From Bacteroidales bacterium (GTDB lineage: Bacteria > Bacteroidota > Bacteroidia > Bacteroidales > F082): a stretch of 64,000 nucleotides of DNA. The DNA is taken from NCBI GenBank assembly GCA_017539045.1, contig JAFYHS010000006.1, positions 124,001 to 188,000 of the forward strand. The letters run 5' to 3'. Below are positions 1 to 64,000 of this stretch, piece by piece (within the stretch, counting starts at the first letter, position 1; every line of letters begins with the position of its first letter). Both the position numbers and the translations under genes were made by a program. The notes below the pieces were generated by a model, which had not been told where the DNA came from, did no database searches, and saw only the letters and a list, made by a program, of their open reading frames with translations.

Positions 1-1360
1 GAAGACCTTGAACTTCGTGATCCACAGCCTCGAACACCTCGAGAGCATCCTCACCGCTGGTGAGCGCGTCGACGGTTCGAGCCTCTTCCCCTTCATCGAA
101 GCCGGTAAGAGCGACCTCTATGTGGTGCCGAAGTACAAGACCGCCTTCCGCAACCCCTTCACTGAGACGCCCACCCTGGACATCCTCTGCTCGTTCTACA
201 ACCGCGACGGCGAGCCTTTCGAGAGCTCACCTGAACATATCCTCCACAAAGCCCACGAAGTGTTCAAGAAGACCACGGGCTTGCAGATGGAAACCATGGG
301 CGAGCTGGAATACTACATCATCGCCGACGACGAGGAAATCTACGAAGTGCCCGACCAACGTGGCTACCACGAGAGCGCCCCGTTCAACAAGTTCACCGAA
401 TACCGCGTCGAGGCCATGCGCCTCATCGCCCAAGCTGGTGGCTTGATCAAATACGGTCACTCCGAAGTGGGCAACTTCACCCTCGACGGCAAGATCTACG
501 AGCAGAACGAAATCGAGTTCCTGCCCACCAACATCGAAGACGCTGCCGACCAACTCGTGGTCGCCAAGTGGATCATGCGCCAACTGGCTTACGAATATGG
601 CGTCACTCTGACCTTCGCCCCGAAGATCACTGTGGGCAAGGCTGGTTCGGGCATGCACGTGCACTGCAAGTTCACGAAGGACGGCAAGAGCGTCATGGTC
701 AACAAGGGCGAACTCAGCGACTATGGCAAGAAAGCCATCGCCGGTTACATGGACGCTGGCACTTCGCTGCCTGCCTTCGGTAACCCCAACCCGCTGTCGT
801 TCCTCCGTCTGGTGCCCCATCAGGAGGCCCCGACCTCGTTGTGCTGGTCCTACAGCAACCGCAGCGCCTTGGTGCGTGTGCCGCTGGGCTGGATCAACAA
901 CGGCAAGGACATGGCTGCCAACGCCAACCCGCTTGAGAAGAAGTCGAACAAGGACTTCAGCAGCAAGCAGACCTTCGAATGGCGTGCCTCCGACGGCTGC
1001 GCCGACATGTACCTGCTGATGGCCGCCCTCTGCGCCGCCGCTCGTCACGGTTTCGAGATGCCCAACGCCCTCGAAGTGGCCGAGAAGACCTATGTCGGCC
1101 TGGGTGTCAACATCCACGATGCCAAGAACAAGAAGGTGCAAGAGAGCCTCGAACAACTGCCCGACAGCTGCGTGGCTGCCGCCAAGGAGCTCAAGAAAGA
1201 CCGTAAGATCTACACCGAGAAGGGTGTGTTCTCCGATGCCATAATCGACTACATGATCAAGTTCCTCAGCGACTTCAAGGATGCCAACCTCCGCAAGGAA
1301 TTGGGCAACGACACTGAGAAGATCATGAAACTGGTGAAGGAAAACATTCACGTCGGTTAA
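1..1360 (+). CDS. glnA: Glutamine synthetase, 5'-truncated by window edge
   Basis: Cytoplasmic enzyme that joins ammonia to glutamate using ATP; the entry point of ammonia assimilation. The frame is already open at base 2 and reads K-T-L-N-F-V-I, so the start and about 50 N-terminal residues lie upstream; the TTG at 8 is an internal Leu codon, not a start. About 450 residues are visible against roughly 500 for the family. Active-site motifs are present in order: YEQNEIEFLP, the glutamate/metal loop KAGSGMHVH, NRSALVRVP for ATP and phosphate, and FEWRASDGCADMYL near the end. These are GSI-type motifs in the divergent form seen in Bacteroidota. Wobble positions are strongly GC-rich, as in a highly expressed gene. 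The gene ends 8 bases before a palindromic repeat. Confidence 0.93.
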   Translation, partial: KTLNFVIHSLEHLESILTAGERVDGSSLFPFIEAGKSDLYVVPKYKTAFRNPFTETPTLDILCSFYNRDGEPFESSPEHILHKAHEVFKKTTGLQMETMGELEYYIIADDEEIYEVPDQRGYHESAPFNKFTEYRVEAMRLIAQAGGLIKYGHSEVGNFTLDGKIYEQNEIEFLPTNIEDAADQLVVAKWIMRQLAYEYGVTLTFAPKITVGKAGSGMHVHCKFTKDGKSVMVNKGELSDYGKKAIAGYMDAGTSLPAFGNPNPLSFLRLVPHQEAPTSLCWSYSNRSALVRVPLGWINNGKDMAANANPLEKKSNKDFSSKQTFEWRASDGCADMYLLMAALCAAARHGFEMPNALEVAEKTYVGLGVNIHDAKNKKVQESLEQLPDSCVAAAKELKKDRKIYTEKGVFSDAIIDYMIKFLSDFKDANLRKELGNDTEKIMKLVKENIHVG

Positions 1361-1368
1361 AACATCAT

Positions 1369-1398
1369 TGTAGAGACGTGGCGCGCCGCGTCTCTACA
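1369..1398. repeat. 30-bp palindromic repeat, TGTAGAGACG family
   Basis: Arms TGTAGAGACG and CGTCTCTACA flank a 10-bp centre that is itself self-complementary. The same two arms with a 10-bp centre recur at 18517-18568, so this is a dispersed family. It fills the gap between the glutamine synthetase stop and the next ATG, ending 2 bases before that start codon. Confidence 0.85.
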
Positions 1399-1400
1399 GA

Positions 1401-3212
1401 ATGAACAATGCCATGACAAAGGACAAGATATTCAACTGGAGATTTTGCCTTTGTTGTGGCATTTTCATTTGGTTTGTCATCAACCTGTTGCAAGGCATCT
1501 TCACCGAGATACAGGAAGACGAGGCCTATTATGCCCTTTATGGCGAGTACCTCGCTTGGGGATATTATGACCACCCGCCCATGGTGGGGCTGATGACCTT
1601 CTTAAGCAGCCTCTTCTTCTCGGGTACCTTGGGTGTGAGGTTCTTTACGATCATTGCGTCTTGTTTGTCGCTGTGGGTGATGTGGTTGATAGCTATTGGT
1701 CGGCCCTTCGACGGGCTCAGGGACCTTAACCTTTCATCCACCGTGAAAGCAAAGTTCGTTGAGCCTGTCGAAACGCCGACTTGTATGCATGTCTTCCTGT
1801 TTTTCGTTTTGACATGCTCCATCGTGATGTTCAACATCTACGGCTTCGTCACTACGCCCGATGCGAGCCTGATCCTTTTCTCTGCCCTGTTTTTGCTTGT
1901 TTATCAGCGCTATCTGGAAAACAAATCATGGAAAAACGCGCTGCTGATGGGCCTATTCATGGCCTTGATGATTTACAGCAAGTACCATGCTTTCCTATTC
2001 TTGGGGCTGATCGTACTGTCCAACCTCAAACTGCTGAAAGACGGTAAGTTTTGGGCAGCCTGCCTCTTGGCTTTGGCCTTATTGACGCCGCATATTTTGT
2101 GGCAGGTCAACAATGATTTTCCAAGCTTCAAGTACCACCTTGTTGGGCGCAACGAAGCATTTCGCTGGAGTTATTTTTTGGAGTATCTGCCTAACCAGTT
2201 GCTCATTTTCAATCCGTTTACGTTTGGAGCAGTGGTGTATATGCTGATTAAAGATAGGATTTGTGTTCGAATCCCCCCTGCCCCCTTTAAAAGGGGGAGT
2301 GGGGTCTTCGAACGAGGATTGAAGTTTATCCTAATCGGCTTCTTTGTCTTCTTCTGGCTGATGGCCTTCCGCGGACACGTGGAGCCGCATTGGACCATCG
2401 TGTGCGTCATTCCAGTAGTGGTGTTGCTTTATCGCAAAGCATTGGTTGACGACAAGTTAAGGAAATACATTAAGTGGTTTATCCTGCCTTCCCTCCTCTT
2501 GGTCTTGGCCTTCAGGATCCTCCTGTTAACGCCTTTGGCCGACCGTTTTGGCTATCACGGCAAGGAGCCTTATTACAAGGCTATAGAGCAGGTGGCGGGC
2601 GACCGTCCCGTGGTGATACGTGGCTCGTTCCAACAGCCAGCCCTTTACCATTATTTCACGGGCAAGGAAAGCTCAACGCTTCAATGCTACTACGACCGCA
2701 TGACCCAATACGACCTCTGGCAGTTCGACAAGGACTGGATTGGCAAGTCAGTATTTGTTTGCGGTGCGTTGAATGAGCTGTCGGAAGTGTACCATATCGG
2801 CGATGTGGCTGTCGAAGGATTCCTCACCGACCATTTTCAAACGGCCAATAGGCTGATTACAACCTTTAGCATCACCAATGCCAACGACACGGAAACACCG
2901 GTCTTCCATCACGGCGACACCATCCAAGTGGACTTCGCCATCTACAACCCATGCGATGAGATCATCGATTTCCATGACAAGGACTTCGGCATGTGCATCA
3001 AAGCGCAGTATCTGCTCAGCAACGACTTCTCCTATTGTGTTTACGACGATATCGCCACCCTCATGCCACAGACTTCCTATCAAGGGCATCTTTACACCGT
3101 CGTCGGCAACGAAGTGGCAACAGGGCCTAATCGTTTTGCCTTGGGCATAGGCGACCGCATCTCTTCTTTCGTGACAGAAGAGCATCAGTTAAAGATCTTC
3201 ATCGAGAAATAA
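1401..3212 (+). CDS. GT39-family (ArnT/PMT-like) integral membrane glycosyltransferase
   Basis: Probable polyprenyl-phosphate-sugar-dependent glycosyltransferase of the PMT_2/GT39 type, acting at the periplasmic face of the inner membrane; donor and acceptor cannot be read from the sequence. The 603-residue protein starts with a membrane helix followed by EDEAYYALY and YYDHPPM, the acidic first-loop motifs of this superfamily. About ten hydrophobic helices run to residue 380, then a soluble C-terminal domain. Two palindromic repeats lie inside the gene and are translated in frame: residues about 100-127 (from 1699-1780) and 289-305 (from 2265-2313). Both fall in loops between membrane helices, so the protein may still fold. 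The ATG at 1401 is 2 bases past another palindrome; ATG 1413 is an alternative start. Confidence 0.78.
   Translation: MNNAMTKDKIFNWRFCLCCGIFIWFVINLLQGIFTEIQEDEAYYALYGEYLAWGYYDHPPMVGLMTFLSSLFFSGTLGVRFFTIIASCLSLWVMWLIAIGRPFDGLRDLNLSSTVKAKFVEPVETPTCMHVFLFFVLTCSIVMFNIYGFVTTPDASLILFSALFLLVYQRYLENKSWKNALLMGLFMALMIYSKYHAFLFLGLIVLSNLKLLKDGKFWAACLLALALLTPHILWQVNNDFPSFKYHLVGRNEAFRWSYFLEYLPNQLLIFNPFTFGAVVYMLIKDRICVRIPPAPFKRGSGVFERGLKFILIGFFVFFWLMAFRGHVEPHWTIVCVIPVVVLLYRKALVDDKLRKYIKWFILPSLLLVLAFRILLLTPLADRFGYHGKEPYYKAIEQVAGDRPVVIRGSFQQPALYHYFTGKESSTLQCYYDRMTQYDLWQFDKDWIGKSVFVCGALNELSEVYHIGDVAVEGFLTDHFQTANRLITTFSITNANDTETPVFHHGDTIQVDFAIYNPCDEIIDFHDKDFGMCIKAQYLLSNDFSYCVYDDIATLMPQTSYQGHLYTVVGNEVATGPNRFALGIGDRISSFVTEEHQLKIFIEK
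1699..1780. repeat. Inverted-repeat element translated in frame inside the GT39 gene
   Basis: Two arms of 29 bases (1699-1727 and 1752-1780) match as an inverted repeat at 23 of 29 positions. The core of the left arm is CTTCGACGGGCTCAGGG; the right arm carries its complement, GAGCCTGTCGAA. The first 28 bases of the left arm are repeated with one change at 35294-35321 in an unrelated gene. The element is read through as a hydrophilic peptide between two membrane helices. Confidence 0.8.
2265..2313. repeat. 49-bp palindrome translated in frame inside the GT39 gene
   Basis: Outer arms GTTCGAA and TTCGAAC enclose a C-run/G-run hairpin centred on CCCCCTTTAAAAGGGGG. It encodes a Pro/Arg-rich stretch (IPPAPFKRGSG) between two hydrophobic helices. 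Composition differs from the surrounding gene, which supports insertion. Confidence 0.75.
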
Positions 3213-3213
3213 A

Positions 3214-3735
3214 CTAGGATTTCGAATAAGCAGCTTTTATCAAGGCCTCTTGCTCCTGCATCCTGCGCTTGACTTCTTTTAGGTCGTTCTGCTTTTTCTT
3301 TTTGTCTATCACCTTCAGCTCGCAGTCGGCAATAGTCTCCAGCACCTGACGAAGGTTTTTGTCTTTCTCAAGCAGGAAAGCGTGACCCAGGCCATCGATT
3401 TCGCGAAGGCTGTTCATGATATGCATCTGACGCTCGGGACTCAACGTGTTCTGGATGAGAAAAAGATAGTCGAGGCGCGGGGTGAAAGGAAAGAGCACCC
3501 TATCCTTGCGCACCAGCGAGACGAGGTTATAGACGTTATAGTTCTCGCCTGCCGAGTAGTAGAAGAAGGAATAGTTGCCGCCTTCAAATTCAAGGTCGTC
3601 GTATTTGACCAGGTCGATGGAAAGCTTTTTGTTGATATTCCACGCCAGTTTATAGTCGACCAGACCCGAATTGATGCCCACGACGGTGGTGTCGTCGAAC
3701 GACGCAATCTGTATTTTCCTGTTTTTGGGATTCAT
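3214..3735 (-). CDS. IPExxxVDY-family-like protein
   Basis: Protein of 173 residues with no known function, of the small Bacteroidota family usually encoded just after rnc. The N-terminal part holds GLVDYKLAWNINK, the best-conserved stretch of the family, and an acidic/aromatic segment (YDDLEFEGGNYSFFYY). The C-terminus is a charged helix rich in Lys, Glu and Gln. The namesake motif is degenerate here (INSGLVDY). The ATG at 3735 is chosen because a -7 box lies directly upstream and family members begin here; the frame stays open further upstream only inside rnc. It converges on the GT39 gene, with one base between the stops. Confidence 0.75.
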   Translation of the reverse strand: MNPKNRKIQIASFDDTTVVGINSGLVDYKLAWNINKKLSIDLVKYDDLEFEGGNYSFFYYSAGENYNVYNLVSLVRKDRVLFPFTPRLDYLFLIQNTLSPERQMHIMNSLREIDGLGHAFLLEKDKNLRQVLETIADCELKVIDKKKKQNDLKEVKRRMQEQEALIKAAYSKS

Positions 3736-3739
3736 GCCG

Positions 3740-3747
3740 CAAAGATA
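3740..3747 (-). promoter_or_regulatory. Bacteroidota -7 box for the IPExxxVDY-like gene
   Basis: The minus strand reads TATCTTTG, matching TAnnTTTG, 4 bases from the ATG. Any transcript from here would be nearly leaderless. Confidence 0.45.
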
Positions 3748-3766
3748 AACAATTGTTCGAAGAATC

Positions 3767-4486
3767 TCAATCCTCGCTAAACAAAAGTTTCCATGTTTTT
3801 TCGGCGGCCAGCTGTTCCGCGCCACGGATGGAACGGTCGATGGCGTCGCCATAAGGCTTGCCGTCGATGAGCACTTGTATGTGGAATTCTTTCTTATGCC
3901 CCTCACCTATCTCGTCGAGCTGATGGAACACCAGGTTTTTCTTCTGCTTTTGTGACCACTCGAGCAGCTTGCTCTTGAAGTTGGCATCGGTCTGTTGCAG
4001 TTCGTCGACGTCGATATGGACCTTGACGATGCGTTCGATGATGATGCGTTTGGCGAAGTCGTAGCCGCGGTCAAGGTAGATGGCGCCCATTAGGGCTTCA
4101 AAGGCGTTGCCGCCCATCGAGCGGGCGTTGTTGCCCACGTCAGAGGAATGTCGAATATAGCTTCCGAAGCCCAGCTTCTCCGAGAGTCGGTTGAGTGAGA
4201 CACGGCTGACGATACGAGAGCGCATCTCGGTGAGGAAGCCTTCAGGCTGGGTGGGATAGGTATGGAAGAGGTAATCGGCCACGGCGAGGCTCAACACGGC
4301 ATCGCCGAGGTACTCCATACGTTCGTTGCTGACGTGGTAGTTGCCCACGCTCTCGACGGCCACCGATTTATGGGTGAAGGCCACATGATACAAAGCGATA
4401 TTCTTCGGATAGAAGCCGAAGATATTGTGGATATACTCGTAGAGTGCTTTGTCTTGGGGATCTTTTGGGCGCGAAAGGAATGCCAT
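3767..4486 (-). CDS. rnc: Ribonuclease III
   Basis: Endoribonuclease that cuts double-stranded RNA, needed for rRNA maturation. The 239-residue protein has the signature NERMEYLGDAVLSLAVADYLF-type helix (acidic metal ligands E and D) at about residues 49-68, and a second acidic site in GNAFEALMGAIYLDRG. A double-stranded-RNA-binding domain fills the last 70 residues (FKSKLLEWSQ to AAEKTWKLLF). The start is 1 base from the fabF stop, so the genes are translationally linked in the order acpP-fabF-rnc. This order is standard in the phylum. Confidence 0.95.
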   Translation of the reverse strand: MAFLSRPKDPQDKALYEYIHNIFGFYPKNIALYHVAFTHKSVAVESVGNYHVSNERMEYLGDAVLSLAVADYLFHTYPTQPEGFLTEMRSRIVSRVSLNRLSEKLGFGSYIRHSSDVGNNARSMGGNAFEALMGAIYLDRGYDFAKRIIIERIVKVHIDVDELQQTDANFKSKLLEWSQKQKKNLVFHQLDEIGEGHKKEFHIQVLIDGKPYGDAIDRSIRGAEQLAAEKTWKLLFSED

Positions 4487-4487
4487 C

Positions 4488-5744
4488 TTAGGATTCGAAC
4501 TTTTTGAAGATCAAGGTGGCATTTTGGCCGCCAAATCCGAATGAGTTGGACAAGGCGTAATGGATGTCGCGCTTGCGGGCCTTGTGGAAAGTGAAGTCGA
4601 GACGCGAGTCGATGTTCGGGTCGTCGTCGAAGTGGTTGATGGTGGGCGGGATGATGCCGTTCTTCAGTGCCAGGATGCTGGCGATGGCTTCCACCGCACC
4701 GGCACCGCCCAAAAGGTGACCCGTCATGGACTTGGTGGAGTTGATGCTGATGTTATAGGCATGTTCGCCAAACACCTCTTTGATGGCGATGGGCTCGGCC
4801 ACGTCGCCTGCCGGCGTCGAAGTGCCGTGGGTGTTGATGTGGTCGATGACCTCGGGATTGATTTCCGCATCGGCCAAGGCGCGTCGCATGCTCAAGATGC
4901 CACCTTTGCCTTCGGGATGCGGAGCCGTGATGTGATAGGCGTCGGCAGAGGCACCACCACCGACAATCTCAGCGTAGATCTTAGCGCCGCGGGCAACGGC
5001 ATGTTCATACTCTTCCAACACGATGCTACCGGCACCTTCGCCCATGACGAAACCATCGCGATTGAGGTCGAAGGGACGTGAGGCGGTCATATAGTCGTCG
5101 TTGCGCGTCGACAGGGCGTGCATCGAGTTGAAGCCGCCAATGCCGCATTCGCCGATGGCTGCACCAGCACCACCGGCCACGATGACCTTGCTCTTACCGT
5201 AACGGATGTAGTTGAACGCCTCCATAATGGCATGGGCCGAAGAGGCACAAGCCGACACCGTAGAGAAGTTGGGGCCACAGAAGCCGTATTTGATGGATAC
5301 GACACCACTCGGCATGTTGGCAATGAACTTGGTGATGAGGAAGGGGCTGAAACGCGGTGTGCCGTCACCTTCAAGGAAGAACTCCTTCATTTCGTTGAAG
5401 AAATGGTTGACGCCACCGATGCCCGAAGTCAGAAGCACACCCACATCGTCGAAGTCGGTGTTCTCTGGCGTGATGCCCGAGTCGGCGATGGCCTCGTCGG
5501 CGGCCACGATGTCGAACTGGGCGAACAAGTCGTATTTGCGCACGGTCTTCTTGTCGAAGAAGTCGTCAGGGTTGTAGCCCTTCACCTCGCACGCAAAATG
5601 CGTCTTGTATAAAGTGGAATCGAAACGGGTAATCTCACCGGCTCCGTTTTTACCATTCACTAATCCTTCCCAGAAATCCTTTACGGTGTTTCCGATGGGA
5701 GTGATGGCACCCAGGCCTGTGACAACTACGCGCTTCGATTCCAT
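4488..5744 (-). CDS. fabF: 3-oxoacyl-[acyl-carrier-protein] synthase II
   Basis: Condensing enzyme of type II fatty acid synthesis that extends acyl-ACP with malonyl-ACP. The 418-residue length is normal. The thiolase-fold catalytic triad is visible: Cys in VSACASSAHAI, His in NTHGTSTPAGD and His in TKSMTGHLLGGAG, with the Lys just before it. It lies 33 bases after acpP, its protein partner, and runs into rnc. Confidence 0.97.
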   Translation of the reverse strand: MESKRVVVTGLGAITPIGNTVKDFWEGLVNGKNGAGEITRFDSTLYKTHFACEVKGYNPDDFFDKKTVRKYDLFAQFDIVAADEAIADSGITPENTDFDDVGVLLTSGIGGVNHFFNEMKEFFLEGDGTPRFSPFLITKFIANMPSGVVSIKYGFCGPNFSTVSACASSAHAIMEAFNYIRYGKSKVIVAGGAGAAIGECGIGGFNSMHALSTRNDDYMTASRPFDLNRDGFVMGEGAGSIVLEEYEHAVARGAKIYAEIVGGGASADAYHITAPHPEGKGGILSMRRALADAEINPEVIDHINTHGTSTPAGDVAEPIAIKEVFGEHAYNISINSTKSMTGHLLGGAGAVEAIASILALKNGIIPPTINHFDDDPNIDSRLDFTFHKARKRDIHYALSNSFGFGGQNATLIFKKFES

Positions 5745-5777
5745 TATTAAGTTTATTGGTTTCTAAAAATGCTGAAA

Positions 5778-6023
5778 TCAATTGTTTTCAGCACGCATCT
5801 TTTCGATAAGTCTGACGACATCACCGACGGTGACGATGCTTTCCTGCTGGTCGTCCGGGATGGAGAGGTTGAAGCTCTTTTCAAATTCCATCATCAGTTC
5901 GACGGTGTCCAGAGAATCGGCACCCAGGTCGTTGGTGAAGCTAGCTTCCATTGTGACTTCTGAAGGATCAACGCCAAGCTTTTCGGCAATGATCGGAACG
6001 ATTTCATTCAAAATTTCTGACAT
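5778..6023 (-). CDS. acpP: Acyl carrier protein
   Basis: Small acidic carrier (81 residues) that holds growing acyl chains on a 4'-phosphopantetheine arm. The attachment Ser is S37 in GADSLDTVE. The ATG at 6023 gives the usual N-terminus MSEILNE; a TTG three codons upstream is less likely. First gene of the acpP-fabF-rnc block. Confidence 0.96.
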
Positions 6024-6067
6024 AGTTTTCAATTTTTAGTGAATAAATTATTACTCGTTTTCGGCGG

Positions 6068-6075
6068 CAAAGGTA
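6068..6075 (-). promoter_or_regulatory. Bacteroidota -7 box upstream of acpP
   Basis: The minus strand reads TACCTTTG, with an AT-rich stretch and a TTG about 16 bases further upstream as the possible -33 element. Distance to the acpP ATG is about 45 bases. Confidence 0.6.
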
Positions 6076-6141
6076 CAACTTTTTTTTATAACAAGCATTA
6101 TTTTGCATTTTTTGAGCAATAATCGTACCATACCCCTTTAA

Positions 6142-6861
6142 TTAAAAAAGGTTTACGACGCCCCTGAAAATAATGAAATAGGCACCGCAAAGCATCAAGA
6201 GGATGCCTGCTATCTTATTCATCAACGCGGTGCGGTCGGGGTTAAGGAATTTCTTCAAACGTGACGCACCCCAAGCCTTAAGCAACTCCACGGCCAACGT
6301 GGTGCCCAAGACGATGGCAAAGAAGACGATTGTGCTCAGCTTGTTGCCACCCATATTGCCCGCCACCATGGCTACGGCCGAGAACCAGAAGATCCAAACG
6401 AAAGGATTCAAGATGTTGAGCACGAATCCCTTGCCGAGGAAGACGAACCAAGCGGGCTTGTCGTTAGCGTTTTTCATGATCTCTTGCGAGCGTTTCTCTA
6501 TCATCTCTTCCCGGCCTTTCACCTTTCGTCGATAGGTAAAGATGCCAAACAGCAACAGGATGATGCCTGCTCCGATACAGGCCAATGAGGCTTCGAACTG
6601 CGATCGCATCACCACCTGCACCGAAGTCAAGATGCAAAGCGAGATGACCATGGCATCGTTGAGGATGACGCCGATGGCAAACCATGCGGCCGACCTGGCA
6701 CCACGGTGGAGACTGGTCTGCACCAGCGTGATGAACGCAGGACCCATATTGACGATGACGGCAAGAAACAGTCCGATCAGGATGGCCCACAACAAGAAAC
6801 TGAACGATCCGATGCGGCTAAATTCAGGCATTTTGTCGAAAATATCAGGCGTATTTTCCAT
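6142..6861 (-). CDS. LysE/RhtB-family exporter
   Basis: Inner-membrane protein of 239 residues, probably an amino-acid or related metabolite exporter. About six hydrophobic helices are visible, the first at residues 19-45 containing the family motif region GPAFITLVQTSLHRGARSA. A charged cytoplasmic loop (YRRKVKGREEMIEKRSQE) separates the two halves. The substrate cannot be predicted. It lies 12 bases from the GH3-family gene upstream and may share its transcript. Confidence 0.85.
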   Translation of the reverse strand: MENTPDIFDKMPEFSRIGSFSFLLWAILIGLFLAVIVNMGPAFITLVQTSLHRGARSAAWFAIGVILNDAMVISLCILTSVQVVMRSQFEASLACIGAGIILLLFGIFTYRRKVKGREEMIEKRSQEIMKNANDKPAWFVFLGKGFVLNILNPFVWIFWFSAVAMVAGNMGGNKLSTIVFFAIVLGTTLAVELLKAWGASRLKKFLNPDRTALMNKIAGILLMLCGAYFIIFRGVVNLF

Positions 6862-6873
6862 GACACTTCGATT

Positions 6874-8466
6874 TTATTCTTTCAGACTTTTGACATAAGC
6901 TTCCCACATCTCAAGACGTTTGCCTTTCATCACGCGGGGAAACTTGGTGGCGCCGCCCCATTTGCCGATTTTCTGCTCCATGAACTCATAGAAATGCTTG
7001 GTGGGCAACACATCGACAAACAACTCTTTGATGGCTTGGGTACGTTCAACGGCGTAGTCGTCGTTCAGCTTGCAGAGGTTCTCGTCGATGAGTTTCAGCG
7101 CTTGTTGCTTGTCAATGGGCTCATCGCAGCCCAGATACCAATGGTGAGCATACATCGTGTCGTGACGGATACCTGCAACGGTAAACTCCGTGATGTTGAC
7201 ACCCAGCTGCTCAGCCATCATGTCGACGGCACGGGTCATGTTATCCTGCGAGAGATGCTCGCCCGTGATGCTCAAAAACTGCTTGGTACGTCCCGTGATG
7301 ACGATTTCGCAGTCCTCCGTGTCGAGGAACTTGATGGTGTCGCCGATGAGGTAACGCCAGGTGCCTGCACAAGTGGAGAGCAGCAAGGCATAATCCTGGT
7401 CTGCCTTCACCTCCGAGAGCAACAACGTCTTGGGATGTTCCACGATGTTGCCATCCTCGTCGAAGTTCTCCTCATCGAAAGGCACAAACTCGAAGTAGAT
7501 GCCGTTGTCGACCAACAGCTGCATGACGCGTCTCTTCAGGTCGACTTGATAGGCGATATAGCCTTCAGAGGCCAAGTAGCTTTCAACATAAATCACCTCC
7601 TTGCCAAAGATACGCTCAAAGCTCTTCTCATAGGGAGCGAAAGCCACGCCGCTGTGCACATACACCATCAGGTTAGGCCAGATGTCGTGGATGGTCTTCA
7701 GGTTATATTCCTTGATGATGCGTTCGAGAAGGATTTGCACCCAAGCCGGCACACCCACGATGATGCCGATGTCCCACTTAGGGGCGGCCTTCACCATGAG
7801 GTCCATCTTCTCGGCCCAGTCCTTCACCTTCGAGATCTTCTGTCCAGGCTTGTAGAAAGCCTCAAACCACGACGGGATCTTTCCGGCCGAGATGCCCGAG
7901 AGGTCGCCAGCGTAATAGCCAAACTCCTCATTATACTGCAAGTCGGTGCTGCCACCAATCATCAGGACACCACGGCTGTAGAAACTCAAGGGGAAGTCAT
8001 AGCGTGTGGCCGACACCAGCTGGCGGATGCTTGCACGGGTAATCTTGTTGTTCAAGCCGCGGGTGACCGGGATGTATTTGCTGGCCGCCTCCGAGGTGCC
8101 CGAGCTAAGAGCGAAATACTTGATCTTGCCAGGCCAAGCCACATTACGCATGCCTTTTAAGTTGAGATGCCACCACTCGTCGTGCATCTTGTTGTAGTCG
8201 AAAACGGGCACCCGCTTACGAAACTCCTCCATGATGTCTCTCGAGAGCAGAATCTCGTCGAAATGATAATATTTGCCGAACTCGGTGAATTGGGCCTTGG
8301 TCAGCAGCTTGCGCAACTCACGCCTCTGGGCGCGGATGGGGTCGGTGTGGTTTTGACGAATCTCAACAGGAATATTCTTAATCTCTGCCGCAGCCTTCAC
8401 AACGGCTCCCAAGACAGGGACCGGCATCAATTTCTTTATCTTTCTTTTAATGTTTGGACGTTTCAT
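6874..8466 (-). CDS. GH3 auxin-responsive-promoter family protein (acyl-acid amide synthetase-like)
   Basis: Protein of 530 residues related to plant GH3 enzymes, ANL-superfamily ligases that adenylate a carboxylic acid and join it to an amine; the bacterial substrate is unknown. Supporting stretches are YFALSSGTSEAASKYIPVT (the nucleotide loop, STGTT-like), LVYVHSGVAFAPYEKSF, YVESYLASEGYIAYQ and IGDTIKFLDTEDCEIVITGRTKQFLSITGEHLS. The ATG at 8466 is chosen because it follows a promoter box; the upstream extension is hydrophobic and crosses that box. Transcribed divergently from the beta-helix gene. Confidence 0.9.
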   Translation of the reverse strand: MKRPNIKRKIKKLMPVPVLGAVVKAAAEIKNIPVEIRQNHTDPIRAQRRELRKLLTKAQFTEFGKYYHFDEILLSRDIMEEFRKRVPVFDYNKMHDEWWHLNLKGMRNVAWPGKIKYFALSSGTSEAASKYIPVTRGLNNKITRASIRQLVSATRYDFPLSFYSRGVLMIGGSTDLQYNEEFGYYAGDLSGISAGKIPSWFEAFYKPGQKISKVKDWAEKMDLMVKAAPKWDIGIIVGVPAWVQILLERIIKEYNLKTIHDIWPNLMVYVHSGVAFAPYEKSFERIFGKEVIYVESYLASEGYIAYQVDLKRRVMQLLVDNGIYFEFVPFDEENFDEDGNIVEHPKTLLLSEVKADQDYALLLSTCAGTWRYLIGDTIKFLDTEDCEIVITGRTKQFLSITGEHLSQDNMTRAVDMMAEQLGVNITEFTVAGIRHDTMYAHHWYLGCDEPIDKQQALKLIDENLCKLNDDYAVERTQAIKELFVDVLPTKHFYEFMEQKIGKWGGATKFPRVMKGKRLEMWEAYVKSLKE

Positions 8467-8486
8467 TATGCTAACTAAATAGACTG

Positions 8487-8494
8487 CAAAGATA
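8487..8494 (-). promoter_or_regulatory. -7 box for the GH3-family gene
   Basis: TATCTTTG on the minus strand, 21 bases upstream of the ATG at 8466. Confidence 0.55.
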
Positions 8495-8536
8495 CAAAAA
8501 GAAAGACAATAACCATCCATGAAAACAGAAAAGCAC

Positions 8537-8544
8537 TATTTTTG
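8537..8544 (+). promoter_or_regulatory. -7 box for the beta-helix gene
   Basis: TATTTTTG on the plus strand, about 30 bases before the ATG at 8574; divergent from the minus-strand box at 8487-8494. Confidence 0.55.
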
Positions 8545-8573
8545 CAACATACTTATGCAATTCTATTGGAATA

Positions 8574-10157
8574 ATGAGAAACAAATTGTTATTGGCTTTC
8601 ATGCTTTGCAGCCTCTTCGCCAAAGCGCAAACCATCGAAGTGTCGGGGCCTCAGTCGGGCCGTTGGGAAGCCGACACCATCTTGATAACCAACAATGTCG
8701 TCGTTCAAGACTCGTTGAGCATCATGCCGGGAACCACGGTGCTGTTTAACGGATTTTTCAACATCACGGTCGGGGACAATGCCATGCTGAATGCCCTCGG
8801 CACACGAAACGACTCCATCCTCTTCACCGTTGCCGACACAACAGGGTTCTCTATCTTCAACTCGGGTCGTGGCGGATGGAACGGCATCCGAATGGAGAAT
8901 GCGGGCCGTTGCAGGTTCGACTACTGCCGCTTCCAATACGGCAAGGCGGCTTTGGACAGCGACCAAGACGGCGGCGCCCTGCGTATTTTCAACAGCCAAA
9001 ATGTGGAAATCAGCCACAGCACTCTCTTTTGCAATTTCTCGCGCGAACACGGCGGCGCCTTGAACGCTGAGGACTCTAAAGTGGTGATACACGATTGCGA
9101 TATAAACAACAATCTGAATTACAGCCGAATAGATACCATTTATTTCATGTATGGCGGCGGCCTGCGCTTCCTGAAATGCGAGGTGGATATCACCAAGACC
9201 GATTTCCGTAACAACTATGGCGAATCGGCCATCGGCGGTGCTTTGAGCATCGACAGCTGCGTGGTAAGGATCGACCGCTGCCGTTTTGAGTACAACTATG
9301 GCATCAACGGAGCGGGATTGTACATGATACGATGCTTCGAGAATCCGTGCAGCATCACCAACTCACTCTTTGCCAACAACACCTCAGGGCATTTCGGAGG
9401 CGGCTTGGCCATCAGCGATTCGTCGCCCTTGGTCAGTAACCTCACCGTAGTAAACAACCAATCCATCGGAGTTAACTGCGGTGGCATCTTTTTCTATCAA
9501 AACAGTTCACCTGTCCTGTGGAATTGCATCGTTTACGGCAACCTAAACGATGTTTCGCTTGAAGAACCCGTTCAGATGTGGTCATGGACCTTCGAAGGTT
9601 ATGCACCTGAATTCCATAACTGTTTGGTGCAGTATGGGTATGAGAACATCTCGAACAACGAAGTCATCACGGTTTATGAGAACTGTCTCGACGAAGACCC
9701 GCTCTTTAGTGGCTTAGCTCCTAACGAGTATACCATTGGGACCGACAGCCCCTGTTACAATACAGGCTCGCCCTACACCCCTATTGAAGTCTTGGAAGGT
9801 TTTGATTTGACTGGACAATCTCGAGTGTATGGAGGAGTCATCGACATAGGTGCCTACGAGGTGGACCCAACTGGTGTTATGGAAAACACCGAGAAAGAAA
9901 AACAAATCCGTGTTGTAGGCAACCCGATTACAGCTTCAAGTTATGCTGAAATCGAATGTGAAAACGCTTGCAACTTGAATGCAAAGGTTTATTCTTTGGA
10001 TGGCAAACTCCTGGTCAACAAGAACTTGGGGGACACCCAAGTAGGTCTCAACCGTATTGAGCTTGGAGAGATGTTCCAAAACCTGTCAAGTGGGTCTTAT
10101 TTGCTCGTTATCCAAGTCGCAGAAAGAACCCATGTCGCAAAGGTAATTAAACCTTGA
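8574..10157 (+). CDS. Right-handed beta-helix protein with T9SS C-terminal sorting domain
   Basis: Exported protein of 527 residues, probably surface-attached or secreted by T9SS; ligand or substrate unknown. A signal peptide covers residues 1-19 (ends FAKAQ). The body consists of parallel beta-helix coils with repeated GGA and FxxN motifs (GGALRIF, GGALNAE, FRNNYGESAIGGAL, FEYNYGINGAGLY, FANNTSGHFGGGL), like chlamydial Pmp-type repeats. The last 85 residues (VVGNPITASSYAEIE to HVAKVIKP) form a type A-like sorting domain with a KVYSLDGKLL strand and a final basic strand. Its last 11 bases overlap the convergent gene on the other strand. Confidence 0.82.
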   Translation: MRNKLLLAFMLCSLFAKAQTIEVSGPQSGRWEADTILITNNVVVQDSLSIMPGTTVLFNGFFNITVGDNAMLNALGTRNDSILFTVADTTGFSIFNSGRGGWNGIRMENAGRCRFDYCRFQYGKAALDSDQDGGALRIFNSQNVEISHSTLFCNFSREHGGALNAEDSKVVIHDCDINNNLNYSRIDTIYFMYGGGLRFLKCEVDITKTDFRNNYGESAIGGALSIDSCVVRIDRCRFEYNYGINGAGLYMIRCFENPCSITNSLFANNTSGHFGGGLAISDSSPLVSNLTVVNNQSIGVNCGGIFFYQNSSPVLWNCIVYGNLNDVSLEEPVQMWSWTFEGYAPEFHNCLVQYGYENISNNEVITVYENCLDEDPLFSGLAPNEYTIGTDSPCYNTGSPYTPIEVLEGFDLTGQSRVYGGVIDIGAYEVDPTGVMENTEKEKQIRVVGNPITASSYAEIECENACNLNAKVYSLDGKLLVNKNLGDTQVGLNRIELGEMFQNLSSGSYLLVIQVAERTHVAKVIKP

Positions 10158-10773
10158 TGGCTTCCTCGTAAAACGAGCGTCGTTGCTCCTCGTTGATCTT
10201 TATCTTACGATAACGTCCCGTTTCAAGGTCACAGTCAAACATTGTTTGGATCTGTGAGATGAAGAGCCGCGAATATAAGCGGTTCTGATAGGCCTGTTTT
10301 TCCATCATGAAGGCCATGGTCTGCTTGATTTGGTCGAGGTCAAGGTCTTCCTTGGTGAAGACGAAGAGGCCAAACTCGTGGAAGTCGCCGTAGAAGCCGT
10401 CGTTCACCTTGTTCATCTTGATTTCGAGGATGCGTTTCAAGGGCAAAGCCAGCGACCAGTATTCGTACTCGTTGCGACCGATGATGCTGCCGTCGCCCAA
10501 GCCATAGGCATAACCACTTTGGTTGATGTGGCGCAAATCCGCAGCATTAACTTCTTTGACGTCCTCGCCCGCCATCTCGTTGACCAAGGCATTAGCCACG
10601 TTCTTGTTCTCATGAATGGCTCGCGTCACCTCAATGCCGATGCCTTGTTCCTCGTCCTGTAGGTCGGGCCGGTCGCGGTTGACGAGATGGGCATAATGCT
10701 CGCCCAGCAACGTGGCCAGTGAGACCATGGCATAACGCTCAAAAAAACAGGTATCGAACTTCGGGTTTAGCAT
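10147..10773 (-). CDS. Protein of unknown function, possible PD-(D/E)XK-type nuclease fold
   Basis: Soluble protein of 208 residues; not recognised with certainty. The stretch RPDLQDEEQGIGIEVTRAIHE has the spacing of a PD-(D/E)XK core (acidic residue, then hydrophobic-E-hydrophobic-T), which is a weak pointer to a nuclease-like fold but lacks a clear Lys. No signal peptide or membrane segment is seen. The C-terminal half is helical and charged (RYRKIKINEEQRRSFYEEAIK). It lies 12 bases after the esterase gene on the same strand, so it is probably the second gene of that transcript. Confidence 0.7.
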   Translation of the reverse strand: MLNPKFDTCFFERYAMVSLATLLGEHYAHLVNRDRPDLQDEEQGIGIEVTRAIHENKNVANALVNEMAGEDVKEVNAADLRHINQSGYAYGLGDGSIIGRNEYEYWSLALPLKRILEIKMNKVNDGFYGDFHEFGLFVFTKEDLDLDQIKQTMAFMMEKQAYQNRLYSRLFISQIQTMFDCDLETGRYRKIKINEEQRRSFYEEAIKV

Positions 10774-10785
10774 CGCTTGTTGGGT

Positions 10786-11889
10786 TTACTTCGTCAGCAA
10801 AAGCTTCTGCGCAGCGCCATTTTCGTCTTTGATAAAATACAAGCCTTCTGGGAGGTCGCTCAAGTTGACCTGGTTGGTGCCAGCTTCCATCGCGAACTTG
10901 GCCACGCAACGGCCTTTGACATCCATCACCTCAAGGTTGGTGGCGTCTTCTACTTTGATGGTGAAGCAGCCTGAGGTCGGGTTGGGCCAAAGGTTGAGTT
11001 GTTTGGGCTCGGGTTCGGCGATACCCACATTGCCACCTCCATCGCCAACAAAAAACTTATGGATTTCGGTCATGTAGCCGATGTCATATTGGGATTCGCT
11101 ATGGTACCAGCTATGGTTGCCACCGATGACCTTGATATGCTGCAGTTCGGCATCGCCTTCGTAGGTGTAGCGCACAAACAACAAGCCGTCGTTTTTGAGA
11201 TCAGGGAAAGTGTCGATGACGGGTTCGTCTACACAATGGTTGGCGTTTTTCCAATAATTGATGATGGCATCGGCGCCGAGGCCAAGATTGCCAAAGTATT
11301 GCGATGTACCGGTATAGCCTACCACGGGGTCGGATGTGCCGTGGATATAAAGCATACGTACTGGCGCCACCGCGGTGTGGTTGGCCATGGAATGGGTAAT
11401 CAGTCCGCTGACGGGCGCGCAAGCCGTGATGCGGTCGCCATGTTCGATGGCCATGCGATGCGTCATGAAACCACCCATAGAGAAGCCGGTGAAAAAGACA
11501 CTGTCGAGGTTTAAGTTGTATGGCTCAGTCAACGAATCAAGAAGCGCCATCAGGAAGCCTGAGTCATCGGTATTGCTGGCATTCAAACCTGCATTCCACA
11601 TGGTTCCCGATCCTTCATCTCTGGCTTGAGGGATGACGATGGTCCATTCAAACTGATCTGCAATCTGTTGAAAATGAAACTCATTGTCGACATGGGTGAT
11701 ATTGTCGGTCCAGCCATGCAGGAAATACAGCACGGGCGTGGTCGTCTTGTCGGTATGCTGCGGCGACCTCACCAAGTATTGCCGCTGAATGCCTTGCCAT
11801 TCAAAAGTCTGGATTTGTGAGAATAGCTGGCTGCAAAGCAGTAGAAGAGCAGCTAACAAGCTGATTTTTAGTAGATTTCTTGTTTTCAT
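10786..11889 (-). CDS. Secreted alpha/beta-hydrolase esterase (CE1/PHB-depolymerase-like) with T9SS sorting domain
   Basis: Exported protein of 367 residues, probably a carboxylesterase of the feruloyl-esterase/PHB-depolymerase group. The signal peptide ends near LFSQ (residue 25). The catalytic Ser lies in GFSMGGFMTHRM, the acid in HGTSDPVVGYTG and the His in IGGNHSWYHSES. LYFLHGWTDN carries the oxyanion loop. The C-terminal 75 residues (LNLWPNPTSGCFTIK to AQKLLLTK) are a T9SS type A sorting domain, so the enzyme should reach the cell surface. The natural ester is unknown; plant cell-wall feruloyl or acetyl esters are plausible given the pectin locus further along. Confidence 0.85.
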   Translation of the reverse strand: MKTRNLLKISLLAALLLLCSQLFSQIQTFEWQGIQRQYLVRSPQHTDKTTTPVLYFLHGWTDNITHVDNEFHFQQIADQFEWTIVIPQARDEGSGTMWNAGLNASNTDDSGFLMALLDSLTEPYNLNLDSVFFTGFSMGGFMTHRMAIEHGDRITACAPVSGLITHSMANHTAVAPVRMLYIHGTSDPVVGYTGTSQYFGNLGLGADAIINYWKNANHCVDEPVIDTFPDLKNDGLLFVRYTYEGDAELQHIKVIGGNHSWYHSESQYDIGYMTEIHKFFVGDGGGNVGIAEPEPKQLNLWPNPTSGCFTIKVEDATNLEVMDVKGRCVAKFAMEAGTNQVNLSDLPEGLYFIKDENGAAQKLLLTK

Positions 11890-11918
11890 AGTGATAAGAG
11901 TTATTAGATTAATTTTGG

Positions 11919-11926
11919 CAAAGATA
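11919..11926 (-). promoter_or_regulatory. -7 box for the esterase gene
   Basis: TATCTTTG on the minus strand, 30 bases upstream of the ATG at 11889. Confidence 0.55.
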
Positions 11927-11937
11927 CACTTTTTCTT

Positions 11938-12456
11938 TTATCCATAAATCTCCAATCTCATCACACGAGTCGGTTTTGTCGTGCCCGTCAGTTTCTCATC
12001 GATGCAGGCCTCGCCTGTGGGCTTAAAACCACATTTCTCCATCACTCTTCCCGAGGCGGGATTGTCAAAATAATGGCTACTAATCAGTGATTTGATGTCG
12101 GTTGTCTTGCGGATGTGGTCAAGCATGAGTTCAAGCGCTTCCGTGCAGATGCCTTGGTTCCAGTAAGGTTTGCCGACCCAATAGCCTATCAACGGCTCGC
12201 CTTCGCGGGCAGGTAGATTGCTTTGGGGCGCAGACACATAACCTATCGCACCAATGGCCTCGCCTGTTGCCTTGAGCTCAATGGCCCAGTTGGTGTCGTT
12301 ATGAAACACTGTATGAATAATCTCTAGGCTCTCTTCCACGCTCTTATGCGGAGGCCAGCCTGCGCGAGGGCCTACGTCGGGATCAGAAGCATATTTGAAA
12401 AGGGCCTTGGCATCATCGTCGCGCCAAGGGCGAAGTAGGATTCTTTCGGTTTCCAT
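11938..12456 (-). CDS. GNAT-family N-acetyltransferase (RimJ/RimL-like)
   Basis: Acetyl-CoA-dependent acetyltransferase of 172 residues; the acceptor is not predictable. Family landmarks are the N-terminal ERILLRPWRDDDAKALFKYASD, the beta-strand GAIGYVS, and the acetyl-CoA loop region GYWVGKPYWNQGICTEALELML. It lies downstream of the CDP-alcohol phosphotransferase but has its own promoter box just upstream. Confidence 0.88.
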   Translation of the reverse strand: METERILLRPWRDDDAKALFKYASDPDVGPRAGWPPHKSVEESLEIIHTVFHNDTNWAIELKATGEAIGAIGYVSAPQSNLPAREGEPLIGYWVGKPYWNQGICTEALELMLDHIRKTTDIKSLISSHYFDNPASGRVMEKCGFKPTGEACIDEKLTGTTKPTRVMRLEIYG

Positions 12457-12476
12457 TGCAAACGTTTTATACGCTG

Positions 12477-12484
12477 CAAAAATA
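12477..12484 (-). promoter_or_regulatory. -7 box for the GNAT gene
   Basis: TATTTTTG on the minus strand, 21 bases before the ATG at 12456. Confidence 0.45.
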
Positions 12485-12492
12485 CAGCAAAT

Positions 12493-13014
12493 TCATGGTT
12501 TCTCCAACCCTGTTCTGATGAAATGCCCCTCTTGAATGGCAGCAAATGTCGCAACAACGGCTACAATGACCATCGGAACAATCGATTCCAGAAATACCGT
12601 CAAAGGAACTCCAACAAAAAGCAGAACCCCCGTTACTTTATTTGCAATGGTATGAGGAAAGATGCATTTCTTGTACATCGCCAAAGCACAAATTTGGTTG
12701 ATGACCTTGATGGCGACAATCACTACACACCAAATCCACAGCCATTTTGGGAAAGCCAAAGCAGGTATCAACTTAGAGCAGCAACATATCACAAAGGCCA
12801 AATCTGCTAAGCTATCCAGCATTGCACCTGTTTTGCTTTCGCATCCGAGTTTTCGCGCGAGATAGCCATCCAACATATCGCTAACGCCGCAAACAATGTA
12901 GATGACCCAGAAAGCGACGCTCCCGAAACCAAAAAACAGAAGGCTAAAGGCACCGAAAAGCCTCAGTGCCGTGATGGTGTTGGGCAGGTGTTCATGTTGC
13001 TCATAGCGTATCAT
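12493..13014 (-). CDS. CDP-alcohol phosphatidyltransferase family protein
   Basis: Inner-membrane enzyme of 173 residues that would swap CMP for an alcohol on a CDP-activated lipid or head group. The family motif D-x2-D-G-x2-A-R-x8-G-x3-D-x3-D is complete in SDMLDGYLARKLGCESKTG followed by AMLDSLAD. Five or six hydrophobic helices are visible. The start at 13014 (MIRYEQHEHLPNTITALR) fits the family N-terminus; ATG 13023 is an alternative. The gene overlaps the stop of the upstream GIN lipoprotein gene by 14 bases, so the two are co-transcribed and probably translationally coupled. Confidence 0.85.
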   Translation of the reverse strand: MIRYEQHEHLPNTITALRLFGAFSLLFFGFGSVAFWVIYIVCGVSDMLDGYLARKLGCESKTGAMLDSLADLAFVICCCSKLIPALAFPKWLWIWCVVIVAIKVINQICALAMYKKCIFPHTIANKVTGVLLFVGVPLTVFLESIVPMVIVAVVATFAAIQEGHFIRTGLEKP

Positions 13015-13840
13015 GACTGACATTCGAACCGCCCGAGGTGGTGCAGTCGCCAGTGAAAGCACTGCCCGTGAAATGCAGGTTGCTGGCACCCGAAAGGTTG
13101 ACTTTGATGGTGCCGTCGCAATGGATGTAGACATTGCTGGCGCCCGACATTGTGCCTTCGCATTGGTCGCAAGTGAAACCGTATCTGTTTCCATTGATGG
13201 TTTTCTTGATGTCGCTGGCACCCGTCAAATTAATCTTGAGCATATCGACTTGCCCCTCAAAGGTAGCCTCCGAGGCACCGCTCATCTCAAGGTCGAGGTC
13301 AAGAGCCTCTGCATAACCCTTGATTTTGGAGGCGCCCGTCAAGTCCATCTCGATTTCGTCGGCCCAGATATCGCCAAAGAAACTGGAGGCACCAGAAAGG
13401 TCAATGTCAACTTCGTCGGCATCAATTTCGCAATAAAATTCAGATGCACCCGACAATTCCACATCAACCTTATTGCCTTCGAGGCCATATTCCGAATGGA
13501 ACTCTGAGGCGCCCGACAGGTCAACGCTCGTCAAGTCAGCATTATAAGGCAGGATCACGGTCATATCTTTTCCGAGGTTGTTGTGCCATCCTTTGAGATA
13601 TATTTTCAAAGTGTTTTCAACGGTTTCCACCACCACATTAGGCATGACATTCTCACCAGCAGTAACCGTGATTTGTGTAGCCACATCGCTGACGGTGACA
13701 TCAAACGCATCCTCCACTTCAAGTTCGGTGTAGGTGCCCGTAATGCTGAAATCCTTCGAAATGGGATCACCGGCAAACTTTTGGCAACCAGAAAATGCAA
13801 ACAAAATAAGGGTTGAAAGAATAATCAAATGCTTTTTCAT
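13001..13840 (-). CDS. GIN-domain (DUF2807) lipoprotein with SGAS repeats
   Basis: Exported lipoprotein of 279 residues; function unknown, the fold resembles adhesin-like beta-helices. The lipobox is LFAFSGC (Cys near residue 19). From residue 100 on, the motif (L/M)(S/T)GAS occurs eight times at intervals of about 20 residues, one per predicted beta-helix coil, ending in a final SGGS. The protein is acidic. It overlaps the start of the CDP-alcohol phosphotransferase gene, which hints at a cell-envelope task. Confidence 0.85.
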   Translation of the reverse strand: MKKHLIILSTLILFAFSGCQKFAGDPISKDFSITGTYTELEVEDAFDVTVSDVATQITVTAGENVMPNVVVETVENTLKIYLKGWHNNLGKDMTVILPYNADLTSVDLSGASEFHSEYGLEGNKVDVELSGASEFYCEIDADEVDIDLSGASSFFGDIWADEIEMDLTGASKIKGYAEALDLDLEMSGASEATFEGQVDMLKINLTGASDIKKTINGNRYGFTCDQCEGTMSGASNVYIHCDGTIKVNLSGASNLHFTGSAFTGDCTTSGGSNVSHDTL

Positions 13841-13913
13841 CTTTTAATAGCCTCTGTTATATACCATCGGGACATCGGTTTTAAAATATTGGTTTATTTG
13901 GTTAAAACGGCAG

Positions 13914-13921
13914 CAAAAGTA
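13914..13921 (-). promoter_or_regulatory. -7 box for the GIN lipoprotein gene
   Basis: TACTTTTG on the minus strand, about 75 bases upstream of the ATG at 13840. Confidence 0.5.
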
Positions 13922-13994
13922 ATTTATTATCCGTTTCGGATACTATAGTAAACAATGTGGGGTGAAAAAATCATCATTACAATTGAAAAAAATG

Positions 13995-14002
13995 TAGTTT
14001 TG
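13995..14002 (+). promoter_or_regulatory. -7 box for the C10 peptidase gene
   Basis: TAGTTTTG on the plus strand, 25 bases before the ATG at 14027. Confidence 0.55.
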
Positions 14003-14026
14003 CCGCGTCAATAAAAATAGAACGAA

Positions 14027-15109
14027 ATGTCCAGACTTTTTTCCTTCTTACTCATCGTCTTCTGCGCTTTGAATGGCATGGCGCAAAGCCCTCTTCTTAA
14101 AACCGTTGAAAAACCTGATGCTACCACTCCGATGCTTCGTGCGGAAGGTTTGCTCACCTCGCATTGGACACAAAATTTCCCTTACAATCAATATTGTCCT
14201 AGAGACCCTGTGAATGGCAACGCCTACAGCGTGGCAGGCTGTCCTGCCATTGCCATGGGACAGATTATCAACTATTTGCAAACAACACAAGACACCCGCT
14301 TTACCGACGATGACGACTATAACCATTACTACGCAGGGCGCAATTATGTCATTGACGACGATTGGGCAAGCTTGAAATTTCCGTCCTTCCCGATGCTGAA
14401 CGAAATGTTGGATTCCATCGACGCCACTTTCCAGCGCGGCGAGGAACTATCTGACGAGTTGGCCGCCGCCTTGGTCTTTGCTTGCGGCACGGCCTGCACG
14501 CAGGTCTATACCTCAGAGGGTTCTGGTACCTTCTATGTGGACCAAGCCTTTGATGCCTACCAACGCTTTGGCTTTACGGACTGTGTGCTGTTTCGTGATC
14601 CTGATTCCACCATGTATGCCACCTTGATTTCTAATCTACAAGCCGGTTATCCCGCCCACTTGGCTGTAGAGAATCCCGCGGGAACGGTGGGACACAACGT
14701 GGTGGTCGATGGCTACCGCGAATCGGACGGCAAGTTCCACATGAATTTCGGTTATGGCGGCACTTTAGACAACTGGTACGACATCCCTGACCCGAATTTC
14801 TATTACGGCATGACCAAGATGGAAGGGATTATCTTGAACATCATCCCCGACATGGGACCTTTGGCCGTTCACGAAAACACCCAGCAACAACCACTTGAAG
14901 TTTATCCCAACCCCGTTTCCGACATCCTCTACGTGAAGAACCTTCCTTCTGAAACTGTGGATTATACCATTTTCAATGTCTTAGGTCAAAAGGTGATGGC
15001 CGGTTCCTCAACTGGAACCATTTCCGTGGCTGGATTGGAAAAGGGGATTTATTTCTTGCAGGTCAAAGGAAAAAACTACTGTGAAACGGCGAAGTTTGTT
15101 GTGAAGTAA
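14027..15109 (+). CDS. C10-family (streptopain-like) cysteine peptidase with T9SS sorting domain
   Basis: Secreted papain-fold peptidase of 360 residues. The signal peptide ends at NGMAQ (residue 20). The catalytic Cys is C72 in AGCPAIAMGQI and the His is H223 in GHNVVVDGY, followed by the active-site region MNFGYGGTLDNWY. The C-terminal 75 residues (LEVYPNPVSDILYV to ETAKFVVK) are a T9SS type A sorting domain. Unlike streptopain and interpain, which carry a long inhibitory propeptide, only about 20 residues separate the signal peptide from the mature domain (HWTQNFPYNQYCP). It may therefore lack self-inhibition or rely on another inhibitor. Confidence 0.87.
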   Translation: MSRLFSFLLIVFCALNGMAQSPLLKTVEKPDATTPMLRAEGLLTSHWTQNFPYNQYCPRDPVNGNAYSVAGCPAIAMGQIINYLQTTQDTRFTDDDDYNHYYAGRNYVIDDDWASLKFPSFPMLNEMLDSIDATFQRGEELSDELAAALVFACGTACTQVYTSEGSGTFYVDQAFDAYQRFGFTDCVLFRDPDSTMYATLISNLQAGYPAHLAVENPAGTVGHNVVVDGYRESDGKFHMNFGYGGTLDNWYDIPDPNFYYGMTKMEGIILNIIPDMGPLAVHENTQQQPLEVYPNPVSDILYVKNLPSETVDYTIFNVLGQKVMAGSSTGTISVAGLEKGIYFLQVKGKNYCETAKFVVK

Positions 15110-15132
15110 AACCATTAAAATACATCCACCCT

Positions 15133-16014
15133 ATGAATCACCCCATCCAAGAAGGCTACATGCCTTATCTCGGCTACCAAACCTATTACCGCATTGTCGG
15201 TGAACCTTCAAGCAAGCCCGCACTACTTTGTCTGCACGGCGGACCAGGCAGCACGCACAACTATTTTGAAGTGCTGGACCGCATCGCCGACACGGGCCGT
15301 CAGGTCATCTCTTACGACCAGATCGGCTGCGGCAACTCCTACCTCGACGGCCACCCCGAATTGTGGACCCAAGAGACCTGGATCAACGAGCTCATCGCCT
15401 TGCGCGAGCACCTTCACCTCGACCAGCTCCACCTCCTCGGTCAGTCGTGGGGTGCCATGCAGGCCATTGCCTATATCATCGACTGTCAACCCAGGGGCAT
15501 CAAGTCGGTCATCCTCTCTTCGGGCCATGCCTCCAGCTCGCTGTGGGCCAGCGAGCAGCACCGCCTCATCAAATACATGTCGGCAGAAGACCAAGAGGCC
15601 ATCCGACATGCCGAAGCCACGGGAAAGTGGGACGACCCCGACTATCTCCGCGCCAACGAGCATTACTATGAGCGTTATGTCATCAGCGTGGACGAAAACT
15701 CGCCCGAGTGTATCCGTCGCCCGAAACGCGCCGGCAACGAAGCCTACCTCTATGGCTGGGGACCCAACGAATACCAACCTCTGGGCGATTTGGCCGACTT
15801 CGAATACACCGACCGTCTGCACCAAATCACGCAGCCTTGCCTCATCTGCAGCGGCACACGCGACATCTGCACCCCCGTGGTGGCCGCCTCGCTCTACGAG
15901 AACATCCCCAACAGCCGCTGGGAAGTCTTCAAAGGCGCACGCCACACCTGCTTCGTCGAGCAAACCGACAAATACTGCAAGATACTAGAAAAATGGTTGG
16001 AAGAGTGCGATTAA
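15133..16014 (+). CDS. Proline iminopeptidase-type alpha/beta hydrolase
   Basis: Peptidase of the S33 family (293 residues) that would remove N-terminal proline from peptides; no signal peptide, so cytoplasmic. Motifs are the oxyanion loop LHGGPGSTHNY, the nucleophile Ser in GQSWGAMQA, the acid in GTRDICTP and the His in GARHTCFVEQ. YDQIGCGNS fits the S33 family. Codon use is much more GC-rich at third positions than in the C10 peptidase gene just upstream. The gene starts 24 bases after that gene and may be co-transcribed; its last 4 bases overlap the convergent gene's end. Confidence 0.88.
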   Translation: MNHPIQEGYMPYLGYQTYYRIVGEPSSKPALLCLHGGPGSTHNYFEVLDRIADTGRQVISYDQIGCGNSYLDGHPELWTQETWINELIALREHLHLDQLHLLGQSWGAMQAIAYIIDCQPRGIKSVILSSGHASSSLWASEQHRLIKYMSAEDQEAIRHAEATGKWDDPDYLRANEHYYERYVISVDENSPECIRRPKRAGNEAYLYGWGPNEYQPLGDLADFEYTDRLHQITQPCLICSGTRDICTPVVAASLYENIPNSRWEVFKGARHTCFVEQTDKYCKILEKWLEECD

Positions 16015-16415
16015 GCTTTAGACAAAACATGCTTTCGCATATTCATAATATCCATCACATTGCTGAAGATGCTGAAAACACCGAAGCCCACCAACAATGA
16101 GAGCGCAGTGGTGACGATGATTCGGGAGTGTTCGCTAAGCCATAACAGGGTGGCCGACTTTGCATTAAATGTGAAAAGCGGTACCTCTGCGGGCAGGGAG
16201 AGCACGAAAGTGATGGCGATGGCACCACTGATGATACCCACTACAAAGGCTGCCACCATAGCCCATTTGTAACGGCGAATCGTGGCCTCTTGATGCTGTT
16301 TGACATACTCCACGGCATCCAAACGATTGTTGAGCGATGCCATAAAGACCTCGTTGTCATCGAAATGCGGTTGCTGGGCGAGGAAGAGTTCCTCAAGTTC
16401 TTTGTCTTTGTTCAT
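16011..16415 (-). CDS. Small membrane protein, putative anti-sigma partner
   Basis: Protein of 134 residues with no recognised domain. An acidic N-terminal cytoplasmic helix (residues 1-45) is followed by two membrane helices (about 50-72 and 95-117). The start overlaps the sigma-factor stop by 4 bases (ATGA), so the two are translated together. Position and topology suggest an anti-sigma factor or sigma-linked sensor; this is inference from context. Confidence 0.72.
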   Translation of the reverse strand: MNKDKELEELFLAQQPHFDDNEVFMASLNNRLDAVEYVKQHQEATIRRYKWAMVAAFVVGIISGAIAITFVLSLPAEVPLFTFNAKSATLLWLSEHSRIIVTTALSLLVGFGVFSIFSNVMDIMNMRKHVLSKA

Positions 16416-16888
16416 GGCTTCAGTTTCTCCTTTAGTTTGTCGCGTCCGCGCGAGAGTTGTTTCTTGACGGCATCTTCAGAGGTGTCGGTGATGGCCGCTA
16501 TTTCCTTGATATTGTATCCGTTGAAATAGAATAGCGTGATGGCCGAGCGTTCCTTGGGCGGCAAGGTGCGTAAGGCCAGATAGAGGTCTTGGTGCGAAAA
16601 GGAAGCGTCGGCGGAAGTGTTGCTGACGAGTGTCCGTGCCTCGTCGAGGCTTTCTGTTGTTCGGCAACTGGCCTTGTGGTTGAGAAAGGTGTTGTGTGCA
16701 ATCTTGAACAGCCACGAGCGGAACCGTCCCTTCTCCTGATAGCCGGCCGACGAGAGGTAAGCCTTGACCAAAGCGTCTTGCGCAAGGTCGTCGGCTTCGT
16801 CCTTGTTGCCGCAGCAGAGGTAGAGCAAGAAGCCTCGAAGTGCCTCTTGCTCTTGTTCCACAAGTTCTATGAATCCTTCGCGTGTCAC
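16412..16888 (-). CDS. ECF-type RNA polymerase sigma factor
   Basis: Alternative sigma factor of 158 residues. Region 2 covers residues 20-75 (DEADDLAQDALVKAYLS and FRSWLFKIAHNTFLNH), and region 4 covers residues 105-155 (LPPKERSAITLFYFNGYNIKEIA, then DAVKKQLSRGRDKLKEKL). Region 3 is absent, as in all ECF factors. It is the middle gene of a three-gene unit: DUF6249 membrane protein, sigma factor, small membrane protein. Confidence 0.92.
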   Translation of the reverse strand: MTREGFIELVEQEQEALRGFLLYLCCGNKDEADDLAQDALVKAYLSSAGYQEKGRFRSWLFKIAHNTFLNHKASCRTTESLDEARTLVSNTSADASFSHQDLYLALRTLPPKERSAITLFYFNGYNIKEIAAITDTSEDAVKKQLSRGRDKLKEKLKP

Positions 16889-16891
16889 GGG

Positions 16892-17356
16892 TTATGACTG
16901 CGTGGTTGTTTTGCTTTCTTCGGCTTCAATCTCCTTGGCGAGCATCTTTCGACCTACACCATAGTTAATGATGAAGGCAGCACCCACGGCCAGCAAAACC
17001 ACGCCGAAACCAATGGCGGTTTGGGCATCCTCGGCAATGTGGATTTCTTGCGTTGAGAGGAAGAAACCGTATAGTATCAAACCGATGCCAACTATGGAAG
17101 TGATACAGCCCCACAGCAGTTTGGTGAGCAGTTTCTCCTTCAGTAGTTTTGGCTTGCGAGAAACCTTCTTGAGTATTTCCTCGACATCCATGTCGGGATT
17201 TTTCTCCAAGGCCGCCGTGACGATTTGCGTGCGAGCGTTGGTCTCGTTCATTTTACGACGTGTTTCCATCCAAATGAAGATAATGGGGAGTACGCATCCG
17301 CATAAAATGATGGGTAACATGTTGATGAATTCCACCCAAATTACATTGCTATTCAT
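16892..17356 (-). CDS. DUF6249-like membrane protein
   Basis: Protein of 154 residues with three membrane helices (about residues 8-30, 83-103, 113-133) and a cytoplasmic linker NPDMDVEEILKKVSRK. This layout matches small Bacteroidota membrane proteins found beside ECF sigma genes. It ends 3 bases before the sigma gene. Function unknown; likely part of the envelope-stress module. Confidence 0.72.
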   Translation of the reverse strand: MNSNVIWVEFINMLPIILCGCVLPIIFIWMETRRKMNETNARTQIVTAALEKNPDMDVEEILKKVSRKPKLLKEKLLTKLLWGCITSIVGIGLILYGFFLSTQEIHIAEDAQTAIGFGVVLLAVGAAFIINYGVGRKMLAKEIEAEESKTTTQS

Positions 17357-17458
17357 TTTTCTTATCGTTTTTAAGTGTTAGACTTCTGTTTTCTTGAACC
17401 AGTTCGCCCATATAACAAGTCTGGATGGCAAAAGGTGACGTCAGGAGTGAAATAATAG

Positions 17459-18211
17459 TTATTCGTTTGTCTGTTTGTCCTGTTCAAGCTTCTCTATGGC
17501 CTGTTTGAGAATTTCCTCTTCCTCAAACATCTCTTTCAGCAACTGTTCATTAGAGATTCCATAATCTTCTCCAAGATCTTCATTCACCACGCGTTGGTTG
17601 CTGAATTCTTTCATTTCATCCTCGCTGACCTTCATCATTTTCATGCAAAGGTCTCGTGTACTCTTCAATTCTTTCAAATAAACTTGATTCGTGAAATAAT
17701 AATTAGGAAAGTCAAATTTGAGAAGTTTTCCTACAGAATTCATTAATTCTGACTCCGTCATCTCTTTTTTATAACCAACCAATAGGTCTTCTTCGTATTT
17801 ATGGCGCATACTGTAGAAAGAAGAAACCTCATGAACAAAATTGACATTGCCGAGGGTGTTGAAAGTCTCTATATTGGAGGAAAAAATGTTTTCTGTCGTT
17901 TCAGAAAATTCCATTTGGGAAACCTTCAAAGCATCTGTAAATTGGAAACGAAGGCTGTCGAAATACTCCGGATGAAAGGCAAGCTCCTGTTGATTCCGTT
18001 TTGCCTTCTTAAAGGCGGAACTTGCATCTTCCAATTGTTCAATGGTTTTGTCAAAGTCATAGAGGATCATCATGACCATTTCCATCTTGGCCGCCGCTTT
18101 ATGGCGTCTATCGATGATGGCTGAGGTGCCGAAGGTGAGTATGATGGAGAAGGTTGTCGCGAGAAGCGTCAACAGAAACTGTTTGGTGCCGGACGAAGGT
18201 TTTTCTTTCAT
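17459..18211 (-). CDS. Protein of unknown function with one membrane helix
   Basis: Protein of 250 residues from the ATG at 18211. One membrane helix lies at residues about 10-33 (FLLTLLATTFSIILTFGTSAII), followed by a long helical, strongly charged region that is probably periplasmic. No known domain recognised. The ATG at 18211 is preferred to upstream codons because it puts the membrane helix near the N-terminus and starts 7 bases after the upstream stop. Confidence 0.7.
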   Translation of the reverse strand: MKEKPSSGTKQFLLTLLATTFSIILTFGTSAIIDRRHKAAAKMEMVMMILYDFDKTIEQLEDASSAFKKAKRNQQELAFHPEYFDSLRFQFTDALKVSQMEFSETTENIFSSNIETFNTLGNVNFVHEVSSFYSMRHKYEEDLLVGYKKEMTESELMNSVGKLLKFDFPNYYFTNQVYLKELKSTRDLCMKMMKVSEDEMKEFSNQRVVNEDLGEDYGISNEQLLKEMFEEEEILKQAIEKLEQDKQTNE

Positions 18212-18218
18212 ATTTTTT

Positions 18219-18548
18219 TCATTTACGTTGGTATGTCTTGTATCGTTTCCATTCCTCTTGGAGGTCAGCCTCATGCTCACCCATGAAGAACGTTGCTTGT
18301 AGGTCCTCCTTGAAAGGCGTCCAGTTGCCGCAAATCACGCCGTCATGGGCGATGACAGGCTGGAAGATGCCGCTGTTGTTATGGGCTTTGTGGCGGTAAT
18401 CAGGCGAGAGGACGATGTCGCGGCTCTTATAGCCGATGAGGTATTCGTCGTAAGGCGGAATCAGGAGATATTTGCCTTTGCGGAAACCACGGGAGCGGCA
18501 ATCGTACGTATAATAAAATTCCCTGCATGTAGAGACGCGCCATGGCAC
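18219..18548 (-). pseudogene. C-terminal fragment of AlkZ-like winged-helix DNA glycosylase
   Basis: These 109 codons continue the upstream gene after a frameshift. The stretch CRSRGFRKGKYLLIPPYDEY and IGYKSRDIVLSPDYRHKAHNNSGIF is the conserved C-terminal part of HTH_42 (PF06224) proteins. The frame opens with an ATG inside the 18517-18568 palindrome, so separate translation of a short piece is possible but would lack the winged helices and active site. Confidence 0.75.
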
Positions 18549-19267
18549 GTCTCTACATGCAGGGAATTACCTAATATTTCAATCCCCCGCCTGCAATCGT
18601 TGACATTCAGCCCCGACCACCAAACGAAATCTTCCAAGGTGGCTGGCTGACGGCTTTGGTAATATTTCCGCGCGAGCATCGCCAAGATCTCGTCGCGGTC
18701 CATTTTGACATGGGTTTTCACCTTATCGGCAGCAAGGGCGTATGTCGCCTTCATCGGTAACAGGTCACCGCTGCAAAGCGTGCCCGACAGTTCGGCATAG
18801 CGGATGTGATACGACAGGCGATGGTCGTCCATTTGGATGTCTTTCTCCGCCAGAGCCTGAACGAAATCTTCCTTGGTGACACTACCCTTCTCTGCAGCGG
18901 TTTTGACAAGGATTTCCCTGATGCGCTTCACCTCTTCTTCGGGGATGCTGATTTTGTTGCTGCTCATCCACCCTTTGATGACTGCCAATGCCTTCGCCGA
19001 ACAAAGCTCGAGCAAGGGCCAGTAGTCCTCAGCGGAAACGAGTTGCCAAGTGCCGCGCATCAGGTGCAAACGGAGGATTTGTCCGCTGTCGAAGGCCTTC
19101 TTGAAGGCTTTGGAAGAGGGTTTCTTGGTACGCATCGCCACTGCCCAGCGCATCAGGCGGTACTCCTGTGCCTGCATCGCGCCCATATGGTTGACCACCG
19201 CTTCGGGCTTGTCGAACTGCGGGCAGATGAGCTGCTGACTGAGCAATCGGAGGGCGACGGGATTCAT
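18461..19267 (-). pseudogene. N-terminal part of AlkZ-like winged-helix DNA glycosylase, interrupted by a palindrome
   Basis: PF06224-type protein of the AlkZ/AlkX group, which unhooks DNA interstrand crosslinks. The first about 240 residues are normal and include the QxQ active-site-type motif at residues 32-34 (GAMQAQEYRLMRW). After RRGIEILG the frame enters a 52-bp palindrome and continues into unrelated residues (ending SAKANIS), while the true C-terminus lies one frame away at 18219-18548. The intact family protein would have about 350 residues. The start overlaps nothing; it sits 8 bases after the thioesterase stop in a shared transcript. The gene is probably inactive. Confidence 0.8.
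18517..18568. repeat. 52-bp palindrome of the TGTAGAGACG family inside the AlkZ-like gene
   Basis: Arms of 21 bases (AATTCCCTGCATGTAGAGAC plus G, and the complement) flank a 10-base centre containing CCATGG. The inner 30 bases match 1369-1398 in both arms and in centre length. Here it carries an extra outer arm AATTCCCTGCA. Frame analysis shows that it shifts the reading frame of the host gene. Confidence 0.88.
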
Positions 19268-19275
19268 TGCAAGGC

Positions 19276-19662
19276 TTATTGGAATTTGGACATGAACTTC
19301 TCGCTCTCCACGACAAAGCGCTCGTGAATGCCTTCGCCGACAAGTGTTGTGTCTTCATAGCACTTCACTTCGAACACCAGGCGGCGGCGGTCCACTTCAA
19401 CGAGTTCGGCCTCGCAGCGGATGGTGCTGCCCACCGGGCTGGCCTTCAAATGCTTGATGTTCACGGCAATGCCAACAGTGGTGTTGCCTTCTCCAATCTT
19501 GTCGCAAACACCCATCAGGCAGGTCTTTTCCATAAGGGCAATCATGGCGGGGGTGGCAAACACCTCCAAGGCGCCTGAGCCATACACAGCGGCGGTATCC
19601 TTGTGTTCAACCACAAGCTGTTCGCTGTGGCGAAGTCCAATCAATGCGTCGAATTCTGTCAT
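19276..19662 (-). CDS. Hotdog-fold thioesterase (FlK-like)
   Basis: Acyl-CoA thioesterase-like protein of 128 residues; the acyl group is unknown. The hotdog helix is in GSGALEVFATPAMIALMEKTC, and the strands IAVNIKHLKASPVGSTIRCEA and RRLVFEVKCYED fit the family. The ATG at 19662 is chosen because it lies directly after the M28 peptidase stop; the frame upstream only shadows that gene. It is in a tight operon: M28 peptidase, thioesterase, AlkZ-like gene. Confidence 0.85.
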   Translation of the reverse strand: MTEFDALIGLRHSEQLVVEHKDTAAVYGSGALEVFATPAMIALMEKTCLMGVCDKIGEGNTTVGIAVNIKHLKASPVGSTIRCEAELVEVDRRRLVFEVKCYEDTTLVGEGIHERFVVESEKFMSKFQ

Positions 19663-19663
19663 T

Positions 19664-20929
19664 TTAATACCTTTTAATAAAGTCCGTAACGATCTTGAAA
19701 ATGGGTTCGTAACTGTCGAAAATCGCGTTCTCGTAGGTGTCGTAAATGGTGTGGTAATATTTGAACGCATCGCCTTCCTCGTTCTCTAAGAAGATGCAGG
19801 GCACATGACGGGTGGCGAAGGGATAATGGTCGCTGTTGGCGGCCAACTGGCCACGGTTCAGCGCCTTGAAATAGTGGTTCTCGTTGTTGATTTGCTCAAA
19901 CAAGGCGAAGCCACGCATTCCCTCGTCGCTGGCCTCGCAATACTGCACCGGGTTGTTGTCGCCAATCATGTCGATATTGAAGAGATACTTGATCTGCTCC
20001 AACGGCACGATGGGGTTCTTGGCAAAATACTCCGATCCGCGCAGGTTGGCATCCTCGCCCGAGAAGGCGATGAAATACATGTCGTATTCGGGTTTGTTCT
20101 TGGCATAATAGGCTGCCAAGGTGACAATGGCGGCCGTGCCTGAGGCGTTGTCGTTGGCGCCTGCATAGAACACCCTACGACCCAGGTTGCCCAAATGGTC
20201 GTAGTGCGCAGTGAAGACATAGCAGCTGTCGTGCTTGCGTCCCTCCACCTTGCCGATGACGTTGAAGCACTCGTAGTCCTTGAGGAACTTGTTGTCCATG
20301 TTCAACTTGATGGTCTTGGCATCCTTGGGGAAACGGTAAGGCACCCAGATGACGGGCTTGGGAAAGACCTTCTCGCCGTAAGCCTTGTAGAACTTCATGG
20401 GCTCTTCCCAGGTGAAGAGTATGCCGGCCACAGGGCTGAAATCCTTGCTCTGCATCCGTTTGAAGTCCTTCCCGTGCTTGTAGCTGAACATAAAGTCGCA
20501 GACCACAAAAACATTTTGGTTCTCCGGCTTGGCCAAGTCGGCGAAGATCTTCTCCGAGTCGTAATGGGCCGTGTCAATGTGATACAGCCCAAACTCGCCT
20601 TTAATGGTGGGGTTGAACTCGCGTACGGTGAAGTCAACGCCTGGGATCTGCTTCTTGCCGTCGACCCACATCTTCATGCGTCTCGGAAACGTGTTGATAT
20701 CCAAAGTGAACGGCTGGCAGATAACCTCATCAACACCCGCATTGGTGAATTCTTTGACAAGATACTTCCCTGCTTTGTTGGCACCGTCTTTGGCATAGCC
20801 GCGACCTTGGTATTTCGAAGAGCTCAATTCCTTGACAATCTGTTTGTAATGTTCCAAATCTTGCGCATTCACCTGTACCACAGCAATAAGTACAACGATA
20901 AGGATGCCGAAAAAAGATCTTTTAGTCAT
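19664..20929 (-). CDS. Secreted M28-family zinc aminopeptidase
   Basis: Exported metallopeptidase of 421 residues. The signal peptide ends at VQVNA (residue 22). Two-zinc ligands are visible in order: His and Asp in TAHYDHLG, Asp in GANDNASG, the catalytic Glu pair in FSGEDANLRG, Asp in NIDMIGDN, and the last His in YYHTIYDT. A PA-like insert precedes the catalytic domain. It probably trims peptides in the periplasm. First gene of a three-gene minus-strand operon, divergent from an outer-membrane barrel gene. Confidence 0.92.
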   Translation of the reverse strand: MTKRSFFGILIVVLIAVVQVNAQDLEHYKQIVKELSSSKYQGRGYAKDGANKAGKYLVKEFTNAGVDEVICQPFTLDINTFPRRMKMWVDGKKQIPGVDFTVREFNPTIKGEFGLYHIDTAHYDSEKIFADLAKPENQNVFVVCDFMFSYKHGKDFKRMQSKDFSPVAGILFTWEEPMKFYKAYGEKVFPKPVIWVPYRFPKDAKTIKLNMDNKFLKDYECFNVIGKVEGRKHDSCYVFTAHYDHLGNLGRRVFYAGANDNASGTAAIVTLAAYYAKNKPEYDMYFIAFSGEDANLRGSEYFAKNPIVPLEQIKYLFNIDMIGDNNPVQYCEASDEGMRGFALFEQINNENHYFKALNRGQLAANSDHYPFATRHVPCIFLENEEGDAFKYYHTIYDTYENAIFDSYEPIFKIVTDFIKRY

Positions 20930-20947
20930 ATTGTTTCAATTTTGTCG

Positions 20948-20955
20948 CAAAAATA
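20948..20955 (-). promoter_or_regulatory. -7 box for the M28 peptidase operon
   Basis: TATTTTTG on the minus strand, 19 bases upstream of the ATG at 20929. Confidence 0.5.
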
Positions 20956-20987
20956 GGTTTTTCCTGCATTCTTTTTATAAAAAGAAG

Positions 20988-20995
20988 TACTTTTG
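20988..20995 (+). promoter_or_regulatory. -7 box for the outer-membrane barrel gene
   Basis: TACTTTTG on the plus strand, 7 bases before the ATG at 21002, so the transcript would be nearly leaderless. Confidence 0.5.
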
Positions 20996-21001
20996 CAATC
21001 T

Positions 21002-21634
21002 ATGAAAGACAAAAAACTGCTCATACTGCTCCTCTTTTGGCTCATCGGTATTGGTTCGATGATGGCCCAGCGCCTCGGTGGTGGCCTCATGCTCGGCCCG
21101 GCTTTCTCCACCATGAGCATCAGCGGCAACGATAGCACGCGCTTCCGCACCGATTTCACTGGTGGTGTACGCATGGCGCTCATCCCCGAGCGTAGTATCA
21201 TCGGCGCCGAGATTGATGTGATTTATTCGCGGCAAGGCATGAGTTCGAAAAAAGGCTTGGATGAAGGCAACAACACCATCCGCTACATGGAAAAGTCGCA
21301 CTACATCAATGTGCCGCTGCTGCTCAACATCTACTTCCGCAAGTGGAACGAAGACGACGAGGACGAATCCATGATACCGCGCTTACGCATCGGACCGCAA
21401 ATCGGTTTCTGTGTGGGTGGCAACGACGTCATAGAAGTGAAAGGCAAGAAGAAACAGCAGTTCATCACACCTTGGGAGCTGGGTAGTTTCAACCGCATCG
21501 ATTATGGCGTCACGGCGGCGTTGAGCTATTGGTTCGTCGAGGTGCGCTACACCTTTGGCATGGCCAATGTCTTCAAGGAAGGCGCGAAATCCACCAACCA
21601 TGTGATTTCGGTGACTTGGTCGGATATTTGGTGA
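21002..21634 (+). CDS. Outer-membrane beta-barrel (PorT-like) protein
   Basis: Exported protein of 210 residues with a signal peptide ending at SMMAQ (residue 22). The rest shows alternating beta-strands with Gly/aromatic residues (GGGLMLGPAFSTMSI, YINVPLLLNIYFR, LRIGPQIGFCVGG, YGVTAALSYWFVEVRYTFGM) and ends in W, all typical of small eight-stranded outer-membrane barrels. An acidic loop EDDEDES is notable. The TTG at 20993 is part of the promoter and is not taken as the start. Confidence 0.83.
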   Translation: MKDKKLLILLLFWLIGIGSMMAQRLGGGLMLGPAFSTMSISGNDSTRFRTDFTGGVRMALIPERSIIGAEIDVIYSRQGMSSKKGLDEGNNTIRYMEKSHYINVPLLLNIYFRKWNEDDEDESMIPRLRIGPQIGFCVGGNDVIEVKGKKKQQFITPWELGSFNRIDYGVTAALSYWFVEVRYTFGMANVFKEGAKSTNHVISVTWSDIW

Positions 21635-21652
21635 TTGTTTTGGAAAAAACTA

Positions 21653-21660
21653 TACATTTG
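21653..21660 (+). promoter_or_regulatory. -7 box for trkA
   Basis: TACATTTG, 20 bases before the ATG at 21681. Confidence 0.5.
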
Positions 21661-21680
21661 CATTTTTAAACCGAATTGAA

Positions 21681-23021
21681 ATGAACATCATTATAGCCGG
21701 AGACGGAGAAGTAGGCATGCACTTGGCGGAAGCCTTGGTGCGTAGCAACCATAACATCACCATCGTGGACCCGCACGAGGAACTGCTGAAGATGATGGAA
21801 TCGCACAGCGACCTGATGACCATCACGGGCGACTCCACCTCGACCGCCGTGCTGCAACGCGCCAACGTGAAGAAGGCCGACCTTATGATCGCCGTGCTCC
21901 ACGACGAGCATATCAACCTGCTGACGGGCATCATCGCCAAGAAACTCGGTGCCAAACAAGTCATCGCACGCGTCAACACGATGGAGAACCTGAGTCCCGA
22001 GGTTTGGCGCATGTACCAAGACCTCGGCATCGACGGACTGCTCTCGCCCGAAGACATCGCCGCACAAGAGATCATCTCACTGCTGAAGAAAAACGCCTCG
22101 TCGGAGACCTACGACTTCGCGGGCGGCAACTTGCAACTCTTCATGGTGAAGCTGGAACCTGAGGCCGAGATCCTCGGCAAGACCGTCGATGAGGTCATCA
22201 ACCAATACGAGCACATCGAATTCCGCGTCGCCGCCATCCACCGCCGCCAAAACACCTTCGTGCCTCAAGGCGACGAGGTCTTCCAGGTGGCCGACATGGT
22301 GTATGTGGTCACCAAGCCACACGCCATCAAGGACATCATCAAGTTGAGCGGCAAAAAACATATCAACGTCCACAATGTGATGATTGTGGGCGGAGGCCGT
22401 GTGGGGCGCATCACCGCCAAACGCCTTGAGAAAGACTTGAACATCAAGATTTTGGAAATCAACAAGGAACGCTGCATGGACCTGACCAACTACCTCTCGG
22501 AGGCTTTGGTTGTCAACGCCGACGCCCGTAACCTCGACCTGCTTGAAGACGAAGGCATCAAGGATATGGACGCTTTCATCGCCGTCAGCGACAACACCGA
22601 GACCAACATCCTGACCTGTCTCCAGGCCAAGTCGTTTGGCGTGAAGAAGACCATCGCCCTGGTGGAGAACATCGACTACATCGACATCTCGCAAAACATC
22701 GGCATCGACTCCATCATCAACAAGAAACTCATCGCCGCCAGCTATATGGTGAAATACACCCTCGGTGCCAAGGTCTCCACGCTGAAGAGCCTCAGCGGCA
22801 TCGATGCCGACATCGTGGAGTTTGAGGTGAGGGCAGGCTCGGCGGTCACGCGCAAGCCCATCGGACAACTGCCCATGCCCAACGACGCCATCATCTGCGG
22901 CATCACCCGCGACGGCGAGAGCTTCATCGCCACCGACGACTTCCAGATCGAGGCCGACGACCAAGTGGTGGTGCTCGCACTGCCTGCCGGCATCCCCGCT
23001 GTTGAACGTTTGTTCCATTAG
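21681..23021 (+). CDS. trkA: Trk system potassium transporter peripheral subunit TrkA
   Basis: Cytoplasmic NAD-binding regulatory subunit of the TrkH potassium channel. The 446-residue protein has two RCK_N/RCK_C pairs: the first Rossmann motif is IIAGDGEVGMHLAEAL (residue 3 on), the second IVGGGRVGRITAKRL near residue 234. Each is followed by an RCK_C domain that gates the channel. Normal length. The gene is followed by trkH after a 172-base gap filled by a palindromic element. Confidence 0.95.
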   Translation: MNIIIAGDGEVGMHLAEALVRSNHNITIVDPHEELLKMMESHSDLMTITGDSTSTAVLQRANVKKADLMIAVLHDEHINLLTGIIAKKLGAKQVIARVNTMENLSPEVWRMYQDLGIDGLLSPEDIAAQEIISLLKKNASSETYDFAGGNLQLFMVKLEPEAEILGKTVDEVINQYEHIEFRVAAIHRRQNTFVPQGDEVFQVADMVYVVTKPHAIKDIIKLSGKKHINVHNVMIVGGGRVGRITAKRLEKDLNIKILEINKERCMDLTNYLSEALVVNADARNLDLLEDEGIKDMDAFIAVSDNTETNILTCLQAKSFGVKKTIALVENIDYIDISQNIGIDSIINKKLIAASYMVKYTLGAKVSTLKSLSGIDADIVEFEVRAGSAVTRKPIGQLPMPNDAIICGITRDGESFIATDDFQIEADDQVVVLALPAGIPAVERLFH

Positions 23022-23034
23022 TATTTTTAGTAAT

Positions 23035-23181
23035 CACAAAACAAACAAAACTTACAAAACAATGATAAAGCCTAAAGAAAAGCGTGTGGCGGCACGCAAC
23101 CGCGTTGCCGCCGGAAAGCGGGCCAGTTGGCCGCTTTCCACAGCTTTAATAAAAGGTTTTGAGGGTTTTGTAGGTTTTGTG
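23035..23181. repeat. Composite 147-bp inverted-repeat element between trkA and trkH
   Basis: Outer arms of 26 bases (23035-23060 and 23156-23181, built of CAAAAC/GTTTTG units) pair with few mismatches. Inside are two further hairpins: GGCGGCACGC with GCGTTGCCGCC, and GGAAAGCGG with CCGCTTTCC (23112-23139). The layout is MITE-like. It separates two genes whose products work together. Confidence 0.75.
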
Positions 23182-23193
23182 ACACAATAACCG

Positions 23194-24657
23194 ATGAAGT
23201 GGAAAACTAAAATAAACCATCCTTTAGTCCTCCGCATCGAAGGCCAGCTGATACTCATCGAAGGTCTCTTCATGCTGACGGTGCTCCCCGTGACTTATCT
23301 CCACCACGGGCTGTATGCCTTCAGCATGCCCTTCTCTGCCCTCATCACCCTGCTGACCGGTTTCATCCTGCTCATCGCCACCCGCAACCACAAAGACGAC
23401 AAGACCACCTCGCGCGACGGCGTCTATGTCGTGTGCATCTCATGGCTTGTGCTCTCGTTGTTCGGTGCCATACCCTACCTGCTCAGCAAGAGCGTGCCCA
23501 ACTTCACCGATGGCTTCTTTGAGGCCTTGTCGGGCTTCACCACCACGGGAGCCACCATCTTGACCAACATCGAGTCCACATCTAAAGACATCCTCCTCTG
23601 GCGTAGCATGACCCAATGGATTGGTGGCTTGGCCATCATCGTCTTCTCATTGGCCATCCTGCCCTACCTCGGCATGAGCGGCATGCAACTCTTCGTGTCA
23701 GAGATCAACGGCATCACCTACGACAAGCTACACCCACGCGTCATGCATACCGTGAGGCGCATTTGGTTTATCTACCTGTTTTTCACTCTATTGGAGACAC
23801 TTTTGCTCTATCGAGGCGACATGGACTTCTATGACGCCCTCTGTCACTCGTTGAGCACCATCAGCTCGGGTGGTTTCTCCACACGGACGGCTAACATCGG
23901 GGCATTCTCCAACTATTCCCAGGTCGTGATTACCGTCTTTATGGTGCTGTCGGGCTGCAACTTCTCCTTGCTGCTGCTCTCCTTGAGTTGGCGTTCGTTC
24001 ACCATCCTGAAAAACCAGGAGTTCCGCACCTACTTGCTCTACACCGTAGTTTTGGGCATAGCCATAGGCTTGGTGTTGTTCTTTGGTTGTCACAAGAGCT
24101 TCGGTTCCTCTTTCCGTGAGTCGTTCTTCAGCGTCATCTCGGCCTTCACCACCACGGGCTTCTTCGTCAGCGACTACACCGCTTGGCCTACCTTCCTTTG
24201 GGTCATCCTCTTCCTGCTGATGTTCATCGGTGCCTGTTCGGGCTCCACCTCGGGCGGTGTCAAGATTTTCCGCCATCTCATCTTCACCAAGAACTCGGTA
24301 CTCGAGCTGAAGCGCATCATCCATCCCAATGCTGTGTTGCCCGTGAAAGTGAACGGCAAAGCCATCTCCACGAGCGGTGTCTACAAACACGTCACCTTCA
24401 TCTTTGTCTATTTCTTGGTCTTCCTCATCGGTGCCGTCATCCTGTTGGCCATGGGTATCGACATTGAGACTGCCTTAGGCGCTTCGGTGGCCACGCTGAG
24501 CAATGTAGGCACAGGCCTCGGTCAAGTGGGTCCGGGCGGTTCCTATGTCTTCTTCCCGCTGTTTGCCAAGTGGCTGCTCATCTTCTTCATGCTCCTCGGC
24601 AGGGTGGAACTTTTCTCGTTGATTACGCTGCTTTCACGGAGTTTTTGGAGGAATTAA
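23194..24657 (+). CDS. trkH: TrkH-family potassium uptake channel subunit
   Basis: Inner-membrane potassium-translocating subunit of 487 residues. It has four membrane-pore-membrane repeats with selectivity-filter loops: GFTTTGATI, STISSGGFST, SAFTTTGFF and SNVGTGLGQVGPG. About ten hydrophobic helices are visible. It works with TrkA encoded upstream. The start follows the composite repeat by 12 bases. Confidence 0.94.
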   Translation: MKWKTKINHPLVLRIEGQLILIEGLFMLTVLPVTYLHHGLYAFSMPFSALITLLTGFILLIATRNHKDDKTTSRDGVYVVCISWLVLSLFGAIPYLLSKSVPNFTDGFFEALSGFTTTGATILTNIESTSKDILLWRSMTQWIGGLAIIVFSLAILPYLGMSGMQLFVSEINGITYDKLHPRVMHTVRRIWFIYLFFTLLETLLLYRGDMDFYDALCHSLSTISSGGFSTRTANIGAFSNYSQVVITVFMVLSGCNFSLLLLSLSWRSFTILKNQEFRTYLLYTVVLGIAIGLVLFFGCHKSFGSSFRESFFSVISAFTTTGFFVSDYTAWPTFLWVILFLLMFIGACSGSTSGGVKIFRHLIFTKNSVLELKRIIHPNAVLPVKVNGKAISTSGVYKHVTFIFVYFLVFLIGAVILLAMGIDIETALGASVATLSNVGTGLGQVGPGGSYVFFPLFAKWLLIFFMLLGRVELFSLITLLSRSFWRN

Positions 24658-24781
24658 GGTCAAAAACCTCCTAAATCCTTGGACTTCCCCGAAAAAAGTT
24701 TGGAACGAATAAACTTTCAACTAATTCATTCACAAATTATTACATTTCAAAAACCTTGAAAAAGTTTGGACTGCCCTTTCA

Positions 24782-24800
24782 ACCACTTGTCGAAAGAGGT
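24782..24800. promoter_or_regulatory. Dyad operator-like site upstream of the TPR protein gene
   Basis: Inverted repeat ACCACTT-N5-AAGAGGT (one mismatch between arms) ending on the T of the TAGTTTTG box. The same 7-5-7 dyad at the same distance from a TAGTTT box occurs at 26367-26385. A conserved GTTTGGA lies exactly 36 bases upstream of both boxes (24764 and 26349). Confidence 0.55.
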
Positions 24801-24807
24801 AGTTTTG
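24800..24807 (+). promoter_or_regulatory. -7 box for the TPR/HTH protein gene
   Basis: TAGTTTTG, 36 bases upstream of the ATG at 24844, directly behind the dyad. Confidence 0.5.
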
Positions 24808-24843
24808 TGATGCTGAAACGAGATCTTGTTTATTTTTGTCCCC

Positions 24844-26256
24844 ATGAAACTGCATCATCTGGTTTTGTCTTTCCTTGTTACCATGTTGGCTGCTTGCCAT
24901 CCTACATCCCGTGATGTGAAGCAAGTTGCCCAAGATGCCTTGGAAAACGCTCGTATTCAGTTTGATTCAGGCAATAAGGTGGAGGCTATGCGCTTGTTTA
25001 AAGAAGCGGAGCATTACGGCATTATGGCGAATCAAACTCTGATGGTGGCTCATGCACGGTATCATATTGCGCAATGCTTGGGCTACTATGCTGACAAAGA
25101 AGAAGTTGTTTCGTTGTTGAAGGCTGCTGCCGAGGGCTTTGGCGAAGACTATGCCGACCGAGCCGAGGCATTGAGAGAGTTGGGCGATTTCTATCAGTAC
25201 CATGGACAATTTGATAGCTCAGCATATTATTTGGATCAGGCCTTAAAGTATGCCGAACAAAGCGGGGCATTGGAAGCAAAGCGCGACTGCTTGTCAGCCT
25301 TTCATGTCATGTATTTCAATGCGGGAGATTACGAAAAGTCAGCCAACTACCTTAGCCAGTTTTGGCAAGCTTCGATTGAAGATGCTGACGACAACCTGCT
25401 GATGTATTATTATCATGACATGGGGAACATCTTTTATGAGTCCGGCAACTTGGATTCTGCCAATTATTATTACAGCCGTTTGGAGGAACTTGTGTCCCAA
25501 ACAGAGCCAAACGCGGATACTTGGTTCTATTATGGTGTCTTGTCCGATTATGCCGAAGAACTCGGCGATTATGAAACCGCTTGCAAATATGGATGTTTGT
25601 ACGAAGAAGGCAACAATCTAAAAGAAATAGAGCAACAGGAGAACAATCTTGCGCTTATCAGCCATAAATACGACAGCGAGGTGATGCAGAATGAGTTGAA
25701 TCGGAAAATCATCATCAAGCAGCGCGTCATCGTCATTGTCAGTTTGGTAGCGACTTTGGTCTTGGCTGCGTTGTTGGTTTCGCAAATCCGCTTGGCAAGG
25801 CGACGCAAGCGTGAGGCCGAAATCAATGCCGAGCTGTTCCACTTCAAGCAGCAGAACAAAGACTTGGCACAAAAGCACGCCGAGCATGAGCAAATCCAGC
25901 AGGATTATGCCGACCGCCTTTCGGAGGCCTTGATGAAGGAACAGCGTATCATGTTGTTGTTAGACAATTATCTGAACAGCAACAAAAAAGCCAATCTTCT
26001 CAAGGATTTGGAGACCTCCGTTTATGACGACAAAGACCATTGGGAAGCCATGCTAGAAGTGGTTGACCAGCTTTACCCAGAGCTTGCGGAAACCCTTCAG
26101 CAGAAATACCCCAACTTGGACGAGGACGAGCGGAAGTCCTATATCCTTTCTTATTTCAAACTCTCGCGCCAGGAGGAAGCGGATTACCTTGGAACCACCG
26201 TCAATATGGTGGACAAACTGCGCGGAAGACGGAGGAAAAAGATGGAGGAAGGGTAA
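24844..26256 (+). CDS. Membrane-anchored TPR protein with C-terminal HTH-like domain, putative one-component regulator
   Basis: Protein of 470 residues. The N-terminus is a lipoprotein-like signal (LVTMLAAC, Cys18). Residues 25-280 form tetratricopeptide repeats (for example SAYYLDQALKYAEQSG and SANYYYSRLEELV). One membrane helix lies at about 292-314, then a coiled coil (ELFHFKQQNKDLAQKHAEHEQ). The last 60 residues (DEDERKSYILSYFKLSRQEEADYLGT, then TVNMVDKLRGRRRKK) look like a helix-turn-helix with a basic tail. This layout suggests a periplasm-to-DNA signalling protein. Its promoter shares a dyad with the next gene, so it may regulate both; this is inference. Confidence 0.78.
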   Translation: MKLHHLVLSFLVTMLAACHPTSRDVKQVAQDALENARIQFDSGNKVEAMRLFKEAEHYGIMANQTLMVAHARYHIAQCLGYYADKEEVVSLLKAAAEGFGEDYADRAEALRELGDFYQYHGQFDSSAYYLDQALKYAEQSGALEAKRDCLSAFHVMYFNAGDYEKSANYLSQFWQASIEDADDNLLMYYYHDMGNIFYESGNLDSANYYYSRLEELVSQTEPNADTWFYYGVLSDYAEELGDYETACKYGCLYEEGNNLKEIEQQENNLALISHKYDSEVMQNELNRKIIIKQRVIVIVSLVATLVLAALLVSQIRLARRRKREAEINAELFHFKQQNKDLAQKHAEHEQIQQDYADRLSEALMKEQRIMLLLDNYLNSNKKANLLKDLETSVYDDKDHWEAMLEVVDQLYPELAETLQQKYPNLDEDERKSYILSYFKLSRQEEADYLGTTVNMVDKLRGRRRKKMEEG

Positions 26257-26366
26257 AATACCTTGGACCATTTCAAAAAAATGATCGGAATGGGCATTGA
26301 ACTATCGTATTAGTTTTCAGTATTTTACAATTTTTATAACTCGGAATTGTTTGGAATGACTGTCCG

Positions 26367-26385
26367 ACCGCTTGACAAAGGCGGT
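26367..26385. promoter_or_regulatory. Dyad operator-like site upstream of the DUF1573 gene
   Basis: Inverted repeat ACCGCTT-N5-AGGCGGT (one mismatch between arms) ending on the T of TAGTTTCG. It matches the site at 24782-24800 in arm length, spacer length and position relative to the promoter box. Confidence 0.55.
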
Positions 26386-26392
26386 AGTTTCG
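26385..26392 (+). promoter_or_regulatory. -7-like box for the DUF1573 gene
   Basis: TAGTTTCG, one base off TAnnTTTG, 85 bases before the ATG at 26478. Confidence 0.4.
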
Positions 26393-26477
26393 CAGCATCA
26401 TTTCCATTACGAAGTGTAAAACAATGTATCACCCTAAAACACTATTCACTTATTCACAATATTAAAATCATAACAAA

Positions 26478-26936
26478 ATGAAGAAAGTCATTTATCTGCT
26501 TGGTATTATACTCCTTATGGCAGGAGCGGCCAAGGCGCAAGACGCAAAGACCCAGAGCGGTCCTGAAATCGAATTTGAGAAAACCGTCCACGACTATGGA
26601 GATGTGCCTTACAACGGCAACGGCGAATGCGAGTTCCGTTTCACCAACACGGGCGATGCACCCCTGCTGATTCAGAAACCAAAGTCAAGCTGCGGCTGCA
26701 CTATCCCTTCATGGCCCCAAGAGCCCATCCTCCCCGGTGAGTCAGACATCATCAAGGTGACTTACCGCACCAACCGTCCCGGCATCATCAACAAGACGGT
26801 GACCGTGACCTCCAACGCCGTCAACAATCCCACAGTTGTGCTTCGCATCAAGGGCCGAGTGCTAGACCAAACCACCGAAGTCCTCCCTGAGAAGACAAAC
26901 GGTTTCGGCAACGGTTCTCCCGTCAACAAGAACTGA
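26478..26936 (+). CDS. DUF1573 domain-containing exported protein
   Basis: Secreted protein of 152 residues with an Ig-like DUF1573 fold. The signal peptide ends at AAKAQ (residue 21). Family landmarks are KTVHDYGDVPYNGNGECEFRFTNTGDAPL, the SSCGCTIPSWP segment and the closing strands VTYRTNRPGIINKTVTVTSN. Function unknown; common in multiple copies in Bacteroidota. Followed by a clear terminator. Confidence 0.92.
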   Translation: MKKVIYLLGIILLMAGAAKAQDAKTQSGPEIEFEKTVHDYGDVPYNGNGECEFRFTNTGDAPLLIQKPKSSCGCTIPSWPQEPILPGESDIIKVTYRTNRPGIINKTVTVTSNAVNNPTVVLRIKGRVLDQTTEVLPEKTNGFGNGSPVNKN

Positions 26937-26961
26937 TCTGAAGTAATTATTTGGTGATCTT

Positions 26962-26994
26962 AAAGCCGTCTAATGTTACCGTTAGATGGCTTTT
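26962..26994 (+). terminator. Intrinsic terminator after the DUF1573 gene
   Basis: Stem AAAGCCGTCTAA / TTAGATGGCTTT (one mismatch) with an 8-base loop, then a T-rich tail. Confidence 0.75.
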
Positions 26995-27213
26995 ATTATA
27001 TGGATAAAGCCACCAAAGACCTTGAAATGTGTTGCTTGGAATACGGTTTAAAGCCATTTGATTCCTCTTTTTACTAATTTTCATAGGGACAAAATTTTGT
27101 CCATATCGGCTTCATGTCGTTGATTGTCAAAGATATAAATTTTTACAATCAAAAAAAGCATGGACAGAATTTTTAGGCCTCCCGAAAACCCCTTGACAAA
27201 GTTTTTTTTGCTA
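26995..27213. other. Intergenic region with two palindromes (part of the 312-base gap 26937-27248)
   Basis: No convincing gene. A perfect 16-base palindrome GGACAAAATTTTGTCC lies at 27087-27102, with a partial copy GGACAGAATTTT near 27162. Inverted arms TTGATTGT and ACAATCAA lie at 27120-27127 and 27145-27152. A TATCTTTG box on the minus strand (27128-27135) sits between those arms. These look like regulatory sites for the downstream barrel gene, or parts of an unannotated small transcript. Confidence 0.4.
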
Positions 27214-27221
27214 TATTTTTG
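27214..27221 (+). promoter_or_regulatory. Promoter of the barrel gene at 27249
   Basis: TATTTTTG with a TTG at 27193-27195, 18 bases apart, close to the Bacteroidota -33/-7 spacing. Confidence 0.6.
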
Positions 27222-27248
27222 TCAGTGCAATTCAAAAATCATACGACT

Positions 27249-27992
27249 ATGAAAACGACAAGAATTTATGCCTTGATTGTAATCCTGATAGTTTTCGGGT
27301 GCAAAACTTTTGGACAGGAACATGAACAGCTGTTGCCAAAGTCAATGGTCAAAATCGGCATCAACGCATTCCTGACGCAAGAGGTCAAGTCGTCGGACAA
27401 GGCAGCCGCTGTGAACTCCTATCCATTTATTGGTGGTGGCCTTGAAGTTTCCTACTACCACCGACTGCCTTATCACTTTGGCGTTAATGTGGGCTTCGGT
27501 GCCCAGTTTCAGCCTTCTGTTTTCGACAACACGGGAGATTCGGAGGTGAAAGATATCTATACGCTATATACCCCGATGATTTGCCTTCCTTTCTCCATCG
27601 AGAAGGCTTTTACTGCCGTCAAGACAAAACACGATTTTTTGCTGGTTGGCGAACTTGGAGGTAGGCTGTACAAACCGTATAAGTCCACATACGAGTACAC
27701 TTTGATGTATGGTCTCGATGAAAACGGAATTTGTCTTCCTGACGGGTATATCATCGACTATCTCGTGTTGGACAATCCTATTTCCGTGTCATGTTTCGCT
27801 AAAATCGGCTTGGAGAGGCCGACACGCAAAGGCAACATGCTTCGCTTCAATCTTTTATACGATTACTCGTTTAAGGAAATAGGCGTAGGCGAAATCTGGA
27901 AAGGTTGCGAACCTGATACACACTATGGAACTTTAAGCCAGAGGTTTAGCTATGTTGGCGTGGAGTTTAATTATGGATTTAGGATTAGATAA
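27249..27992 (+). CDS. Putative outer-membrane beta-barrel protein
   Basis: Exported protein of 247 residues; not assigned to a known family. The N-terminus (MKTTRIYALIVILIVFGCKTFGQ) is a signal peptide, possibly a lipoprotein at FGC. The body has alternating strands (YPFIGGGLEVSYYHRLPYHF, GVNVGFGAQFQPS, LVGELGGRLYKPY) and ends with YVGVEFNYGFRIR, a barrel-like last strand. The ATG at 27249 is chosen because it begins the signal peptide; upstream codons lie in the promoter. The next barrel gene follows 74 bases later. Confidence 0.72.
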   Translation: MKTTRIYALIVILIVFGCKTFGQEHEQLLPKSMVKIGINAFLTQEVKSSDKAAAVNSYPFIGGGLEVSYYHRLPYHFGVNVGFGAQFQPSVFDNTGDSEVKDIYTLYTPMICLPFSIEKAFTAVKTKHDFLLVGELGGRLYKPYKSTYEYTLMYGLDENGICLPDGYIIDYLVLDNPISVSCFAKIGLERPTRKGNMLRFNLLYDYSFKEIGVGEIWKGCEPDTHYGTLSQRFSYVGVEFNYGFRIR

Positions 27993-28066
27993 AGGCTGCC
28001 AAAGAAATGTATGTTTGGCTCAATTATTGTGGCAAAAAGAATATGTAACTTTAAAATCAATAAGTT

Positions 28067-28669
28067 ATGAGAACAATTAAATTCGATAAGCGGATTTTGG
28101 CCACAATGGCTATCGCTTTGCTTTGCTGTTTCACGGCAAAGGCACAGGACACGAAAGAATGGTCAATTATTCCTTATACAAAAATAGGATTTGTATTGGA
28201 TGGTTCGGTGCGACTATTAGATGATGTCTATCACGCGAATGCGGGCGTGGACGCCAAAGTCAGTTTCAACAAGCATTGGTCGTTGCTGGCTGGTGTCGAG
28301 TATAATTACCGATGGGGCTTTAACACGAAAGAAAGTTTTTTGTCCCCGGGCGACCACAGGGAAGGACTACGGCATTTCATCCGCATTCCCGTACGCGCCG
28401 AGTTCACACACAAATGGTTTTATGTCAATGCAGGACTTTTTGTGGAACGCGCGACGAACACACGCTATGATGCCAACGAGACTATCAACTTTGGTATAGG
28501 CCCAGAAGTGGAATTGGGCGGTCGCATACGACTATCGGAAAACGATCGTCTCCGTATAGGTTGGCAAACTCAAATTTGTGTCAACCATAATACAACAAAA
28601 GGCCAATCCACTTTTGGCGGCGGTTTCTTCGGTGCCTTTCTTACGATGGGTTATGAGCATCGGTTCTAA
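28067..28669 (+). CDS. Putative outer-membrane beta-barrel protein
   Basis: Exported protein of 200 residues with a signal peptide ending TAKAQ. Barrel-like strands include LLAGVEYNYRWGF, VRAEFTHKWFYVNAGLFVE, FGIGPEVELGGRIRL and the last strand FFGAFLTMGYEHRF, which ends in Phe as expected for BAM recognition. Same general type as the gene upstream but not a close copy. Followed by an intrinsic terminator. Confidence 0.78.
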   Translation: MRTIKFDKRILATMAIALLCCFTAKAQDTKEWSIIPYTKIGFVLDGSVRLLDDVYHANAGVDAKVSFNKHWSLLAGVEYNYRWGFNTKESFLSPGDHREGLRHFIRIPVRAEFTHKWFYVNAGLFVERATNTRYDANETINFGIGPEVELGGRIRLSENDRLRIGWQTQICVNHNTTKGQSTFGGGFFGAFLTMGYEHRF

Positions 28670-28689
28670 ATAAACTTCATATTTTCCCC

Positions 28690-28722
28690 AGCCATCGGAA
28701 GCGATTTCGGTGGCTTTTTTAT
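28690..28722 (+). terminator. Intrinsic terminator after the barrel gene
   Basis: Stem AGCCATCGGAA / TTTCGGTGGCT with loop GCGA, followed by a T-run. Nearly identical to the terminator at 31321-31354. Confidence 0.75.
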
Positions 28723-28787
28723 TTCTTTTTCCAAAAAATGTAAGATTTCGACGATTTCCACGATATAATAGCAAACGACCGAAGGTA

Positions 28788-29279
28788 ATGACGACCGAAG
28801 AGTTCAAACGAGACATCCTGCGACTGCAACCCCGATTGCAGCGGACCGCCGAGAGCATCATTGGCGATGCCGACAGCGCAGCGGATGCCGTTCAAGAAGC
28901 CGTCATCACACTTTGGGAACAACGCGCGACGATAAAAAGCCAGGACATGGAAAAACTCAGCCTGACCATCGTCAAGCGGCGCAGCATCGACCTGCTTAGG
29001 AAACAACGACCCACCGTGCCTATCGACACAGAGAGCCTGATGCTTGCCGAGCCACCGCAGGACGATAACGAGGAACGCTACCGACTGGCCCGAAAACTCG
29101 TCGAGCAACTGCCCAAACGCCAACGCGACACCATTCTGATGAAATACGAGGACGGCCTCAGCAACGAGGAAATCGAAAAAGCGACGGGCATGAGCAGCAC
29201 CCATGTGTATGCAACGCTGTCGCGCGCCTACAAGTCGTTGCGTGAAGCCATAAAACAATATAAGGAGGAAGGATCATGA
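28788..29279 (+). CDS. ECF-type RNA polymerase sigma factor
   Basis: Alternative sigma factor of 163 residues. Region 2 is at residues 8-75 (AESIIGDADSAADAVQEAVITLW and LSLTIVKRRSIDLLRK); region 4 at 105-155 (LPKRQRDTILMKYEDGLSNEEIEKATGM, then THVYATLSRAYKSLREA). The ATG at 28788 is used since family proteins begin with this MTTEEFKRD-type N-terminus; upstream codons run through the preceding terminator. Its last 4 bases overlap the next gene (ATGA). It heads a sigma, anti-sigma, outer-membrane-protein operon. Confidence 0.92.
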   Translation: MTTEEFKRDILRLQPRLQRTAESIIGDADSAADAVQEAVITLWEQRATIKSQDMEKLSLTIVKRRSIDLLRKQRPTVPIDTESLMLAEPPQDDNEERYRLARKLVEQLPKRQRDTILMKYEDGLSNEEIEKATGMSSTHVYATLSRAYKSLREAIKQYKEEGS

Positions 29280-29983
29280 CACCTGAAAACGAAATCAACG
29301 AGGAAGTCCGCCAGCTGCTCGACAGCCTGGAAGAACACGGGGAAAACGTCCGCCGACAGCAAGATCTCAGCGACCTGATTGATCGTCTTGCCGATGAGGA
29401 AAAAACGGTTGCAATGCCGCGCAAGCAAAGAAAACTCACCCCGCTTTGGTGGGCCATGAGTGCGGCAGCGGCATGCCTTCTGCTTTGGCTGCTCGTTAAA
29501 CCGAACGCGAAACAGCAACCCGAGATGGAACAGGAAATCCTTGTCGAGGAAACGAAAACCGTTGATTCCGTCAAAACCGAGGTGAACGACGCCGTCATTG
29601 AACAACCTGTTGCTAACGAATCATTTTTGGCAGAAGAGACCCCCGTCGTCCCACAAAATGCACCGATGAAAAAAGAGAAACCAAAGACTCAAATCATCGA
29701 AGAAGTGGTAGAACAACCCATGCTTGCCGAGGTCATGCCGACGGAGCCCAAAGACACTACGAATATTGGATCCAACACCATACCCACCGAAAACGAAACG
29801 CCTTCAGCCGTTCAAAAACCCCAGCGGAGAGTCATCCGGAGCCTCAACCTGGTGTGCTATGAATGTCAGAAGGACCCCGAATTCTTCACCAAACCCGTCT
29901 TGGAAGACAGAACCTTATTCGGTCAGCCACAAGACCCGAACATGAAAAACGGATCGCTGGCCTTGGAAATCAAACTCAATTAA
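29276..29983 (+). CDS. Putative anti-sigma factor, single-pass membrane protein
   Basis: Protein of 235 residues with an N-terminal cytoplasmic helix region (residues 1-57), one membrane helix (about 60-76, LWWAMSAAAACLLLWLLV) and a periplasmic tail rich in Pro, Glu, Thr and Val. Starting 4 bases inside the ECF sigma gene, it matches the usual place and topology of an anti-sigma factor, although no zinc-binding anti-sigma motif is seen. The tail ends with RRVIRSLNLVCYECQKDPE, a possible signal-sensing part. Confidence 0.75.
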   Translation: MTPENEINEEVRQLLDSLEEHGENVRRQQDLSDLIDRLADEEKTVAMPRKQRKLTPLWWAMSAAAACLLLWLLVKPNAKQQPEMEQEILVEETKTVDSVKTEVNDAVIEQPVANESFLAEETPVVPQNAPMKKEKPKTQIIEEVVEQPMLAEVMPTEPKDTTNIGSNTIPTENETPSAVQKPQRRVIRSLNLVCYECQKDPEFFTKPVLEDRTLFGQPQDPNMKNGSLALEIKLN

Positions 29984-29995
29984 AACTTGGAAACC

Positions 29996-31306
29996 ATGAA
30001 ACGCATCTTTTTATCATTAGCCATTCTTTTGGCTGCACAGATAGGCTTCGCACAGGAAGAAGTAGCCATCGAGCAAAACATCAACCAGCGCATCAACAAG
30101 CTGGAAATCAGTTCAGGATGGGATGTCCATCTCATTCATCACGAGGCCGACAGCGGCTACCGCGTGGCCATCATCACCGAAGAGGATTTGGCGGCAAGGG
30201 CCTACAATGTGCAGCTCTGCAATGTCAAGGACCAAACCTTGACTATCCTTGAGAACACCCAGCTGCCCCGAGGCACCGTGGTGGAGATTGAAGGCCCCAT
30301 GACCTTCGGGCAAATCAACCTTTTGAACAATGCGACGGCCGAAGCGGATTATGTCGTTGTATCCGTGGCATCTGTTCCGAAGGACTTGACCAACCTCAAC
30401 CTTTCCAAGAATTCAAGCTTTCATGTCCGGCACTATCACATTCCCAACCCAGAAAACTCGCCCAGTATGGAAATTGGGGACCATGCCCAATTGATTATCG
30501 ATACCATTTCGGGAGAAGGCAATGTCATGATGAATGTTTATGAAGGAGATTTTCAATACGGCACCAATATCTTGCGAGGCAAAATTAAACTGTGTGAACA
30601 TGAAAACACTTCGGATTGGCCATATATGCAAAGGGAATGGAGGATAATCAAGACCAAGGAAGTGGATGGCGAGCTGATCACGACCGACCGTAGAAAATTA
30701 TGGAATGATGCGCTTGTTGTTGACATTGGACTCGGCATCCAACAAGGCAACACGCCAACAAATCCCAACAGCCCTTTCCTGCAATACAACACGGTGTCAC
30801 TCAACATCGGTTTTACCACCTATTTCAAACTCGGCAACCATTGGGCCTTGCGCACTGGCCTTCAATGGAACGATAATAGGAAGTCGCTATGCCACCAGGT
30901 AAAATACGAAAACAATGAATTGATTGTGGTTGATGGCCAGGGTGACTATCAGCGCAACCGACTGTATAACCTATATATGGGCATTCCCGTTTCATTGGAC
31001 TATTATCTTGGTAAAAGGCAGACCGAAAGCTTCTCTTTGGACTTGTACTGCGGTCGCCTTATAGGAGAAACGCTCCTCACCAGCAAAGACCCCACCAAGC
31101 CCTTTGGTCTCAGTCTCTTCCCTGGGACAAAAGACCATCTTGACAACATCTTCAACCCATGGAAATTGGAGGTCGGTCTCAGTTTCAACACCCGTCATCT
31201 TGGCATCATCCATGGTTTGAGGGTCTTCACCAACCTTCTGCCCGAGTACAAGCCAGGGGTCACGACGGACAAGTTCAGGAGCGTCGGCGTCGAGATTAAA
31301 CTTTAA
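29996..31306 (+). CDS. Outer-membrane beta-barrel protein of the sigma/anti-sigma operon
   Basis: Exported protein of 436 residues. The signal peptide ends at GFAQ (residue 19). The first about 200 residues have a GIN/DUF2807-like pattern (beta-strands, INKLEISSGWDVHLIHHEADS, then repeated strands). The second half is a PorT-like barrel (VVDIGLGIQQGN, SLNIGFTTYFKLGNHWALRTGLQW, GIPVSLDYYLGKR, and a last strand FRSVGVEIKL). The ATG at 29996 lies 12 bases after the anti-sigma stop. It is the probable target or sensor of the sigma system. Confidence 0.75.
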   Translation: MKRIFLSLAILLAAQIGFAQEEVAIEQNINQRINKLEISSGWDVHLIHHEADSGYRVAIITEEDLAARAYNVQLCNVKDQTLTILENTQLPRGTVVEIEGPMTFGQINLLNNATAEADYVVVSVASVPKDLTNLNLSKNSSFHVRHYHIPNPENSPSMEIGDHAQLIIDTISGEGNVMMNVYEGDFQYGTNILRGKIKLCEHENTSDWPYMQREWRIIKTKEVDGELITTDRRKLWNDALVVDIGLGIQQGNTPTNPNSPFLQYNTVSLNIGFTTYFKLGNHWALRTGLQWNDNRKSLCHQVKYENNELIVVDGQGDYQRNRLYNLYMGIPVSLDYYLGKRQTESFSLDLYCGRLIGETLLTSKDPTKPFGLSLFPGTKDHLDNIFNPWKLEVGLSFNTRHLGIIHGLRVFTNLLPEYKPGVTTDKFRSVGVEIKL

Positions 31307-31320
31307 ATTACAGCATCACT

Positions 31321-31354
31321 AAAGCCATCGAAAGCGATTTCGGTGGCTTTTTTT
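31321..31354 (+). terminator. Intrinsic terminator after the sigma operon
   Basis: Stem AAAGCCATCGAAA / TTTCGGTGGCTTT with loop GCGA, then seven T. Nearly identical to 28690-28722. Confidence 0.8.
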
Positions 31355-31375
31355 GTGAAGTGCGACAAAATTCCA

Positions 31376-31383
31376 TATTTTTG
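31376..31383 (+). promoter_or_regulatory. -7 box of the rhamnose/pectin locus
   Basis: TATTTTTG, 21 bases before the ATG of the GH97 gene at 31405. It is the only clear promoter before a same-strand run of glycan genes. Confidence 0.55.
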
Positions 31384-31404
31384 CCAGCATAAATCTTCAT
31401 CATA

Positions 31405-33399
31405 ATGAAAAAATTCCTACTCTCTGCGCTCCTCCTGCTTTCAGTGAGCGCCTTTGCCCAAAAGCAATACACATTGCAATCGCCCGATAAGAACATCACC
31501 GTCACCATAGAGGCGGGTGAGCAACTGACCTATTCCGTCATGCACGGCAATACCTGCGTTTTGACACCTTCGGCCATAGGGATGACACTTGGCGACGGCA
31601 CAATGTTTGGCTATAACCCCGTCCCCGTTATAAAAAGTGCCAAGACACGCTCGGTTAACCAAAAGCTACAATCGCCGCTTTATAAAAAAGCCGAGATTCC
31701 CGAAGTTTTTAACGAACTGACTTTGAGCTTCAAAGGCAATTTCAAGGTCATTTTCCGTGCCTACGACGCTGGTGTGGCTTATCGTTTCGAGACCGACTTT
31801 CGCAAGCCTATTATCGTGAAGAGTGAAACTGCAGATTTTAATTTCGATGCAGATTATCAAGGCTTTATCCCGTATGTTTTAAGGCGTGCTGGACAAGAAG
31901 GTCCACTCATCAACCAACAATTCTACAACTCGTTTGAGAACACCTACTCCCATATCAACCTCAGCCAGATGGATCCCGAAAAGCTCGCCTTCCTGCCTTT
32001 ACTAGTCGAACTCAACGACGGCAAGAAAGCCGTCATCACCGAAGCCGACTTGGAGGACTTCCCCGGCTTGTATCTCTATAATCCCAAAGGAGGTAATAGC
32101 CTTTCCGCAATGCACGCAGGCTATCCCAAGACCCGTGAACAAGGCGGCCACAACAACCTGCAATGGATTGTGAAAGAACGCGAGAACTATATTGCCAAGA
32201 CCGCCGGCAAACGCGCCTTCCCTTGGCGCATCATCACCATCTCGGAAAGCGACAAAGAACTGGCCGACAACGACTTGGTCTATCTCTTGGCCTCACCCAA
32301 CCGCATCGGCGATGTCTCGTGGATCCAGCCCGGCAAGGTGGCTTGGGACTGGTGGAACGCCTGGAACATCTATGGCGTCGACTTCCCTGCTGGCATCAAC
32401 AACGACACCTATAAGTACTACATCGACTTTGCCTCGCAATACGGTATCGAATATGTCATTTTGGACGAAGGCTGGGCCGTTAATAAGAAGGCCGACCTCT
32501 TCCAAGTGGTGCCCGAAATCGACATCAAGGAACTGGTGGACTATGGCGCCGATCGCAATGTGGGCATCGTGCTTTGGGTAGGCTATGCCGCCATCGACAA
32601 GGACATGGAACATGTCTGCCAACACTATGCTGACATGGGCGTGAAAGGCTTCAAGGTCGACTTCATGGACGGCGACGACCAGATGATCGTCGACTTCTAC
32701 TATCGCATGGCGGAGACTGCTGCCCGTCACCACCTCTTCATCGACTTCCATGGCGCTTATAAACCCACGGGCCTTAACCGCACCTATCCCAATGTGCTCA
32801 ACCACGAGGGCGTGTATGGCCTCGAACAAGCTAAATGGGACAACGAGAGCGACCTCGTCACCAACGAAGTCACCATCCCCTTCATCCGCATGCTGGCCGG
32901 CCCGCTCGACTACACCCAAGGTGCGATGAAGAACGCTAACAAGAACAACTTCGCCGCCATCTACACCGAGCCGATGAGCCAAGGCACACGCTGCCGTCAG
33001 CTGGCTGAATATGTGATCTTTGAGTCGCCGTTCAATATGCTCTGCGACAGCCCGAGCAACTACATGAAGGAAGAGGAATGCACCCAGTTCATCGCTTCCG
33101 TTCCCACCACTTGGGATGAGACCATGGTGCTCGACGGTAAGGTGGGCGAATACCTCGTCATCGCCCGCCGCAAGGACTTCCACTGGTATGTAGGTGCCAT
33201 CACCAACTGGGAGGAACGCGACATTGAAATCGACCTCGGCGTGTTGCCCAACTTTGGCGCCAAGTCGGGACACATCTTCCGCGACGGTCCCAATGCCAAT
33301 CGCGTGGCCAAAGACTACGTTTCCGAGCAAGCCCAAGTGTGGGGCAACAAGGTGAAAGTGCATCTCGCCAAAGGCGGCGGTGCCGTAATGGTATTCTAA
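31405..33399 (+). CDS. Glycoside hydrolase family 97, probably retaining type
   Basis: Exported alpha-glycosidase of 664 residues with a signal peptide ending SAFAQ (residue 18). The order is an N-terminal beta-sandwich (30-290), a central (beta/alpha)8 barrel and a C-terminal sandwich, the normal GH97 layout. GFKVDFMDGDDQM carries an Asp where retaining GH97 enzymes have their nucleophile; inverting SusB-type enzymes lack it. The LNHEGVYGLEQAKW stretch is the barrel segment with the other catalytic carboxylates. By this logic an alpha-galactosidase-like activity is more likely than alpha-glucosidase. First gene of the locus. Confidence 0.9.
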   Translation: MKKFLLSALLLLSVSAFAQKQYTLQSPDKNITVTIEAGEQLTYSVMHGNTCVLTPSAIGMTLGDGTMFGYNPVPVIKSAKTRSVNQKLQSPLYKKAEIPEVFNELTLSFKGNFKVIFRAYDAGVAYRFETDFRKPIIVKSETADFNFDADYQGFIPYVLRRAGQEGPLINQQFYNSFENTYSHINLSQMDPEKLAFLPLLVELNDGKKAVITEADLEDFPGLYLYNPKGGNSLSAMHAGYPKTREQGGHNNLQWIVKERENYIAKTAGKRAFPWRIITISESDKELADNDLVYLLASPNRIGDVSWIQPGKVAWDWWNAWNIYGVDFPAGINNDTYKYYIDFASQYGIEYVILDEGWAVNKKADLFQVVPEIDIKELVDYGADRNVGIVLWVGYAAIDKDMEHVCQHYADMGVKGFKVDFMDGDDQMIVDFYYRMAETAARHHLFIDFHGAYKPTGLNRTYPNVLNHEGVYGLEQAKWDNESDLVTNEVTIPFIRMLAGPLDYTQGAMKNANKNNFAAIYTEPMSQGTRCRQLAEYVIFESPFNMLCDSPSNYMKEEECTQFIASVPTTWDETMVLDGKVGEYLVIARRKDFHWYVGAITNWEERDIEIDLGVLPNFGAKSGHIFRDGPNANRVAKDYVSEQAQVWGNKVKVHLAKGGGAVMVF

Positions 33400-33416
33400 A
33401 AATCGCTCGCGATTTT
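33399..33416. repeat. Short hairpin after the GH97 gene
   Basis: AAAATCG-CTCG-CGATTTT overlaps the end of the GH97 stop region. There is no T-run, so it is not a strong terminator; it may stabilise the mRNA end or partly attenuate transcription. Confidence 0.4.
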
Positions 33417-33476
33417 GTCTCTAATTCCAATCGTACTTCCATACATCTCTTCATTCTCAAATTCTTGATATCAAAC

Positions 33477-34667
33477 ATGAAAACCTATCGTTTCCTGGCT
33501 TTCGATTGCGGCACCACCAGCGGACGCGCCATCTTGGGCACTTTTGCCGACGGCACTTTCCGCATGGAAGAGGTCTACCGTTTCCCCAACCAGACCCTTG
33601 AAATTGGCGGTAAGTACTATTGGAATGTCTATGGCATCTACGAACACTTTCTCAAATGCCTGACGGAGCTAGGCAAACGGCATATTCCATTGGACTCCAT
33701 CGGCATCAATACTTGGGGCTGCGACTTCGGCTGCATCGGGCACGACGGCACCTTGCTGTGCCTCCCCCGTGCCTACTGCGACCCTTACACCGAAGGCATC
33801 CCCGAGAAGCTCTTCCAAAAGGTGTCGCGCGAACAGCTCTATGCGCTGACAGGCATCCAAGTCATTAACCACAACAGCATTTTCCAGATGTTTGCCCAAG
33901 CCGAAGAAGGCAGCGTGGCTTACCGCCATGCCAAACGCATCCTCTTCATGCCCGACCTCCTCGCCTACATGCTGACACGCGGCAAGGTCTGCGAAACCAC
34001 CATTGCCTCCACATCTGGACTGATGAACCCCAAGACACAACAGTTTGTGCCTTCGCTGATGGCGGCAGTTGGCCTCACCGAAGACCATATCCCCGACAGG
34101 GTACAGCCAGGAGAGGTAGTTGGAAGACTGCGTTTCAACATCGCCAAAGAGACGGGTTTAGGTGAGGTGCCTGTGGTCGCTGTGGCAGGCCACGACACGG
34201 CTTCAGCCGTTGTCGCTGTTCCCGCTGAAAACGAGCGTTTCGCCTACCTCATCAGCGGCACACAAAGCCTCATAGGCATTGAGGTGAACGAGCCTATCAT
34301 CACCGAACAGTCGGCACGACTGAACTTCTTCAACGAAAGTGGCATTGAAGGCACCACGCGCTTCCAAAAAGGCTTGAAAGACATGAGCGTGGAGCGATGC
34401 AAAGAGGTGTTGGCTATGCTTCAGGAATTTGCACCGTTCAAGATTGAAAAACTCCAGGTCATCGGTGACGGCTCAACCAACGACCAGCTCAACCAAAGGA
34501 TAGCCGAAGCTATTGGAATGCCCGTGGTAGCAGGTCCCACCGAAGCCACCGTCATCGGTAACCTCATGGTACAAGCCAAGGCGGCAGGATTAGTACAAGA
34601 CAGATGGGAAATGCGCAAGATGGTTGGAGAGACCGTCCAAATCAAGACCTATTATCCTGATACATAA
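33477..34667 (+). CDS. Rhamnulokinase-like protein with an internal deletion
   Basis: FGGY-family kinase of the rhamnulokinase group, which phosphorylates L-rhamnulose in the cytoplasm. The N-terminal half is intact: FDCGTTSGRAILGTF (phosphate loop), INTWGCDFGCIG, PRAYCDPYTEG, AGHDTASAVVAVPA. Only 396 residues are present where the family has about 485. After EGTTRFQKGLKDM (residues 291-303) the sequence jumps to CKEVLAMLQEFAPFKIEKL, so about 90 residues of the C-terminal ATPase domain are missing without a frameshift. Two usually conserved spots are changed: GTQS for GTWS and IGDGST for IGGGS. Activity is doubtful. The start follows the GH97 stop by 77 bases. Confidence 0.83.
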   Translation: MKTYRFLAFDCGTTSGRAILGTFADGTFRMEEVYRFPNQTLEIGGKYYWNVYGIYEHFLKCLTELGKRHIPLDSIGINTWGCDFGCIGHDGTLLCLPRAYCDPYTEGIPEKLFQKVSREQLYALTGIQVINHNSIFQMFAQAEEGSVAYRHAKRILFMPDLLAYMLTRGKVCETTIASTSGLMNPKTQQFVPSLMAAVGLTEDHIPDRVQPGEVVGRLRFNIAKETGLGEVPVVAVAGHDTASAVVAVPAENERFAYLISGTQSLIGIEVNEPIITEQSARLNFFNESGIEGTTRFQKGLKDMSVERCKEVLAMLQEFAPFKIEKLQVIGDGSTNDQLNQRIAEAIGMPVVAGPTEATVIGNLMVQAKAAGLVQDRWEMRKMVGETVQIKTYYPDT

Positions 34668-34685
34668 TATCATAACCATGTTTTC

Positions 34686-37586
34686 ATGAAACACTTGTTA
34701 CAAATCATATTGCTCTTTTTCGTCGGGTTGGTCCTTTGCCAATGCGGGACAAAACACAACACGTTCACGACGGAGCAACTGTATCAAGGGTTTCAGCAGC
34801 CCGCTTCGGAATACCATCCCTTTGTGCGCTGGTGGTGGAATGGCGACAAAGTGGAAGCCGACGAACTCGTGCGTGAGATGCGTCTCTTGAAAGAGGCTGG
34901 AATCGGAGGCATGGAGATCAATCCCATCGCCTTCCCTACCTATTGCGACAGCCTTGACAAACCTTCTTTGCAATGGCTCAGCTCCGAGTGGATTGACATG
35001 CTCAAGGTGTGCTTCGACGAGGCCAAGCAACTCGACATGACCTGCGACCTCCTCGTGGGCTCAGGCTGGCCTTTTGGTGCTGAGTTTCTTAACGAAGATG
35101 AATGGGCGCAGATTGTGGTCAACTACGCAGAGACTGTGACAGGACCGACCACTTTGACCATTATCCGCGACAGCCTCTGCGCCAAGGCCATGCCCAAAGT
35201 GAGCTCGCCTTACAAGGGCAACACCAAGGAACTGATGTCGCTAAAGCTTTATCCGAATCCTGCTTCAAGCGTCGATGAGGGGATTGACATAATGTCGGCC
35301 CTTCGACAGGCTCAGGGACCTCAACTTGACAGTGTTTTCACCATCGAAGTACCCGAAGGAGAATACACTCTCGCTGCCTTGGTGAAGATCAATGGTTTCT
35401 TGGAGGTCATCAATGGTGCACCAGGAGCAGCAGGTCCCGTACTCGACCATTTCAACACCGAAGCGGTCAACCGTTACCTCTATAACATGTCGGACAAAAT
35501 CGAGGCACGAATTGGGCCGCTGAAAGGCAACATCCGCGCGTTATTCACCGACAGCATGGAGCTCGAAGGCGCCAACTGGACCTCGGACATGGCTGAGGAG
35601 TTCCAAAAACGCTACGGCTATGACATCACTGAAAGGCTACCATTTATCCTCTTCAAGATCGGCTCAATGGGCAGCGCGCTCAACTATGACCCTGTTGTTC
35701 CTGTGACTGACGCTTTTCAAAAGGAAATACAACGTGCCCGCTATGACTTTGAGGACTTCAAGGCACAATTGATGCAAGAACGCTTCACGAACACCTACCT
35801 TGAATGGTGCCACCACCTCGGGGTAAAAGCCCGTGCCCAAGCCTATGGTCGTGGCTTCTATCCCTTGGAGAATGCCATGGGCTACGACATCCCAGAAGGC
35901 GAATCTTGGACCACCAACTGGTTGCGCCACAAACCCGGCGAGGAGATGTCGGAAACCGACTACCGCCGTGGTCGTGCCTATACCATGGTCAACAAGTTTG
36001 TATCTTCAGCCGCTCATCTTGCCGGCAACCGCACCGTCAGCTGCGAAGAGATGACCAACACCTACACCGTCTTCAACATGACACTTGAGCAGCTGAAGAT
36101 TGGTGGCGACCAATCGGCCATTTCGGGCGTGACTCACAGCGTTTTCCACGGCTTTAACTACTCACCCAACCTTGAGGCCAAGTTCCCCGGCTGGGTACGC
36201 TATGGCGCATTTTTCAGCGAGCGCAACAATTGGTGGCCGTATTTCAAGTACTACAACGAATACAAAGGCCGACTCTCCTACGCTTTGCAGCATGGCACCT
36301 ATTATGCCGACATCGCCATCCTTAACCCTGAAAACGACATGTGGAGCACCATCGGGATGCAGAACGAGCCCTTCCCCAACACCACTCGGGCGCCCTACAA
36401 GACCATGCTTTGGGAGGCCATCAACAAATGCGGTGGTGGTGTGGATTATGTGAGCGAGAACATCATCAACCAATCCGAGATCAAGCGAGGCAACCTTTGT
36501 TTCAACAAGCGAAAATACAACACTTTAATGTTGATTGATGTGGAAAGCCTTCACCCTGAGACTGCACAGCGGTTGCTGGAGTTTGTGGAATCGGGAGGCA
36601 AGATTGTATGCATCGACACGATACCATATCAATCCTTAGGTCTGCGTCCCAACTATGCCGTTAAGGACTCTCTCGTGAAGACGACCATGGAGAAAGTGAT
36701 GCAACACTCTGAGCGTTTTGTTTTTGTTGAGCCACCCAAGGAAGGCTTCATCCCATGGTACGACAGCCTGATGCATGCTGAGAGCCTGCCACATTATCTC
36801 GACATCGAGAACCCAGACCCTTATGTGATGCAAAACCGTTACACCACCGATGATGGTAGCGAGATGGTGTTGCTTTGCAACAGCCATCGTTATCATGCTC
36901 ACCAAACCAAAATCACTTTCAGCAAAGCATTAACCCACAAGCGACAAGCCCAAATCTGGGACTTGCTGACAGGCGAGCGCTATGCCTTGCCCCTTGACAA
37001 GGATGGTAGCTATACCTTTGACTTGGGTCCTGTGGAGTCGGTGCTTGTCGTGTTCGAAAAACCGAAGCCTATCGACCTCCCAGTCTGGCAACCACTCCAC
37101 ACTATTATCGGTACTTTACCCGCCACCGACATCACGGACAACTGGGATGTGACCTTGTGCCATAGCCTCTTAAATGATACTATCAGAGCGCATTTCGACA
37201 CTCTGTTCGACCTAAAGGATAACGAGGCATTCCAGCATTTTTGTGGCACCATCGTCTACCGTAAAACCATTGATTTAGTGCACACCGTCTCTACTATTCT
37301 GGATTTAGGCCTCGTTGAAGGCGTTTCTGAGGTGTTCGTCAACGGACAATCAGCTGGTGTCCAATATTTTGGAAGAAGAATCTACGACATTAGCGATTAT
37401 CTTAAAGACGGAGAAGATGACCTTGAAGTCCGCGTAACTACCATCATGGGCAACTACCTCAAGACCTTCAGCCGCGAGGAAAACCCGACCACTTGGATAT
37501 ACCTCAACCATCCCAGACGGGAACAGCCTTTGCAGCCGATGGGATTGTTGGGACCTGTAACAATATACAAATCTGAAGCACAATGA
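34686..37586 (+). CDS. GH106-family alpha-L-rhamnosidase lipoprotein
   Basis: Large exported enzyme of 966 residues that should release L-rhamnose from pectic side chains or rhamnogalacturonan. A lipobox (LVLCQC, Cys near 19) anchors it. The N-terminal FVRWWWNGDKVE, AGIGGMEINP and LVGSGWPFG stretches are family hallmarks; the C-terminal 200 residues look like a carbohydrate-binding beta-sandwich (LDLGLVEGVSEVFVNGQSAG). Residues about 203-213 come from a dispersed repeat arm (35294-35321) read in frame. Its stop overlaps the next ATG by 4 bases, so it is coupled to the GH28 gene. Confidence 0.88.
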   Translation: MKHLLQIILLFFVGLVLCQCGTKHNTFTTEQLYQGFQQPASEYHPFVRWWWNGDKVEADELVREMRLLKEAGIGGMEINPIAFPTYCDSLDKPSLQWLSSEWIDMLKVCFDEAKQLDMTCDLLVGSGWPFGAEFLNEDEWAQIVVNYAETVTGPTTLTIIRDSLCAKAMPKVSSPYKGNTKELMSLKLYPNPASSVDEGIDIMSALRQAQGPQLDSVFTIEVPEGEYTLAALVKINGFLEVINGAPGAAGPVLDHFNTEAVNRYLYNMSDKIEARIGPLKGNIRALFTDSMELEGANWTSDMAEEFQKRYGYDITERLPFILFKIGSMGSALNYDPVVPVTDAFQKEIQRARYDFEDFKAQLMQERFTNTYLEWCHHLGVKARAQAYGRGFYPLENAMGYDIPEGESWTTNWLRHKPGEEMSETDYRRGRAYTMVNKFVSSAAHLAGNRTVSCEEMTNTYTVFNMTLEQLKIGGDQSAISGVTHSVFHGFNYSPNLEAKFPGWVRYGAFFSERNNWWPYFKYYNEYKGRLSYALQHGTYYADIAILNPENDMWSTIGMQNEPFPNTTRAPYKTMLWEAINKCGGGVDYVSENIINQSEIKRGNLCFNKRKYNTLMLIDVESLHPETAQRLLEFVESGGKIVCIDTIPYQSLGLRPNYAVKDSLVKTTMEKVMQHSERFVFVEPPKEGFIPWYDSLMHAESLPHYLDIENPDPYVMQNRYTTDDGSEMVLLCNSHRYHAHQTKITFSKALTHKRQAQIWDLLTGERYALPLDKDGSYTFDLGPVESVLVVFEKPKPIDLPVWQPLHTIIGTLPATDITDNWDVTLCHSLLNDTIRAHFDTLFDLKDNEAFQHFCGTIVYRKTIDLVHTVSTILDLGLVEGVSEVFVNGQSAGVQYFGRRIYDISDYLKDGEDDLEVRVTTIMGNYLKTFSREENPTTWIYLNHPRREQPLQPMGLLGPVTIYKSEAQ
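35294..35321. repeat. 28-bp dispersed repeat arm inside the GH106 gene
   Basis: Matches 1699-1726 at 27 of 28 bases (core CTTCGACAGGCTCAGGG). Only one arm is present here. It is translated as SALRQAQGPQ inside the enzyme. Confidence 0.75.
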
Positions 37587-39055
37587 AAAAGCACCTCCTC
37601 ACACTCTGTCTCACCTTACTGATGGCCATACAAGCCACAGCGCAAGACCCTAAACCCACCTACAATGCCTCCAAGTTTGGCATCCGCAGCGACGGCGTGA
37701 CGATGAACACCCGCAGCATCCAATTCGCCATCGACTGGATTGCGGAACAAGGTGGCGGCACCCTGCGTTTCTGGGTAGGTCGTTACCTCACGGGCAGCAT
37801 CCATCTCAAGTCCAATGTCACCATAGAGCTGATGGAAGGCGCCGTACTCGTGGGTAGCACCAACCCCTTCGACTACGACCGCCTCAACGCCACCAACGAC
37901 CATGGCCTCATCCTAGCCGAAGGCGTCGAGAACATCCGTCTTATCGGGGTCTACAACAGCGGTGGCGTCATCGAAGGACAAGGGCGCGAGTTGGGCAACA
38001 ACTGCACCGACCTCGTACACAAAGGCCTTATGAAAGACAAGCTGAGTAACGACCGCGTGGGCGAGGGATTCCGTCCCCGACTGTTGATTTTTAGGGAGTG
38101 CAAGGATGTGGAAGTCGACAATGTAACCTTCCGTAATGCTGCCAACTGGGTCACCATGTACGACCAATGCGAGAATGTCAAAGTCAATAACATACGCATC
38201 CAAAGCACCGCCTTTTGGAACAACGACGGCATCGATATCGTGGACTGTGATGGCTTCGTGCTGACTAACAGTTACATCGACGCGAGCGATGATGCCATCT
38301 GCCTCAAGTCACACAGCGCCAAGAAATTGTGCCAAAACATCGAGGTGCGTCACTGCACTGCCCGCAGCAGTGCGAGCGGGATCAAGTTCGGCACCATGGG
38401 CGCAGGCGGATTCAAAAATGTGAAGATTATCGACAACACCGTTTACGACACCTATCGCAGTGCCATCACCATCCAAAGCGTCGACGGCGGCATCTGCGAG
38501 AATATCCTTGTAGACTCGCTCTATGCCACCAATGTAGGCAATGCCATCTATCTTAATGTCGGTTCACGACGCGACAAACAGAGCTTCATGGACGGCATCA
38601 CCATCAAGAACCTCTACTGCGAAGTGGCTGCCACCAAGCCCGATGCAGGCTACGAATACGAAGGTCCTATCGAAGATTTGCCGCGCAACATCTCCCCTTG
38701 TGGCATCATCGGACTGAAAGACAGTAAGATAAAGAATGTCACTTTGGAAAACATAGAAATCGTCTTCCCTGGCGGCGGCGACCCGCATTATGCCCATGTG
38801 GGACTTGACGAATTGGACAAAGTGCCCGAGATGCCCAAAGCCTATCCCGAGTTCTCGCAGCACATGGAATTGCCCGCCTGGGGCTTCTTCATCCGCCATG
38901 TCGACGGCTTGACCATGCAAAACATCAAACTGACCGCTTTAAAGAAAGACTACCGCACAGCCATCGTGATGGATGATGTTAACAACCATAATCTCAGCAA
39001 TCTAAGCGTGACAGAACCTGATGGCGAAACAAAAGAAGCCGTTTTTGAGCGGTAA
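37583..39055 (+). CDS. GH28-family pectin hydrolase
   Basis: Exported beta-helix hydrolase of 490 residues, related to polygalacturonases and rhamnogalacturonases. The signal peptide ends at QATAQ (residue 20). Catalytic acids lie in WNNDGIDIVDCDG (normally NTD) and DASDDAICLKS. The usual GHG position reads SGIKFG, so a catalytic-region His is missing, as in exo-acting or rhamnogalacturonan-directed clades. Substrate within pectin is not certain. It overlaps the GH106 gene by 4 bases. Confidence 0.88.
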   Translation: MKKHLLTLCLTLLMAIQATAQDPKPTYNASKFGIRSDGVTMNTRSIQFAIDWIAEQGGGTLRFWVGRYLTGSIHLKSNVTIELMEGAVLVGSTNPFDYDRLNATNDHGLILAEGVENIRLIGVYNSGGVIEGQGRELGNNCTDLVHKGLMKDKLSNDRVGEGFRPRLLIFRECKDVEVDNVTFRNAANWVTMYDQCENVKVNNIRIQSTAFWNNDGIDIVDCDGFVLTNSYIDASDDAICLKSHSAKKLCQNIEVRHCTARSSASGIKFGTMGAGGFKNVKIIDNTVYDTYRSAITIQSVDGGICENILVDSLYATNVGNAIYLNVGSRRDKQSFMDGITIKNLYCEVAATKPDAGYEYEGPIEDLPRNISPCGIIGLKDSKIKNVTLENIEIVFPGGGDPHYAHVGLDELDKVPEMPKAYPEFSQHMELPAWGFFIRHVDGLTMQNIKLTALKKDYRTAIVMDDVNNHNLSNLSVTEPDGETKEAVFER

Positions 39056-39081
39056 TACAAGCATGAAACAACTAAAGCAAT

Positions 39082-39513
39082 ATGATTGAAGCGTTTTTTG
39101 AAAAGGAGTATTGGGTGGTGGACTTCCTCCCTAAGCAAGTGCCGGAGAATGGAGGTGGAAGGTTCTTCTCCGTGGAAGAGTATTATCTGAAGCCTACGCG
39201 CTATGCTGTCCTACGGGAACGGTTTTGTGAAGTTCTATTGAAGCTGTATTGCTACTACGATCTGCGTTTGTTCATAGGCGACGATACCGAAGGCCTCTTC
39301 AACCCTGAACCAGAGAAGTTTGCCGACCTTGTCAAAGGCAACCACGATAATTTATGCATCCTCATCGGAGCATCTGATGCTCTCATCACTTTGAGTCGCG
39401 ATGACACTTGTATGACCGTTTACGCGCCTTCCGAAGACTTATTGGAACTGATACGGGCACTCGCTGGGGCAGTGGGGTTGTTTGTTTGGAAGGCAAAAGA
39501 AGAAGAGTTATAA
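39082..39513 (+). CDS. Protein of unknown function
   Basis: Soluble protein of 143 residues, no signal peptide or membrane helix, not recognised. It is acidic and aromatic-rich (EYYLKPTRYAVLRERFCEVLLKLYCYYDLRLFIGDD). It starts 26 bases after the GH28 stop on the same strand but shows no tie to carbohydrate use. Confidence 0.68.
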   Translation: MIEAFFEKEYWVVDFLPKQVPENGGGRFFSVEEYYLKPTRYAVLRERFCEVLLKLYCYYDLRLFIGDDTEGLFNPEPEKFADLVKGNHDNLCILIGASDALITLSRDDTCMTVYAPSEDLLELIRALAGAVGLFVWKAKEEEL

Positions 39514-39586
39514 CAATTGCAACCGGATTGGCCGGATTGACCATACATTAGAACTAATAAAAAGATAACCTAAACAATAAAACACT

Positions 39587-39808
39587 ATGGAATTAACTAA
39601 CTACTTATCTAACGACGGAGCACTGCTTTTCATGGGCATATTTGTGGTGATCGCCATTGCCTATTTCCTCTTTATCCCAACCTGTGTGGCATTAGTGGCA
39701 AAAAAGAAAGGAAGACATGGATTGGTGTGGTTTTTACTTTCCATTTTCATCAATCCCATCATCGCCCTGTTGTTGCTCATCGCGTTGGGCGACAAGGAAA
39801 AAAAGTAG
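39587..39808 (+). CDS. Small two-helix membrane protein
   Basis: Protein of 73 residues with two membrane helices (about 12-36 and 47-66) joined by a basic loop AKKKGRHGLVW and ending in DKEKK. Resembles the many small uncharacterised membrane proteins of Bacteroidota with a K-G-R-H/S-x2-W-F-L-L loop. Function unknown. It precedes the GH78 gene by 22 bases. Confidence 0.68.
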   Translation: MELTNYLSNDGALLFMGIFVVIAIAYFLFIPTCVALVAKKKGRHGLVWFLLSIFINPIIALLLLIALGDKEKK

Positions 39809-39830
39809 TATTTCAACAAATAGGACTTCC

Positions 39831-42539
39831 ATGAAACACTTTCTTTACCTTTTGGCCTTACTGGGCCTCGTTTCTTGTCATGGTTCACTGGATGTCAGCA
39901 TCACCAACCCCAATGTGGAGCAACAAGTGCATCCGCAGGCCCTAGCCACGAACCAGCCGCGTTTTAGTTGGCAGTACGAATCGGCGGAAAGCAATGTCGT
40001 GCAACAAGACTACCGCATCATCGTGGCCTCCACCGCCGAGAACGCCCAAAAGGGTATCGGCGACCTTTGGGACTCCAAAACGGTGGCTTCCAACCAGATG
40101 CTTAACATCCCTATGCTGGGTCTCTCTGTCACCTACGAACCATTTCAAAGCCGCGACAAAGCTTTCTGGAAAGTCATCACGACAGTGACAGCCAACGGAG
40201 GCAGGAAAACCAAGATAGAAAGCGAAGTTCAGCCCTTTGAAATCAGCTTGCTGGAACAAAGGGATTGGCAGGCGAAATGGATTGGCCACGAGTTTGAAGA
40301 TGATGTCTTGATAGGCCACACTCGCCTTGCCGCCCGTTATCTCCGCAAAGAATTCGCCCTCAACGGCGAAGTGGCCGACGCTCGTCTTTATGTCAGCGGC
40401 ATGGGCGTGTATAGCGCCTACCTCAATGGCACCGAGATTGCTCCCGAGGAACTGCTGAAACCCACCCTCTCTTGGTATTCCAAACGTGTGTATTTCAACA
40501 CTTACGATGTCACGGAGATGCTTAACAGCGGCGACAACGCCATCGGCATCATCCTCGAAGGCGGACGCTTCACGACCATCCGCTACGATGTCAAAAACCC
40601 CAACTGGGATGGTACAGAGAATGCATTCGGCTTCGGCACACCACGACTGCTTTTGCAACTTGAAGTGACGTATAAGGATGGCCAAAAAGAGACCATCGTC
40701 AGCGACGAGACTTGGAAGATCACCAACCGAGGCCCCATCCGCACCGCCAACGAATATGACGGCGAGACCTATGACGAGAATTACGACCTCGGCGAATGGA
40801 ACCAACCCAACTACGATGACTCCGCTTGGCTTCAGGCCGAACTCGTTGAGGCCCCCGAAGGCCAACTTAGCGCCCAGCCTAACCCCAACATCACGGTGAT
40901 GGAAAAACTGAAGCCTGTCAGCCTGTTTCAAAAAGGAGACAAATGGGTTCTCGACATGGGTCAAAACATGGTGGGCTTCATTGACATGAAAATACGCGAT
41001 CAGCAATCAGGCGACATCATCACCCTGCGCTTCGCTGAACTTTTAACTCCCGATAGCCTACTTTATACCGCCAACCAACGCGGTGCTGAATGCACGGACC
41101 GATATGTCATGAAGGGCAGCGAGGCGCATTGGCACCCCATGTTTGTTTATCATGGTTTCCGCTTTGTAGAAATATCCGGTCTACGCGAAACGCCCAACGT
41201 AGACGATTTCGAAGGTTGGGTGATCTATGACGAAATGGCCGTCACAGGTTCGTTTGAGACCTCCGATGAAATCATCAACGCGGTGTATCACAACGCGTAT
41301 TGGGGTATCCGTGGCAACTACCGCTCCATGCCCACCGACTGTCCGCAACGTGACGAGCGCATGGGCTGGACCGGCGACCGAACCACGGGTAACTACGGCG
41401 AGTCGTACATCTTCGACAACCACCAACTCTACGCCAAATGGCTCACCGATGCCGAGGATAGCCAGTGGGACAACGGCTCACTGCCCAATGTCATCCCGCC
41501 CTATTGGCGTGGCTACACCGACAACATGACCTGGCCCGGTGCCGTGGTCACTGCCACCGATATGCTCTACACCCGTTTCGGCGATGAAGAACCCATCCGC
41601 CAGCATTACGATGCCTTGAAGAAATGGATGCTCCACATGAAGAACGACTACATGAGAGGCGGCCTCATGCCGCGCGACACCTACGGCGACTGGTGCATGC
41701 CTCCTGAGAGCCTCGAGCTCATCCACTCCAACGACCCCACGCGCATTACCGATGCTACGGTGCTCTCCACGCCTTTCTACTGCTACCTCTGCGGTAAGAT
41801 GGCCAAGTTTGCCGAGGTGCTAGGGGTCGACGAGGATGTGGCGTTCTTCAACCAGGAAATCACCACCAGCACTGTGGCTTTCAACGACAAATACTTCAAC
41901 CGCGTCACGGGCGTCTATGCCAACAACACGGTGACCGCCAACATTTTGCCGTTGTGGTTCGGTATGGTACCTAAAGGTTTGGAAGACAAGGTGATGCAAA
42001 GCATCGTAGACAAGACCGAAAACGAATGCGGCGGCCATGTCTCGACAGGTGTGGTCGGCATCCAACAGCTGATGCGTTGCCTGACGGAATACGGTCGCGG
42101 CGACCTCGCCCTCAAAATCGCTTCCAACGACACCTATCCGAGCTGGGGCTATATGGTCCGCAACGGTGCCACCACCATCTGGGAGCTATGGAACGGCAAC
42201 ACCGCCGACCCGTCAATGAACTCGGGCAACCATGTAATGTTGCTCGGCGACCTCATCCTTTGGGAATACGAATACCTCGGCGGCATCCGCGCCTTGGAGC
42301 CGGGCTACAGCATGATACAACTAAAGCCCTACCCCATTGAGGGATTGGGCTTTGTAAACTGTGCCTATGAATCGGTTTCGGGTCGCATCGAAAGCAACTG
42401 GAAACGCGAGGGCAACCATTTTGAATGGGACTTCGTCATCCCCGCCAACACCACGGCCGAGGTCTGTCTGCCCACCGCCAATGGTTATGAAACAAAGACT
42501 TTTGGCAGCGGACGCTACCATCTGTCTTCGGAACTCTAA
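39831..42539 (+). CDS. GH78-family alpha-L-rhamnosidase lipoprotein
   Basis: Exported enzyme of 902 residues that removes terminal alpha-L-rhamnose. The lipobox is LLGLVSC (Cys17). Domains run from N-terminal beta-sandwiches (residues 20-380) to the (alpha/alpha)6 barrel (about 440-780) and a C-terminal sandwich. The general acid lies in DCPQRDERMGWTGD and the second catalytic Glu in TTIWELWNG. The ATG at 39831 is chosen because it begins the lipoprotein signal; upstream codons overlap the small membrane gene. Together with GH106, GH28 and GH97 it forms a rhamnose-rich pectin set. Confidence 0.92.
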   Translation: MKHFLYLLALLGLVSCHGSLDVSITNPNVEQQVHPQALATNQPRFSWQYESAESNVVQQDYRIIVASTAENAQKGIGDLWDSKTVASNQMLNIPMLGLSVTYEPFQSRDKAFWKVITTVTANGGRKTKIESEVQPFEISLLEQRDWQAKWIGHEFEDDVLIGHTRLAARYLRKEFALNGEVADARLYVSGMGVYSAYLNGTEIAPEELLKPTLSWYSKRVYFNTYDVTEMLNSGDNAIGIILEGGRFTTIRYDVKNPNWDGTENAFGFGTPRLLLQLEVTYKDGQKETIVSDETWKITNRGPIRTANEYDGETYDENYDLGEWNQPNYDDSAWLQAELVEAPEGQLSAQPNPNITVMEKLKPVSLFQKGDKWVLDMGQNMVGFIDMKIRDQQSGDIITLRFAELLTPDSLLYTANQRGAECTDRYVMKGSEAHWHPMFVYHGFRFVEISGLRETPNVDDFEGWVIYDEMAVTGSFETSDEIINAVYHNAYWGIRGNYRSMPTDCPQRDERMGWTGDRTTGNYGESYIFDNHQLYAKWLTDAEDSQWDNGSLPNVIPPYWRGYTDNMTWPGAVVTATDMLYTRFGDEEPIRQHYDALKKWMLHMKNDYMRGGLMPRDTYGDWCMPPESLELIHSNDPTRITDATVLSTPFYCYLCGKMAKFAEVLGVDEDVAFFNQEITTSTVAFNDKYFNRVTGVYANNTVTANILPLWFGMVPKGLEDKVMQSIVDKTENECGGHVSTGVVGIQQLMRCLTEYGRGDLALKIASNDTYPSWGYMVRNGATTIWELWNGNTADPSMNSGNHVMLLGDLILWEYEYLGGIRALEPGYSMIQLKPYPIEGLGFVNCAYESVSGRIESNWKREGNHFEWDFVIPANTTAEVCLPTANGYETKTFGSGRYHLSSEL

Positions 42540-43007
42540 TTACTCGGCAGGCTCTGCGGTTTGCTCCGGCTCTGCGGTCGGGGCTGCTTCTTCCACACCA
42601 AACCACGCATTCAAGGTCTCATCTACCTTGGCGTTGATTTCAGGCGTAATCTTGTTCTGCACCTTCTTGACCACATACAGCACAGCCAGGCCTTCGTCCA
42701 AAAGGCCTAAGATACGGTGTGCCTTGAAGGGAATCAAACTGAAGGGCATGACGGTGTAAAGGATAGCGCCCACGATCAAGGCTTTCTCAAGTGTGGTGGT
42801 CTCGCCCATGGTCAGCACATAATAAAGCTGAAGCAAGGGCTTGGTAGCCACACGGCCTGCCTTTTTGGCATAAACGCCAATTTTGCCGAAGACATCGGAT
42901 GACTTGGCTTTCCAATCGACACCTTTCAGCTTTTCCAATTGTTTATTGATGTCTTTACCAGCAATGGCGTATGCCAGGATAGTGATGCAAATGATGGTGA
43001 TGATCAT
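42540..43007 (-). CDS. DUF1232 (YkvA-like) membrane protein
   Basis: Protein of 155 residues. An N-terminal hydrophobic segment (residues 1-15) is followed by a charged linker and the DUF1232 helix pair (KALIVGAILYTVMPFSLIPFK to LGLLDEGLAVLYVVKKV), with the usual P-D/E-P-like turn altered. The tail is rich in Ala, Glu and Pro (EEAAPTAEPEQTAEPAE). Function unknown. Its stop abuts the GH78 stop. Confidence 0.83.
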   Translation of the reverse strand: MIITIICITILAYAIAGKDINKQLEKLKGVDWKAKSSDVFGKIGVYAKKAGRVATKPLLQLYYVLTMGETTTLEKALIVGAILYTVMPFSLIPFKAHRILGLLDEGLAVLYVVKKVQNKITPEINAKVDETLNAWFGVEEAAPTAEPEQTAEPAE

Positions 43008-43070
43008 ATCAATTCTTTTATTTGGTTTATTATCAAAGTTGCCACAAATACTATTCCATTTTTAACTGTG

Positions 43071-43655
43071 TCATGACTTCACACGTCCAGGGTTTTCGGC
43101 GATAAATTTGCTCCAATCGGGGCGACGATGTGCCTTGGCTTTCTCGGTGGTATGCTTGGTGTAGTTCACATCCTTGCCCTTGCTGATGGAATGACACACA
43201 GCAGCTGCCACAGCATCGGTGGCATCGAAAAACTCGGGGTCCTCGTCGGTCTTCAGAATGAAATGCACCATTTTGGCCACCTGTTCCTTCGACGCGTTGC
43301 CGTTGCCCGTGATGGTTTGCTTGATGGTCTTGGGGGAGTATTCAAAGATGGGGATGTCGCGATAGAGCGCGGCGGCCATGGCCACACCTTGGGCGCGCCC
43401 CAGCTTCAACATCGACTGCACGTTCTTACCGAAAAAGGGCGCTTCGATAGCCAGCTCGTCGGGATGGTACTCGTTGATGATTTCCAAGACACGTTCAAAT
43501 ATCTTCTTCAGCTTAAGTGCCTGGTTCGCCAACTTCTTCAGGTTAATGACGCCCATCGTGATGAGTTCCAACTTCTTACCCTGCTCACGGATGACACCAT
43601 AACCCATCACCATCGTGCCCGGGTCGATGCCTAATATGATTTTCTCTTGGTCCAT
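43071..43655 (-). CDS. ruvC: Crossover junction endodeoxyribonuclease RuvC
   Basis: Resolvase of 194 residues that cuts Holliday junctions with RuvAB. The four catalytic acids are D11 (GIDPGTMVMGYG), E71 (AIEAPFFGKN), and D144/D147 (FFDATDAVAAAVCHS). The ATG at 43655 gives the normal N-terminus; a GTG or other codon upstream would overlap the promoter. Confidence 0.95.
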   Translation of the reverse strand: MDQEKIILGIDPGTMVMGYGVIREQGKKLELITMGVINLKKLANQALKLKKIFERVLEIINEYHPDELAIEAPFFGKNVQSMLKLGRAQGVAMAAALYRDIPIFEYSPKTIKQTITGNGNASKEQVAKMVHFILKTDEDPEFFDATDAVAAAVCHSISKGKDVNYTKHTTEKAKAHRRPDWSKFIAENPGRVKS

Positions 43656-43670
43656 ATCATTTCTTTGCCG

Positions 43671-43678
43671 CAAAAGTA
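43671..43678 (-). promoter_or_regulatory. -7 box for ruvC
   Basis: TACTTTTG on the minus strand, 16 bases upstream of the ATG at 43655. Confidence 0.5.
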
Positions 43679-43783
43679 AACAATTCTTCTATTTGTTTGT
43701 ATGTGTTTGTCTGATTTTTTAGTTATTAATCAGAATTTTATATAAAAATATCACTTTTTTTGCGAATATTCAAAGATTTGGTT

Positions 43784-43791
43784 TACCTTTG
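43784..43791 (+). promoter_or_regulatory. Promoter of the toxin-antitoxin pair
   Basis: TACCTTTG with TTTG at 43759-43762, 21 bases upstream. The toxin ATG follows the box by 9 bases. Confidence 0.6.
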
Positions 43792-43799
43792 CAGGCGAG

Positions 43800-44117
43800 A
43801 TGAAGGTAACTTTCGACAAGGAATACTTAAAAGAGTTGTACACCACGGGCAAGTCGCCTGACAAAAAGCACCGTTTCCAACCCGAAGTGGTGAGGAGATA
43901 TGTCAAGGTAATTGACATTATGGTGGAGGCGGAGAATGTCAATGTGCTTGCTTTGATTGGCGGACTTCATTATGAGCACTTGTCGGGAGATAAAGATGGA
44001 CTTTCCTCTGTTAGAGTGAACAAGAAATACCGCGTTGAGTTTACGGAACAAACGGAAGGAAACGAAACTGTAGCCACCATCTGCAATATTATAGAATTGT
44101 CGAACCATTATGACTGA
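43800..44117 (+). CDS. RelE/ParE-superfamily (HigB-like) toxin
   Basis: Toxin of 105 residues, probably a ribosome-dependent mRNA interferase. The RelE fold is visible in HRFQPEVVRRYVKVIDIMVEA, the GLHYEHLSGDKDGLSSVRVNKKYRVEF core with its basic residues, and the final strand ICNIIELSNHYD. The toxin gene comes first and overlaps the antitoxin by 8 bases, as in higBA systems. Confidence 0.88.
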   Translation: MKVTFDKEYLKELYTTGKSPDKKHRFQPEVVRRYVKVIDIMVEAENVNVLALIGGLHYEHLSGDKDGLSSVRVNKKYRVEFTEQTEGNETVATICNIIELSNHYD

Positions 44118-44469
44118 AGAAACCATGATACACATTGAAGGAATTAAAGACGAAATGATTGCCAATAATCTGACTCCTTTCAGATTTACACACCCTGGGG
44201 AGATTATCAAAGACGAGTTGGAAGATCGTGGCATTTCGCAGCGCGAGTTTGCCCAAAATGTGGGTATGTCTTATTCCGTGCTCAACGAACTGCTCAATGC
44301 CCACCGTCCTCTTACTACAAACACAGCCTTGCTCTTTGAGGCGGCTCTCGACATGCCCGCTGAGTTGCTGATGCGTATCCAAACCAAATACAACCTTCAG
44401 ACGGCTCGAAAAGACAAGGATGTCATCCGTTGGATGGCGAAGATTCGGAATGCGGCGGCGATGCTGTAA
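44110..44469 (+). CDS. higA: HigA-family antitoxin with XRE helix-turn-helix
   Basis: Antitoxin of 119 residues. FTHPGEIIKDELEDRGISQREFA, then QNVGMSYSVLNELLNAHRPLT, is the HigA-type HTH_3 domain (about residues 28-80), which should bind the toxin promoter and repress the pair. The N-terminal 25 residues precede the usual HigA start; a methionine 5 codons in is an alternative start. Confidence 0.9.
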   Translation: MTEETMIHIEGIKDEMIANNLTPFRFTHPGEIIKDELEDRGISQREFAQNVGMSYSVLNELLNAHRPLTTNTALLFEAALDMPAELLMRIQTKYNLQTARKDKDVIRWMAKIRNAAAML

Positions 44470-44490
44470 TAATCAATAACACTTTACTTT

Positions 44491-45228
44491 ATGAAAAAGA
44501 TATTATTAACATTGCTTTTCGGTTTTATCATTAGTTTTGCGGTCAAAGCGCAAGAAGTGGAAGATATGATTGTCTTTGCCGAAGACTTGGATAGTTGCAA
44601 CTTCGTTCGGCCTGATGTGATGCCCAAGGATTTTCAATTGGATTACGCATCCCTATTTTATTACACACGTATTAGTCCAGTTTTAGATTATCCTGAAGAA
44701 GCAAAAAAGAACCATATTCAAGGGAATGTGCTCCTCACTTTCCGTATCACAAAAGATTGTAAATTAACTGATTATAAAATTTTCAAGGGATTGGGTTATG
44801 GTTTGGATGAAAAAGTTCTCGAATATGCCCAGTTGATTTCCAATCCATCCGAGGCAGCAGAATATCAAGGAGAAAAGGTGGATATATTGTATATGATGAG
44901 AGTCTCTTGTACTTATGAACCAGCTTGGCCTATCACAATAGCACAGAATTTCAGTCTTGAAAAGTTGCTTGAAGAAGAGGCTGTTTTAATCGGAAACCAT
45001 ACAAACCCAATCGACTTTGAATGCAAGACACCTTATGTGCGTTTCAAGGTGAAGAGCCGAAACGGCAAAATCGCCAAAGTGAAATTGGCAAGAAGTTCTG
45101 GATTTAAGTCTCTTGATGATGAAGCGGTTATGGCTCTTTGGAATTTGGAGTATTGGAAAGGTAGTCGCATGGAAAAGGACGCTGAATACATAGTCCCTGT
45201 TCGATTTGATGCAAATCTAGAAGAATAA
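44491..45228 (+). CDS. TonB C-terminal-domain protein
   Basis: Exported protein of 245 residues. A signal peptide ends near VKAQ (residue 21). Two TonB-C-like domains follow: YPEEAKKNHIQGNVLLTFRI plus TKDCKLTDYKIFKGLGYGLDE, and a second, VRFKVKSRNGKIAKVKLARSSGFKSLDDEAV. There is no N-terminal anchor beyond the signal and no Pro-rich linker, so it is not a complete energy transducer. It may bind TonB-box peptides or have a scaffold role. Lies 21 bases after the antitoxin gene. Confidence 0.78.
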   Translation: MKKILLTLLFGFIISFAVKAQEVEDMIVFAEDLDSCNFVRPDVMPKDFQLDYASLFYYTRISPVLDYPEEAKKNHIQGNVLLTFRITKDCKLTDYKIFKGLGYGLDEKVLEYAQLISNPSEAAEYQGEKVDILYMMRVSCTYEPAWPITIAQNFSLEKLLEEEAVLIGNHTNPIDFECKTPYVRFKVKSRNGKIAKVKLARSSGFKSLDDEAVMALWNLEYWKGSRMEKDAEYIVPVRFDANLEE

Positions 45229-45243
45229 AAGTTTACCCGTTTG

Positions 45244-45361
45244 GTCGGATTTGCAATCCGACTGTTTTGAACCGGCGGATTTGTAATCCGCATAGTTTCA
45301 CTTCATAGTTTTCGGATTACAAATCCTAATATTCAAGTCCAGCGGATTGCAAATCCGCTGG
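45244..45361. repeat. Nested array of four short palindromes
   Basis: Four units: 45244-45262 (core GGATTTGCAATCC), 45275-45291 (GGATTTGTAATCC), 45314-45326 (GGATTACAAATCC), 45339-45361 (GGATTGCAAATCC). Unit 4 is the complement of unit 1, and unit 3 of unit 2, so the whole array is also one large inverted repeat. It fills the gap between convergent genes and may act as a terminator or a REP/BIME-like cluster. Confidence 0.8.
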
Positions 45362-45431
45362 AACCCAAGATTTACGAATGATTTATGTAAGATTTGACTC
45401 CGTCGAACGCAGAGCGTTTGTTTCCCTTATC

Positions 45432-46805
45432 CTACCCAAACAACTCAGCCCCCAACTCATACACTGATGCTACCGGTACAATCTGGATCTTAAACCGCTT
45501 CGTATCCAAGCCTTTGGCATTGTATTTCGAGACAAATATCTTCTCAAAACCAAGCTTGTCGGCTTCGGCGATGCGGGCCTCAATGCGGGTGACAGCGCGG
45601 ATTTCGCCCGAAAGACCCACCTCAGCAGCAAAGGCATAACGCGACGAAATGGGGATGTCGGCATTAGAAGAAAGCACAGCAGCGATGACGGCCAAATCGA
45701 TGGCGGGATCGTCCACGTGGAGACCACCTGCGATGTTTAAGAATACATCTTTTACTGAAAGTCTAAATCCAGCGCGTTTTTCCAACACAGCCAGCAACAT
45801 GTTCATTCTGCGGATGTCGAAACCCGTGGCGGAGCGTTGCGGAGTGCCATAGGCAGCGCTGCTCACCAAAGCCTGTGTCTCGATGAGCATAGGGCGTTGG
45901 CCTTCCATGGTGGCGGCAATGGCGATGCCGCTCACTTCCTCGTCGCGCTGTGATAACAAGATTTCACTGGGATTGGTCACTTCGCGGAGACCCGTGGCAT
46001 TCATCTCGAAAATGCCCAACTCCGAGGCCGACCCGAAGCGGTTCTTGATGGTGCGCAGGATGCGGAAGCCATAGTGGCGGTCGCCCTCGAACTGCAAAAC
46101 GGTATCTACTATATGCTCCAAGATTTTCGGTCCGGCGATGCTGCCGTCCTTGGTGATATGGCCGATGAGGAACACCGGCACCTGATAGGCCTTGGCGATT
46201 TTGTTCATCTCGGCAGCCGTCTCACGGATTTGGGAGAGGCTACCCGCCGTGGCGTCCACGTAAGGCGATTCGAGCGTCTGTATGGAGTCGACAATCACGA
46301 TGTCGGGCTGCACATTTTTGAAGTGCTTCAGGATCTCTTGCGTGTTGGTCTCTGTGAGGATGAGGCAGTCGGTGTTGTGGATACCGATGCGCTCGGCCCG
46401 CATCTTAATCTGGGTCTGACTCTCCTCGCCTGAGATGTACAGAATCTTTCTACCAGCCAATTGCAAGGCTGTCTGCAAAAGCAAGGTCGACTTACCGATG
46501 CCAGGTTCACCGCCTACGAGGGTCAAAGAACCAAGCACCAGGCCACCACCGAGCACGCGGTTGAGTTCCTCGTATGGCAAAATGATGCGTTGTTCCTTGG
46601 CGTTGCCGATTTCTTTAATGGGGGTAGGCAGACCCTTATCCATCTCCAATCCGACGCTTTTCTTCACCGATTTGCTGTCCTTCCCCGTGACCACGGTCTC
46701 TTCCACGCAGGTGTTCCACGCACCGCAGGCGGGGCATTTCCCGAACCATTTCGGCGACTCATTGCCGCATTCCTTGCAGAAAAAAGTGGTTTTTTCTTTT
46801 GCCAT
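45432..46805 (-). CDS. radA: DNA repair protein RadA (Sms)
   Basis: RecA-like ATPase of 457 residues that helps branch migration in recombination repair. A four-Cys zinc finger opens the protein (CKECGNESPKWFGKCPACG). Walker A is GGEPGIGKST; the RadA signature KNRFG is in KNRFGSASELGIF. A Lon-protease-like C-terminal domain follows (FLNIAGGLHVDDPAIDLAVI). Normal length. Confidence 0.96.
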   Translation of the reverse strand: MAKEKTTFFCKECGNESPKWFGKCPACGAWNTCVEETVVTGKDSKSVKKSVGLEMDKGLPTPIKEIGNAKEQRIILPYEELNRVLGGGLVLGSLTLVGGEPGIGKSTLLLQTALQLAGRKILYISGEESQTQIKMRAERIGIHNTDCLILTETNTQEILKHFKNVQPDIVIVDSIQTLESPYVDATAGSLSQIRETAAEMNKIAKAYQVPVFLIGHITKDGSIAGPKILEHIVDTVLQFEGDRHYGFRILRTIKNRFGSASELGIFEMNATGLREVTNPSEILLSQRDEEVSGIAIAATMEGQRPMLIETQALVSSAAYGTPQRSATGFDIRRMNMLLAVLEKRAGFRLSVKDVFLNIAGGLHVDDPAIDLAVIAAVLSSNADIPISSRYAFAAEVGLSGEIRAVTRIEARIAEADKLGFEKIFVSKYNAKGLDTKRFKIQIVPVASVYELGAELFG

Positions 46806-46825
46806 TGGTTTATCCGTTTATGCCG

Positions 46826-46833
46826 CAAAAATA
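46826..46833 (-). promoter_or_regulatory. -7 box for radA
   Basis: TATTTTTG on the minus strand, 21 bases upstream of the ATG at 46805. Confidence 0.5.
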
Positions 46834-46874
46834 AGAAAAACACCCCGTAAAAGAATAGAGTCTAAGAATTTTCC

Positions 46875-46882
46875 TATTTTTG
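46875..46882 (+). promoter_or_regulatory. -7 box for the choice-of-anchor/CotH pair
   Basis: TATTTTTG on the plus strand, 21 bases before the ATG at 46903. Confidence 0.55.
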
Positions 46883-46902
46883 TCCCAAAATCAATAAGTT
46901 GG

Positions 46903-47628
46903 ATGATCAAACGTCTACTAACCATCATCGTGTTGCTCTTCTCCTTGCAGGCCTTCAGCCAGCAGGGCGACGTGATGTTGTGCGAAGGCTTCTTCAACCC
47001 CTGGTTGGAGGAAGGCTGGGATGCCAAGGGCGACGATTGGGTGGTGTGGTACATCTCCAACACCTGCTTTGCCGGATGCAAGCCACATGAGATGCAGATG
47101 TATCCCGACTTCAACTTCAATGGCACCACCCGCCTCGTGACGCCTATCGTGGATTTAGGAAAATACGATTTCATCAACTTCCAGTTCAACCACAGCCTTG
47201 AAGCCACCCATGGCGAGATCAATGCACAAATCGGCATCGGCATCTCGCAAAACGGCGAGGACTGGGAGAGCATCTGGGAAGACACCGTGACGGGCAGCAT
47301 CGCGCAAAGCCAGTACCTACTCACCTTCGACATGGAGGAATGGACCACCAAAGAGCCGCAGTTCTGTCTTTATTTCTCCGGCAACGGCGCCAATGTCAAC
47401 AGCTGGTTTATCGACAACGTCATCATCTATGCTGCCAAGAAAAACAAATACGGCAACATCGAGGATGTCGACGAGGGCGGATTTGTGGCATCGCGTTCCC
47501 ATATTCTCAGCCTGAAAGGTCCCAATGCGGGTTCTGTCACGAAATTCTCCACCTTGCGGAGGTCGCGTAACCGCTATGCCAGAGTGGTTGAAGGCCGACA
47601 AAAGAGATGGTGGCAATTCTGGAAATAA
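46903..47628 (+). CDS. Exported beta-sandwich protein (choice-of-anchor J-like)
   Basis: Exported protein of 241 residues. The signal peptide ends at QAFSQ (residue 20). The core CEGFFNPWLEEGW, LVTPIVDLGKYDFINFQFNHS, IGISQNGEDWESIWED and NSWFIDNVIIYA has the MAM-like jelly-roll pattern of the choice-of-anchor J family. The C-terminus is short and basic (RRSRNRYARVVEGRQKRWW) rather than a sorting domain. It lies 4 bases before the CotH gene and is probably its partner. The ATG at 46903 is chosen for its signal peptide; the open frame upstream runs against radA. Confidence 0.75.
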   Translation: MIKRLLTIIVLLFSLQAFSQQGDVMLCEGFFNPWLEEGWDAKGDDWVVWYISNTCFAGCKPHEMQMYPDFNFNGTTRLVTPIVDLGKYDFINFQFNHSLEATHGEINAQIGIGISQNGEDWESIWEDTVTGSIAQSQYLLTFDMEEWTTKEPQFCLYFSGNGANVNSWFIDNVIIYAAKKNKYGNIEDVDEGGFVASRSHILSLKGPNAGSVTKFSTLRRSRNRYARVVEGRQKRWWQFWK

Positions 47629-47631
47629 CCT

Positions 47632-49656
47632 ATGAAACTCAAGAAAACGACATCGGTTTTGTTGCTGTTGTTTATGACCTTCACCGTCATGGCGCAGACC
47701 TTCACAGATAGCAATCTGCCCATCGTGGTCATCGAGACCGATGGTGGCGTCAACATCCCTGACGAGCCTAAAGTGCCGGGTACGATGAAGATCATTTGGC
47801 ATCAGGACGGCTCACGCAACTATATGAGCGATATCGACAACCCCGAGTTGCTCAACTATGACGGACGCATCGGCATCGAACGGCGTGGCAGCTCGTCGCA
47901 GACCATGCTCAACAAGAAGCCCTACGCCCTTGAAACCCGCGAAGATGATGACATCACCAACAGGAATGTCAGCATTTTGGGAATGCCAAAAGAAAACGAC
48001 TGGGTGCTCAACTCCTTGGCTTTCGACCAGACCGGGATGCGCGACGTGTTGGCTTATGAACTCTCAAACCGACTCGGACAATATGCCTCGCGAAGCGTGT
48101 ATTGCGAGGTGGTCATCAACGGTGACTATAAAGGTTTATATGCCTTCATGGAACGAATCAAGCCTGACAAGAACCGCGTCAACATCGAGGAGATGGACCA
48201 GACATGCAACAACTATCCTGAGGTGACAGGAGGCTATATCACCAAAGCCGACAAGACCACTGGCGGCGACCCTGTGGCCTGGACGATGCAAGGCTATGGT
48301 GGCGGCTGGTGGGGCAACAGCACCGACTTCATCCATCATTATCCCAAGCCTGCCGATATCACCAATGCGCAACACAACTATATTCACGGCGTGTTTACCA
48401 ACCTCGCCTCAGTGGCCAACCAACACAACACGTCCATTACTTCGGGCATCCCTTCGGTCATCGACATCCCTTCCTTCGTTGACTTTATGATGATTGCGGA
48501 ATACACTTCGAACGTGGATGTCTATTCCTTAAGCACCTTCTTCCATAAAGACAGGTTAGGCAAGCTGCGCGCTGGCCCTGTCTGGGATTACAACCTGGCT
48601 TTCGGTTACGATGCCTTCGGCAACCGCAGCAGATACGACGTGTGGCAGTTCAACAACCAAGACAACAACGGTCCAAAGTTTTGGAAAGACCTGTTTGACA
48701 CCGACCTCTTCCGTTGCTATATGGCCAAGCGATGGTTTGAGTTGACTGAGCCTGGACAACCCTTAAACTATGATTTCGTCTGCAACCGCATCGACGAAAT
48801 CGACGCCTTGATTGCTGAAGCTATACCTCGCGACAACCAACGCTGGAACCAGATGTCGCAACACGCTCAATATGTGAATAACATGAAAACCTGGCTACAG
48901 CAGCGTATCAATTGGCTGAACCAACACATAGGCGCCTACGAAGGCTGCGCCGACGTCGACCTACCGCCTTTGGTCATCTCCAAAATCCATTATCATCCCA
49001 TGGATTGGTGGAATATCGACGGTGACTTGTTTGAATTCATCGAAATCACTAACAACGGTGACGAGGAAGTGGACTTGACGGGCATGTATTTCCGCGAGTT
49101 GGGTGTCACCTATACGTTCCCCGAACACGCCCATATCGAAGGCCACCAAGCTGTCATATTATGCTCCGATTCGCTAATGTTCACGGAGTTTTACAACACG
49201 ACGCCTTTCGGACAATACACACGCAAACTCTCCAACAAGTCAGAGAACCTCGTCTTGTCCGACGCTTGGGGCAATGTCATCGATCAAGTTTGTTATTCCG
49301 ACAGCTTGCCCTGGCCTATGGAAGCCGATGGCGAAGGGCCTTACCTCGAACTGAAAGACCTCGATTCCGACAATAGCTTGCCTGAAAACTGGACCACGGG
49401 CGATGACTTGACGAGCACAAAAGAACACGCTGGCTCTCCTTTGGTTTCGCTGTATCCCAACCCAACAAATGGCGAAGTGCATATCATGAAGGTGGAAGTA
49501 GCCAAGGTGCAGGTGTATAACACCATGGGTCAATTGGCAAAGACCTTCGGAGAAGGCAACGACATCAATCTTTCAGGCCTACCAGAAGGGCTTTATTTCC
49601 TACTTGTCACCGACAAAAACGGCAGCACAGTAGTAGCTAAAATAACCGTGAAATAA
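47632..49656 (+). CDS. CotH-kinase family protein with LTD and T9SS sorting domains
   Basis: Exported protein of 674 residues. A signal peptide ends TVMAQ (residue 22). The CotH kinase-like domain spans about 30-440, with RIGIERRGSSSQTMLNKKPY, the NDWVLNSLAFDQTGMRDVLAYELSNR region and the metal-binding GPVWDYNLAFG. A lamin-tail domain (LPPLVISKIHYHPMDWW to CYSDSLPWP) follows, then a type A sorting domain (VSLYPNPTNGEVHIM to TVVAKITVK). CotH proteins phosphorylate surface proteins in spore coats; here it is probably a cell-surface protein of unknown target. Confidence 0.9.
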   Translation: MKLKKTTSVLLLLFMTFTVMAQTFTDSNLPIVVIETDGGVNIPDEPKVPGTMKIIWHQDGSRNYMSDIDNPELLNYDGRIGIERRGSSSQTMLNKKPYALETREDDDITNRNVSILGMPKENDWVLNSLAFDQTGMRDVLAYELSNRLGQYASRSVYCEVVINGDYKGLYAFMERIKPDKNRVNIEEMDQTCNNYPEVTGGYITKADKTTGGDPVAWTMQGYGGGWWGNSTDFIHHYPKPADITNAQHNYIHGVFTNLASVANQHNTSITSGIPSVIDIPSFVDFMMIAEYTSNVDVYSLSTFFHKDRLGKLRAGPVWDYNLAFGYDAFGNRSRYDVWQFNNQDNNGPKFWKDLFDTDLFRCYMAKRWFELTEPGQPLNYDFVCNRIDEIDALIAEAIPRDNQRWNQMSQHAQYVNNMKTWLQQRINWLNQHIGAYEGCADVDLPPLVISKIHYHPMDWWNIDGDLFEFIEITNNGDEEVDLTGMYFRELGVTYTFPEHAHIEGHQAVILCSDSLMFTEFYNTTPFGQYTRKLSNKSENLVLSDAWGNVIDQVCYSDSLPWPMEADGEGPYLELKDLDSDNSLPENWTTGDDLTSTKEHAGSPLVSLYPNPTNGEVHIMKVEVAKVQVYNTMGQLAKTFGEGNDINLSGLPEGLYFLLVTDKNGSTVVAKITVK

Positions 49657-49667
49657 CCAGGAAAACT

Positions 49668-51446
49668 CTACAATTCTTCCTCAAACTTGATGTCCTTCAC
49701 ATTCAGTTGAAGGTTGGTCTTGCCTTGCCAAGTGTTGTATTCCAAATGGTAGCAGATGCTGAAACGCTCACCGTTGTGAATACGGTCGAAAAGGTCACCT
49801 TTTTGGAAGGCAATGCCCGAGAAAGGAGCCACGCCCTGTTCAATATCACCAGGTTGCGACACGGTGAGTTTCAGGTGACGGTGAGCGCCCACGGGGCGTG
49901 AGCCACCGGCGTCGATGACATTATCCGTCCAAAACACGGGAGCCATATTGCCCGGACCAAATGGGGCAAACTGGTTGAGGATGCGCATAAACTTAGCCGT
50001 GATGTCGCTGAAGTTGATCTTCAGATCCACTTCCAACTCAGGGACAAAGTCTTCGTCCACCAGATGCTCGCTGACGTAGGCCTCAAAACGACGACGGAAC
50101 TCGGGCAAGTTTTCGGGCTTCATCGACAGACCCGCCGCATATTTATGGCCACCGAAGTGTTCCAACAAATCGGAACAATGGTCGATGGCATCGTAGATAT
50201 CAAAACTCCTGATGGAACGCGCAGAGCCCGTGACGAGGCCATTGGCACGGGTCAGGACGATGGTCGGACGGTAATAATAATCGGTGAGGCGCGAAGCCAC
50301 GATGCCGATGACGCCACGGTGCCATTTCGCATTGAAGACCACGGTGCTCTTGGCGTCCTTCAACTCTTGGTCAGCGGCAATCATATCCAAGGCCTCCTCG
50401 GTGATACGGTTGTCGAACTCACGACGTTCGTCGTTGAGGTCGTTGATGGAGGCGGCCAGTTTTTCAGCATGTTCCTTCTTGTCGGCGATAAGCAGACGTA
50501 CCGAGTCGGAGGCTTTGGCGATACGACCAGCAGCATTGATGCGAGGTCCGATAAGGAAGACCAAGTCACTGATGGTCAGCTCTCTGGTCAGCACATTCTC
50601 CTCGTCATCAAGCTGGTCCTCATCACGGCGATAGATGTTGGCATGTTGAAGGATGGCTTCGATGCCCGGACGTGGGTTTTTATTGAGTTGTTTGAGGCCA
50701 AAATAAGCCAACACACGATTCTCGCCCGTGATGGGCACGATGTCGGCAGCGATACTCACGGCCAAAAGGTCGATGAGCTCGTAGACCTTTTCGATGGTGC
50801 CCAAGCCTTTCATGGAAAGGGCGGTGACCAATTTGAAGCCGACGCCACAACCCGACAACTCATCGTAAGGATAGGTGCAGTCGGGGCGCTTGGCATCGAG
50901 CACTGCCACGGCATTCGGGATGGTGTCGCCTGCACGATGGTGGTCGCAGATGATGAAATCGACACCTTTCTCGTTGGCATAATCCACACGTTCGTTGGCC
51001 TTGATGCCGCAGTCGAGGGCGATGACAAGCTTGAAGCCGTTTTCAGCCGCATAGTCGATGCCTTTATAGGAGATGCCATAGCCCTCTTCATAACGATCAG
51101 GGATATAGAACTCAATCTTTTTCTTCTTGAAGAAAGGCTTCAGGTAGGTGTAAACCACAGCCACGGCTGTCGTTCCGTCCACGTCGTAGTCGCCGTAAAT
51201 CAGCACCTTCTCGCCTTCGTTGATGGCGCGAAGCACACGGTCGACGGCCTTGTCCATGTCCTTCATGAGGAAAGGATCGTGGAGTTGCGAGAGCGAAGGA
51301 CGGAAGAATGTCTTGGCTTCTTCGTAGTTGGTAATTCCGCGTTGGACAAGCAAAGTGGCAAGGTTCTCATCGATATTGAGCACCTTGACAATCTCGTCAA
51401 CTTGCTGTTTGTCAACAGGTTGGTTTAAAATCCACTTTGTTTCCAT
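49668..51446 (-). CDS. recJ: Single-stranded-DNA exonuclease RecJ
   Basis: 5'-3' exonuclease of 592 residues used in recombination and mismatch repair. DHH-family metal motifs are intact: IYGDYDVDGTTAV, DCGI, the DHH motif in FIICDHHRAGD, and the DHHA1 motif GGHKYAAGLS. An OB-fold closes the protein. The ATG at 51446 is chosen over the frame-open upstream part, which lies in the AT-rich promoter region. Confidence 0.95.
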   Translation of the reverse strand: METKWILNQPVDKQQVDEIVKVLNIDENLATLLVQRGITNYEEAKTFFRPSLSQLHDPFLMKDMDKAVDRVLRAINEGEKVLIYGDYDVDGTTAVAVVYTYLKPFFKKKKIEFYIPDRYEEGYGISYKGIDYAAENGFKLVIALDCGIKANERVDYANEKGVDFIICDHHRAGDTIPNAVAVLDAKRPDCTYPYDELSGCGVGFKLVTALSMKGLGTIEKVYELIDLLAVSIAADIVPITGENRVLAYFGLKQLNKNPRPGIEAILQHANIYRRDEDQLDDEENVLTRELTISDLVFLIGPRINAAGRIAKASDSVRLLIADKKEHAEKLAASINDLNDERREFDNRITEEALDMIAADQELKDAKSTVVFNAKWHRGVIGIVASRLTDYYYRPTIVLTRANGLVTGSARSIRSFDIYDAIDHCSDLLEHFGGHKYAAGLSMKPENLPEFRRRFEAYVSEHLVDEDFVPELEVDLKINFSDITAKFMRILNQFAPFGPGNMAPVFWTDNVIDAGGSRPVGAHRHLKLTVSQPGDIEQGVAPFSGIAFQKGDLFDRIHNGERFSICYHLEYNTWQGKTNLQLNVKDIKFEEEL

Positions 51447-51671
51447 CCGCGTAGTTTTGAATCGGTAAAAATAAGAAGAAAAACGATACAAATAACCGGA
51501 TTTTGTAGTTTATAATCGTTTTTTCTCTTATGCCATTCATTTTCAGTGGATTATTTTTTCTTTTTTCATTGTAATTCTACATAACGAACGGCGCTGGAAA
51601 AAGTTGAAAATTGTTGAAATCTTTGTTCAAAAAAAATGCTTTTATGTCTTGCGCGGTTTGTAGTTTTTTGG

Positions 51672-51679
51672 TATTCTTG
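51672..51679 (+). promoter_or_regulatory. -7-like box for purH
   Basis: TATTCTTG, one base off TAnnTTTG, 29 bases before the TTG start. The intergenic region 51447-51708 (262 bases) is otherwise AT-rich without a visible gene. Confidence 0.4.
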
Positions 51680-51708
51680 CAGTTTAAAATCACCTAAATT
51701 TTACACCC

Positions 51709-53226
51709 TTGAAAAAAATTAGAACTGCTTTAATATCAGTATTTTATAAAACGGGCATCGACACCATTGTCGACTTGTTGAAGCAAAATGGCGTACAGAT
51801 ATACTCTACGGGAGGCACCTATGACTTTATCAAGCCGCTCGACCCCACAGTGAAGACTGTCGAGTCGCTCACAGGCTATCCGTCCATCTTGGGCGGTCGC
51901 GTGAAGACCCTCCATCCCAAAGTGTTTGGCGGCATCCTGGGTCGCACCCAGCTTGAGTCGGACCAAAAGGAGATGCAGGAATACGACATCCCGCCGTTCG
52001 ACCTCGTCATCGTCGACCTCTATCCCTTCGAGGAGACCGTGGCCAACACAGACGATGCCAGCAAGATCATCGAGAAGATCGACATCGGTGGCATCTCGCT
52101 CATCCGCGCTGGTGCCAAGAACTTTAACGACGTGCTGATCGTGCCTTCGCAGAAATACTACGGCGAGCTCATCCAGCTGCTCAAAGACCAGCAGGGTGAG
52201 ACTTCCATCGACGACCGCCGTCGTTTTGCCGCCTACGCCTTTGGCGTGAGCTCGCACTACGACAGCGCTATCATGAATTGGTTCGTGAAAGACGACAGCA
52301 ACAAGCCTCTGCGTATTACCGAAGAGGAAGGCACCACACTACGCTATGGCGAGAACCCGCACCAGAAGGGCACCTTCTATGGCGACCTGGATGCCATGTT
52401 CGAGAAACTCCACGGCAAGGAGTTGTCGTACAACAACCTGCTTGACCTTGACGCTGGCCTCAACCTCATCCGTGAGTTCGACGAACCCACCTTCGCCATC
52501 CTCAAGCACAACAACCCCTGCGGCATCGCTTGTCGCCCGACCGTGAAAGAAGCCTATCTGGCAGCTTTGGCAGGCGACCCCGTGTCGGCCTTCGGTGGCG
52601 TGTTGGTGTGCAACCGTCCTATCGATATGGCTGCTGCCGAAGAAATCAACAAGCTCTTCATCGAAGTCATCGTGGCACCCAAGTATGAAGACGGCGTGCT
52701 CGACCTGCTCTTCTCGAAGAAGAACCGCGTGGTGCTGCGCCTCAAGGCCGATCTCTACAGGCCTCAGACCGTGAAGACCGCCTTGAATGGCTTCCTCGTG
52801 CAGGACCGCGACCTCCACACGGAGACCGCTGCCGACTTTAAGGTCATCACCACCAAGGCATCCGCTGCCGACGAGGTGGACGACATGATCTTCGCCAACA
52901 AGATTGTGAAGCACAGCCGCTCAAACGCCATCGTTCTCGCCAAAGGCAAGCAACTCTTTGCCTCGGGCATCGGACAAACCTCGCGCGTGGATGCCCTGCG
53001 CCAAGCCATCGAAAAGGCCCGTTCGTTCGACTTCGACCTGAAGGGTGCCGTGTTGGCCTCCGATGCCTTCTTCCCCTTCAAGGACTGCGTTGAGCTGGCC
53101 CACGAAGCCGGCATCACCGCTATCGTACAGCCCGGCGGCTCGGTGCGCGACCAAGAGTCCATCGACTGCTGCAACGAGAATAACATCAGCATGGTATTTA
53201 CCGGATTTAGACATTTTAGACATTGA
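51709..53226 (+). CDS. purH: Bifunctional AICAR transformylase / IMP cyclohydrolase
   Basis: Cytoplasmic enzyme of 505 residues for the last two steps of IMP synthesis. The N-terminal MGS-like cyclohydrolase domain contains STGGTYDFIKPL and GGRVKTLHPKVFGGILGR; the transformylase domain holds LRYGENPHQKGTFYG and ILKHNNPCGIA with the catalytic Lys-His pair. The start codon is TTG (51709), since no in-frame ATG gives a full N-terminus and homologues align from this point. Confidence 0.95.
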   Translation: MKKIRTALISVFYKTGIDTIVDLLKQNGVQIYSTGGTYDFIKPLDPTVKTVESLTGYPSILGGRVKTLHPKVFGGILGRTQLESDQKEMQEYDIPPFDLVIVDLYPFEETVANTDDASKIIEKIDIGGISLIRAGAKNFNDVLIVPSQKYYGELIQLLKDQQGETSIDDRRRFAAYAFGVSSHYDSAIMNWFVKDDSNKPLRITEEEGTTLRYGENPHQKGTFYGDLDAMFEKLHGKELSYNNLLDLDAGLNLIREFDEPTFAILKHNNPCGIACRPTVKEAYLAALAGDPVSAFGGVLVCNRPIDMAAAEEINKLFIEVIVAPKYEDGVLDLLFSKKNRVVLRLKADLYRPQTVKTALNGFLVQDRDLHTETAADFKVITTKASAADEVDDMIFANKIVKHSRSNAIVLAKGKQLFASGIGQTSRVDALRQAIEKARSFDFDLKGAVLASDAFFPFKDCVELAHEAGITAIVQPGGSVRDQESIDCCNENNISMVFTGFRHFRH

Positions 53227-53261
53227 TAAACTGAAAACTGAACAACTAATAACTGAAGACT

Positions 53262-54284
53262 ATGGGAGCATTTTCATTCCTCAACAAAGAAATCGCTATT
53301 GACCTTGGTACGGCCAACACGATCATCATATACAACGACAAGGTAGTCGTTGACGAGCCCTCTATCGTGGCCTTGCAACGCGACACGAGAAAGATTATCG
53401 CCGTCGGCAAGCGTGCTATGATGATGCACGGAAAGACCCACGAAAACATCAAGACCATCCGCCCGCTGCGCGACGGCGTCATCGCCGACTTCCAGGCCGC
53501 TGAGTACATGATGCGCGAGATGATCAAGATGATCAATTTCAAGAACACCCTGTTTCCGCCCAGCCTGAAGATGGTCATCTGCATCCCTTCGGGTATCACC
53601 GAGGTGGAAGAGCGCGCCGTGAAGGACTCGGCCGAACAGGCTGGCGCCAAAGAAGTGCGTCTGATCCACGAGCCCATGGCCGCTGCCATCGGTATCGGCA
53701 TCGACGTGCTTGAACCGACGGGTAACATGATCATCGACATCGGTGGCGGTACCTCCGAAATCGCCGTCATCGCCTTGGGTGGCATCGTCAACAACAAGTC
53801 CATCCGTATCGCAGGTGACGACTTTACCGCCGACATCGAAGAATACATGCGCAAGCAGCACAACATCATCGTGGGTGAACGCACCGCCGAACGCATCAAG
53901 ATCGAAGTCGGTGCCGCCATTCCGCAGCTCGACAATCCGCCCGATGACTATGCGGTGCAGGGCCGCGACATGCTGACGGGTATCCCGAAGGAAATCCGCG
54001 TCAACTATGCAGAGATCGCCCACTGCCTCGACAAGAGCATCATGAAGATCGAGACCGCCGTGCTGAACGCCCTCGAGCAGACCCCGCCCGAGCTGTCGGC
54101 CGATATCTACCGCACGGGTATCTACCTCACTGGTGGTGGCGCCCTGTTGCGTGGCTTGGACAAGCGTCTCAACGCCAAGACCAAGCTGCCCATCCATGTG
54201 GCCGAAGACCCGCTCCGCGCCGTTGCCCGTGGTACCGGCATTGCCCTGAAGAACTTCGACCGCTTCACCTTCTTGATTAAGTGA
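53262..54284 (+). CDS. mreB: Rod-shape-determining protein MreB
   Basis: Actin-like cytoskeletal ATPase of 340 residues that guides lateral wall synthesis. Phosphate-1 motif IDLGTANTIIIYND, phosphate-2 motif IDIGGGTSEIAVIALGG, and adenosine motif LTGGGALLRGLDKRL are all present. Stops 4 bases inside mreC. Confidence 0.97.
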   Translation: MGAFSFLNKEIAIDLGTANTIIIYNDKVVVDEPSIVALQRDTRKIIAVGKRAMMMHGKTHENIKTIRPLRDGVIADFQAAEYMMREMIKMINFKNTLFPPSLKMVICIPSGITEVEERAVKDSAEQAGAKEVRLIHEPMAAAIGIGIDVLEPTGNMIIDIGGGTSEIAVIALGGIVNNKSIRIAGDDFTADIEEYMRKQHNIIVGERTAERIKIEVGAAIPQLDNPPDDYAVQGRDMLTGIPKEIRVNYAEIAHCLDKSIMKIETAVLNALEQTPPELSADIYRTGIYLTGGGALLRGLDKRLNAKTKLPIHVAEDPLRAVARGTGIALKNFDRFTFLIK

Positions 54285-55099
54285 TGAACAACCTCGGGAG
54301 TTTTATCATCAAGCATCATTTCGTCATCCTCTTTATCCTTTTGGAGGTGATCTCTATCCTGCTGCTTGCCCGTAGCCAGAACTTCCACCGTAACCGCCTA
54401 GTCAACACGACTAACGACGCCGTGGGAAAGGTATACGAATGGAGCAGCGAGGTAGGCAACTATTTCAGGTTGAACACCGCCAACAAACAGTTGGCTGAGG
54501 AGAATGCCTTGCTTAGAAAGCAACTCTCCGTCGTATACGACACCACTTCTTGCACCTACGATATCCTTAACGGCGACACGCTGTATGAATACATCCCCGC
54601 ACAGGTCGTCAACAACAGCACCACACAAGCCAATAACTACATCATTATTAATAAAGGTGCAGCTGACGGCATCACACGTGATATGAGCGTAATGTCGACA
54701 GAAGGCATCGTAGGCGTGGTGATTGACGTGAGCCGACACTATGCGTCCATCATGAGTTTGCTGCACAGCAAGTCGGTGGTCGGCGTACGCATCAAGGAAA
54801 GCCAGGAACTCGCCAGCTTGAAGTGGGAGACCAATAACTACCGCTACGGCATGGTGGAAGACATCCCCACCCATATCGTCCTGAAACAGGGCGACACCAT
54901 CCTCACCAGCTCCCATTCCTACATCTTCCCCGAGGATTTGATGGTGGGTACCGTGGAGGAGTTCTACCCCACCGCCGTCGACGCACTCAACAGGGCCAAG
55001 ATACGGTTTGCCACCGACTTCGCCACCTTGAGACACGTCTATGTGATCAATGATTTGCACAAACCCGAGCTTGACTCATTAAAAGCAAGATTCCAATGA
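54281..55099 (+). CDS. mreC: Rod-shape-determining protein MreC
   Basis: Bitopic inner-membrane protein of 272 residues linking MreB to the wall enzymes. One membrane helix (about 12-28), a coiled coil (60-95) and a periplasmic beta-domain (GAADGITRDMSVMSTEGIVGVV) fit the family. Overlaps mreB and mreD by 4 bases at either end, so the three are co-translated. Confidence 0.94.
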   Translation: MMNNLGSFIIKHHFVILFILLEVISILLLARSQNFHRNRLVNTTNDAVGKVYEWSSEVGNYFRLNTANKQLAEENALLRKQLSVVYDTTSCTYDILNGDTLYEYIPAQVVNNSTTQANNYIIINKGAADGITRDMSVMSTEGIVGVVIDVSRHYASIMSLLHSKSVVGVRIKESQELASLKWETNNYRYGMVEDIPTHIVLKQGDTILTSSHSYIFPEDLMVGTVEEFYPTAVDALNRAKIRFATDFATLRHVYVINDLHKPELDSLKARFQ

Positions 55100-55611
55100 A
55101 CAAAACCGTGCTTCAGATCATCCGCTTTGTGGTGCTTGTGCTCTTTCAGGTGCTGGTCATCAACCATATCCGTTTGGGCGGTTATGTGCACCCGCATATC
55201 TACCTGATATTTATCATGCTGCTGCCTTTCAACACCCCGAAATGGCAGCTCTTGGTGTTAGGTTTTATCTTGGGTCTGTCCATCGACCTCTTCACAGGTA
55301 CACCTGGACTTCATGCCGGTGCCACCACGCTGATGGCTTTCTGTAGGCCCTCCATCATAAAGCTCGTTTCAGGTAACTTGAAATTCGAGAACATCCAAGA
55401 ACCCAGCTTGGGACAAATCGACGGCATGTGGATGTTCAGATATGTGCTATGTATGGTGTTTGTCCATCATTTTGCGCTCTTCTTCCTCGAGTCGTTCAGC
55501 TTCCACCTTATCGGTCAGGTATTGCTACGCATCCTGCTCAGCGTCCCCGTCTCGATCTTCCTCATCATGATGATCCTTTACATCTTCAAGAGAGAAAAGA
55601 AAAAAGAATAA
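55096..55611 (+). CDS. mreD: Rod-shape-determining protein MreD
   Basis: Inner-membrane protein of 171 residues with five hydrophobic helices; motif GLSIDLFTGTPGLHAGATTL is the MreD-type helix pair. It overlaps mreC by 4 bases. PBP2 and RodA genes, which usually follow in Bacteroidota, are absent here; two lipoprotein genes follow instead. Confidence 0.9.
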   Translation: MNKTVLQIIRFVVLVLFQVLVINHIRLGGYVHPHIYLIFIMLLPFNTPKWQLLVLGFILGLSIDLFTGTPGLHAGATTLMAFCRPSIIKLVSGNLKFENIQEPSLGQIDGMWMFRYVLCMVFVHHFALFFLESFSFHLIGQVLLRILLSVPVSIFLIMMILYIFKREKKKE

Positions 55612-55632
55612 TACCACCAACAAAAGAATACT

Positions 55633-56718
55633 ATGAAAAGAAACCTCTTACTCCTGTTTGCAGTGGCCTTCATCATGACGGCCTGCAACCAAACCAAAAC
55701 CTTCAACGTCAACGTCAGCCTGGCCAATGGTAACGACAAGACCGTCTACCTTCAAAAGTATGTCGACAACGTGCCTGTCACCATCGACTCAGCTGTCATC
55801 GCTGAAGAGAAAGCCGTATTGACCGCTCCAATCGACAACCCACAAATCCTCTATGCCTTAAAGATCAAGGGACAACGTGGTTCCATGCCTTTCTTCGCCG
55901 ACAACAAGGACATCGCTTTTGTGGGCGACCTCGACAACCCACAAGCCGTGGAAATCATGGGCTCGGAGACCCAAGCTGAATTGGACGCCTACAACGACAA
56001 GTTGGATGAGATTAACATGCAGATTCGCGACCTCTATGCTGTAATGCAACAGGCCTTTTCCGACAACGACTCCATCAAGATGGACTCGCTCAACAAAGTC
56101 GGTACGGCACTGATGGAACAGCAGGACAACTACCGCGACGAGTACATCAAGGCCCATCCCGAGAGCTTCGTCACCCATTACATCCTCGATGGCGTGAAAC
56201 AAGACTATCCGCTCGACCAGCTGAAAGACCTGATGGCAGGCTTCACCACCGAGTCCATCTATCGCGACCATCTCAACGACTATGTTGCCAAACAAGAACG
56301 CCTCGAGGTGGGACAACCTTTCATTGACTTCACGCTTCAAACCAAGGACGGCGAGGATGTCGCCCTTTCGGAAAAGATTGCCCAAAACAAGCTCACTTTG
56401 GTTGACTTCTGGGCCTCGTGGTGCGGTCCCTGCCGTCATGAGAACCCCGTCGTGAAAGCCGCTTACGAGAAATACCATGAACTCGGTTTTGAGGTTGTCG
56501 GCGTCAGCGTCGACCAGGACGAAGCCGCTTGGCTGCAAGCCGTGGTGGAAGACGAGCTGCCTTGGATTCAGGTGCGCGACAGCGAGAACAAAGTCAGTGA
56601 AGACTATATGATTTATTACATCCCGTCCAACTTCCTCTTCGACCAAAACGGCACCATGGTGGCCAAAGGTCTGAGAGGCGAAGACTTGGAGGCAAAACTT
56701 GCTGAAATCCTTCAATGA
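55633..56718 (+). CDS. TlpA-like thioredoxin-fold lipoprotein
   Basis: Exported lipoprotein of 361 residues, probably a periplasmic disulfide reductase. Lipobox FIMTAC (Cys17). An N-terminal DUF4369-like beta-domain (about 20-110) precedes a helical linker and a thioredoxin-fold domain (220-360) with WASWCGPCRHENPVV and the cis-Pro loop near YIPSNFLFD. It is 22 bases after mreD and overlaps the next gene by 4 bases; the two are paralogues. Confidence 0.88.
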   Translation: MKRNLLLLFAVAFIMTACNQTKTFNVNVSLANGNDKTVYLQKYVDNVPVTIDSAVIAEEKAVLTAPIDNPQILYALKIKGQRGSMPFFADNKDIAFVGDLDNPQAVEIMGSETQAELDAYNDKLDEINMQIRDLYAVMQQAFSDNDSIKMDSLNKVGTALMEQQDNYRDEYIKAHPESFVTHYILDGVKQDYPLDQLKDLMAGFTTESIYRDHLNDYVAKQERLEVGQPFIDFTLQTKDGEDVALSEKIAQNKLTLVDFWASWCGPCRHENPVVKAAYEKYHELGFEVVGVSVDQDEAAWLQAVVEDELPWIQVRDSENKVSEDYMIYYIPSNFLFDQNGTMVAKGLRGEDLEAKLAEILQ

Positions 56719-57767
56719 TGAAAACGAGAATCTTTCTGATCGCAATAGCGGCTATGTTGTTGGCCGCCTGCAACACCAAGCCTGAAACGAAGACCTTCAA
56801 GGTCAATGTGAACCTCGCTAATGCCGACGGGCAGACCGTTTACCTGCAAAAGGACGGACAGACCCTTGACTCGGCAGTGATTGCCAACTGGGACGCTGTA
56901 ATTGAGACACCCGTGTGCGACGACAATGAGATGTACGGCATCATGCTGAAAGGCTGGCGCCGTCCCTTCTCGTTCTTCACCGACAACGTGGATGTGACCC
57001 TCGAAGGCGATGCGCAAAACCCCAATGCCATTCTGGTGAAAGGCTCGAAGTCGCAAGACCGACTCAACGCCTTCACCCAGAGCTACAACGACCTTGAAGC
57101 CAAGTTGGAAGCTGACAGCACGATGGCCCAAGCCGATAAGGACGAGGTCTTGAAGATGCATTGCTTCGACTATGTGTGGGAAAACCCCACCGATCCCGTG
57201 GCGCATTATGTGCTCTATCGCTACAAATGGGCCTTTGGTCCCTGTGAGCTGCGCACGATGATTGACAACATCCATCATGCCGACAGCACGCTTAGTACCG
57301 CCAACCTGAAATTGGCTGAGGAATACGTGGAGAAGCAAGAACGCGTGCAAGCCGGTCAGCCGATGATTGACTTCACCCAAAACGATGCTGAGGGCAACCC
57401 TGTGACACTGTCGCAGTTGGCCGAAGGCAAGCTCCTGCTCGTCGACTTCTGGGCTTCGTGGTGCCCCGACTGCCGCAAGGAAAACCCCAATGTGGTGGCT
57501 GCCTATCAGAAATACCACGACCAAGGCTTTGACATCCTTGGCGTGTCGTTCGACACTGACAAAGAAAAATGGCTCGCCGCCATCGAGAAGGACAACCTCA
57601 CTTGGAACCACGTCTCCGACCTGCAGGGCTGGGGCAACGCCGCCGGTGCCTTGTATGCCATTTCTTTCATCCCGCAGAATGCCTTGATCAAAGACGGCAT
57701 GATTGTAGCCCGCAACCTTGAAGGCGAAGAGTTGATGGAGGAGATTGGAAGACAATTGGAGAAGTAA
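56715..57767 (+). CDS. TlpA-like thioredoxin-fold lipoprotein, paralogue with CPDC active site
   Basis: Lipoprotein of 350 residues with the same layout as the gene upstream: lipobox MLLAAC, DUF4369-like N-terminal domain, thioredoxin-fold C-terminal domain. The redox site is WASWCPDCRKENPNV instead of CGPC, and the cis-Pro loop is SFIPQNAL. The pair is a tandem duplication that has diverged at the active site. The ATG at 56715 or 56718 may be used (ATGATG). Confidence 0.88.
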   Translation: MMKTRIFLIAIAAMLLAACNTKPETKTFKVNVNLANADGQTVYLQKDGQTLDSAVIANWDAVIETPVCDDNEMYGIMLKGWRRPFSFFTDNVDVTLEGDAQNPNAILVKGSKSQDRLNAFTQSYNDLEAKLEADSTMAQADKDEVLKMHCFDYVWENPTDPVAHYVLYRYKWAFGPCELRTMIDNIHHADSTLSTANLKLAEEYVEKQERVQAGQPMIDFTQNDAEGNPVTLSQLAEGKLLLVDFWASWCPDCRKENPNVVAAYQKYHDQGFDILGVSFDTDKEKWLAAIEKDNLTWNHVSDLQGWGNAAGALYAISFIPQNALIKDGMIVARNLEGEELMEEIGRQLEK

Positions 57768-57787
57768 TTAGAGCAGATTCCGTAATG

Positions 57788-57819
57788 AAAAATGGCGCGA
57801 AGTAATTCGTGCCATTTTT
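57788..57819. terminator. Bidirectional terminator between convergent genes
   Basis: Hairpin with A-run and T-run flanks (AAAAATGGC ... GCCATTTTT, stem extended by CGAA/TTCG). It can serve both the lipoprotein gene and the cysQ gene. Confidence 0.75.
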
Positions 57820-57822
57820 GTT

Positions 57823-58563
57823 TTATCGCTCAGCTGCCCAAGCCACAAACGGCGGGTTGGGATATTCTTTTTTGCTGTATTCCAAAGGCTTTCCATCGCT
57901 GATACGAAGCACCTTGCCCCCGGCGGCGCGCAGAATGGCATCGGCGGCGGCGGTGTCCCATTCCTTGGTCTTACTGTAGCAAACATAGACATCGGCACTG
58001 CCTTCGGCCAATCGAGCGAACTTAAGGCTGCTGCCTTGGGTATCAATGACAAGGTCGGGATGAACGGGACGCAATACCTTATTAATATATGCGTCCACCT
58101 CGGGCGTGCGGTGCGAACGGCTGACCAATACCGTGTAGGGACGCACTGTGTGCGTCCGCTGGATTACAGGCGGACACACGCAGTGTGTCCCTACAGCATA
58201 CCATAATTGATTGGTCACCGGCGCATAAATCACACCCAAAACGGGCTGTTTGTCGTCAATCAGGGCGATGTTGACCGTGAATTCGCCGTTGCGGTTGACA
58301 AATTCAACCGTGCCATCAAGAGGGTCGACGAGCCAATACCGCTTGAACTGTGAACGATCAGGTGGCAAATCCTCTTCACTTACAAAAGGAATACCCGATG
58401 GTTTCAAAATCTCTTTGATGATATTGCTGGCCCGGAGGTCGGCCTGCGTGACGGGTGAGTCATCGTCCTTGGTATAGACCTCGAAAGGCTGTGCATACAC
58501 TTCCATGATGGCCTTCCCTGCTTCGAGGGCTGCATGTTTGGCTAATTCCAATAGTTGTTCCAT
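57823..58563 (-). CDS. cysQ: 3'(2'),5'-bisphosphate nucleotidase CysQ with a repeat-derived insert
   Basis: Inositol-monophosphatase-fold enzyme (246 residues) that turns PAP into AMP and phosphate. Metal motifs are intact: SEED (VSEEDLPPD), DPLDGTVEF and WDTAAADAIL. Residues about 123-144 come from a 62-bp palindromic element (58134-58195) read in frame, encoding a Cys/Thr/Val-rich stretch (GTHCVCPPVIQRTHTV) in the place of the usual variable loop before the VVSRSH-like strand (VLVSRSHRTPE). The catalytic core is outside the insert, so function may be retained. Confidence 0.9.
   Translation of the reverse strand: MEQLLELAKHAALEAGKAIMEVYAQPFEVYTKDDDSPVTQADLRASNIIKEILKPSGIPFVSEEDLPPDRSQFKRYWLVDPLDGTVEFVNRNGEFTVNIALIDDKQPVLGVIYAPVTNQLWYAVGTHCVCPPVIQRTHTVRPYTVLVSRSHRTPEVDAYINKVLRPVHPDLVIDTQGSSLKFARLAEGSADVYVCYSKTKEWDTAAADAILRAAGGKVLRISDGKPLEYSKKEYPNPPFVAWAAER
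58134..58195. repeat. 62-bp double-hairpin palindrome inside cysQ
   Basis: Overall inverted repeat with ends TGTAGGGAC and GTCCCTACA. Each half is itself a hairpin: GGACGCAC-TGT-GTGCGTCC and GGACACAC-GCA-GTGTGTCC. It is translated in frame. It belongs to a family different from that at 1369 but shares the GTAG...CTAC ends. Confidence 0.85.
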
Positions 58564-58567
58564 GGTG

Positions 58568-58575
58568 CAAAAATA
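58568..58575 (-). promoter_or_regulatory. -7 box for cysQ
   Basis: TATTTTTG on the minus strand, 5 bases upstream of the ATG at 58563, suggesting a near-leaderless transcript. Confidence 0.4.
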
Positions 58576-58651
58576 AGGTTTTATCGCATTGAAAACCAGT
58601 CATATAAGAAAAAACTTTCAAAAAAGTTTCTTCCGTGCCATTTTATTCCAC

Positions 58652-58659
58652 TAATTTTG
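58652..58659 (+). promoter_or_regulatory. -7 box for topA
   Basis: TAATTTTG on the plus strand, 52 bases before the ATG at 58712. Confidence 0.55.
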
Positions 58660-58711
58660 CACGCGAAAATTTTGGGGTTGCAGGTGCAACCTTTAGCGTA
58701 AAAATGAGACT

Positions 58712-61033
58712 ATGGCAAAGAATTTAGTTATCGTGGAGTCACCGGCCAAAGCTAAGACCATCGAAGGGTTTTTAGGCAAAGAGTATACGGTGAAGTCGAG
58801 TTATGGACATGTGCGCGACTTAAATAAGAATTCATTAAGTGTTGATATTGAAAACGATTTTGAACCCGAATACGAGATTTCGGACGACAAGAAAGCCTTG
58901 GTGGCCGAGCTGAGAAAACTCTCAAAAGCCTCCGACACCGTGTGGCTGGCATCCGATGAGGACCGCGAGGGAGAATCCATCTCGTGGCATCTCTATGAGG
59001 CCCTCGACCTGAAGAAGAAAGACACCAAGCGTATCGTCTTCCACGAAATCACCAAGACTGCCATCCTCGACGCCATCGAGAACCCACGCGACATTGACAT
59101 GGGTCTAGTGGCTGCCCAACAGGCCCGCCGCGTACTCGACCGCCTCGTCGGTTACGAGCTGTCGCCCCTGCTGTGGAAAAAAGTGAAACCCTCGCTGTCA
59201 GCTGGCCGTGTGCAGTCGGTGGCCGTGCGCCTCATCGTCGAACGCGAAGAGGAGATCAAGAACTTTGTGCAGACCAGTGCCTATCGTATCATGGCGCAGT
59301 TCACCTTCATGAAAGACGGACAGGAGTACACCCTCACCGCTGAGTTGCCCCACCGTTTCGACACGGAAGAAGAGACGCGTAAGTTCTTGGAATCGTGCTT
59401 CAACGCAGGCTATAAGGTGGATTCCATCGAGAAGAAACCCGCCACACGCTATCCCGCTCCGCCGTTCACCACTTCCACTTTGCAACAGGAAGCCGCCAGA
59501 AAACTCGGCTTCTCCGTCGCCAACACCATGCGCATTGCCCAGCAGCTCTACGAATCAGGTAAGATCACCTATATGCGTACCGACTCCGTCAACCTCTCGA
59601 AGCTCGCTCTCGGCATGGCCAAGAAGGAAATCACGGAGAACTATGGCGCAGAATATGTGAAGACCCGCCAATACCAAACCAAGACCAAGGGCGCACAAGA
59701 GGCCCACGAAGCCATCCGCCCGACCTATTTGGATCAACATACCATCAAAGGCACTGCCGACGAGCGCAAGCTCTATGAGTTGATTTGGAAGCGTACTATC
59801 GCCTCGCAAATGGCCGATGCCCAGATGGAACGCACCAACGTGAACATCGGCATCTCGACCAGCGACAAGCAGTTTGTGGCCACGGGTGAGGTCATCCTCT
59901 TCGACGGTTTCCTGAAGGTCTACATGGAGAGCTACGATGACGACCGCGCCGAAGACACCGCCGCCATCCTGCCACCCATCGAGAAAGGCACAGTTCTCGA
60001 CATGGAAAAGATGGAAGCCCAGCAACGCTACACGCGTCACCCACTGCGCTACACCGAGGCCAGCCTCGTGAAGAAGATGGAGGAACTCGGCATCGGCCGT
60101 CCTTCGACCTACGCCCCCACCATCTCCACCATCCAAAAGCGCGAATATGTGACCAAGGGCGACGTGAAGGGTGAACCGCAGACCTTCAAGATCATCACGT
60201 TGAAAAACAACAAGATCACCGAGAAGACAGGCAAGGAAAACTATGGCGCCGAGAAGGGCAAGCTGTTGCCCACCGACATCGGCGTCCTGGTCAACAAGTT
60301 CTTAATCCAATACTTCGAGAGCATCGTCGACTACAACTTCACCGCCAATGTGGAGAAAGAATTCGACAAGATTGCCGAAGGCAAGCGTGAGTGGAATGCC
60401 ATGATCAAGGACTTCTACAAGAACTTCCACAAGCAGGTTGTCTCCACCACGGAGCATTCCGGTAAGTTTAGCGGCGAGAAGATGCTTGGCATCGACCCCG
60501 CCACGGGCAAGAAAGTCTATGTGAAGGTCGGTCGTTTCGGTCCGGTGGCCCAAATCGGCGACACCGAGTCGGAAGAAAAGCCTCGTTTTGCCGGTCTGAA
60601 GAAAGACATGAGCATCGAGAGCGTGACTTTGGAAGAGGTACTGAAACTCTTCGACTTCCCGCGCATCCTCGGCAAATACGAAGGCAAGGAGATCACGGTT
60701 GCGGTAGGTCGCTTCGGTCCGTATGTGAAGCATGACAACAAGTTCTACAGCCTCGCCAAGACCGACAACCCCGCCTTGGTGGACTGTGACCGCGCCATCG
60801 AGATCATCAACGAAAAACGTCAGAAAGACTTGAGCAACATCATACGCACCTTTGCCCAAGACCCCGAAATGCAGGTGCTGAACGGACGATTCGGCCCTTA
60901 CATCGCCTACAAGAAGAGCAATTACAAGATCCCGAAAGGCACCGATCCTTCCACCTTGACCTACGAACAATGCAAGGCCATTGTGGATGACCCGAAGAAC
61001 GCTCCGAAGAAAAAGGCGGTCAAAAAGAAATAA
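58712..61033 (+). CDS. topA: DNA topoisomerase I
   Basis: Type IA topoisomerase of 773 residues that relaxes negative supercoils. The Toprim domain is at the N-terminus (VIVESPAKAKTIEGFLG, then WLASDEDREGESI). The catalytic Tyr is Y287 in ITYMRTDS. C-terminal repeats (VKVGRFGPVAQIGD, VAVGRFGPYVKHD, NGRFGPYIAYKKSNYKIPKG) replace zinc fingers, as in Bacteroidota, and the tail is Lys-rich. Normal length. Confidence 0.97.
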   Translation: MAKNLVIVESPAKAKTIEGFLGKEYTVKSSYGHVRDLNKNSLSVDIENDFEPEYEISDDKKALVAELRKLSKASDTVWLASDEDREGESISWHLYEALDLKKKDTKRIVFHEITKTAILDAIENPRDIDMGLVAAQQARRVLDRLVGYELSPLLWKKVKPSLSAGRVQSVAVRLIVEREEEIKNFVQTSAYRIMAQFTFMKDGQEYTLTAELPHRFDTEEETRKFLESCFNAGYKVDSIEKKPATRYPAPPFTTSTLQQEAARKLGFSVANTMRIAQQLYESGKITYMRTDSVNLSKLALGMAKKEITENYGAEYVKTRQYQTKTKGAQEAHEAIRPTYLDQHTIKGTADERKLYELIWKRTIASQMADAQMERTNVNIGISTSDKQFVATGEVILFDGFLKVYMESYDDDRAEDTAAILPPIEKGTVLDMEKMEAQQRYTRHPLRYTEASLVKKMEELGIGRPSTYAPTISTIQKREYVTKGDVKGEPQTFKIITLKNNKITEKTGKENYGAEKGKLLPTDIGVLVNKFLIQYFESIVDYNFTANVEKEFDKIAEGKREWNAMIKDFYKNFHKQVVSTTEHSGKFSGEKMLGIDPATGKKVYVKVGRFGPVAQIGDTESEEKPRFAGLKKDMSIESVTLEEVLKLFDFPRILGKYEGKEITVAVGRFGPYVKHDNKFYSLAKTDNPALVDCDRAIEIINEKRQKDLSNIIRTFAQDPEMQVLNGRFGPYIAYKKSNYKIPKGTDPSTLTYEQCKAIVDDPKNAPKKKAVKKK

Positions 61034-61041
61034 ACAATTGA

Positions 61042-61071
61042 AAGCGGCGGAAGCAATTCTGCCGCTTTTTC
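61042..61071 (+). terminator. Intrinsic terminator after topA
   Basis: Stem AAAGCGGC / GCCGCTTT extended by GAA/TTC, then a T-rich tail. Confidence 0.8.
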
Positions 61072-61103
61072 TTTGTTTTTTTGACGTAATGCAAATAAAT
61101 TCC

Positions 61104-61111
61104 TATTTTTG
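61104..61111 (+). promoter_or_regulatory. Promoter of the deoxyhypusine-synthase-like gene
   Basis: TATTTTTG with TTG at 61081-61083, 20 bases upstream. Confidence 0.6.
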
Positions 61112-61153
61112 CATTCTTCAAATCTGATAATTAATCTTAAATCAAATAGAACA

Positions 61154-62188
61154 ATGGAGAAAAAAGACTTACTGAAAGATGTTGTCGAACATATCGACAT
61201 TAAGAAGTACGACTCGACCGAACTCATCAACGCCATGCGTAAGATGTCGTTCACCTCGCGCGACACCGCTCGCGCCGCCGACATCCTCTGCCAGATGATC
61301 GCGGAGAAGGACTGCACCAACATCCTCACCATCGCCGGTTCCACCTCGGCCGCCGGCTGCATGCAGGTGTATGTGGAGATGGTCAAGAACAAGATGGTTG
61401 ACGCCGTCGTCAGCACGGGTGCCTCCATTATCGACATGGACCTCTTCGAAGCCCTCGGCTACAAGCACTACATCGGCACGAAGGAGAACGTCATCCCCGA
61501 CACCAAGCTGCGTGAGCTCTACATCGACCGTATCTACGATACCTTCATCGACGAAGAAGAACTGCAGGCCTGCGACCAAGCCACCTGCGACGTGGCCGAC
61601 ACCCTGGAGTGCCGTCCCTACAGCAGCCGCGAGTTCCTCTATGAGGTCGGCAAATGGCTGGCCAACGGTCACGGCGTGAAGAAAGAGAGCCTCATCCAGA
61701 CCTGCTACGAGTGCGGCGTGCCGATCTTCTGCCCCGCCTTCAGCGACAGCTCCGCTGGCTTCGGCATCGGTAAACACCAGTGGCTCCGCAAGAAAGCCGG
61801 CAAGCCCTACGTCAGCATCGACTCAGTGGCCGACTTCCTCGAACTCACCGAAATCAAGATGAACAGCCCTCAATCGGGCCTCTTCATGGTCGGTGGCGGC
61901 ACACCCAAGAACTTCGCTCAGGACACCGTCGTCTGCGCCGAGATCCTTGGCGTCGAAGTGCCTATGCACAAATATGCCATCCAGATTACCGTGGCCGACG
62001 TGCGCGACGGCGCCTGCTCATCGTCGACGTTGCTCGAGGCTGGCTCATGGGGCAAGGTAAGCGAAGAGCTCCAACAGATGGTCTATGCCGAAGGCACCAC
62101 TGTCATCCCCGCCATCGTCAGCTACGCCTACCACAACGCACCGTGGCGTGAGCGTGAGTATAAGAACTGGCAGAAGTTATATCATTAA
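61154..62188 (+). CDS. Deoxyhypusine-synthase-like protein
   Basis: Protein of 344 residues of the deoxyhypusine synthase family, NAD-dependent enzymes that move an aminobutyl group between amines. The catalytic Lys is K301 in EAGSWGKVSEE, matching the SWGK motif of true synthases; the NAD-site stretches STGASIIDMD (87-96) and VGGGTPKN (246-253) are present. Bacteria lack eIF5A, so the product is more likely a polyamine such as homospermidine or another aminobutyl/aminopropyl compound. The next two genes are amine-related, supporting a polyamine role; the exact reaction is inference. Confidence 0.88.
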   Translation: MEKKDLLKDVVEHIDIKKYDSTELINAMRKMSFTSRDTARAADILCQMIAEKDCTNILTIAGSTSAAGCMQVYVEMVKNKMVDAVVSTGASIIDMDLFEALGYKHYIGTKENVIPDTKLRELYIDRIYDTFIDEEELQACDQATCDVADTLECRPYSSREFLYEVGKWLANGHGVKKESLIQTCYECGVPIFCPAFSDSSAGFGIGKHQWLRKKAGKPYVSIDSVADFLELTEIKMNSPQSGLFMVGGGTPKNFAQDTVVCAEILGVEVPMHKYAIQITVADVRDGACSSSTLLEAGSWGKVSEELQQMVYAEGTTVIPAIVSYAYHNAPWREREYKNWQKLYH

Positions 62189-62195
62189 TTAACTA

Positions 62196-62264
62196 TGGCT
62201 TATGGCTCATGGCCTATGGCAGTGCTGCCGCAGGCCATGGGCCATAGTCATAGGCCATAAGCCA
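62196..62264. repeat. 69-bp inverted repeat abutting a start codon
   Basis: Ends TGGCTTATGG and CCATAAGCCA, with inner repeats of ATGGC/GCCAT around a short centre (AGTGCTGCCGCAGG). The right end lies 5 bases before the ATG at 62270, so it replaces the normal leader and any ribosome-binding site. Confidence 0.78.
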
Positions 62265-62269
62265 AAAGA

Positions 62270-63445
62270 ATGGACATCAGCATCTTCCTTGAACCCGTCG
62301 CTGAGAAGTGTTTCGGCGCGGCCTATCGTCCCGGCAAGAAGACCTTGGGCGAAACCATCACCATCTACCGCGACGAGGATGAGTTCCCCAACCTCGAAGG
62401 TGTGGATTTGGCCATCATAGGTGTCAAGGAAGAACGTGGTGCTGTCGACAACAAAGGCTGTGCCGACGGCGTGGACTACATCAGAAAAGCCCTCTATCCT
62501 CTTTTCAACCATTGGCCACAACTCCATATCATCGACCTGGGAGACATCAAGATCGGCAAAGACATTTCTGACACCTATTTTGCCTTCAATCAGGTGCTTA
62601 CCGAGTTGATGAAGAACAAAACAGTGCCTATCATCATCGGGGCGGGACAAGACCTCACCTACACAATGTATCAGGTCTATGAGCCCACAGGCAAGCTCAT
62701 CAACATCGCCGCCGTCGACCCCATGTTCGACATCGGCAATGACAAGGAAGCGCTCAACTCGCATTCCTATTTAAGCCATATCATCCTGCACCAGCCCAAC
62801 TTCCTGTTCAACTTCACCAACATCGGCTATCAGTCGTATTATGTTGACACAGAGAATATTGAGCTGATGAAACAGCTGCTCTTCGATGCCTATCGTTTGG
62901 GCAGCATCAAGCAAAACATCGAACTGACCGAGCCGCTCATTCGCAATGCCAACCTTTTGAGTTTCGACATATCGGCCATCCGTGCCGCCGATGCACCAGG
63001 CATAAGGAACGCCTCGCCCAATGGTTTCAACGGAGAGGAAGCTTGTCGCATGACACGTTATGCCGGACTGAGCTACAAACTATCATCCATCGGCTTCTTC
63101 GAATACAATCCACATTACGACATCAACTCGCGCACGGCCAACCTCATCGCCGAGATGATCTGGTACTTCATCGAGGGCTTCTCAAGCCGTCAGGACGACA
63201 TCCCCACCATGGAGAGTAACGACTTCAAGCGTTACAACGTGCAAATCGGTGAAAACCAAAATGACGTGGTCTTCCTTTGCCATAAGATTACAGGCAAGTG
63301 GTGGATGGACATGTCGTTCCTGCAAAACGACGACCAACGCTACGAAAGGCATCACTTCATCCCCTGCTCGAAGGAAGACTACGAACAGGCCATGCGCAAC
63401 GAACTGCCTGACAAGTGGTGGCAGTTCTATCAGAAGTTGATGTAA
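62270..63445 (+). CDS. Divergent arginase-family protein (formimidoylglutamase-like)
   Basis: Ureohydrolase-fold protein of 391 residues, of a Bacteroidota clade usually annotated as formimidoylglutamase. Fold landmarks are IIIGAGQDLTYTMY, AAVDPMFDIG and LSFDISAIRAADAPGI. Several manganese ligands of true arginases are absent: the His of GGxHD reads Q127, the His of DAHxD reads M152, and the second Asp of SxDxD reads S235; D128, D150, D154 and D233 remain. It may bind one metal, use another chemistry or be non-catalytic. Between a deoxyhypusine-synthase-like gene and an agmatine-deiminase-family gene, so a link to polyamine or arginine breakdown is plausible. Confidence 0.83.
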   Translation: MDISIFLEPVAEKCFGAAYRPGKKTLGETITIYRDEDEFPNLEGVDLAIIGVKEERGAVDNKGCADGVDYIRKALYPLFNHWPQLHIIDLGDIKIGKDISDTYFAFNQVLTELMKNKTVPIIIGAGQDLTYTMYQVYEPTGKLINIAAVDPMFDIGNDKEALNSHSYLSHIILHQPNFLFNFTNIGYQSYYVDTENIELMKQLLFDAYRLGSIKQNIELTEPLIRNANLLSFDISAIRAADAPGIRNASPNGFNGEEACRMTRYAGLSYKLSSIGFFEYNPHYDINSRTANLIAEMIWYFIEGFSSRQDDIPTMESNDFKRYNVQIGENQNDVVFLCHKITGKWWMDMSFLQNDDQRYERHHFIPCSKEDYEQAMRNELPDKWWQFYQKLM

Positions 63446-63460
63446 ACCAAAACATTTTAT

Positions 63461-63468
63461 TACTTTTG
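63461..63468 (+). promoter_or_regulatory. -7 box for the agmatine-deiminase-family gene
   Basis: TACTTTTG, 43 bases before the ATG at 63511. Confidence 0.5.
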
Positions 63469-63510
63469 CCGCAAAATTTTATTTACGTTGAATCTAACGA
63501 TTTCAAAGCA

Positions 63511-64000
63511 ATGAAAAAAGCACTATCTATCTTTACCTTATTGCTCCTGATGGCCGTCACCGTACAGGCTCAAGATGCTTCGACTCCGCTCAGCAACCAA
63601 AAACCCGACTGGATGAGATGGCACTATCTCTCCGAAGCAGAGATGTACGACACCTCGCGTGGCATGAACTTCGTTGAGACCGACCCGCCGGCGGGCGAGC
63701 CGCGTTTCGTGGCTGAGTTTGAACCCATGCAAGGCGTGATGATCCGTTATCCCTTGGGCATCCCGACAAGCCTCGTGGCGCAACTTTCCAATAACTGCAT
63801 GGTGTATTGCATTGTGAGCAACAATCAGCAAAACCAAGCCCAAAACAGTTTCCAAAGTGCAGGCGTCAACATGAGCAATGTGACCTTCGTCAACGCGCCG
63901 ACCGACTCCTACTGGGTGCGCGACTACGGCCCGTGGTATATCTTCGAAGACCGCGAACCCGCCATCGTCGACAACGTCTACAACCGCCCGCGTCCCAACG
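63511..64000 (+). CDS. Agmatine deiminase / PPAD-family protein, 3'-truncated by window edge
   Basis: Guanidino-group modifying enzyme family that includes agmatine deiminase and Porphyromonas peptidylarginine deiminase. Only the first 163 residues are in the window. A signal peptide ends VTVQAQ (residue 21), so unlike cytoplasmic agmatine deiminases it is exported, which points to the PPAD-like secreted branch. The conserved stretches PRFVAEFEPMQGVMIRYPLG and APTDSYWVRDYGPWYIF are family hallmarks. The catalytic Cys lies beyond the window end. Confidence 0.88.
   Translation, partial: MKKALSIFTLLLLMAVTVQAQDASTPLSNQKPDWMRWHYLSEAEMYDTSRGMNFVETDPPAGEPRFVAEFEPMQGVMIRYPLGIPTSLVAQLSNNCMVYCIVSNNQQNQAQNSFQSAGVNMSNVTFVNAPTDSYWVRDYGPWYIFEDREPAIVDNVYNRPRPN

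Follow-up and report, generated by a model that had tools for sequence, protein, structure and literature searches.

Different short repeats occupy the same protein loops in related species of rumen Bacteroidales

How do palindromic repeats of different families come to lie in protein loops and gene leaders, and does one mobile enzyme bring them there? The question is raised by a 64-kb stretch of DNA, here called the window, from the genome of an uncultured rumen Bacteroidales; the host group consists of rumen gut bacteria. A hairpin scan of the window returned 10 stems scoring at least 11, as compared to a mean of 1.4 in five first-order simulated sequences, and 4 stems scoring at least 15, as compared to 0.0 in the simulations. 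The palindromes of the window are in clear excess over chance.

A sequence-only reading of the window had counted, without coordinates, nine palindromic elements of at least six families. We recovered five clear elements of three families (Table 1), namely TGTAGRGACG (three elements), CGGATTNNNAATCCG and a heptamer hairpin, GGCCATA, which is also found in a close relative (G126). The further stems of the scan, at 51471-51531, 57788-57819, 46826-46882, 27091-27173 and 1407-1463, are weaker, with scores of 11-12. The two elements said to lie at start codons are indeed there, as is a single disruptive one, in the AlkZ-like gene, where the in-frame reading is followed by a frame break. Translation in frame, claimed for four elements, could be confirmed for only two, the disruptive one up to its break and the pair in the CysQ/IMPase gene, and one strong element instead of two is intergenic. 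In this intergenic cluster one of the four CGGATTNNNAATCCG units has a mismatch, and the neighboring ORF with the ChlI domain is presumably RadA-like.

Table 1. Repeat elements and associated genes in the window.
Feature	Position	Strand	Context
TGTAGAGACG...CGTCTCTACA palindrome, 28-mer with GGCGCGCC centre	1369..1398	.	Immediately 5' of ATG 1401 (PMT_2-domain ORF)
ORF in other frame	18219..18548	-	Overlaps element 18517..18568
AlkZ-like ORF, 268 aa	18461..19267	-	28-mer centre swapping in genus
28-mer (18529-18556, CCATGG centre) nested in larger near-perfect inverted repeat	18517..18568	.	Within AlkZ-like gene
Alpha-L-rhamnosidase ORF	39717..42539	+	Loop at about 41100-41132
Cluster of four CGGATTNNNAATCCG hairpins	45246..45361	.	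Intergenic, between TonB_C ORF and ORF with AAA_25, Zn_ribbon_LapB and ChlI domains
CysQ/IMPase ORF (Inositol_P)	57823..58563	-	Variable loop before [FY]TVLVSRSHR
REPIN-like pair of GTAGGGAC hairpins	58134..58195	.	In-frame translation of 20 residues
Heptamer hairpin (TGGCTTA TGGCTCA TGGCCTA ... inverted)	62196..62268	.	Immediately 5' of ATG 62270 (Arginase-family ORF)

The elements of the window belong to genome-wide repeats. In the 2.36-Mb genome, single arms of the type TGTAGRGACGC matched 38 times, CGGATTNNNAATCCG occurred at 10 sites and GGCCATAAGCC matched five times, counts that are slightly inflated because some contigs are redundant; the reversed control was 0 in each case. The main repeat of the genome is a 28-mer, GTAGAGACG-N10-CGTCTCTAC, a GTAG...CTAC palindrome found in exact form at 21 places. 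With exact arms it is present in 88 of the 99 genus genomes (1,852 copies; the reversed control pattern gave 0 in every genome), which are assemblies, mostly from uncultured organisms. The 28-mer has the properties of a GTAG-type REP, a 20-40 bp palindrome with a GTAG 5' foot, many dispersed copies and inverted pairs, and REPIN-like pairs were observed both in the CysQ/IMPase gene and at L062:14416-14476. At each of the five centre pairs, 29-34 of 36 distinct 28-mers have a Watson-Crick match, as compared to shuffle means of 11.4-16.8, and three or more pair types occur. The repeat element also matches plasmids of Nostoc, Trichormus, Calothrix, Kovacikia and Halotia at 86-100% identity, and 14 of the 15 matched records are cyanobacterial plasmids. 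Small dispersed repeats (SDR) of cyanobacteria were reportedly described by Elhai in 2008.

Comparison of orthologous genes identified five codon-level sites in four genes where the repeats differ across species: one each in the AlkZ-like, CysQ/IMPase and alpha-L-rhamnosidase genes, and two in the gene for a 424-aa protein. Some swaps are between unrelated classes (28-mer, REPIN, CGTCATTGCGAG palindrome, heptamer arrays or none) at a shared site; in others, found at three genic sites with largely conserved arms, the change is confined to the 10-nt palindromic centre. The suggestion that different families settle in loops alike thus holds in a stronger form, in that related species use the same loop for them.

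With classes assigned by eye or by regular expression and changes counted on gene trees that are only partly resolved, the rhamnosidase loop showed 7 classes and 23 changes among 50 orthologues (22-31 changes in shuffles, 2 of 300 at or below the observed value), and the IMPase loop 10 classes and 22 changes, with named families in 44 of 50 rows (shuffles 21-31, 2 of 200 at or below). Both loops keep some phylogenetic signal. The window allele of the rhamnosidase loop is empty (short), while relatives carry six repeat classes, with nested occupants at L317, L337, L346 and L348. At the IMPase loop, where the window has its REPIN-like pair, unrelated repeat families occur in relatives; in 20 of 50 loci the loop stem is not the strongest of the gene, which we counted against a swap. 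Heptamer periodicity with a best lag of 7 or 14 was observed in 24 of 39 rhamnosidase loops of at least 35 nt and in 30 of 49 IMPase loops, as compared to 39 of 500 fixed-length window segments. The (CTCAACT)n heptamer array, common in these loops, has a single arm and no stem above the background of the gene itself.

The AlkZ-like orthologues examined are mostly 345-358 aa long, as compared to 268 aa in the window, and the overlapping ORF in the other frame is likely the C-terminal portion of the gene, split off from the rest. The 28-mer centres fell into 6 classes with 17 changes in 29 occupied rows, which include degenerate arms (14-21 changes in 300 label shuffles). Since 88 of the 300 shuffles were at or below the observed value, the centre is almost without phylogenetic signal. 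The state of the site (empty, 28-mer or CGTCATTG) has a clear signal, with 6 changes as compared to 13-20 after shuffling. A foot-like GTAGAG, GTGGAG, GTTGAG or ATAGAG was present in 5 of 17 empty alleles, and 12 had no foot-like hexamer. In the 424-aa gene, site 1 displayed 8 centre classes and 15 changes in 29 rows (shuffles 15-22, 2 of 300 at or below), and site 2 displayed 7 classes and 14 changes in 30 rows (12-15, 134 of 300). Exact copies of the TGCATGCA centre of site 1, which could act as donors inside the genome, occur elsewhere in 5 of the 6 genomes that carry it there, as compared to any copy in 30 of the 93 remaining genomes; one holder, G121, has no copy elsewhere in its genome.

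In-frame insertion into ORFs, as known from Rickettsia palindromic elements (RPE), was observed throughout: the frame continues in 50 of 50 loci for both IMPase and rhamnosidase, in 30 of 30 at each site of the 424-aa gene and in 48 of 49 readable AlkZ-like loci, the exception being the window's own copy. Because the anchors were located by alignment or in a single frame, these counts mean that the frame continues, not that every length could vary freely, and some loci are empty. Such near-total retention is what purifying selection would leave. The repeats add and alter protein segments in frame, as had been anticipated. We know of no family swapping at orthologous sites for RPE.

The size of the exchanged tract was estimated from species pairs with the same centre. 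At none of three sites did a common centre go with greater likeness at a distance of 15-60 nt, where 582, 601 and 994 of 1000 permutations reached or exceeded the observed value. In the nearest 15 nt, same-centre pairs were more alike at site 1 of the 424-aa gene (0 of 1000 permutations, and 9 of 1000 when the 45-nt flank was taken), with no effect at site 2 or AlkZ (103 and 442 of 1000). The lack of added likeness further out makes the exchanged tract look element-sized, unlike ordinary gene recombination. In parts of the AlkZ spacer next to the element, the sequence varies with centre type, a hint of local linkage. When 48 gene sets of the window were compared with six relatives, a stem of at least 10 was found in 1 of 26 in-frame indels and 2 of 214 controls, suggesting that indels do not usually arise from palindromes.

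The mechanism first proposed for the window, that one or a few Y1 (RAYT/IS200-like) transposases move all families by recognizing hairpin shape, is very unlikely on the present data. It was correct that the window has no mobilizer and that Y1 genes exist elsewhere: the genome has four Pfam Y1 matches, none at C5:124001-188000, where there is also no HUH...Y-like ORF by motif. L004, which lies at the end of a contig, shares 99.9% identity with L001, leaving three distinct genes. L001 (YIFGQAEHH) and L002 (YIRNQAEHH) carry the Y---Q--HH motif that PMC6006769 gives for subclass 1.2 of IS200/IS605-like TnpA, as do 52 of 53 Y1 loci, the exception being L003 with YIDNNP. Y1 was detected in 70 of the 99 genus genomes, and its counts correlate with those of the 28-mer (Spearman 0.50; 0.37 allowing for genome size), so Y1 may have a part in 28-mer movement. 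Single-stranded hairpins bearing a GTAG motif are a substrate of TnpA-REP, recognition being decided by GTAG, loop and mismatch features (PMC8266576). However, the hairpins differ among the flanks of L003, L179, L185/L192/L195 and L203; in a 397-kb sample of the own genome, those of L003 occur only beside L003 and the L002-type repeat is absent. None of the three distinct genes carries the 28-mer in the fetched flanks. It was found in 1 of 53 Y1 loci (175 kb), which are part of the Y1 genes of the genus, as compared to 1.2 expected from genus density, and its arm in two, one of them L001. A Y1 gene flanked by the 28-mer as its cognate repeat, a REPtron, thus did not emerge from these 53 loci. 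Moreover, the 28-mer is present in 23 of 29 genomes without detected Y1, 9 of them with at least 10 copies, although 12 of the 29 are listed as less than 90% complete, and the (CTCAACT)n array is not a hairpin at all.

Two other explanations dispense with exchange between repeats. The families may insert independently, by their own transposase or by slippage, with tolerant turns hit repeatedly and other insertions purged; we consider this somewhat unlikely. It agrees with the AlkZ insertion coinciding with a gap in the alignment to 5uuj, with the IMPase loop falling at a break in the alignment to 3b8b, and with the minority of genic copies (8 of 32 distinct copies inside and 24 outside long ORFs genus-wide; 7 of 16 outside in an own-genome sample partly picked around matches). 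Empty or short alleles were seen in 17 of the 49 AlkZ and 6 of the 50 rhamnosidase loci, and the shortest represent empty states, making loss followed by re-insertion possible. Yet at three independent sites the 28-mer arms and insertion point stay constant while the centre changes, which would require base-exact re-insertion, and at least 23 changes in one loop over 50 species imply a very high insertion rate at a single place. Alternatively, homologous recombination between species could shuffle old loop alleles, the repeats themselves being inactive. Distant species sharing a centre while sister species differ, and the likeness within 15 nt of one site, point that way, but the absence of linkage beyond 15 nt at three sites and the separate variation of the two sites of the 424-aa gene, about 270 bp apart (same class in 9 of 29), make it quite unlikely; the variety of alleles per site would still call for many exact insertions.

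That one and the same loop holds differing and frequently unrelated repeats in relatives points to fast repeat-for-repeat exchange. On balance, we think it probable from the sequence comparisons that REP-like elements and heptamer repeats turn over by short-tract copying of repeat for repeat in permissive loops, filtered for frame by selection. The elements belong to several dispersed families (the GTAGAGACG-N10-CGTCTCTAC REP-like 'double-foot' palindrome, its REPIN relative, CGTCATTGCGAG palindromes, CGGATT hairpins and heptamer arrays), whose copies in coding genes persist in frame at permissive protein turns. An incoming repeat, presumably from another genomic copy, would directly displace the resident one over a tract of about element size, leaving the surrounding gene in place, so that the 10-nt centre or the whole repeat class comes to differ between sister species. 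Short homology, in the form of the 9-nt arms, the GTAG/GTNGAG foot or the heptamer unit, could prime the copying. This might proceed by template switching that the hairpin provokes or by ectopic conversion of short tracts, perhaps aided by a Y1 (HUH) single-strand transposase that cuts at the GTAG feet. The products would then be sieved by selection for an open frame. It is unlikely that the repeats form a palindrome-head exchange system with fixed docking sites (a pair of 9-nt feet in protein loops and leaders), where the 10-nt head or a whole cassette is replaced frame-neutrally from genome copies by hitherto undescribed machinery, perhaps an HUH nuclease that works on the GTAG feet, giving rapidly changing loop peptides (VET-xxxx-SL) in many enzymes.

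Several known systems resemble these repeats, as far as the partial texts cited here describe them. The 28-mer is like the 'double foot' REPs of subclass 2.4 and the REP/REPIN elements with RAYT (TnpA-REP) in its GTAG foot, CTAC far end, short palindrome, tens of dispersed copies and REPIN-like pairs, and in-frame REP insertions within transposase genes have been described (PMC6006769; PMC3116915). It differs in having no cognate RAYT flanked by 28-mers, and in those texts we found no description of centre differences between species at fixed orthologous sites. GTAG- and CGTC-tagged palindromes, the latter reported in Bacteroidetes, also lie in frame inside genes, DNA-repair genes included, and in one case different REPs lie near the same recB site in two Xanthomonas species (PMC3733652); here, unrelated families share a codon-level site across dozens of species. 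The likeness to RPE, palindromes translated in frame (cited in PMC3733652), is one of description, not sequence. In Nematomorpha mitochondria, inverted repeats in coding genes, some at positions common to several species, have arms that encode conserved protein regions (PMC6649704), unlike the dispersed families in bacterial loops. Heptameric repeats, sometimes inverted, are described as arrays in cyanobacteria and Xanthomonas (PMC4692102); here they occupy coding loops of Bacteroidales, and SDR were compared by description only. Quasipalindrome template switching (PMC8604942; PMC7202029; PMC8794818) could explain the perfecting of arms in the window's AlkZ copy and the GTTGAG...CTCAAC variants, but it homogenizes arms at one locus and alone imports no centre or family from elsewhere.

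In-frame REPs were thus already known, whereas we found no report of swapping at the same loop. Where sister species differ in the occupant of an orthologous loop, they offer a natural, sequence-resolved record of exchange, and a route by which enzyme loops gain new peptides without loss of frame. They also caution against reading every variable loop in these genomes as an adaptive domain, since it may consist of repeat DNA.

Five strong palindromic elements were identified in the window, a large excess over simulated sequence. They belong to three families, and the nine elements in at least six families of the sequence-only reading were not reproduced. Across the source draft genome (G000; 2.36 Mb in 43 contigs), we found 38 matches to the TGTAGRGACG arm, 10 to the CGGATTNNNAATCCG unit and 5 to the inverted heptamer, as compared to none for the reversed control patterns. 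The draft slightly overstates copy numbers, since contigs C5 and C19, and likewise C10 and C13, are redundant: sites on C5 were found again on C19, and loci L004 (C13) and L001 (C10) share 99.9% identity over 1,662 nt. Two terminator-like hairpins (GCCATCG.AAGCGATTTCGGTGGCTTTTTT), 97% alike and 2.6 kb apart, were also observed in the window.

Coordinates of repeat elements and of the genes with studied sites in the window (C5:124001-188000)
Feature	Coordinates	Content
TGTAGRGACG-arm family	1369-1398, 18528-18557, 58134-58195	three elements
CGGATTNNNAATCCG cluster	45246-45361	four units
Inverted heptamer array	62196-62268	
Terminator-like hairpins	28690-28720, 31323-31353	
AlkZ-like gene	18461..19267 (-)	
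Rhamnosidase gene	39717..42539 (+)	
CysQ/IMPase gene	57823..58563 (-)	

Comparison of orthologous genes revealed that unrelated repeat families occupy the same protein loops, as the sequence-only reading had sensed and more strongly than it could have seen. The CysQ/IMPase protein of the window contains a 20-residue insert that derives from a REPIN-like pair, and the loop coincides with the break point of the alignment to the CysQ structure 3b8b. Its best named matches are uncultured Bacteroidales/Bacteroidia MAGs, many with a ruminant label; RUG in the genome names presumably denotes rumen genomes. We compared the window with 49 of 79 loci, leaving out 30 more distant ones. Classified by eye, the 49 relatives carried the window-type REPIN (12), CATTCNG heptamers (9, mostly in inverted arrangement), CTCAACT heptamers (9), CTCACCT (3), GTCCTCA, GTCCCGC, CGTCATTGCGAG or GGGCTGYCAC (2 each), AGTGGAA or GACAGGA (1 each) or unclassed sequence (6). 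The stem in the loop exceeded any stem of equal length elsewhere in the gene in 30 of the 50 sequences. At the position of the window's REPIN, the syntenic relative G126 carries heptamers; six proteins encoded nearby share 93-99% identity between the two. When the occupant was compared with the family abundant in the genome, the CATTCNG heptamer was found in 17 of 26 genomes, representing several loop classes, and was absent from the two CGTCATTG and three CTCACCT genomes searched.

A similar range of occupants was observed in a loop of the rhamnosidase, for which 50 loci were analyzed from 69 genomes with a match. The window has the empty allele. By eye, the loop was short in 6 loci and otherwise held CTCAACT (19, including three mixed or nested), the 28-mer type (11, with a degenerate left arm in eight), CAACAAT (5), CGTCATTGCGAG (5), AGTGGAA (2) or CTCACCT (2). 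The gene tree required 23 changes of occupant, and the frame was kept in all 50 loci. In loci L317, L337, L346 and L348, 28-mers or other palindromes occur with or inside heptamer arrays, which suggests that repeats land within repeats.

The 28-mer is a REP-like palindrome consisting of GTAGAGACG, ten nucleotides and CGTCTCTAC, with at most two arm mismatches in the G000 sample, where 19 of 24 distinct arm-bearing elements are exactly 28 bp long. The exact pattern occurs in 1,852 copies in 88 of the 99 genomes of the genus comparison set, and the reversed pattern in none. The arm also occurs outside the genus: of 40 genomes representing other families in the order, six contained at least eight matches to TGTAGRGACGC (one had 54), and 21 had none. 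Viral contigs (109 stretches) and 14 of 15 cyanobacterial plasmid records likewise contained close 28-mer matches. In five IMG/VR viral stretches (L382, L383, L384, L397 and L403), exact 28-mers occur in pairs, always 1,857 bp apart, and may represent a mobile unit. Two of the reading phases are open (VETxxxxSL or CRDxxxxVST) and the third contains a stop; inside long ORFs, phase 0 was ahead by 7:2, 6:2, 5:2 and 11:2 in four sets with overlapping loci. In four adjacent genes on C19 of G000 (L062:8951-16044), a 28-mer occupies the same position, and its centre is of three kinds (VETRHGTSLP twice, VETRLIASLP and VETQNFASLQ); their NPTNGVLF...YRITNLMGQ-like C-termini we take to be T9SS-type sorting domains. 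On C16 of G000 (L066:14283-14310), a 28-mer read by eye lies immediately past an apparent lipoprotein signal (MKRWFYIVFLVGMVAFSACNRL|VETRRATSLP).

At the AlkZ-like gene, 50 loci (49 genomes) were analyzed from 58. The short empty allele was found in 17, the 28-mer or a degenerate form in 29 including the window, and the unrelated CGTCATTGCGAG palindrome in 3; the site was not found in one (L236). States for the tree were set by eye in the remaining 49 rows, 10 of which miss the downstream part; the window row (L149) has no in-frame anchor, and L233 and L235 have a variant anchor in frame. The insertion falls at a gap in the alignment to the AlkZ structure 5uuj. The flanking gene is conserved, and the 10-nt centre is TGCCATGGCG, CAAAATTTTG, CACGGCCGTG (or near variants), TGGCGCGCCG, GTGTGCACAC or TTTCATGAAA, differing even between sister species at 2-5% divergence per branch (L154/L156, L162/L163 and L164/L176). 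Since the empty allele measures 75 nt and occupied alleles 87-117 nt in the frame used, host bases have been replaced; a clean 28-nt insertion with target duplication was not seen at this site. Both arms are altered to GTTGAGA...TCTCAAC in L167, L168, L171 and L178; they match the heptamer unit in three of the four, and L171 has one extra change. This hints that the palindrome foot may be related to the heptamer arrays. The window copy has the sole frame break after the element among 49 readable loci, and this break may be an assembly error. In this copy, the host sequence on either side makes up a longer, nearly perfect inverted repeat, a pattern compatible with hairpin-templated correction, comparable to the template switching described in PMC8604942.

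Another gene, encoding 424 residues, was chosen for its two 28-mers in G000 and analyzed in the best-scoring 30 loci of 74 genomes. The frame is continuous across both sites in all 30. At site 1, 29 loci (all except L377) have the 28-mer, in 8 centre classes; at site 2 all 30 have it, in 7. The two sites share a class in 9 of 29. Centre changes in one half of the palindrome are matched in the other, far above the shuffled expectation. If alleles were shared by ordinary recombination, pairs with the same centre should be more alike beside the element. We tested this with 29 of the 30 loci at each of the two sites and with 26 of 29 AlkZ 28-mer loci (L169 and L176 were unanchored, and L229 was left out as single). 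Same-centre pairs were no more alike at 15-60 nt at any of the three sites, and an effect within 15 nt was seen at site 1 only. This absence of linkage beyond the element is the strongest argument for element-sized exchange. The genome-by-genome search located exact copies of one centre, TGCATGCA, elsewhere in 5 of the 6 species carrying it at site 1, and any copy in 30 of the other 93 genomes. Random centres made de novo by repair of hairpin tips are disfavoured, because a few centres are found repeatedly across loci (45 distinct contexts yielded 16 centres, and six of these occur in at least three contexts). Palindromes as a general source of indels were rejected as well.

The sequence-only reading had placed the mobiliser outside the window, as one or a few Y1-type transposases that may read hairpin shape. 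The window indeed has no Y1 gene, and the four PF01797 matches elsewhere in G000 represent three distinct genes. Among 53 Y1 loci, the 28-mer was found in one (1.2 expected) and the arm in two. Several Y1 genes have hairpin flanks, each specific to its gene, and the hairpins of L003 showed no dispersal across the 397 kb of G000 that were sampled. A single shape-reading transposase thus finds no support, and recognition by shape only was rejected as the main model: the CTCAACT heptamer arrays are one-armed and not hairpins, and the Y1 flanks are distinct. Y1 transposases may still have a role, since their subclass and the 28-mer coincide in phylum and their counts correlate with those of the 28-mer (0.50; 0.37 given genome size). 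The Y---Q--HH signature of subclass 1.2 was present in 52 of the 53 loci, and PMC6006769 describes this subclass as occurring mostly in Cyanobacteria and Bacteroidetes, without IS properties. The 28-mer was found in the same two phyla, to which the search was confined apart from one weak match in a Sinorhizobium plasmid. The GTAG and CTAC ends of the 28-mer agree with the 'double foot' REPs described for TnpA-REP subclass 2.4 in the same paper.

Families spread through the genome thus share sites at the codon level, and centre or family differs between close relatives with the frame kept. We infer that another genomic copy would serve as the template via short homology, with copying on single-stranded DNA where hairpins form. 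The route could be template switching or short-tract conversion, perhaps aided by an HUH nuclease, and purifying selection would then retain in-frame outcomes at tolerant turns. Among the matches listed for the open-access PMC literature (titles and abstract openings), no description of families or centres being swapped between orthologous coding positions of related species was found. In-frame REP-like palindromes are of an already-known kind; what is new, as far as the searches show, is the exchange of heads and of entire families at orthologous loops.
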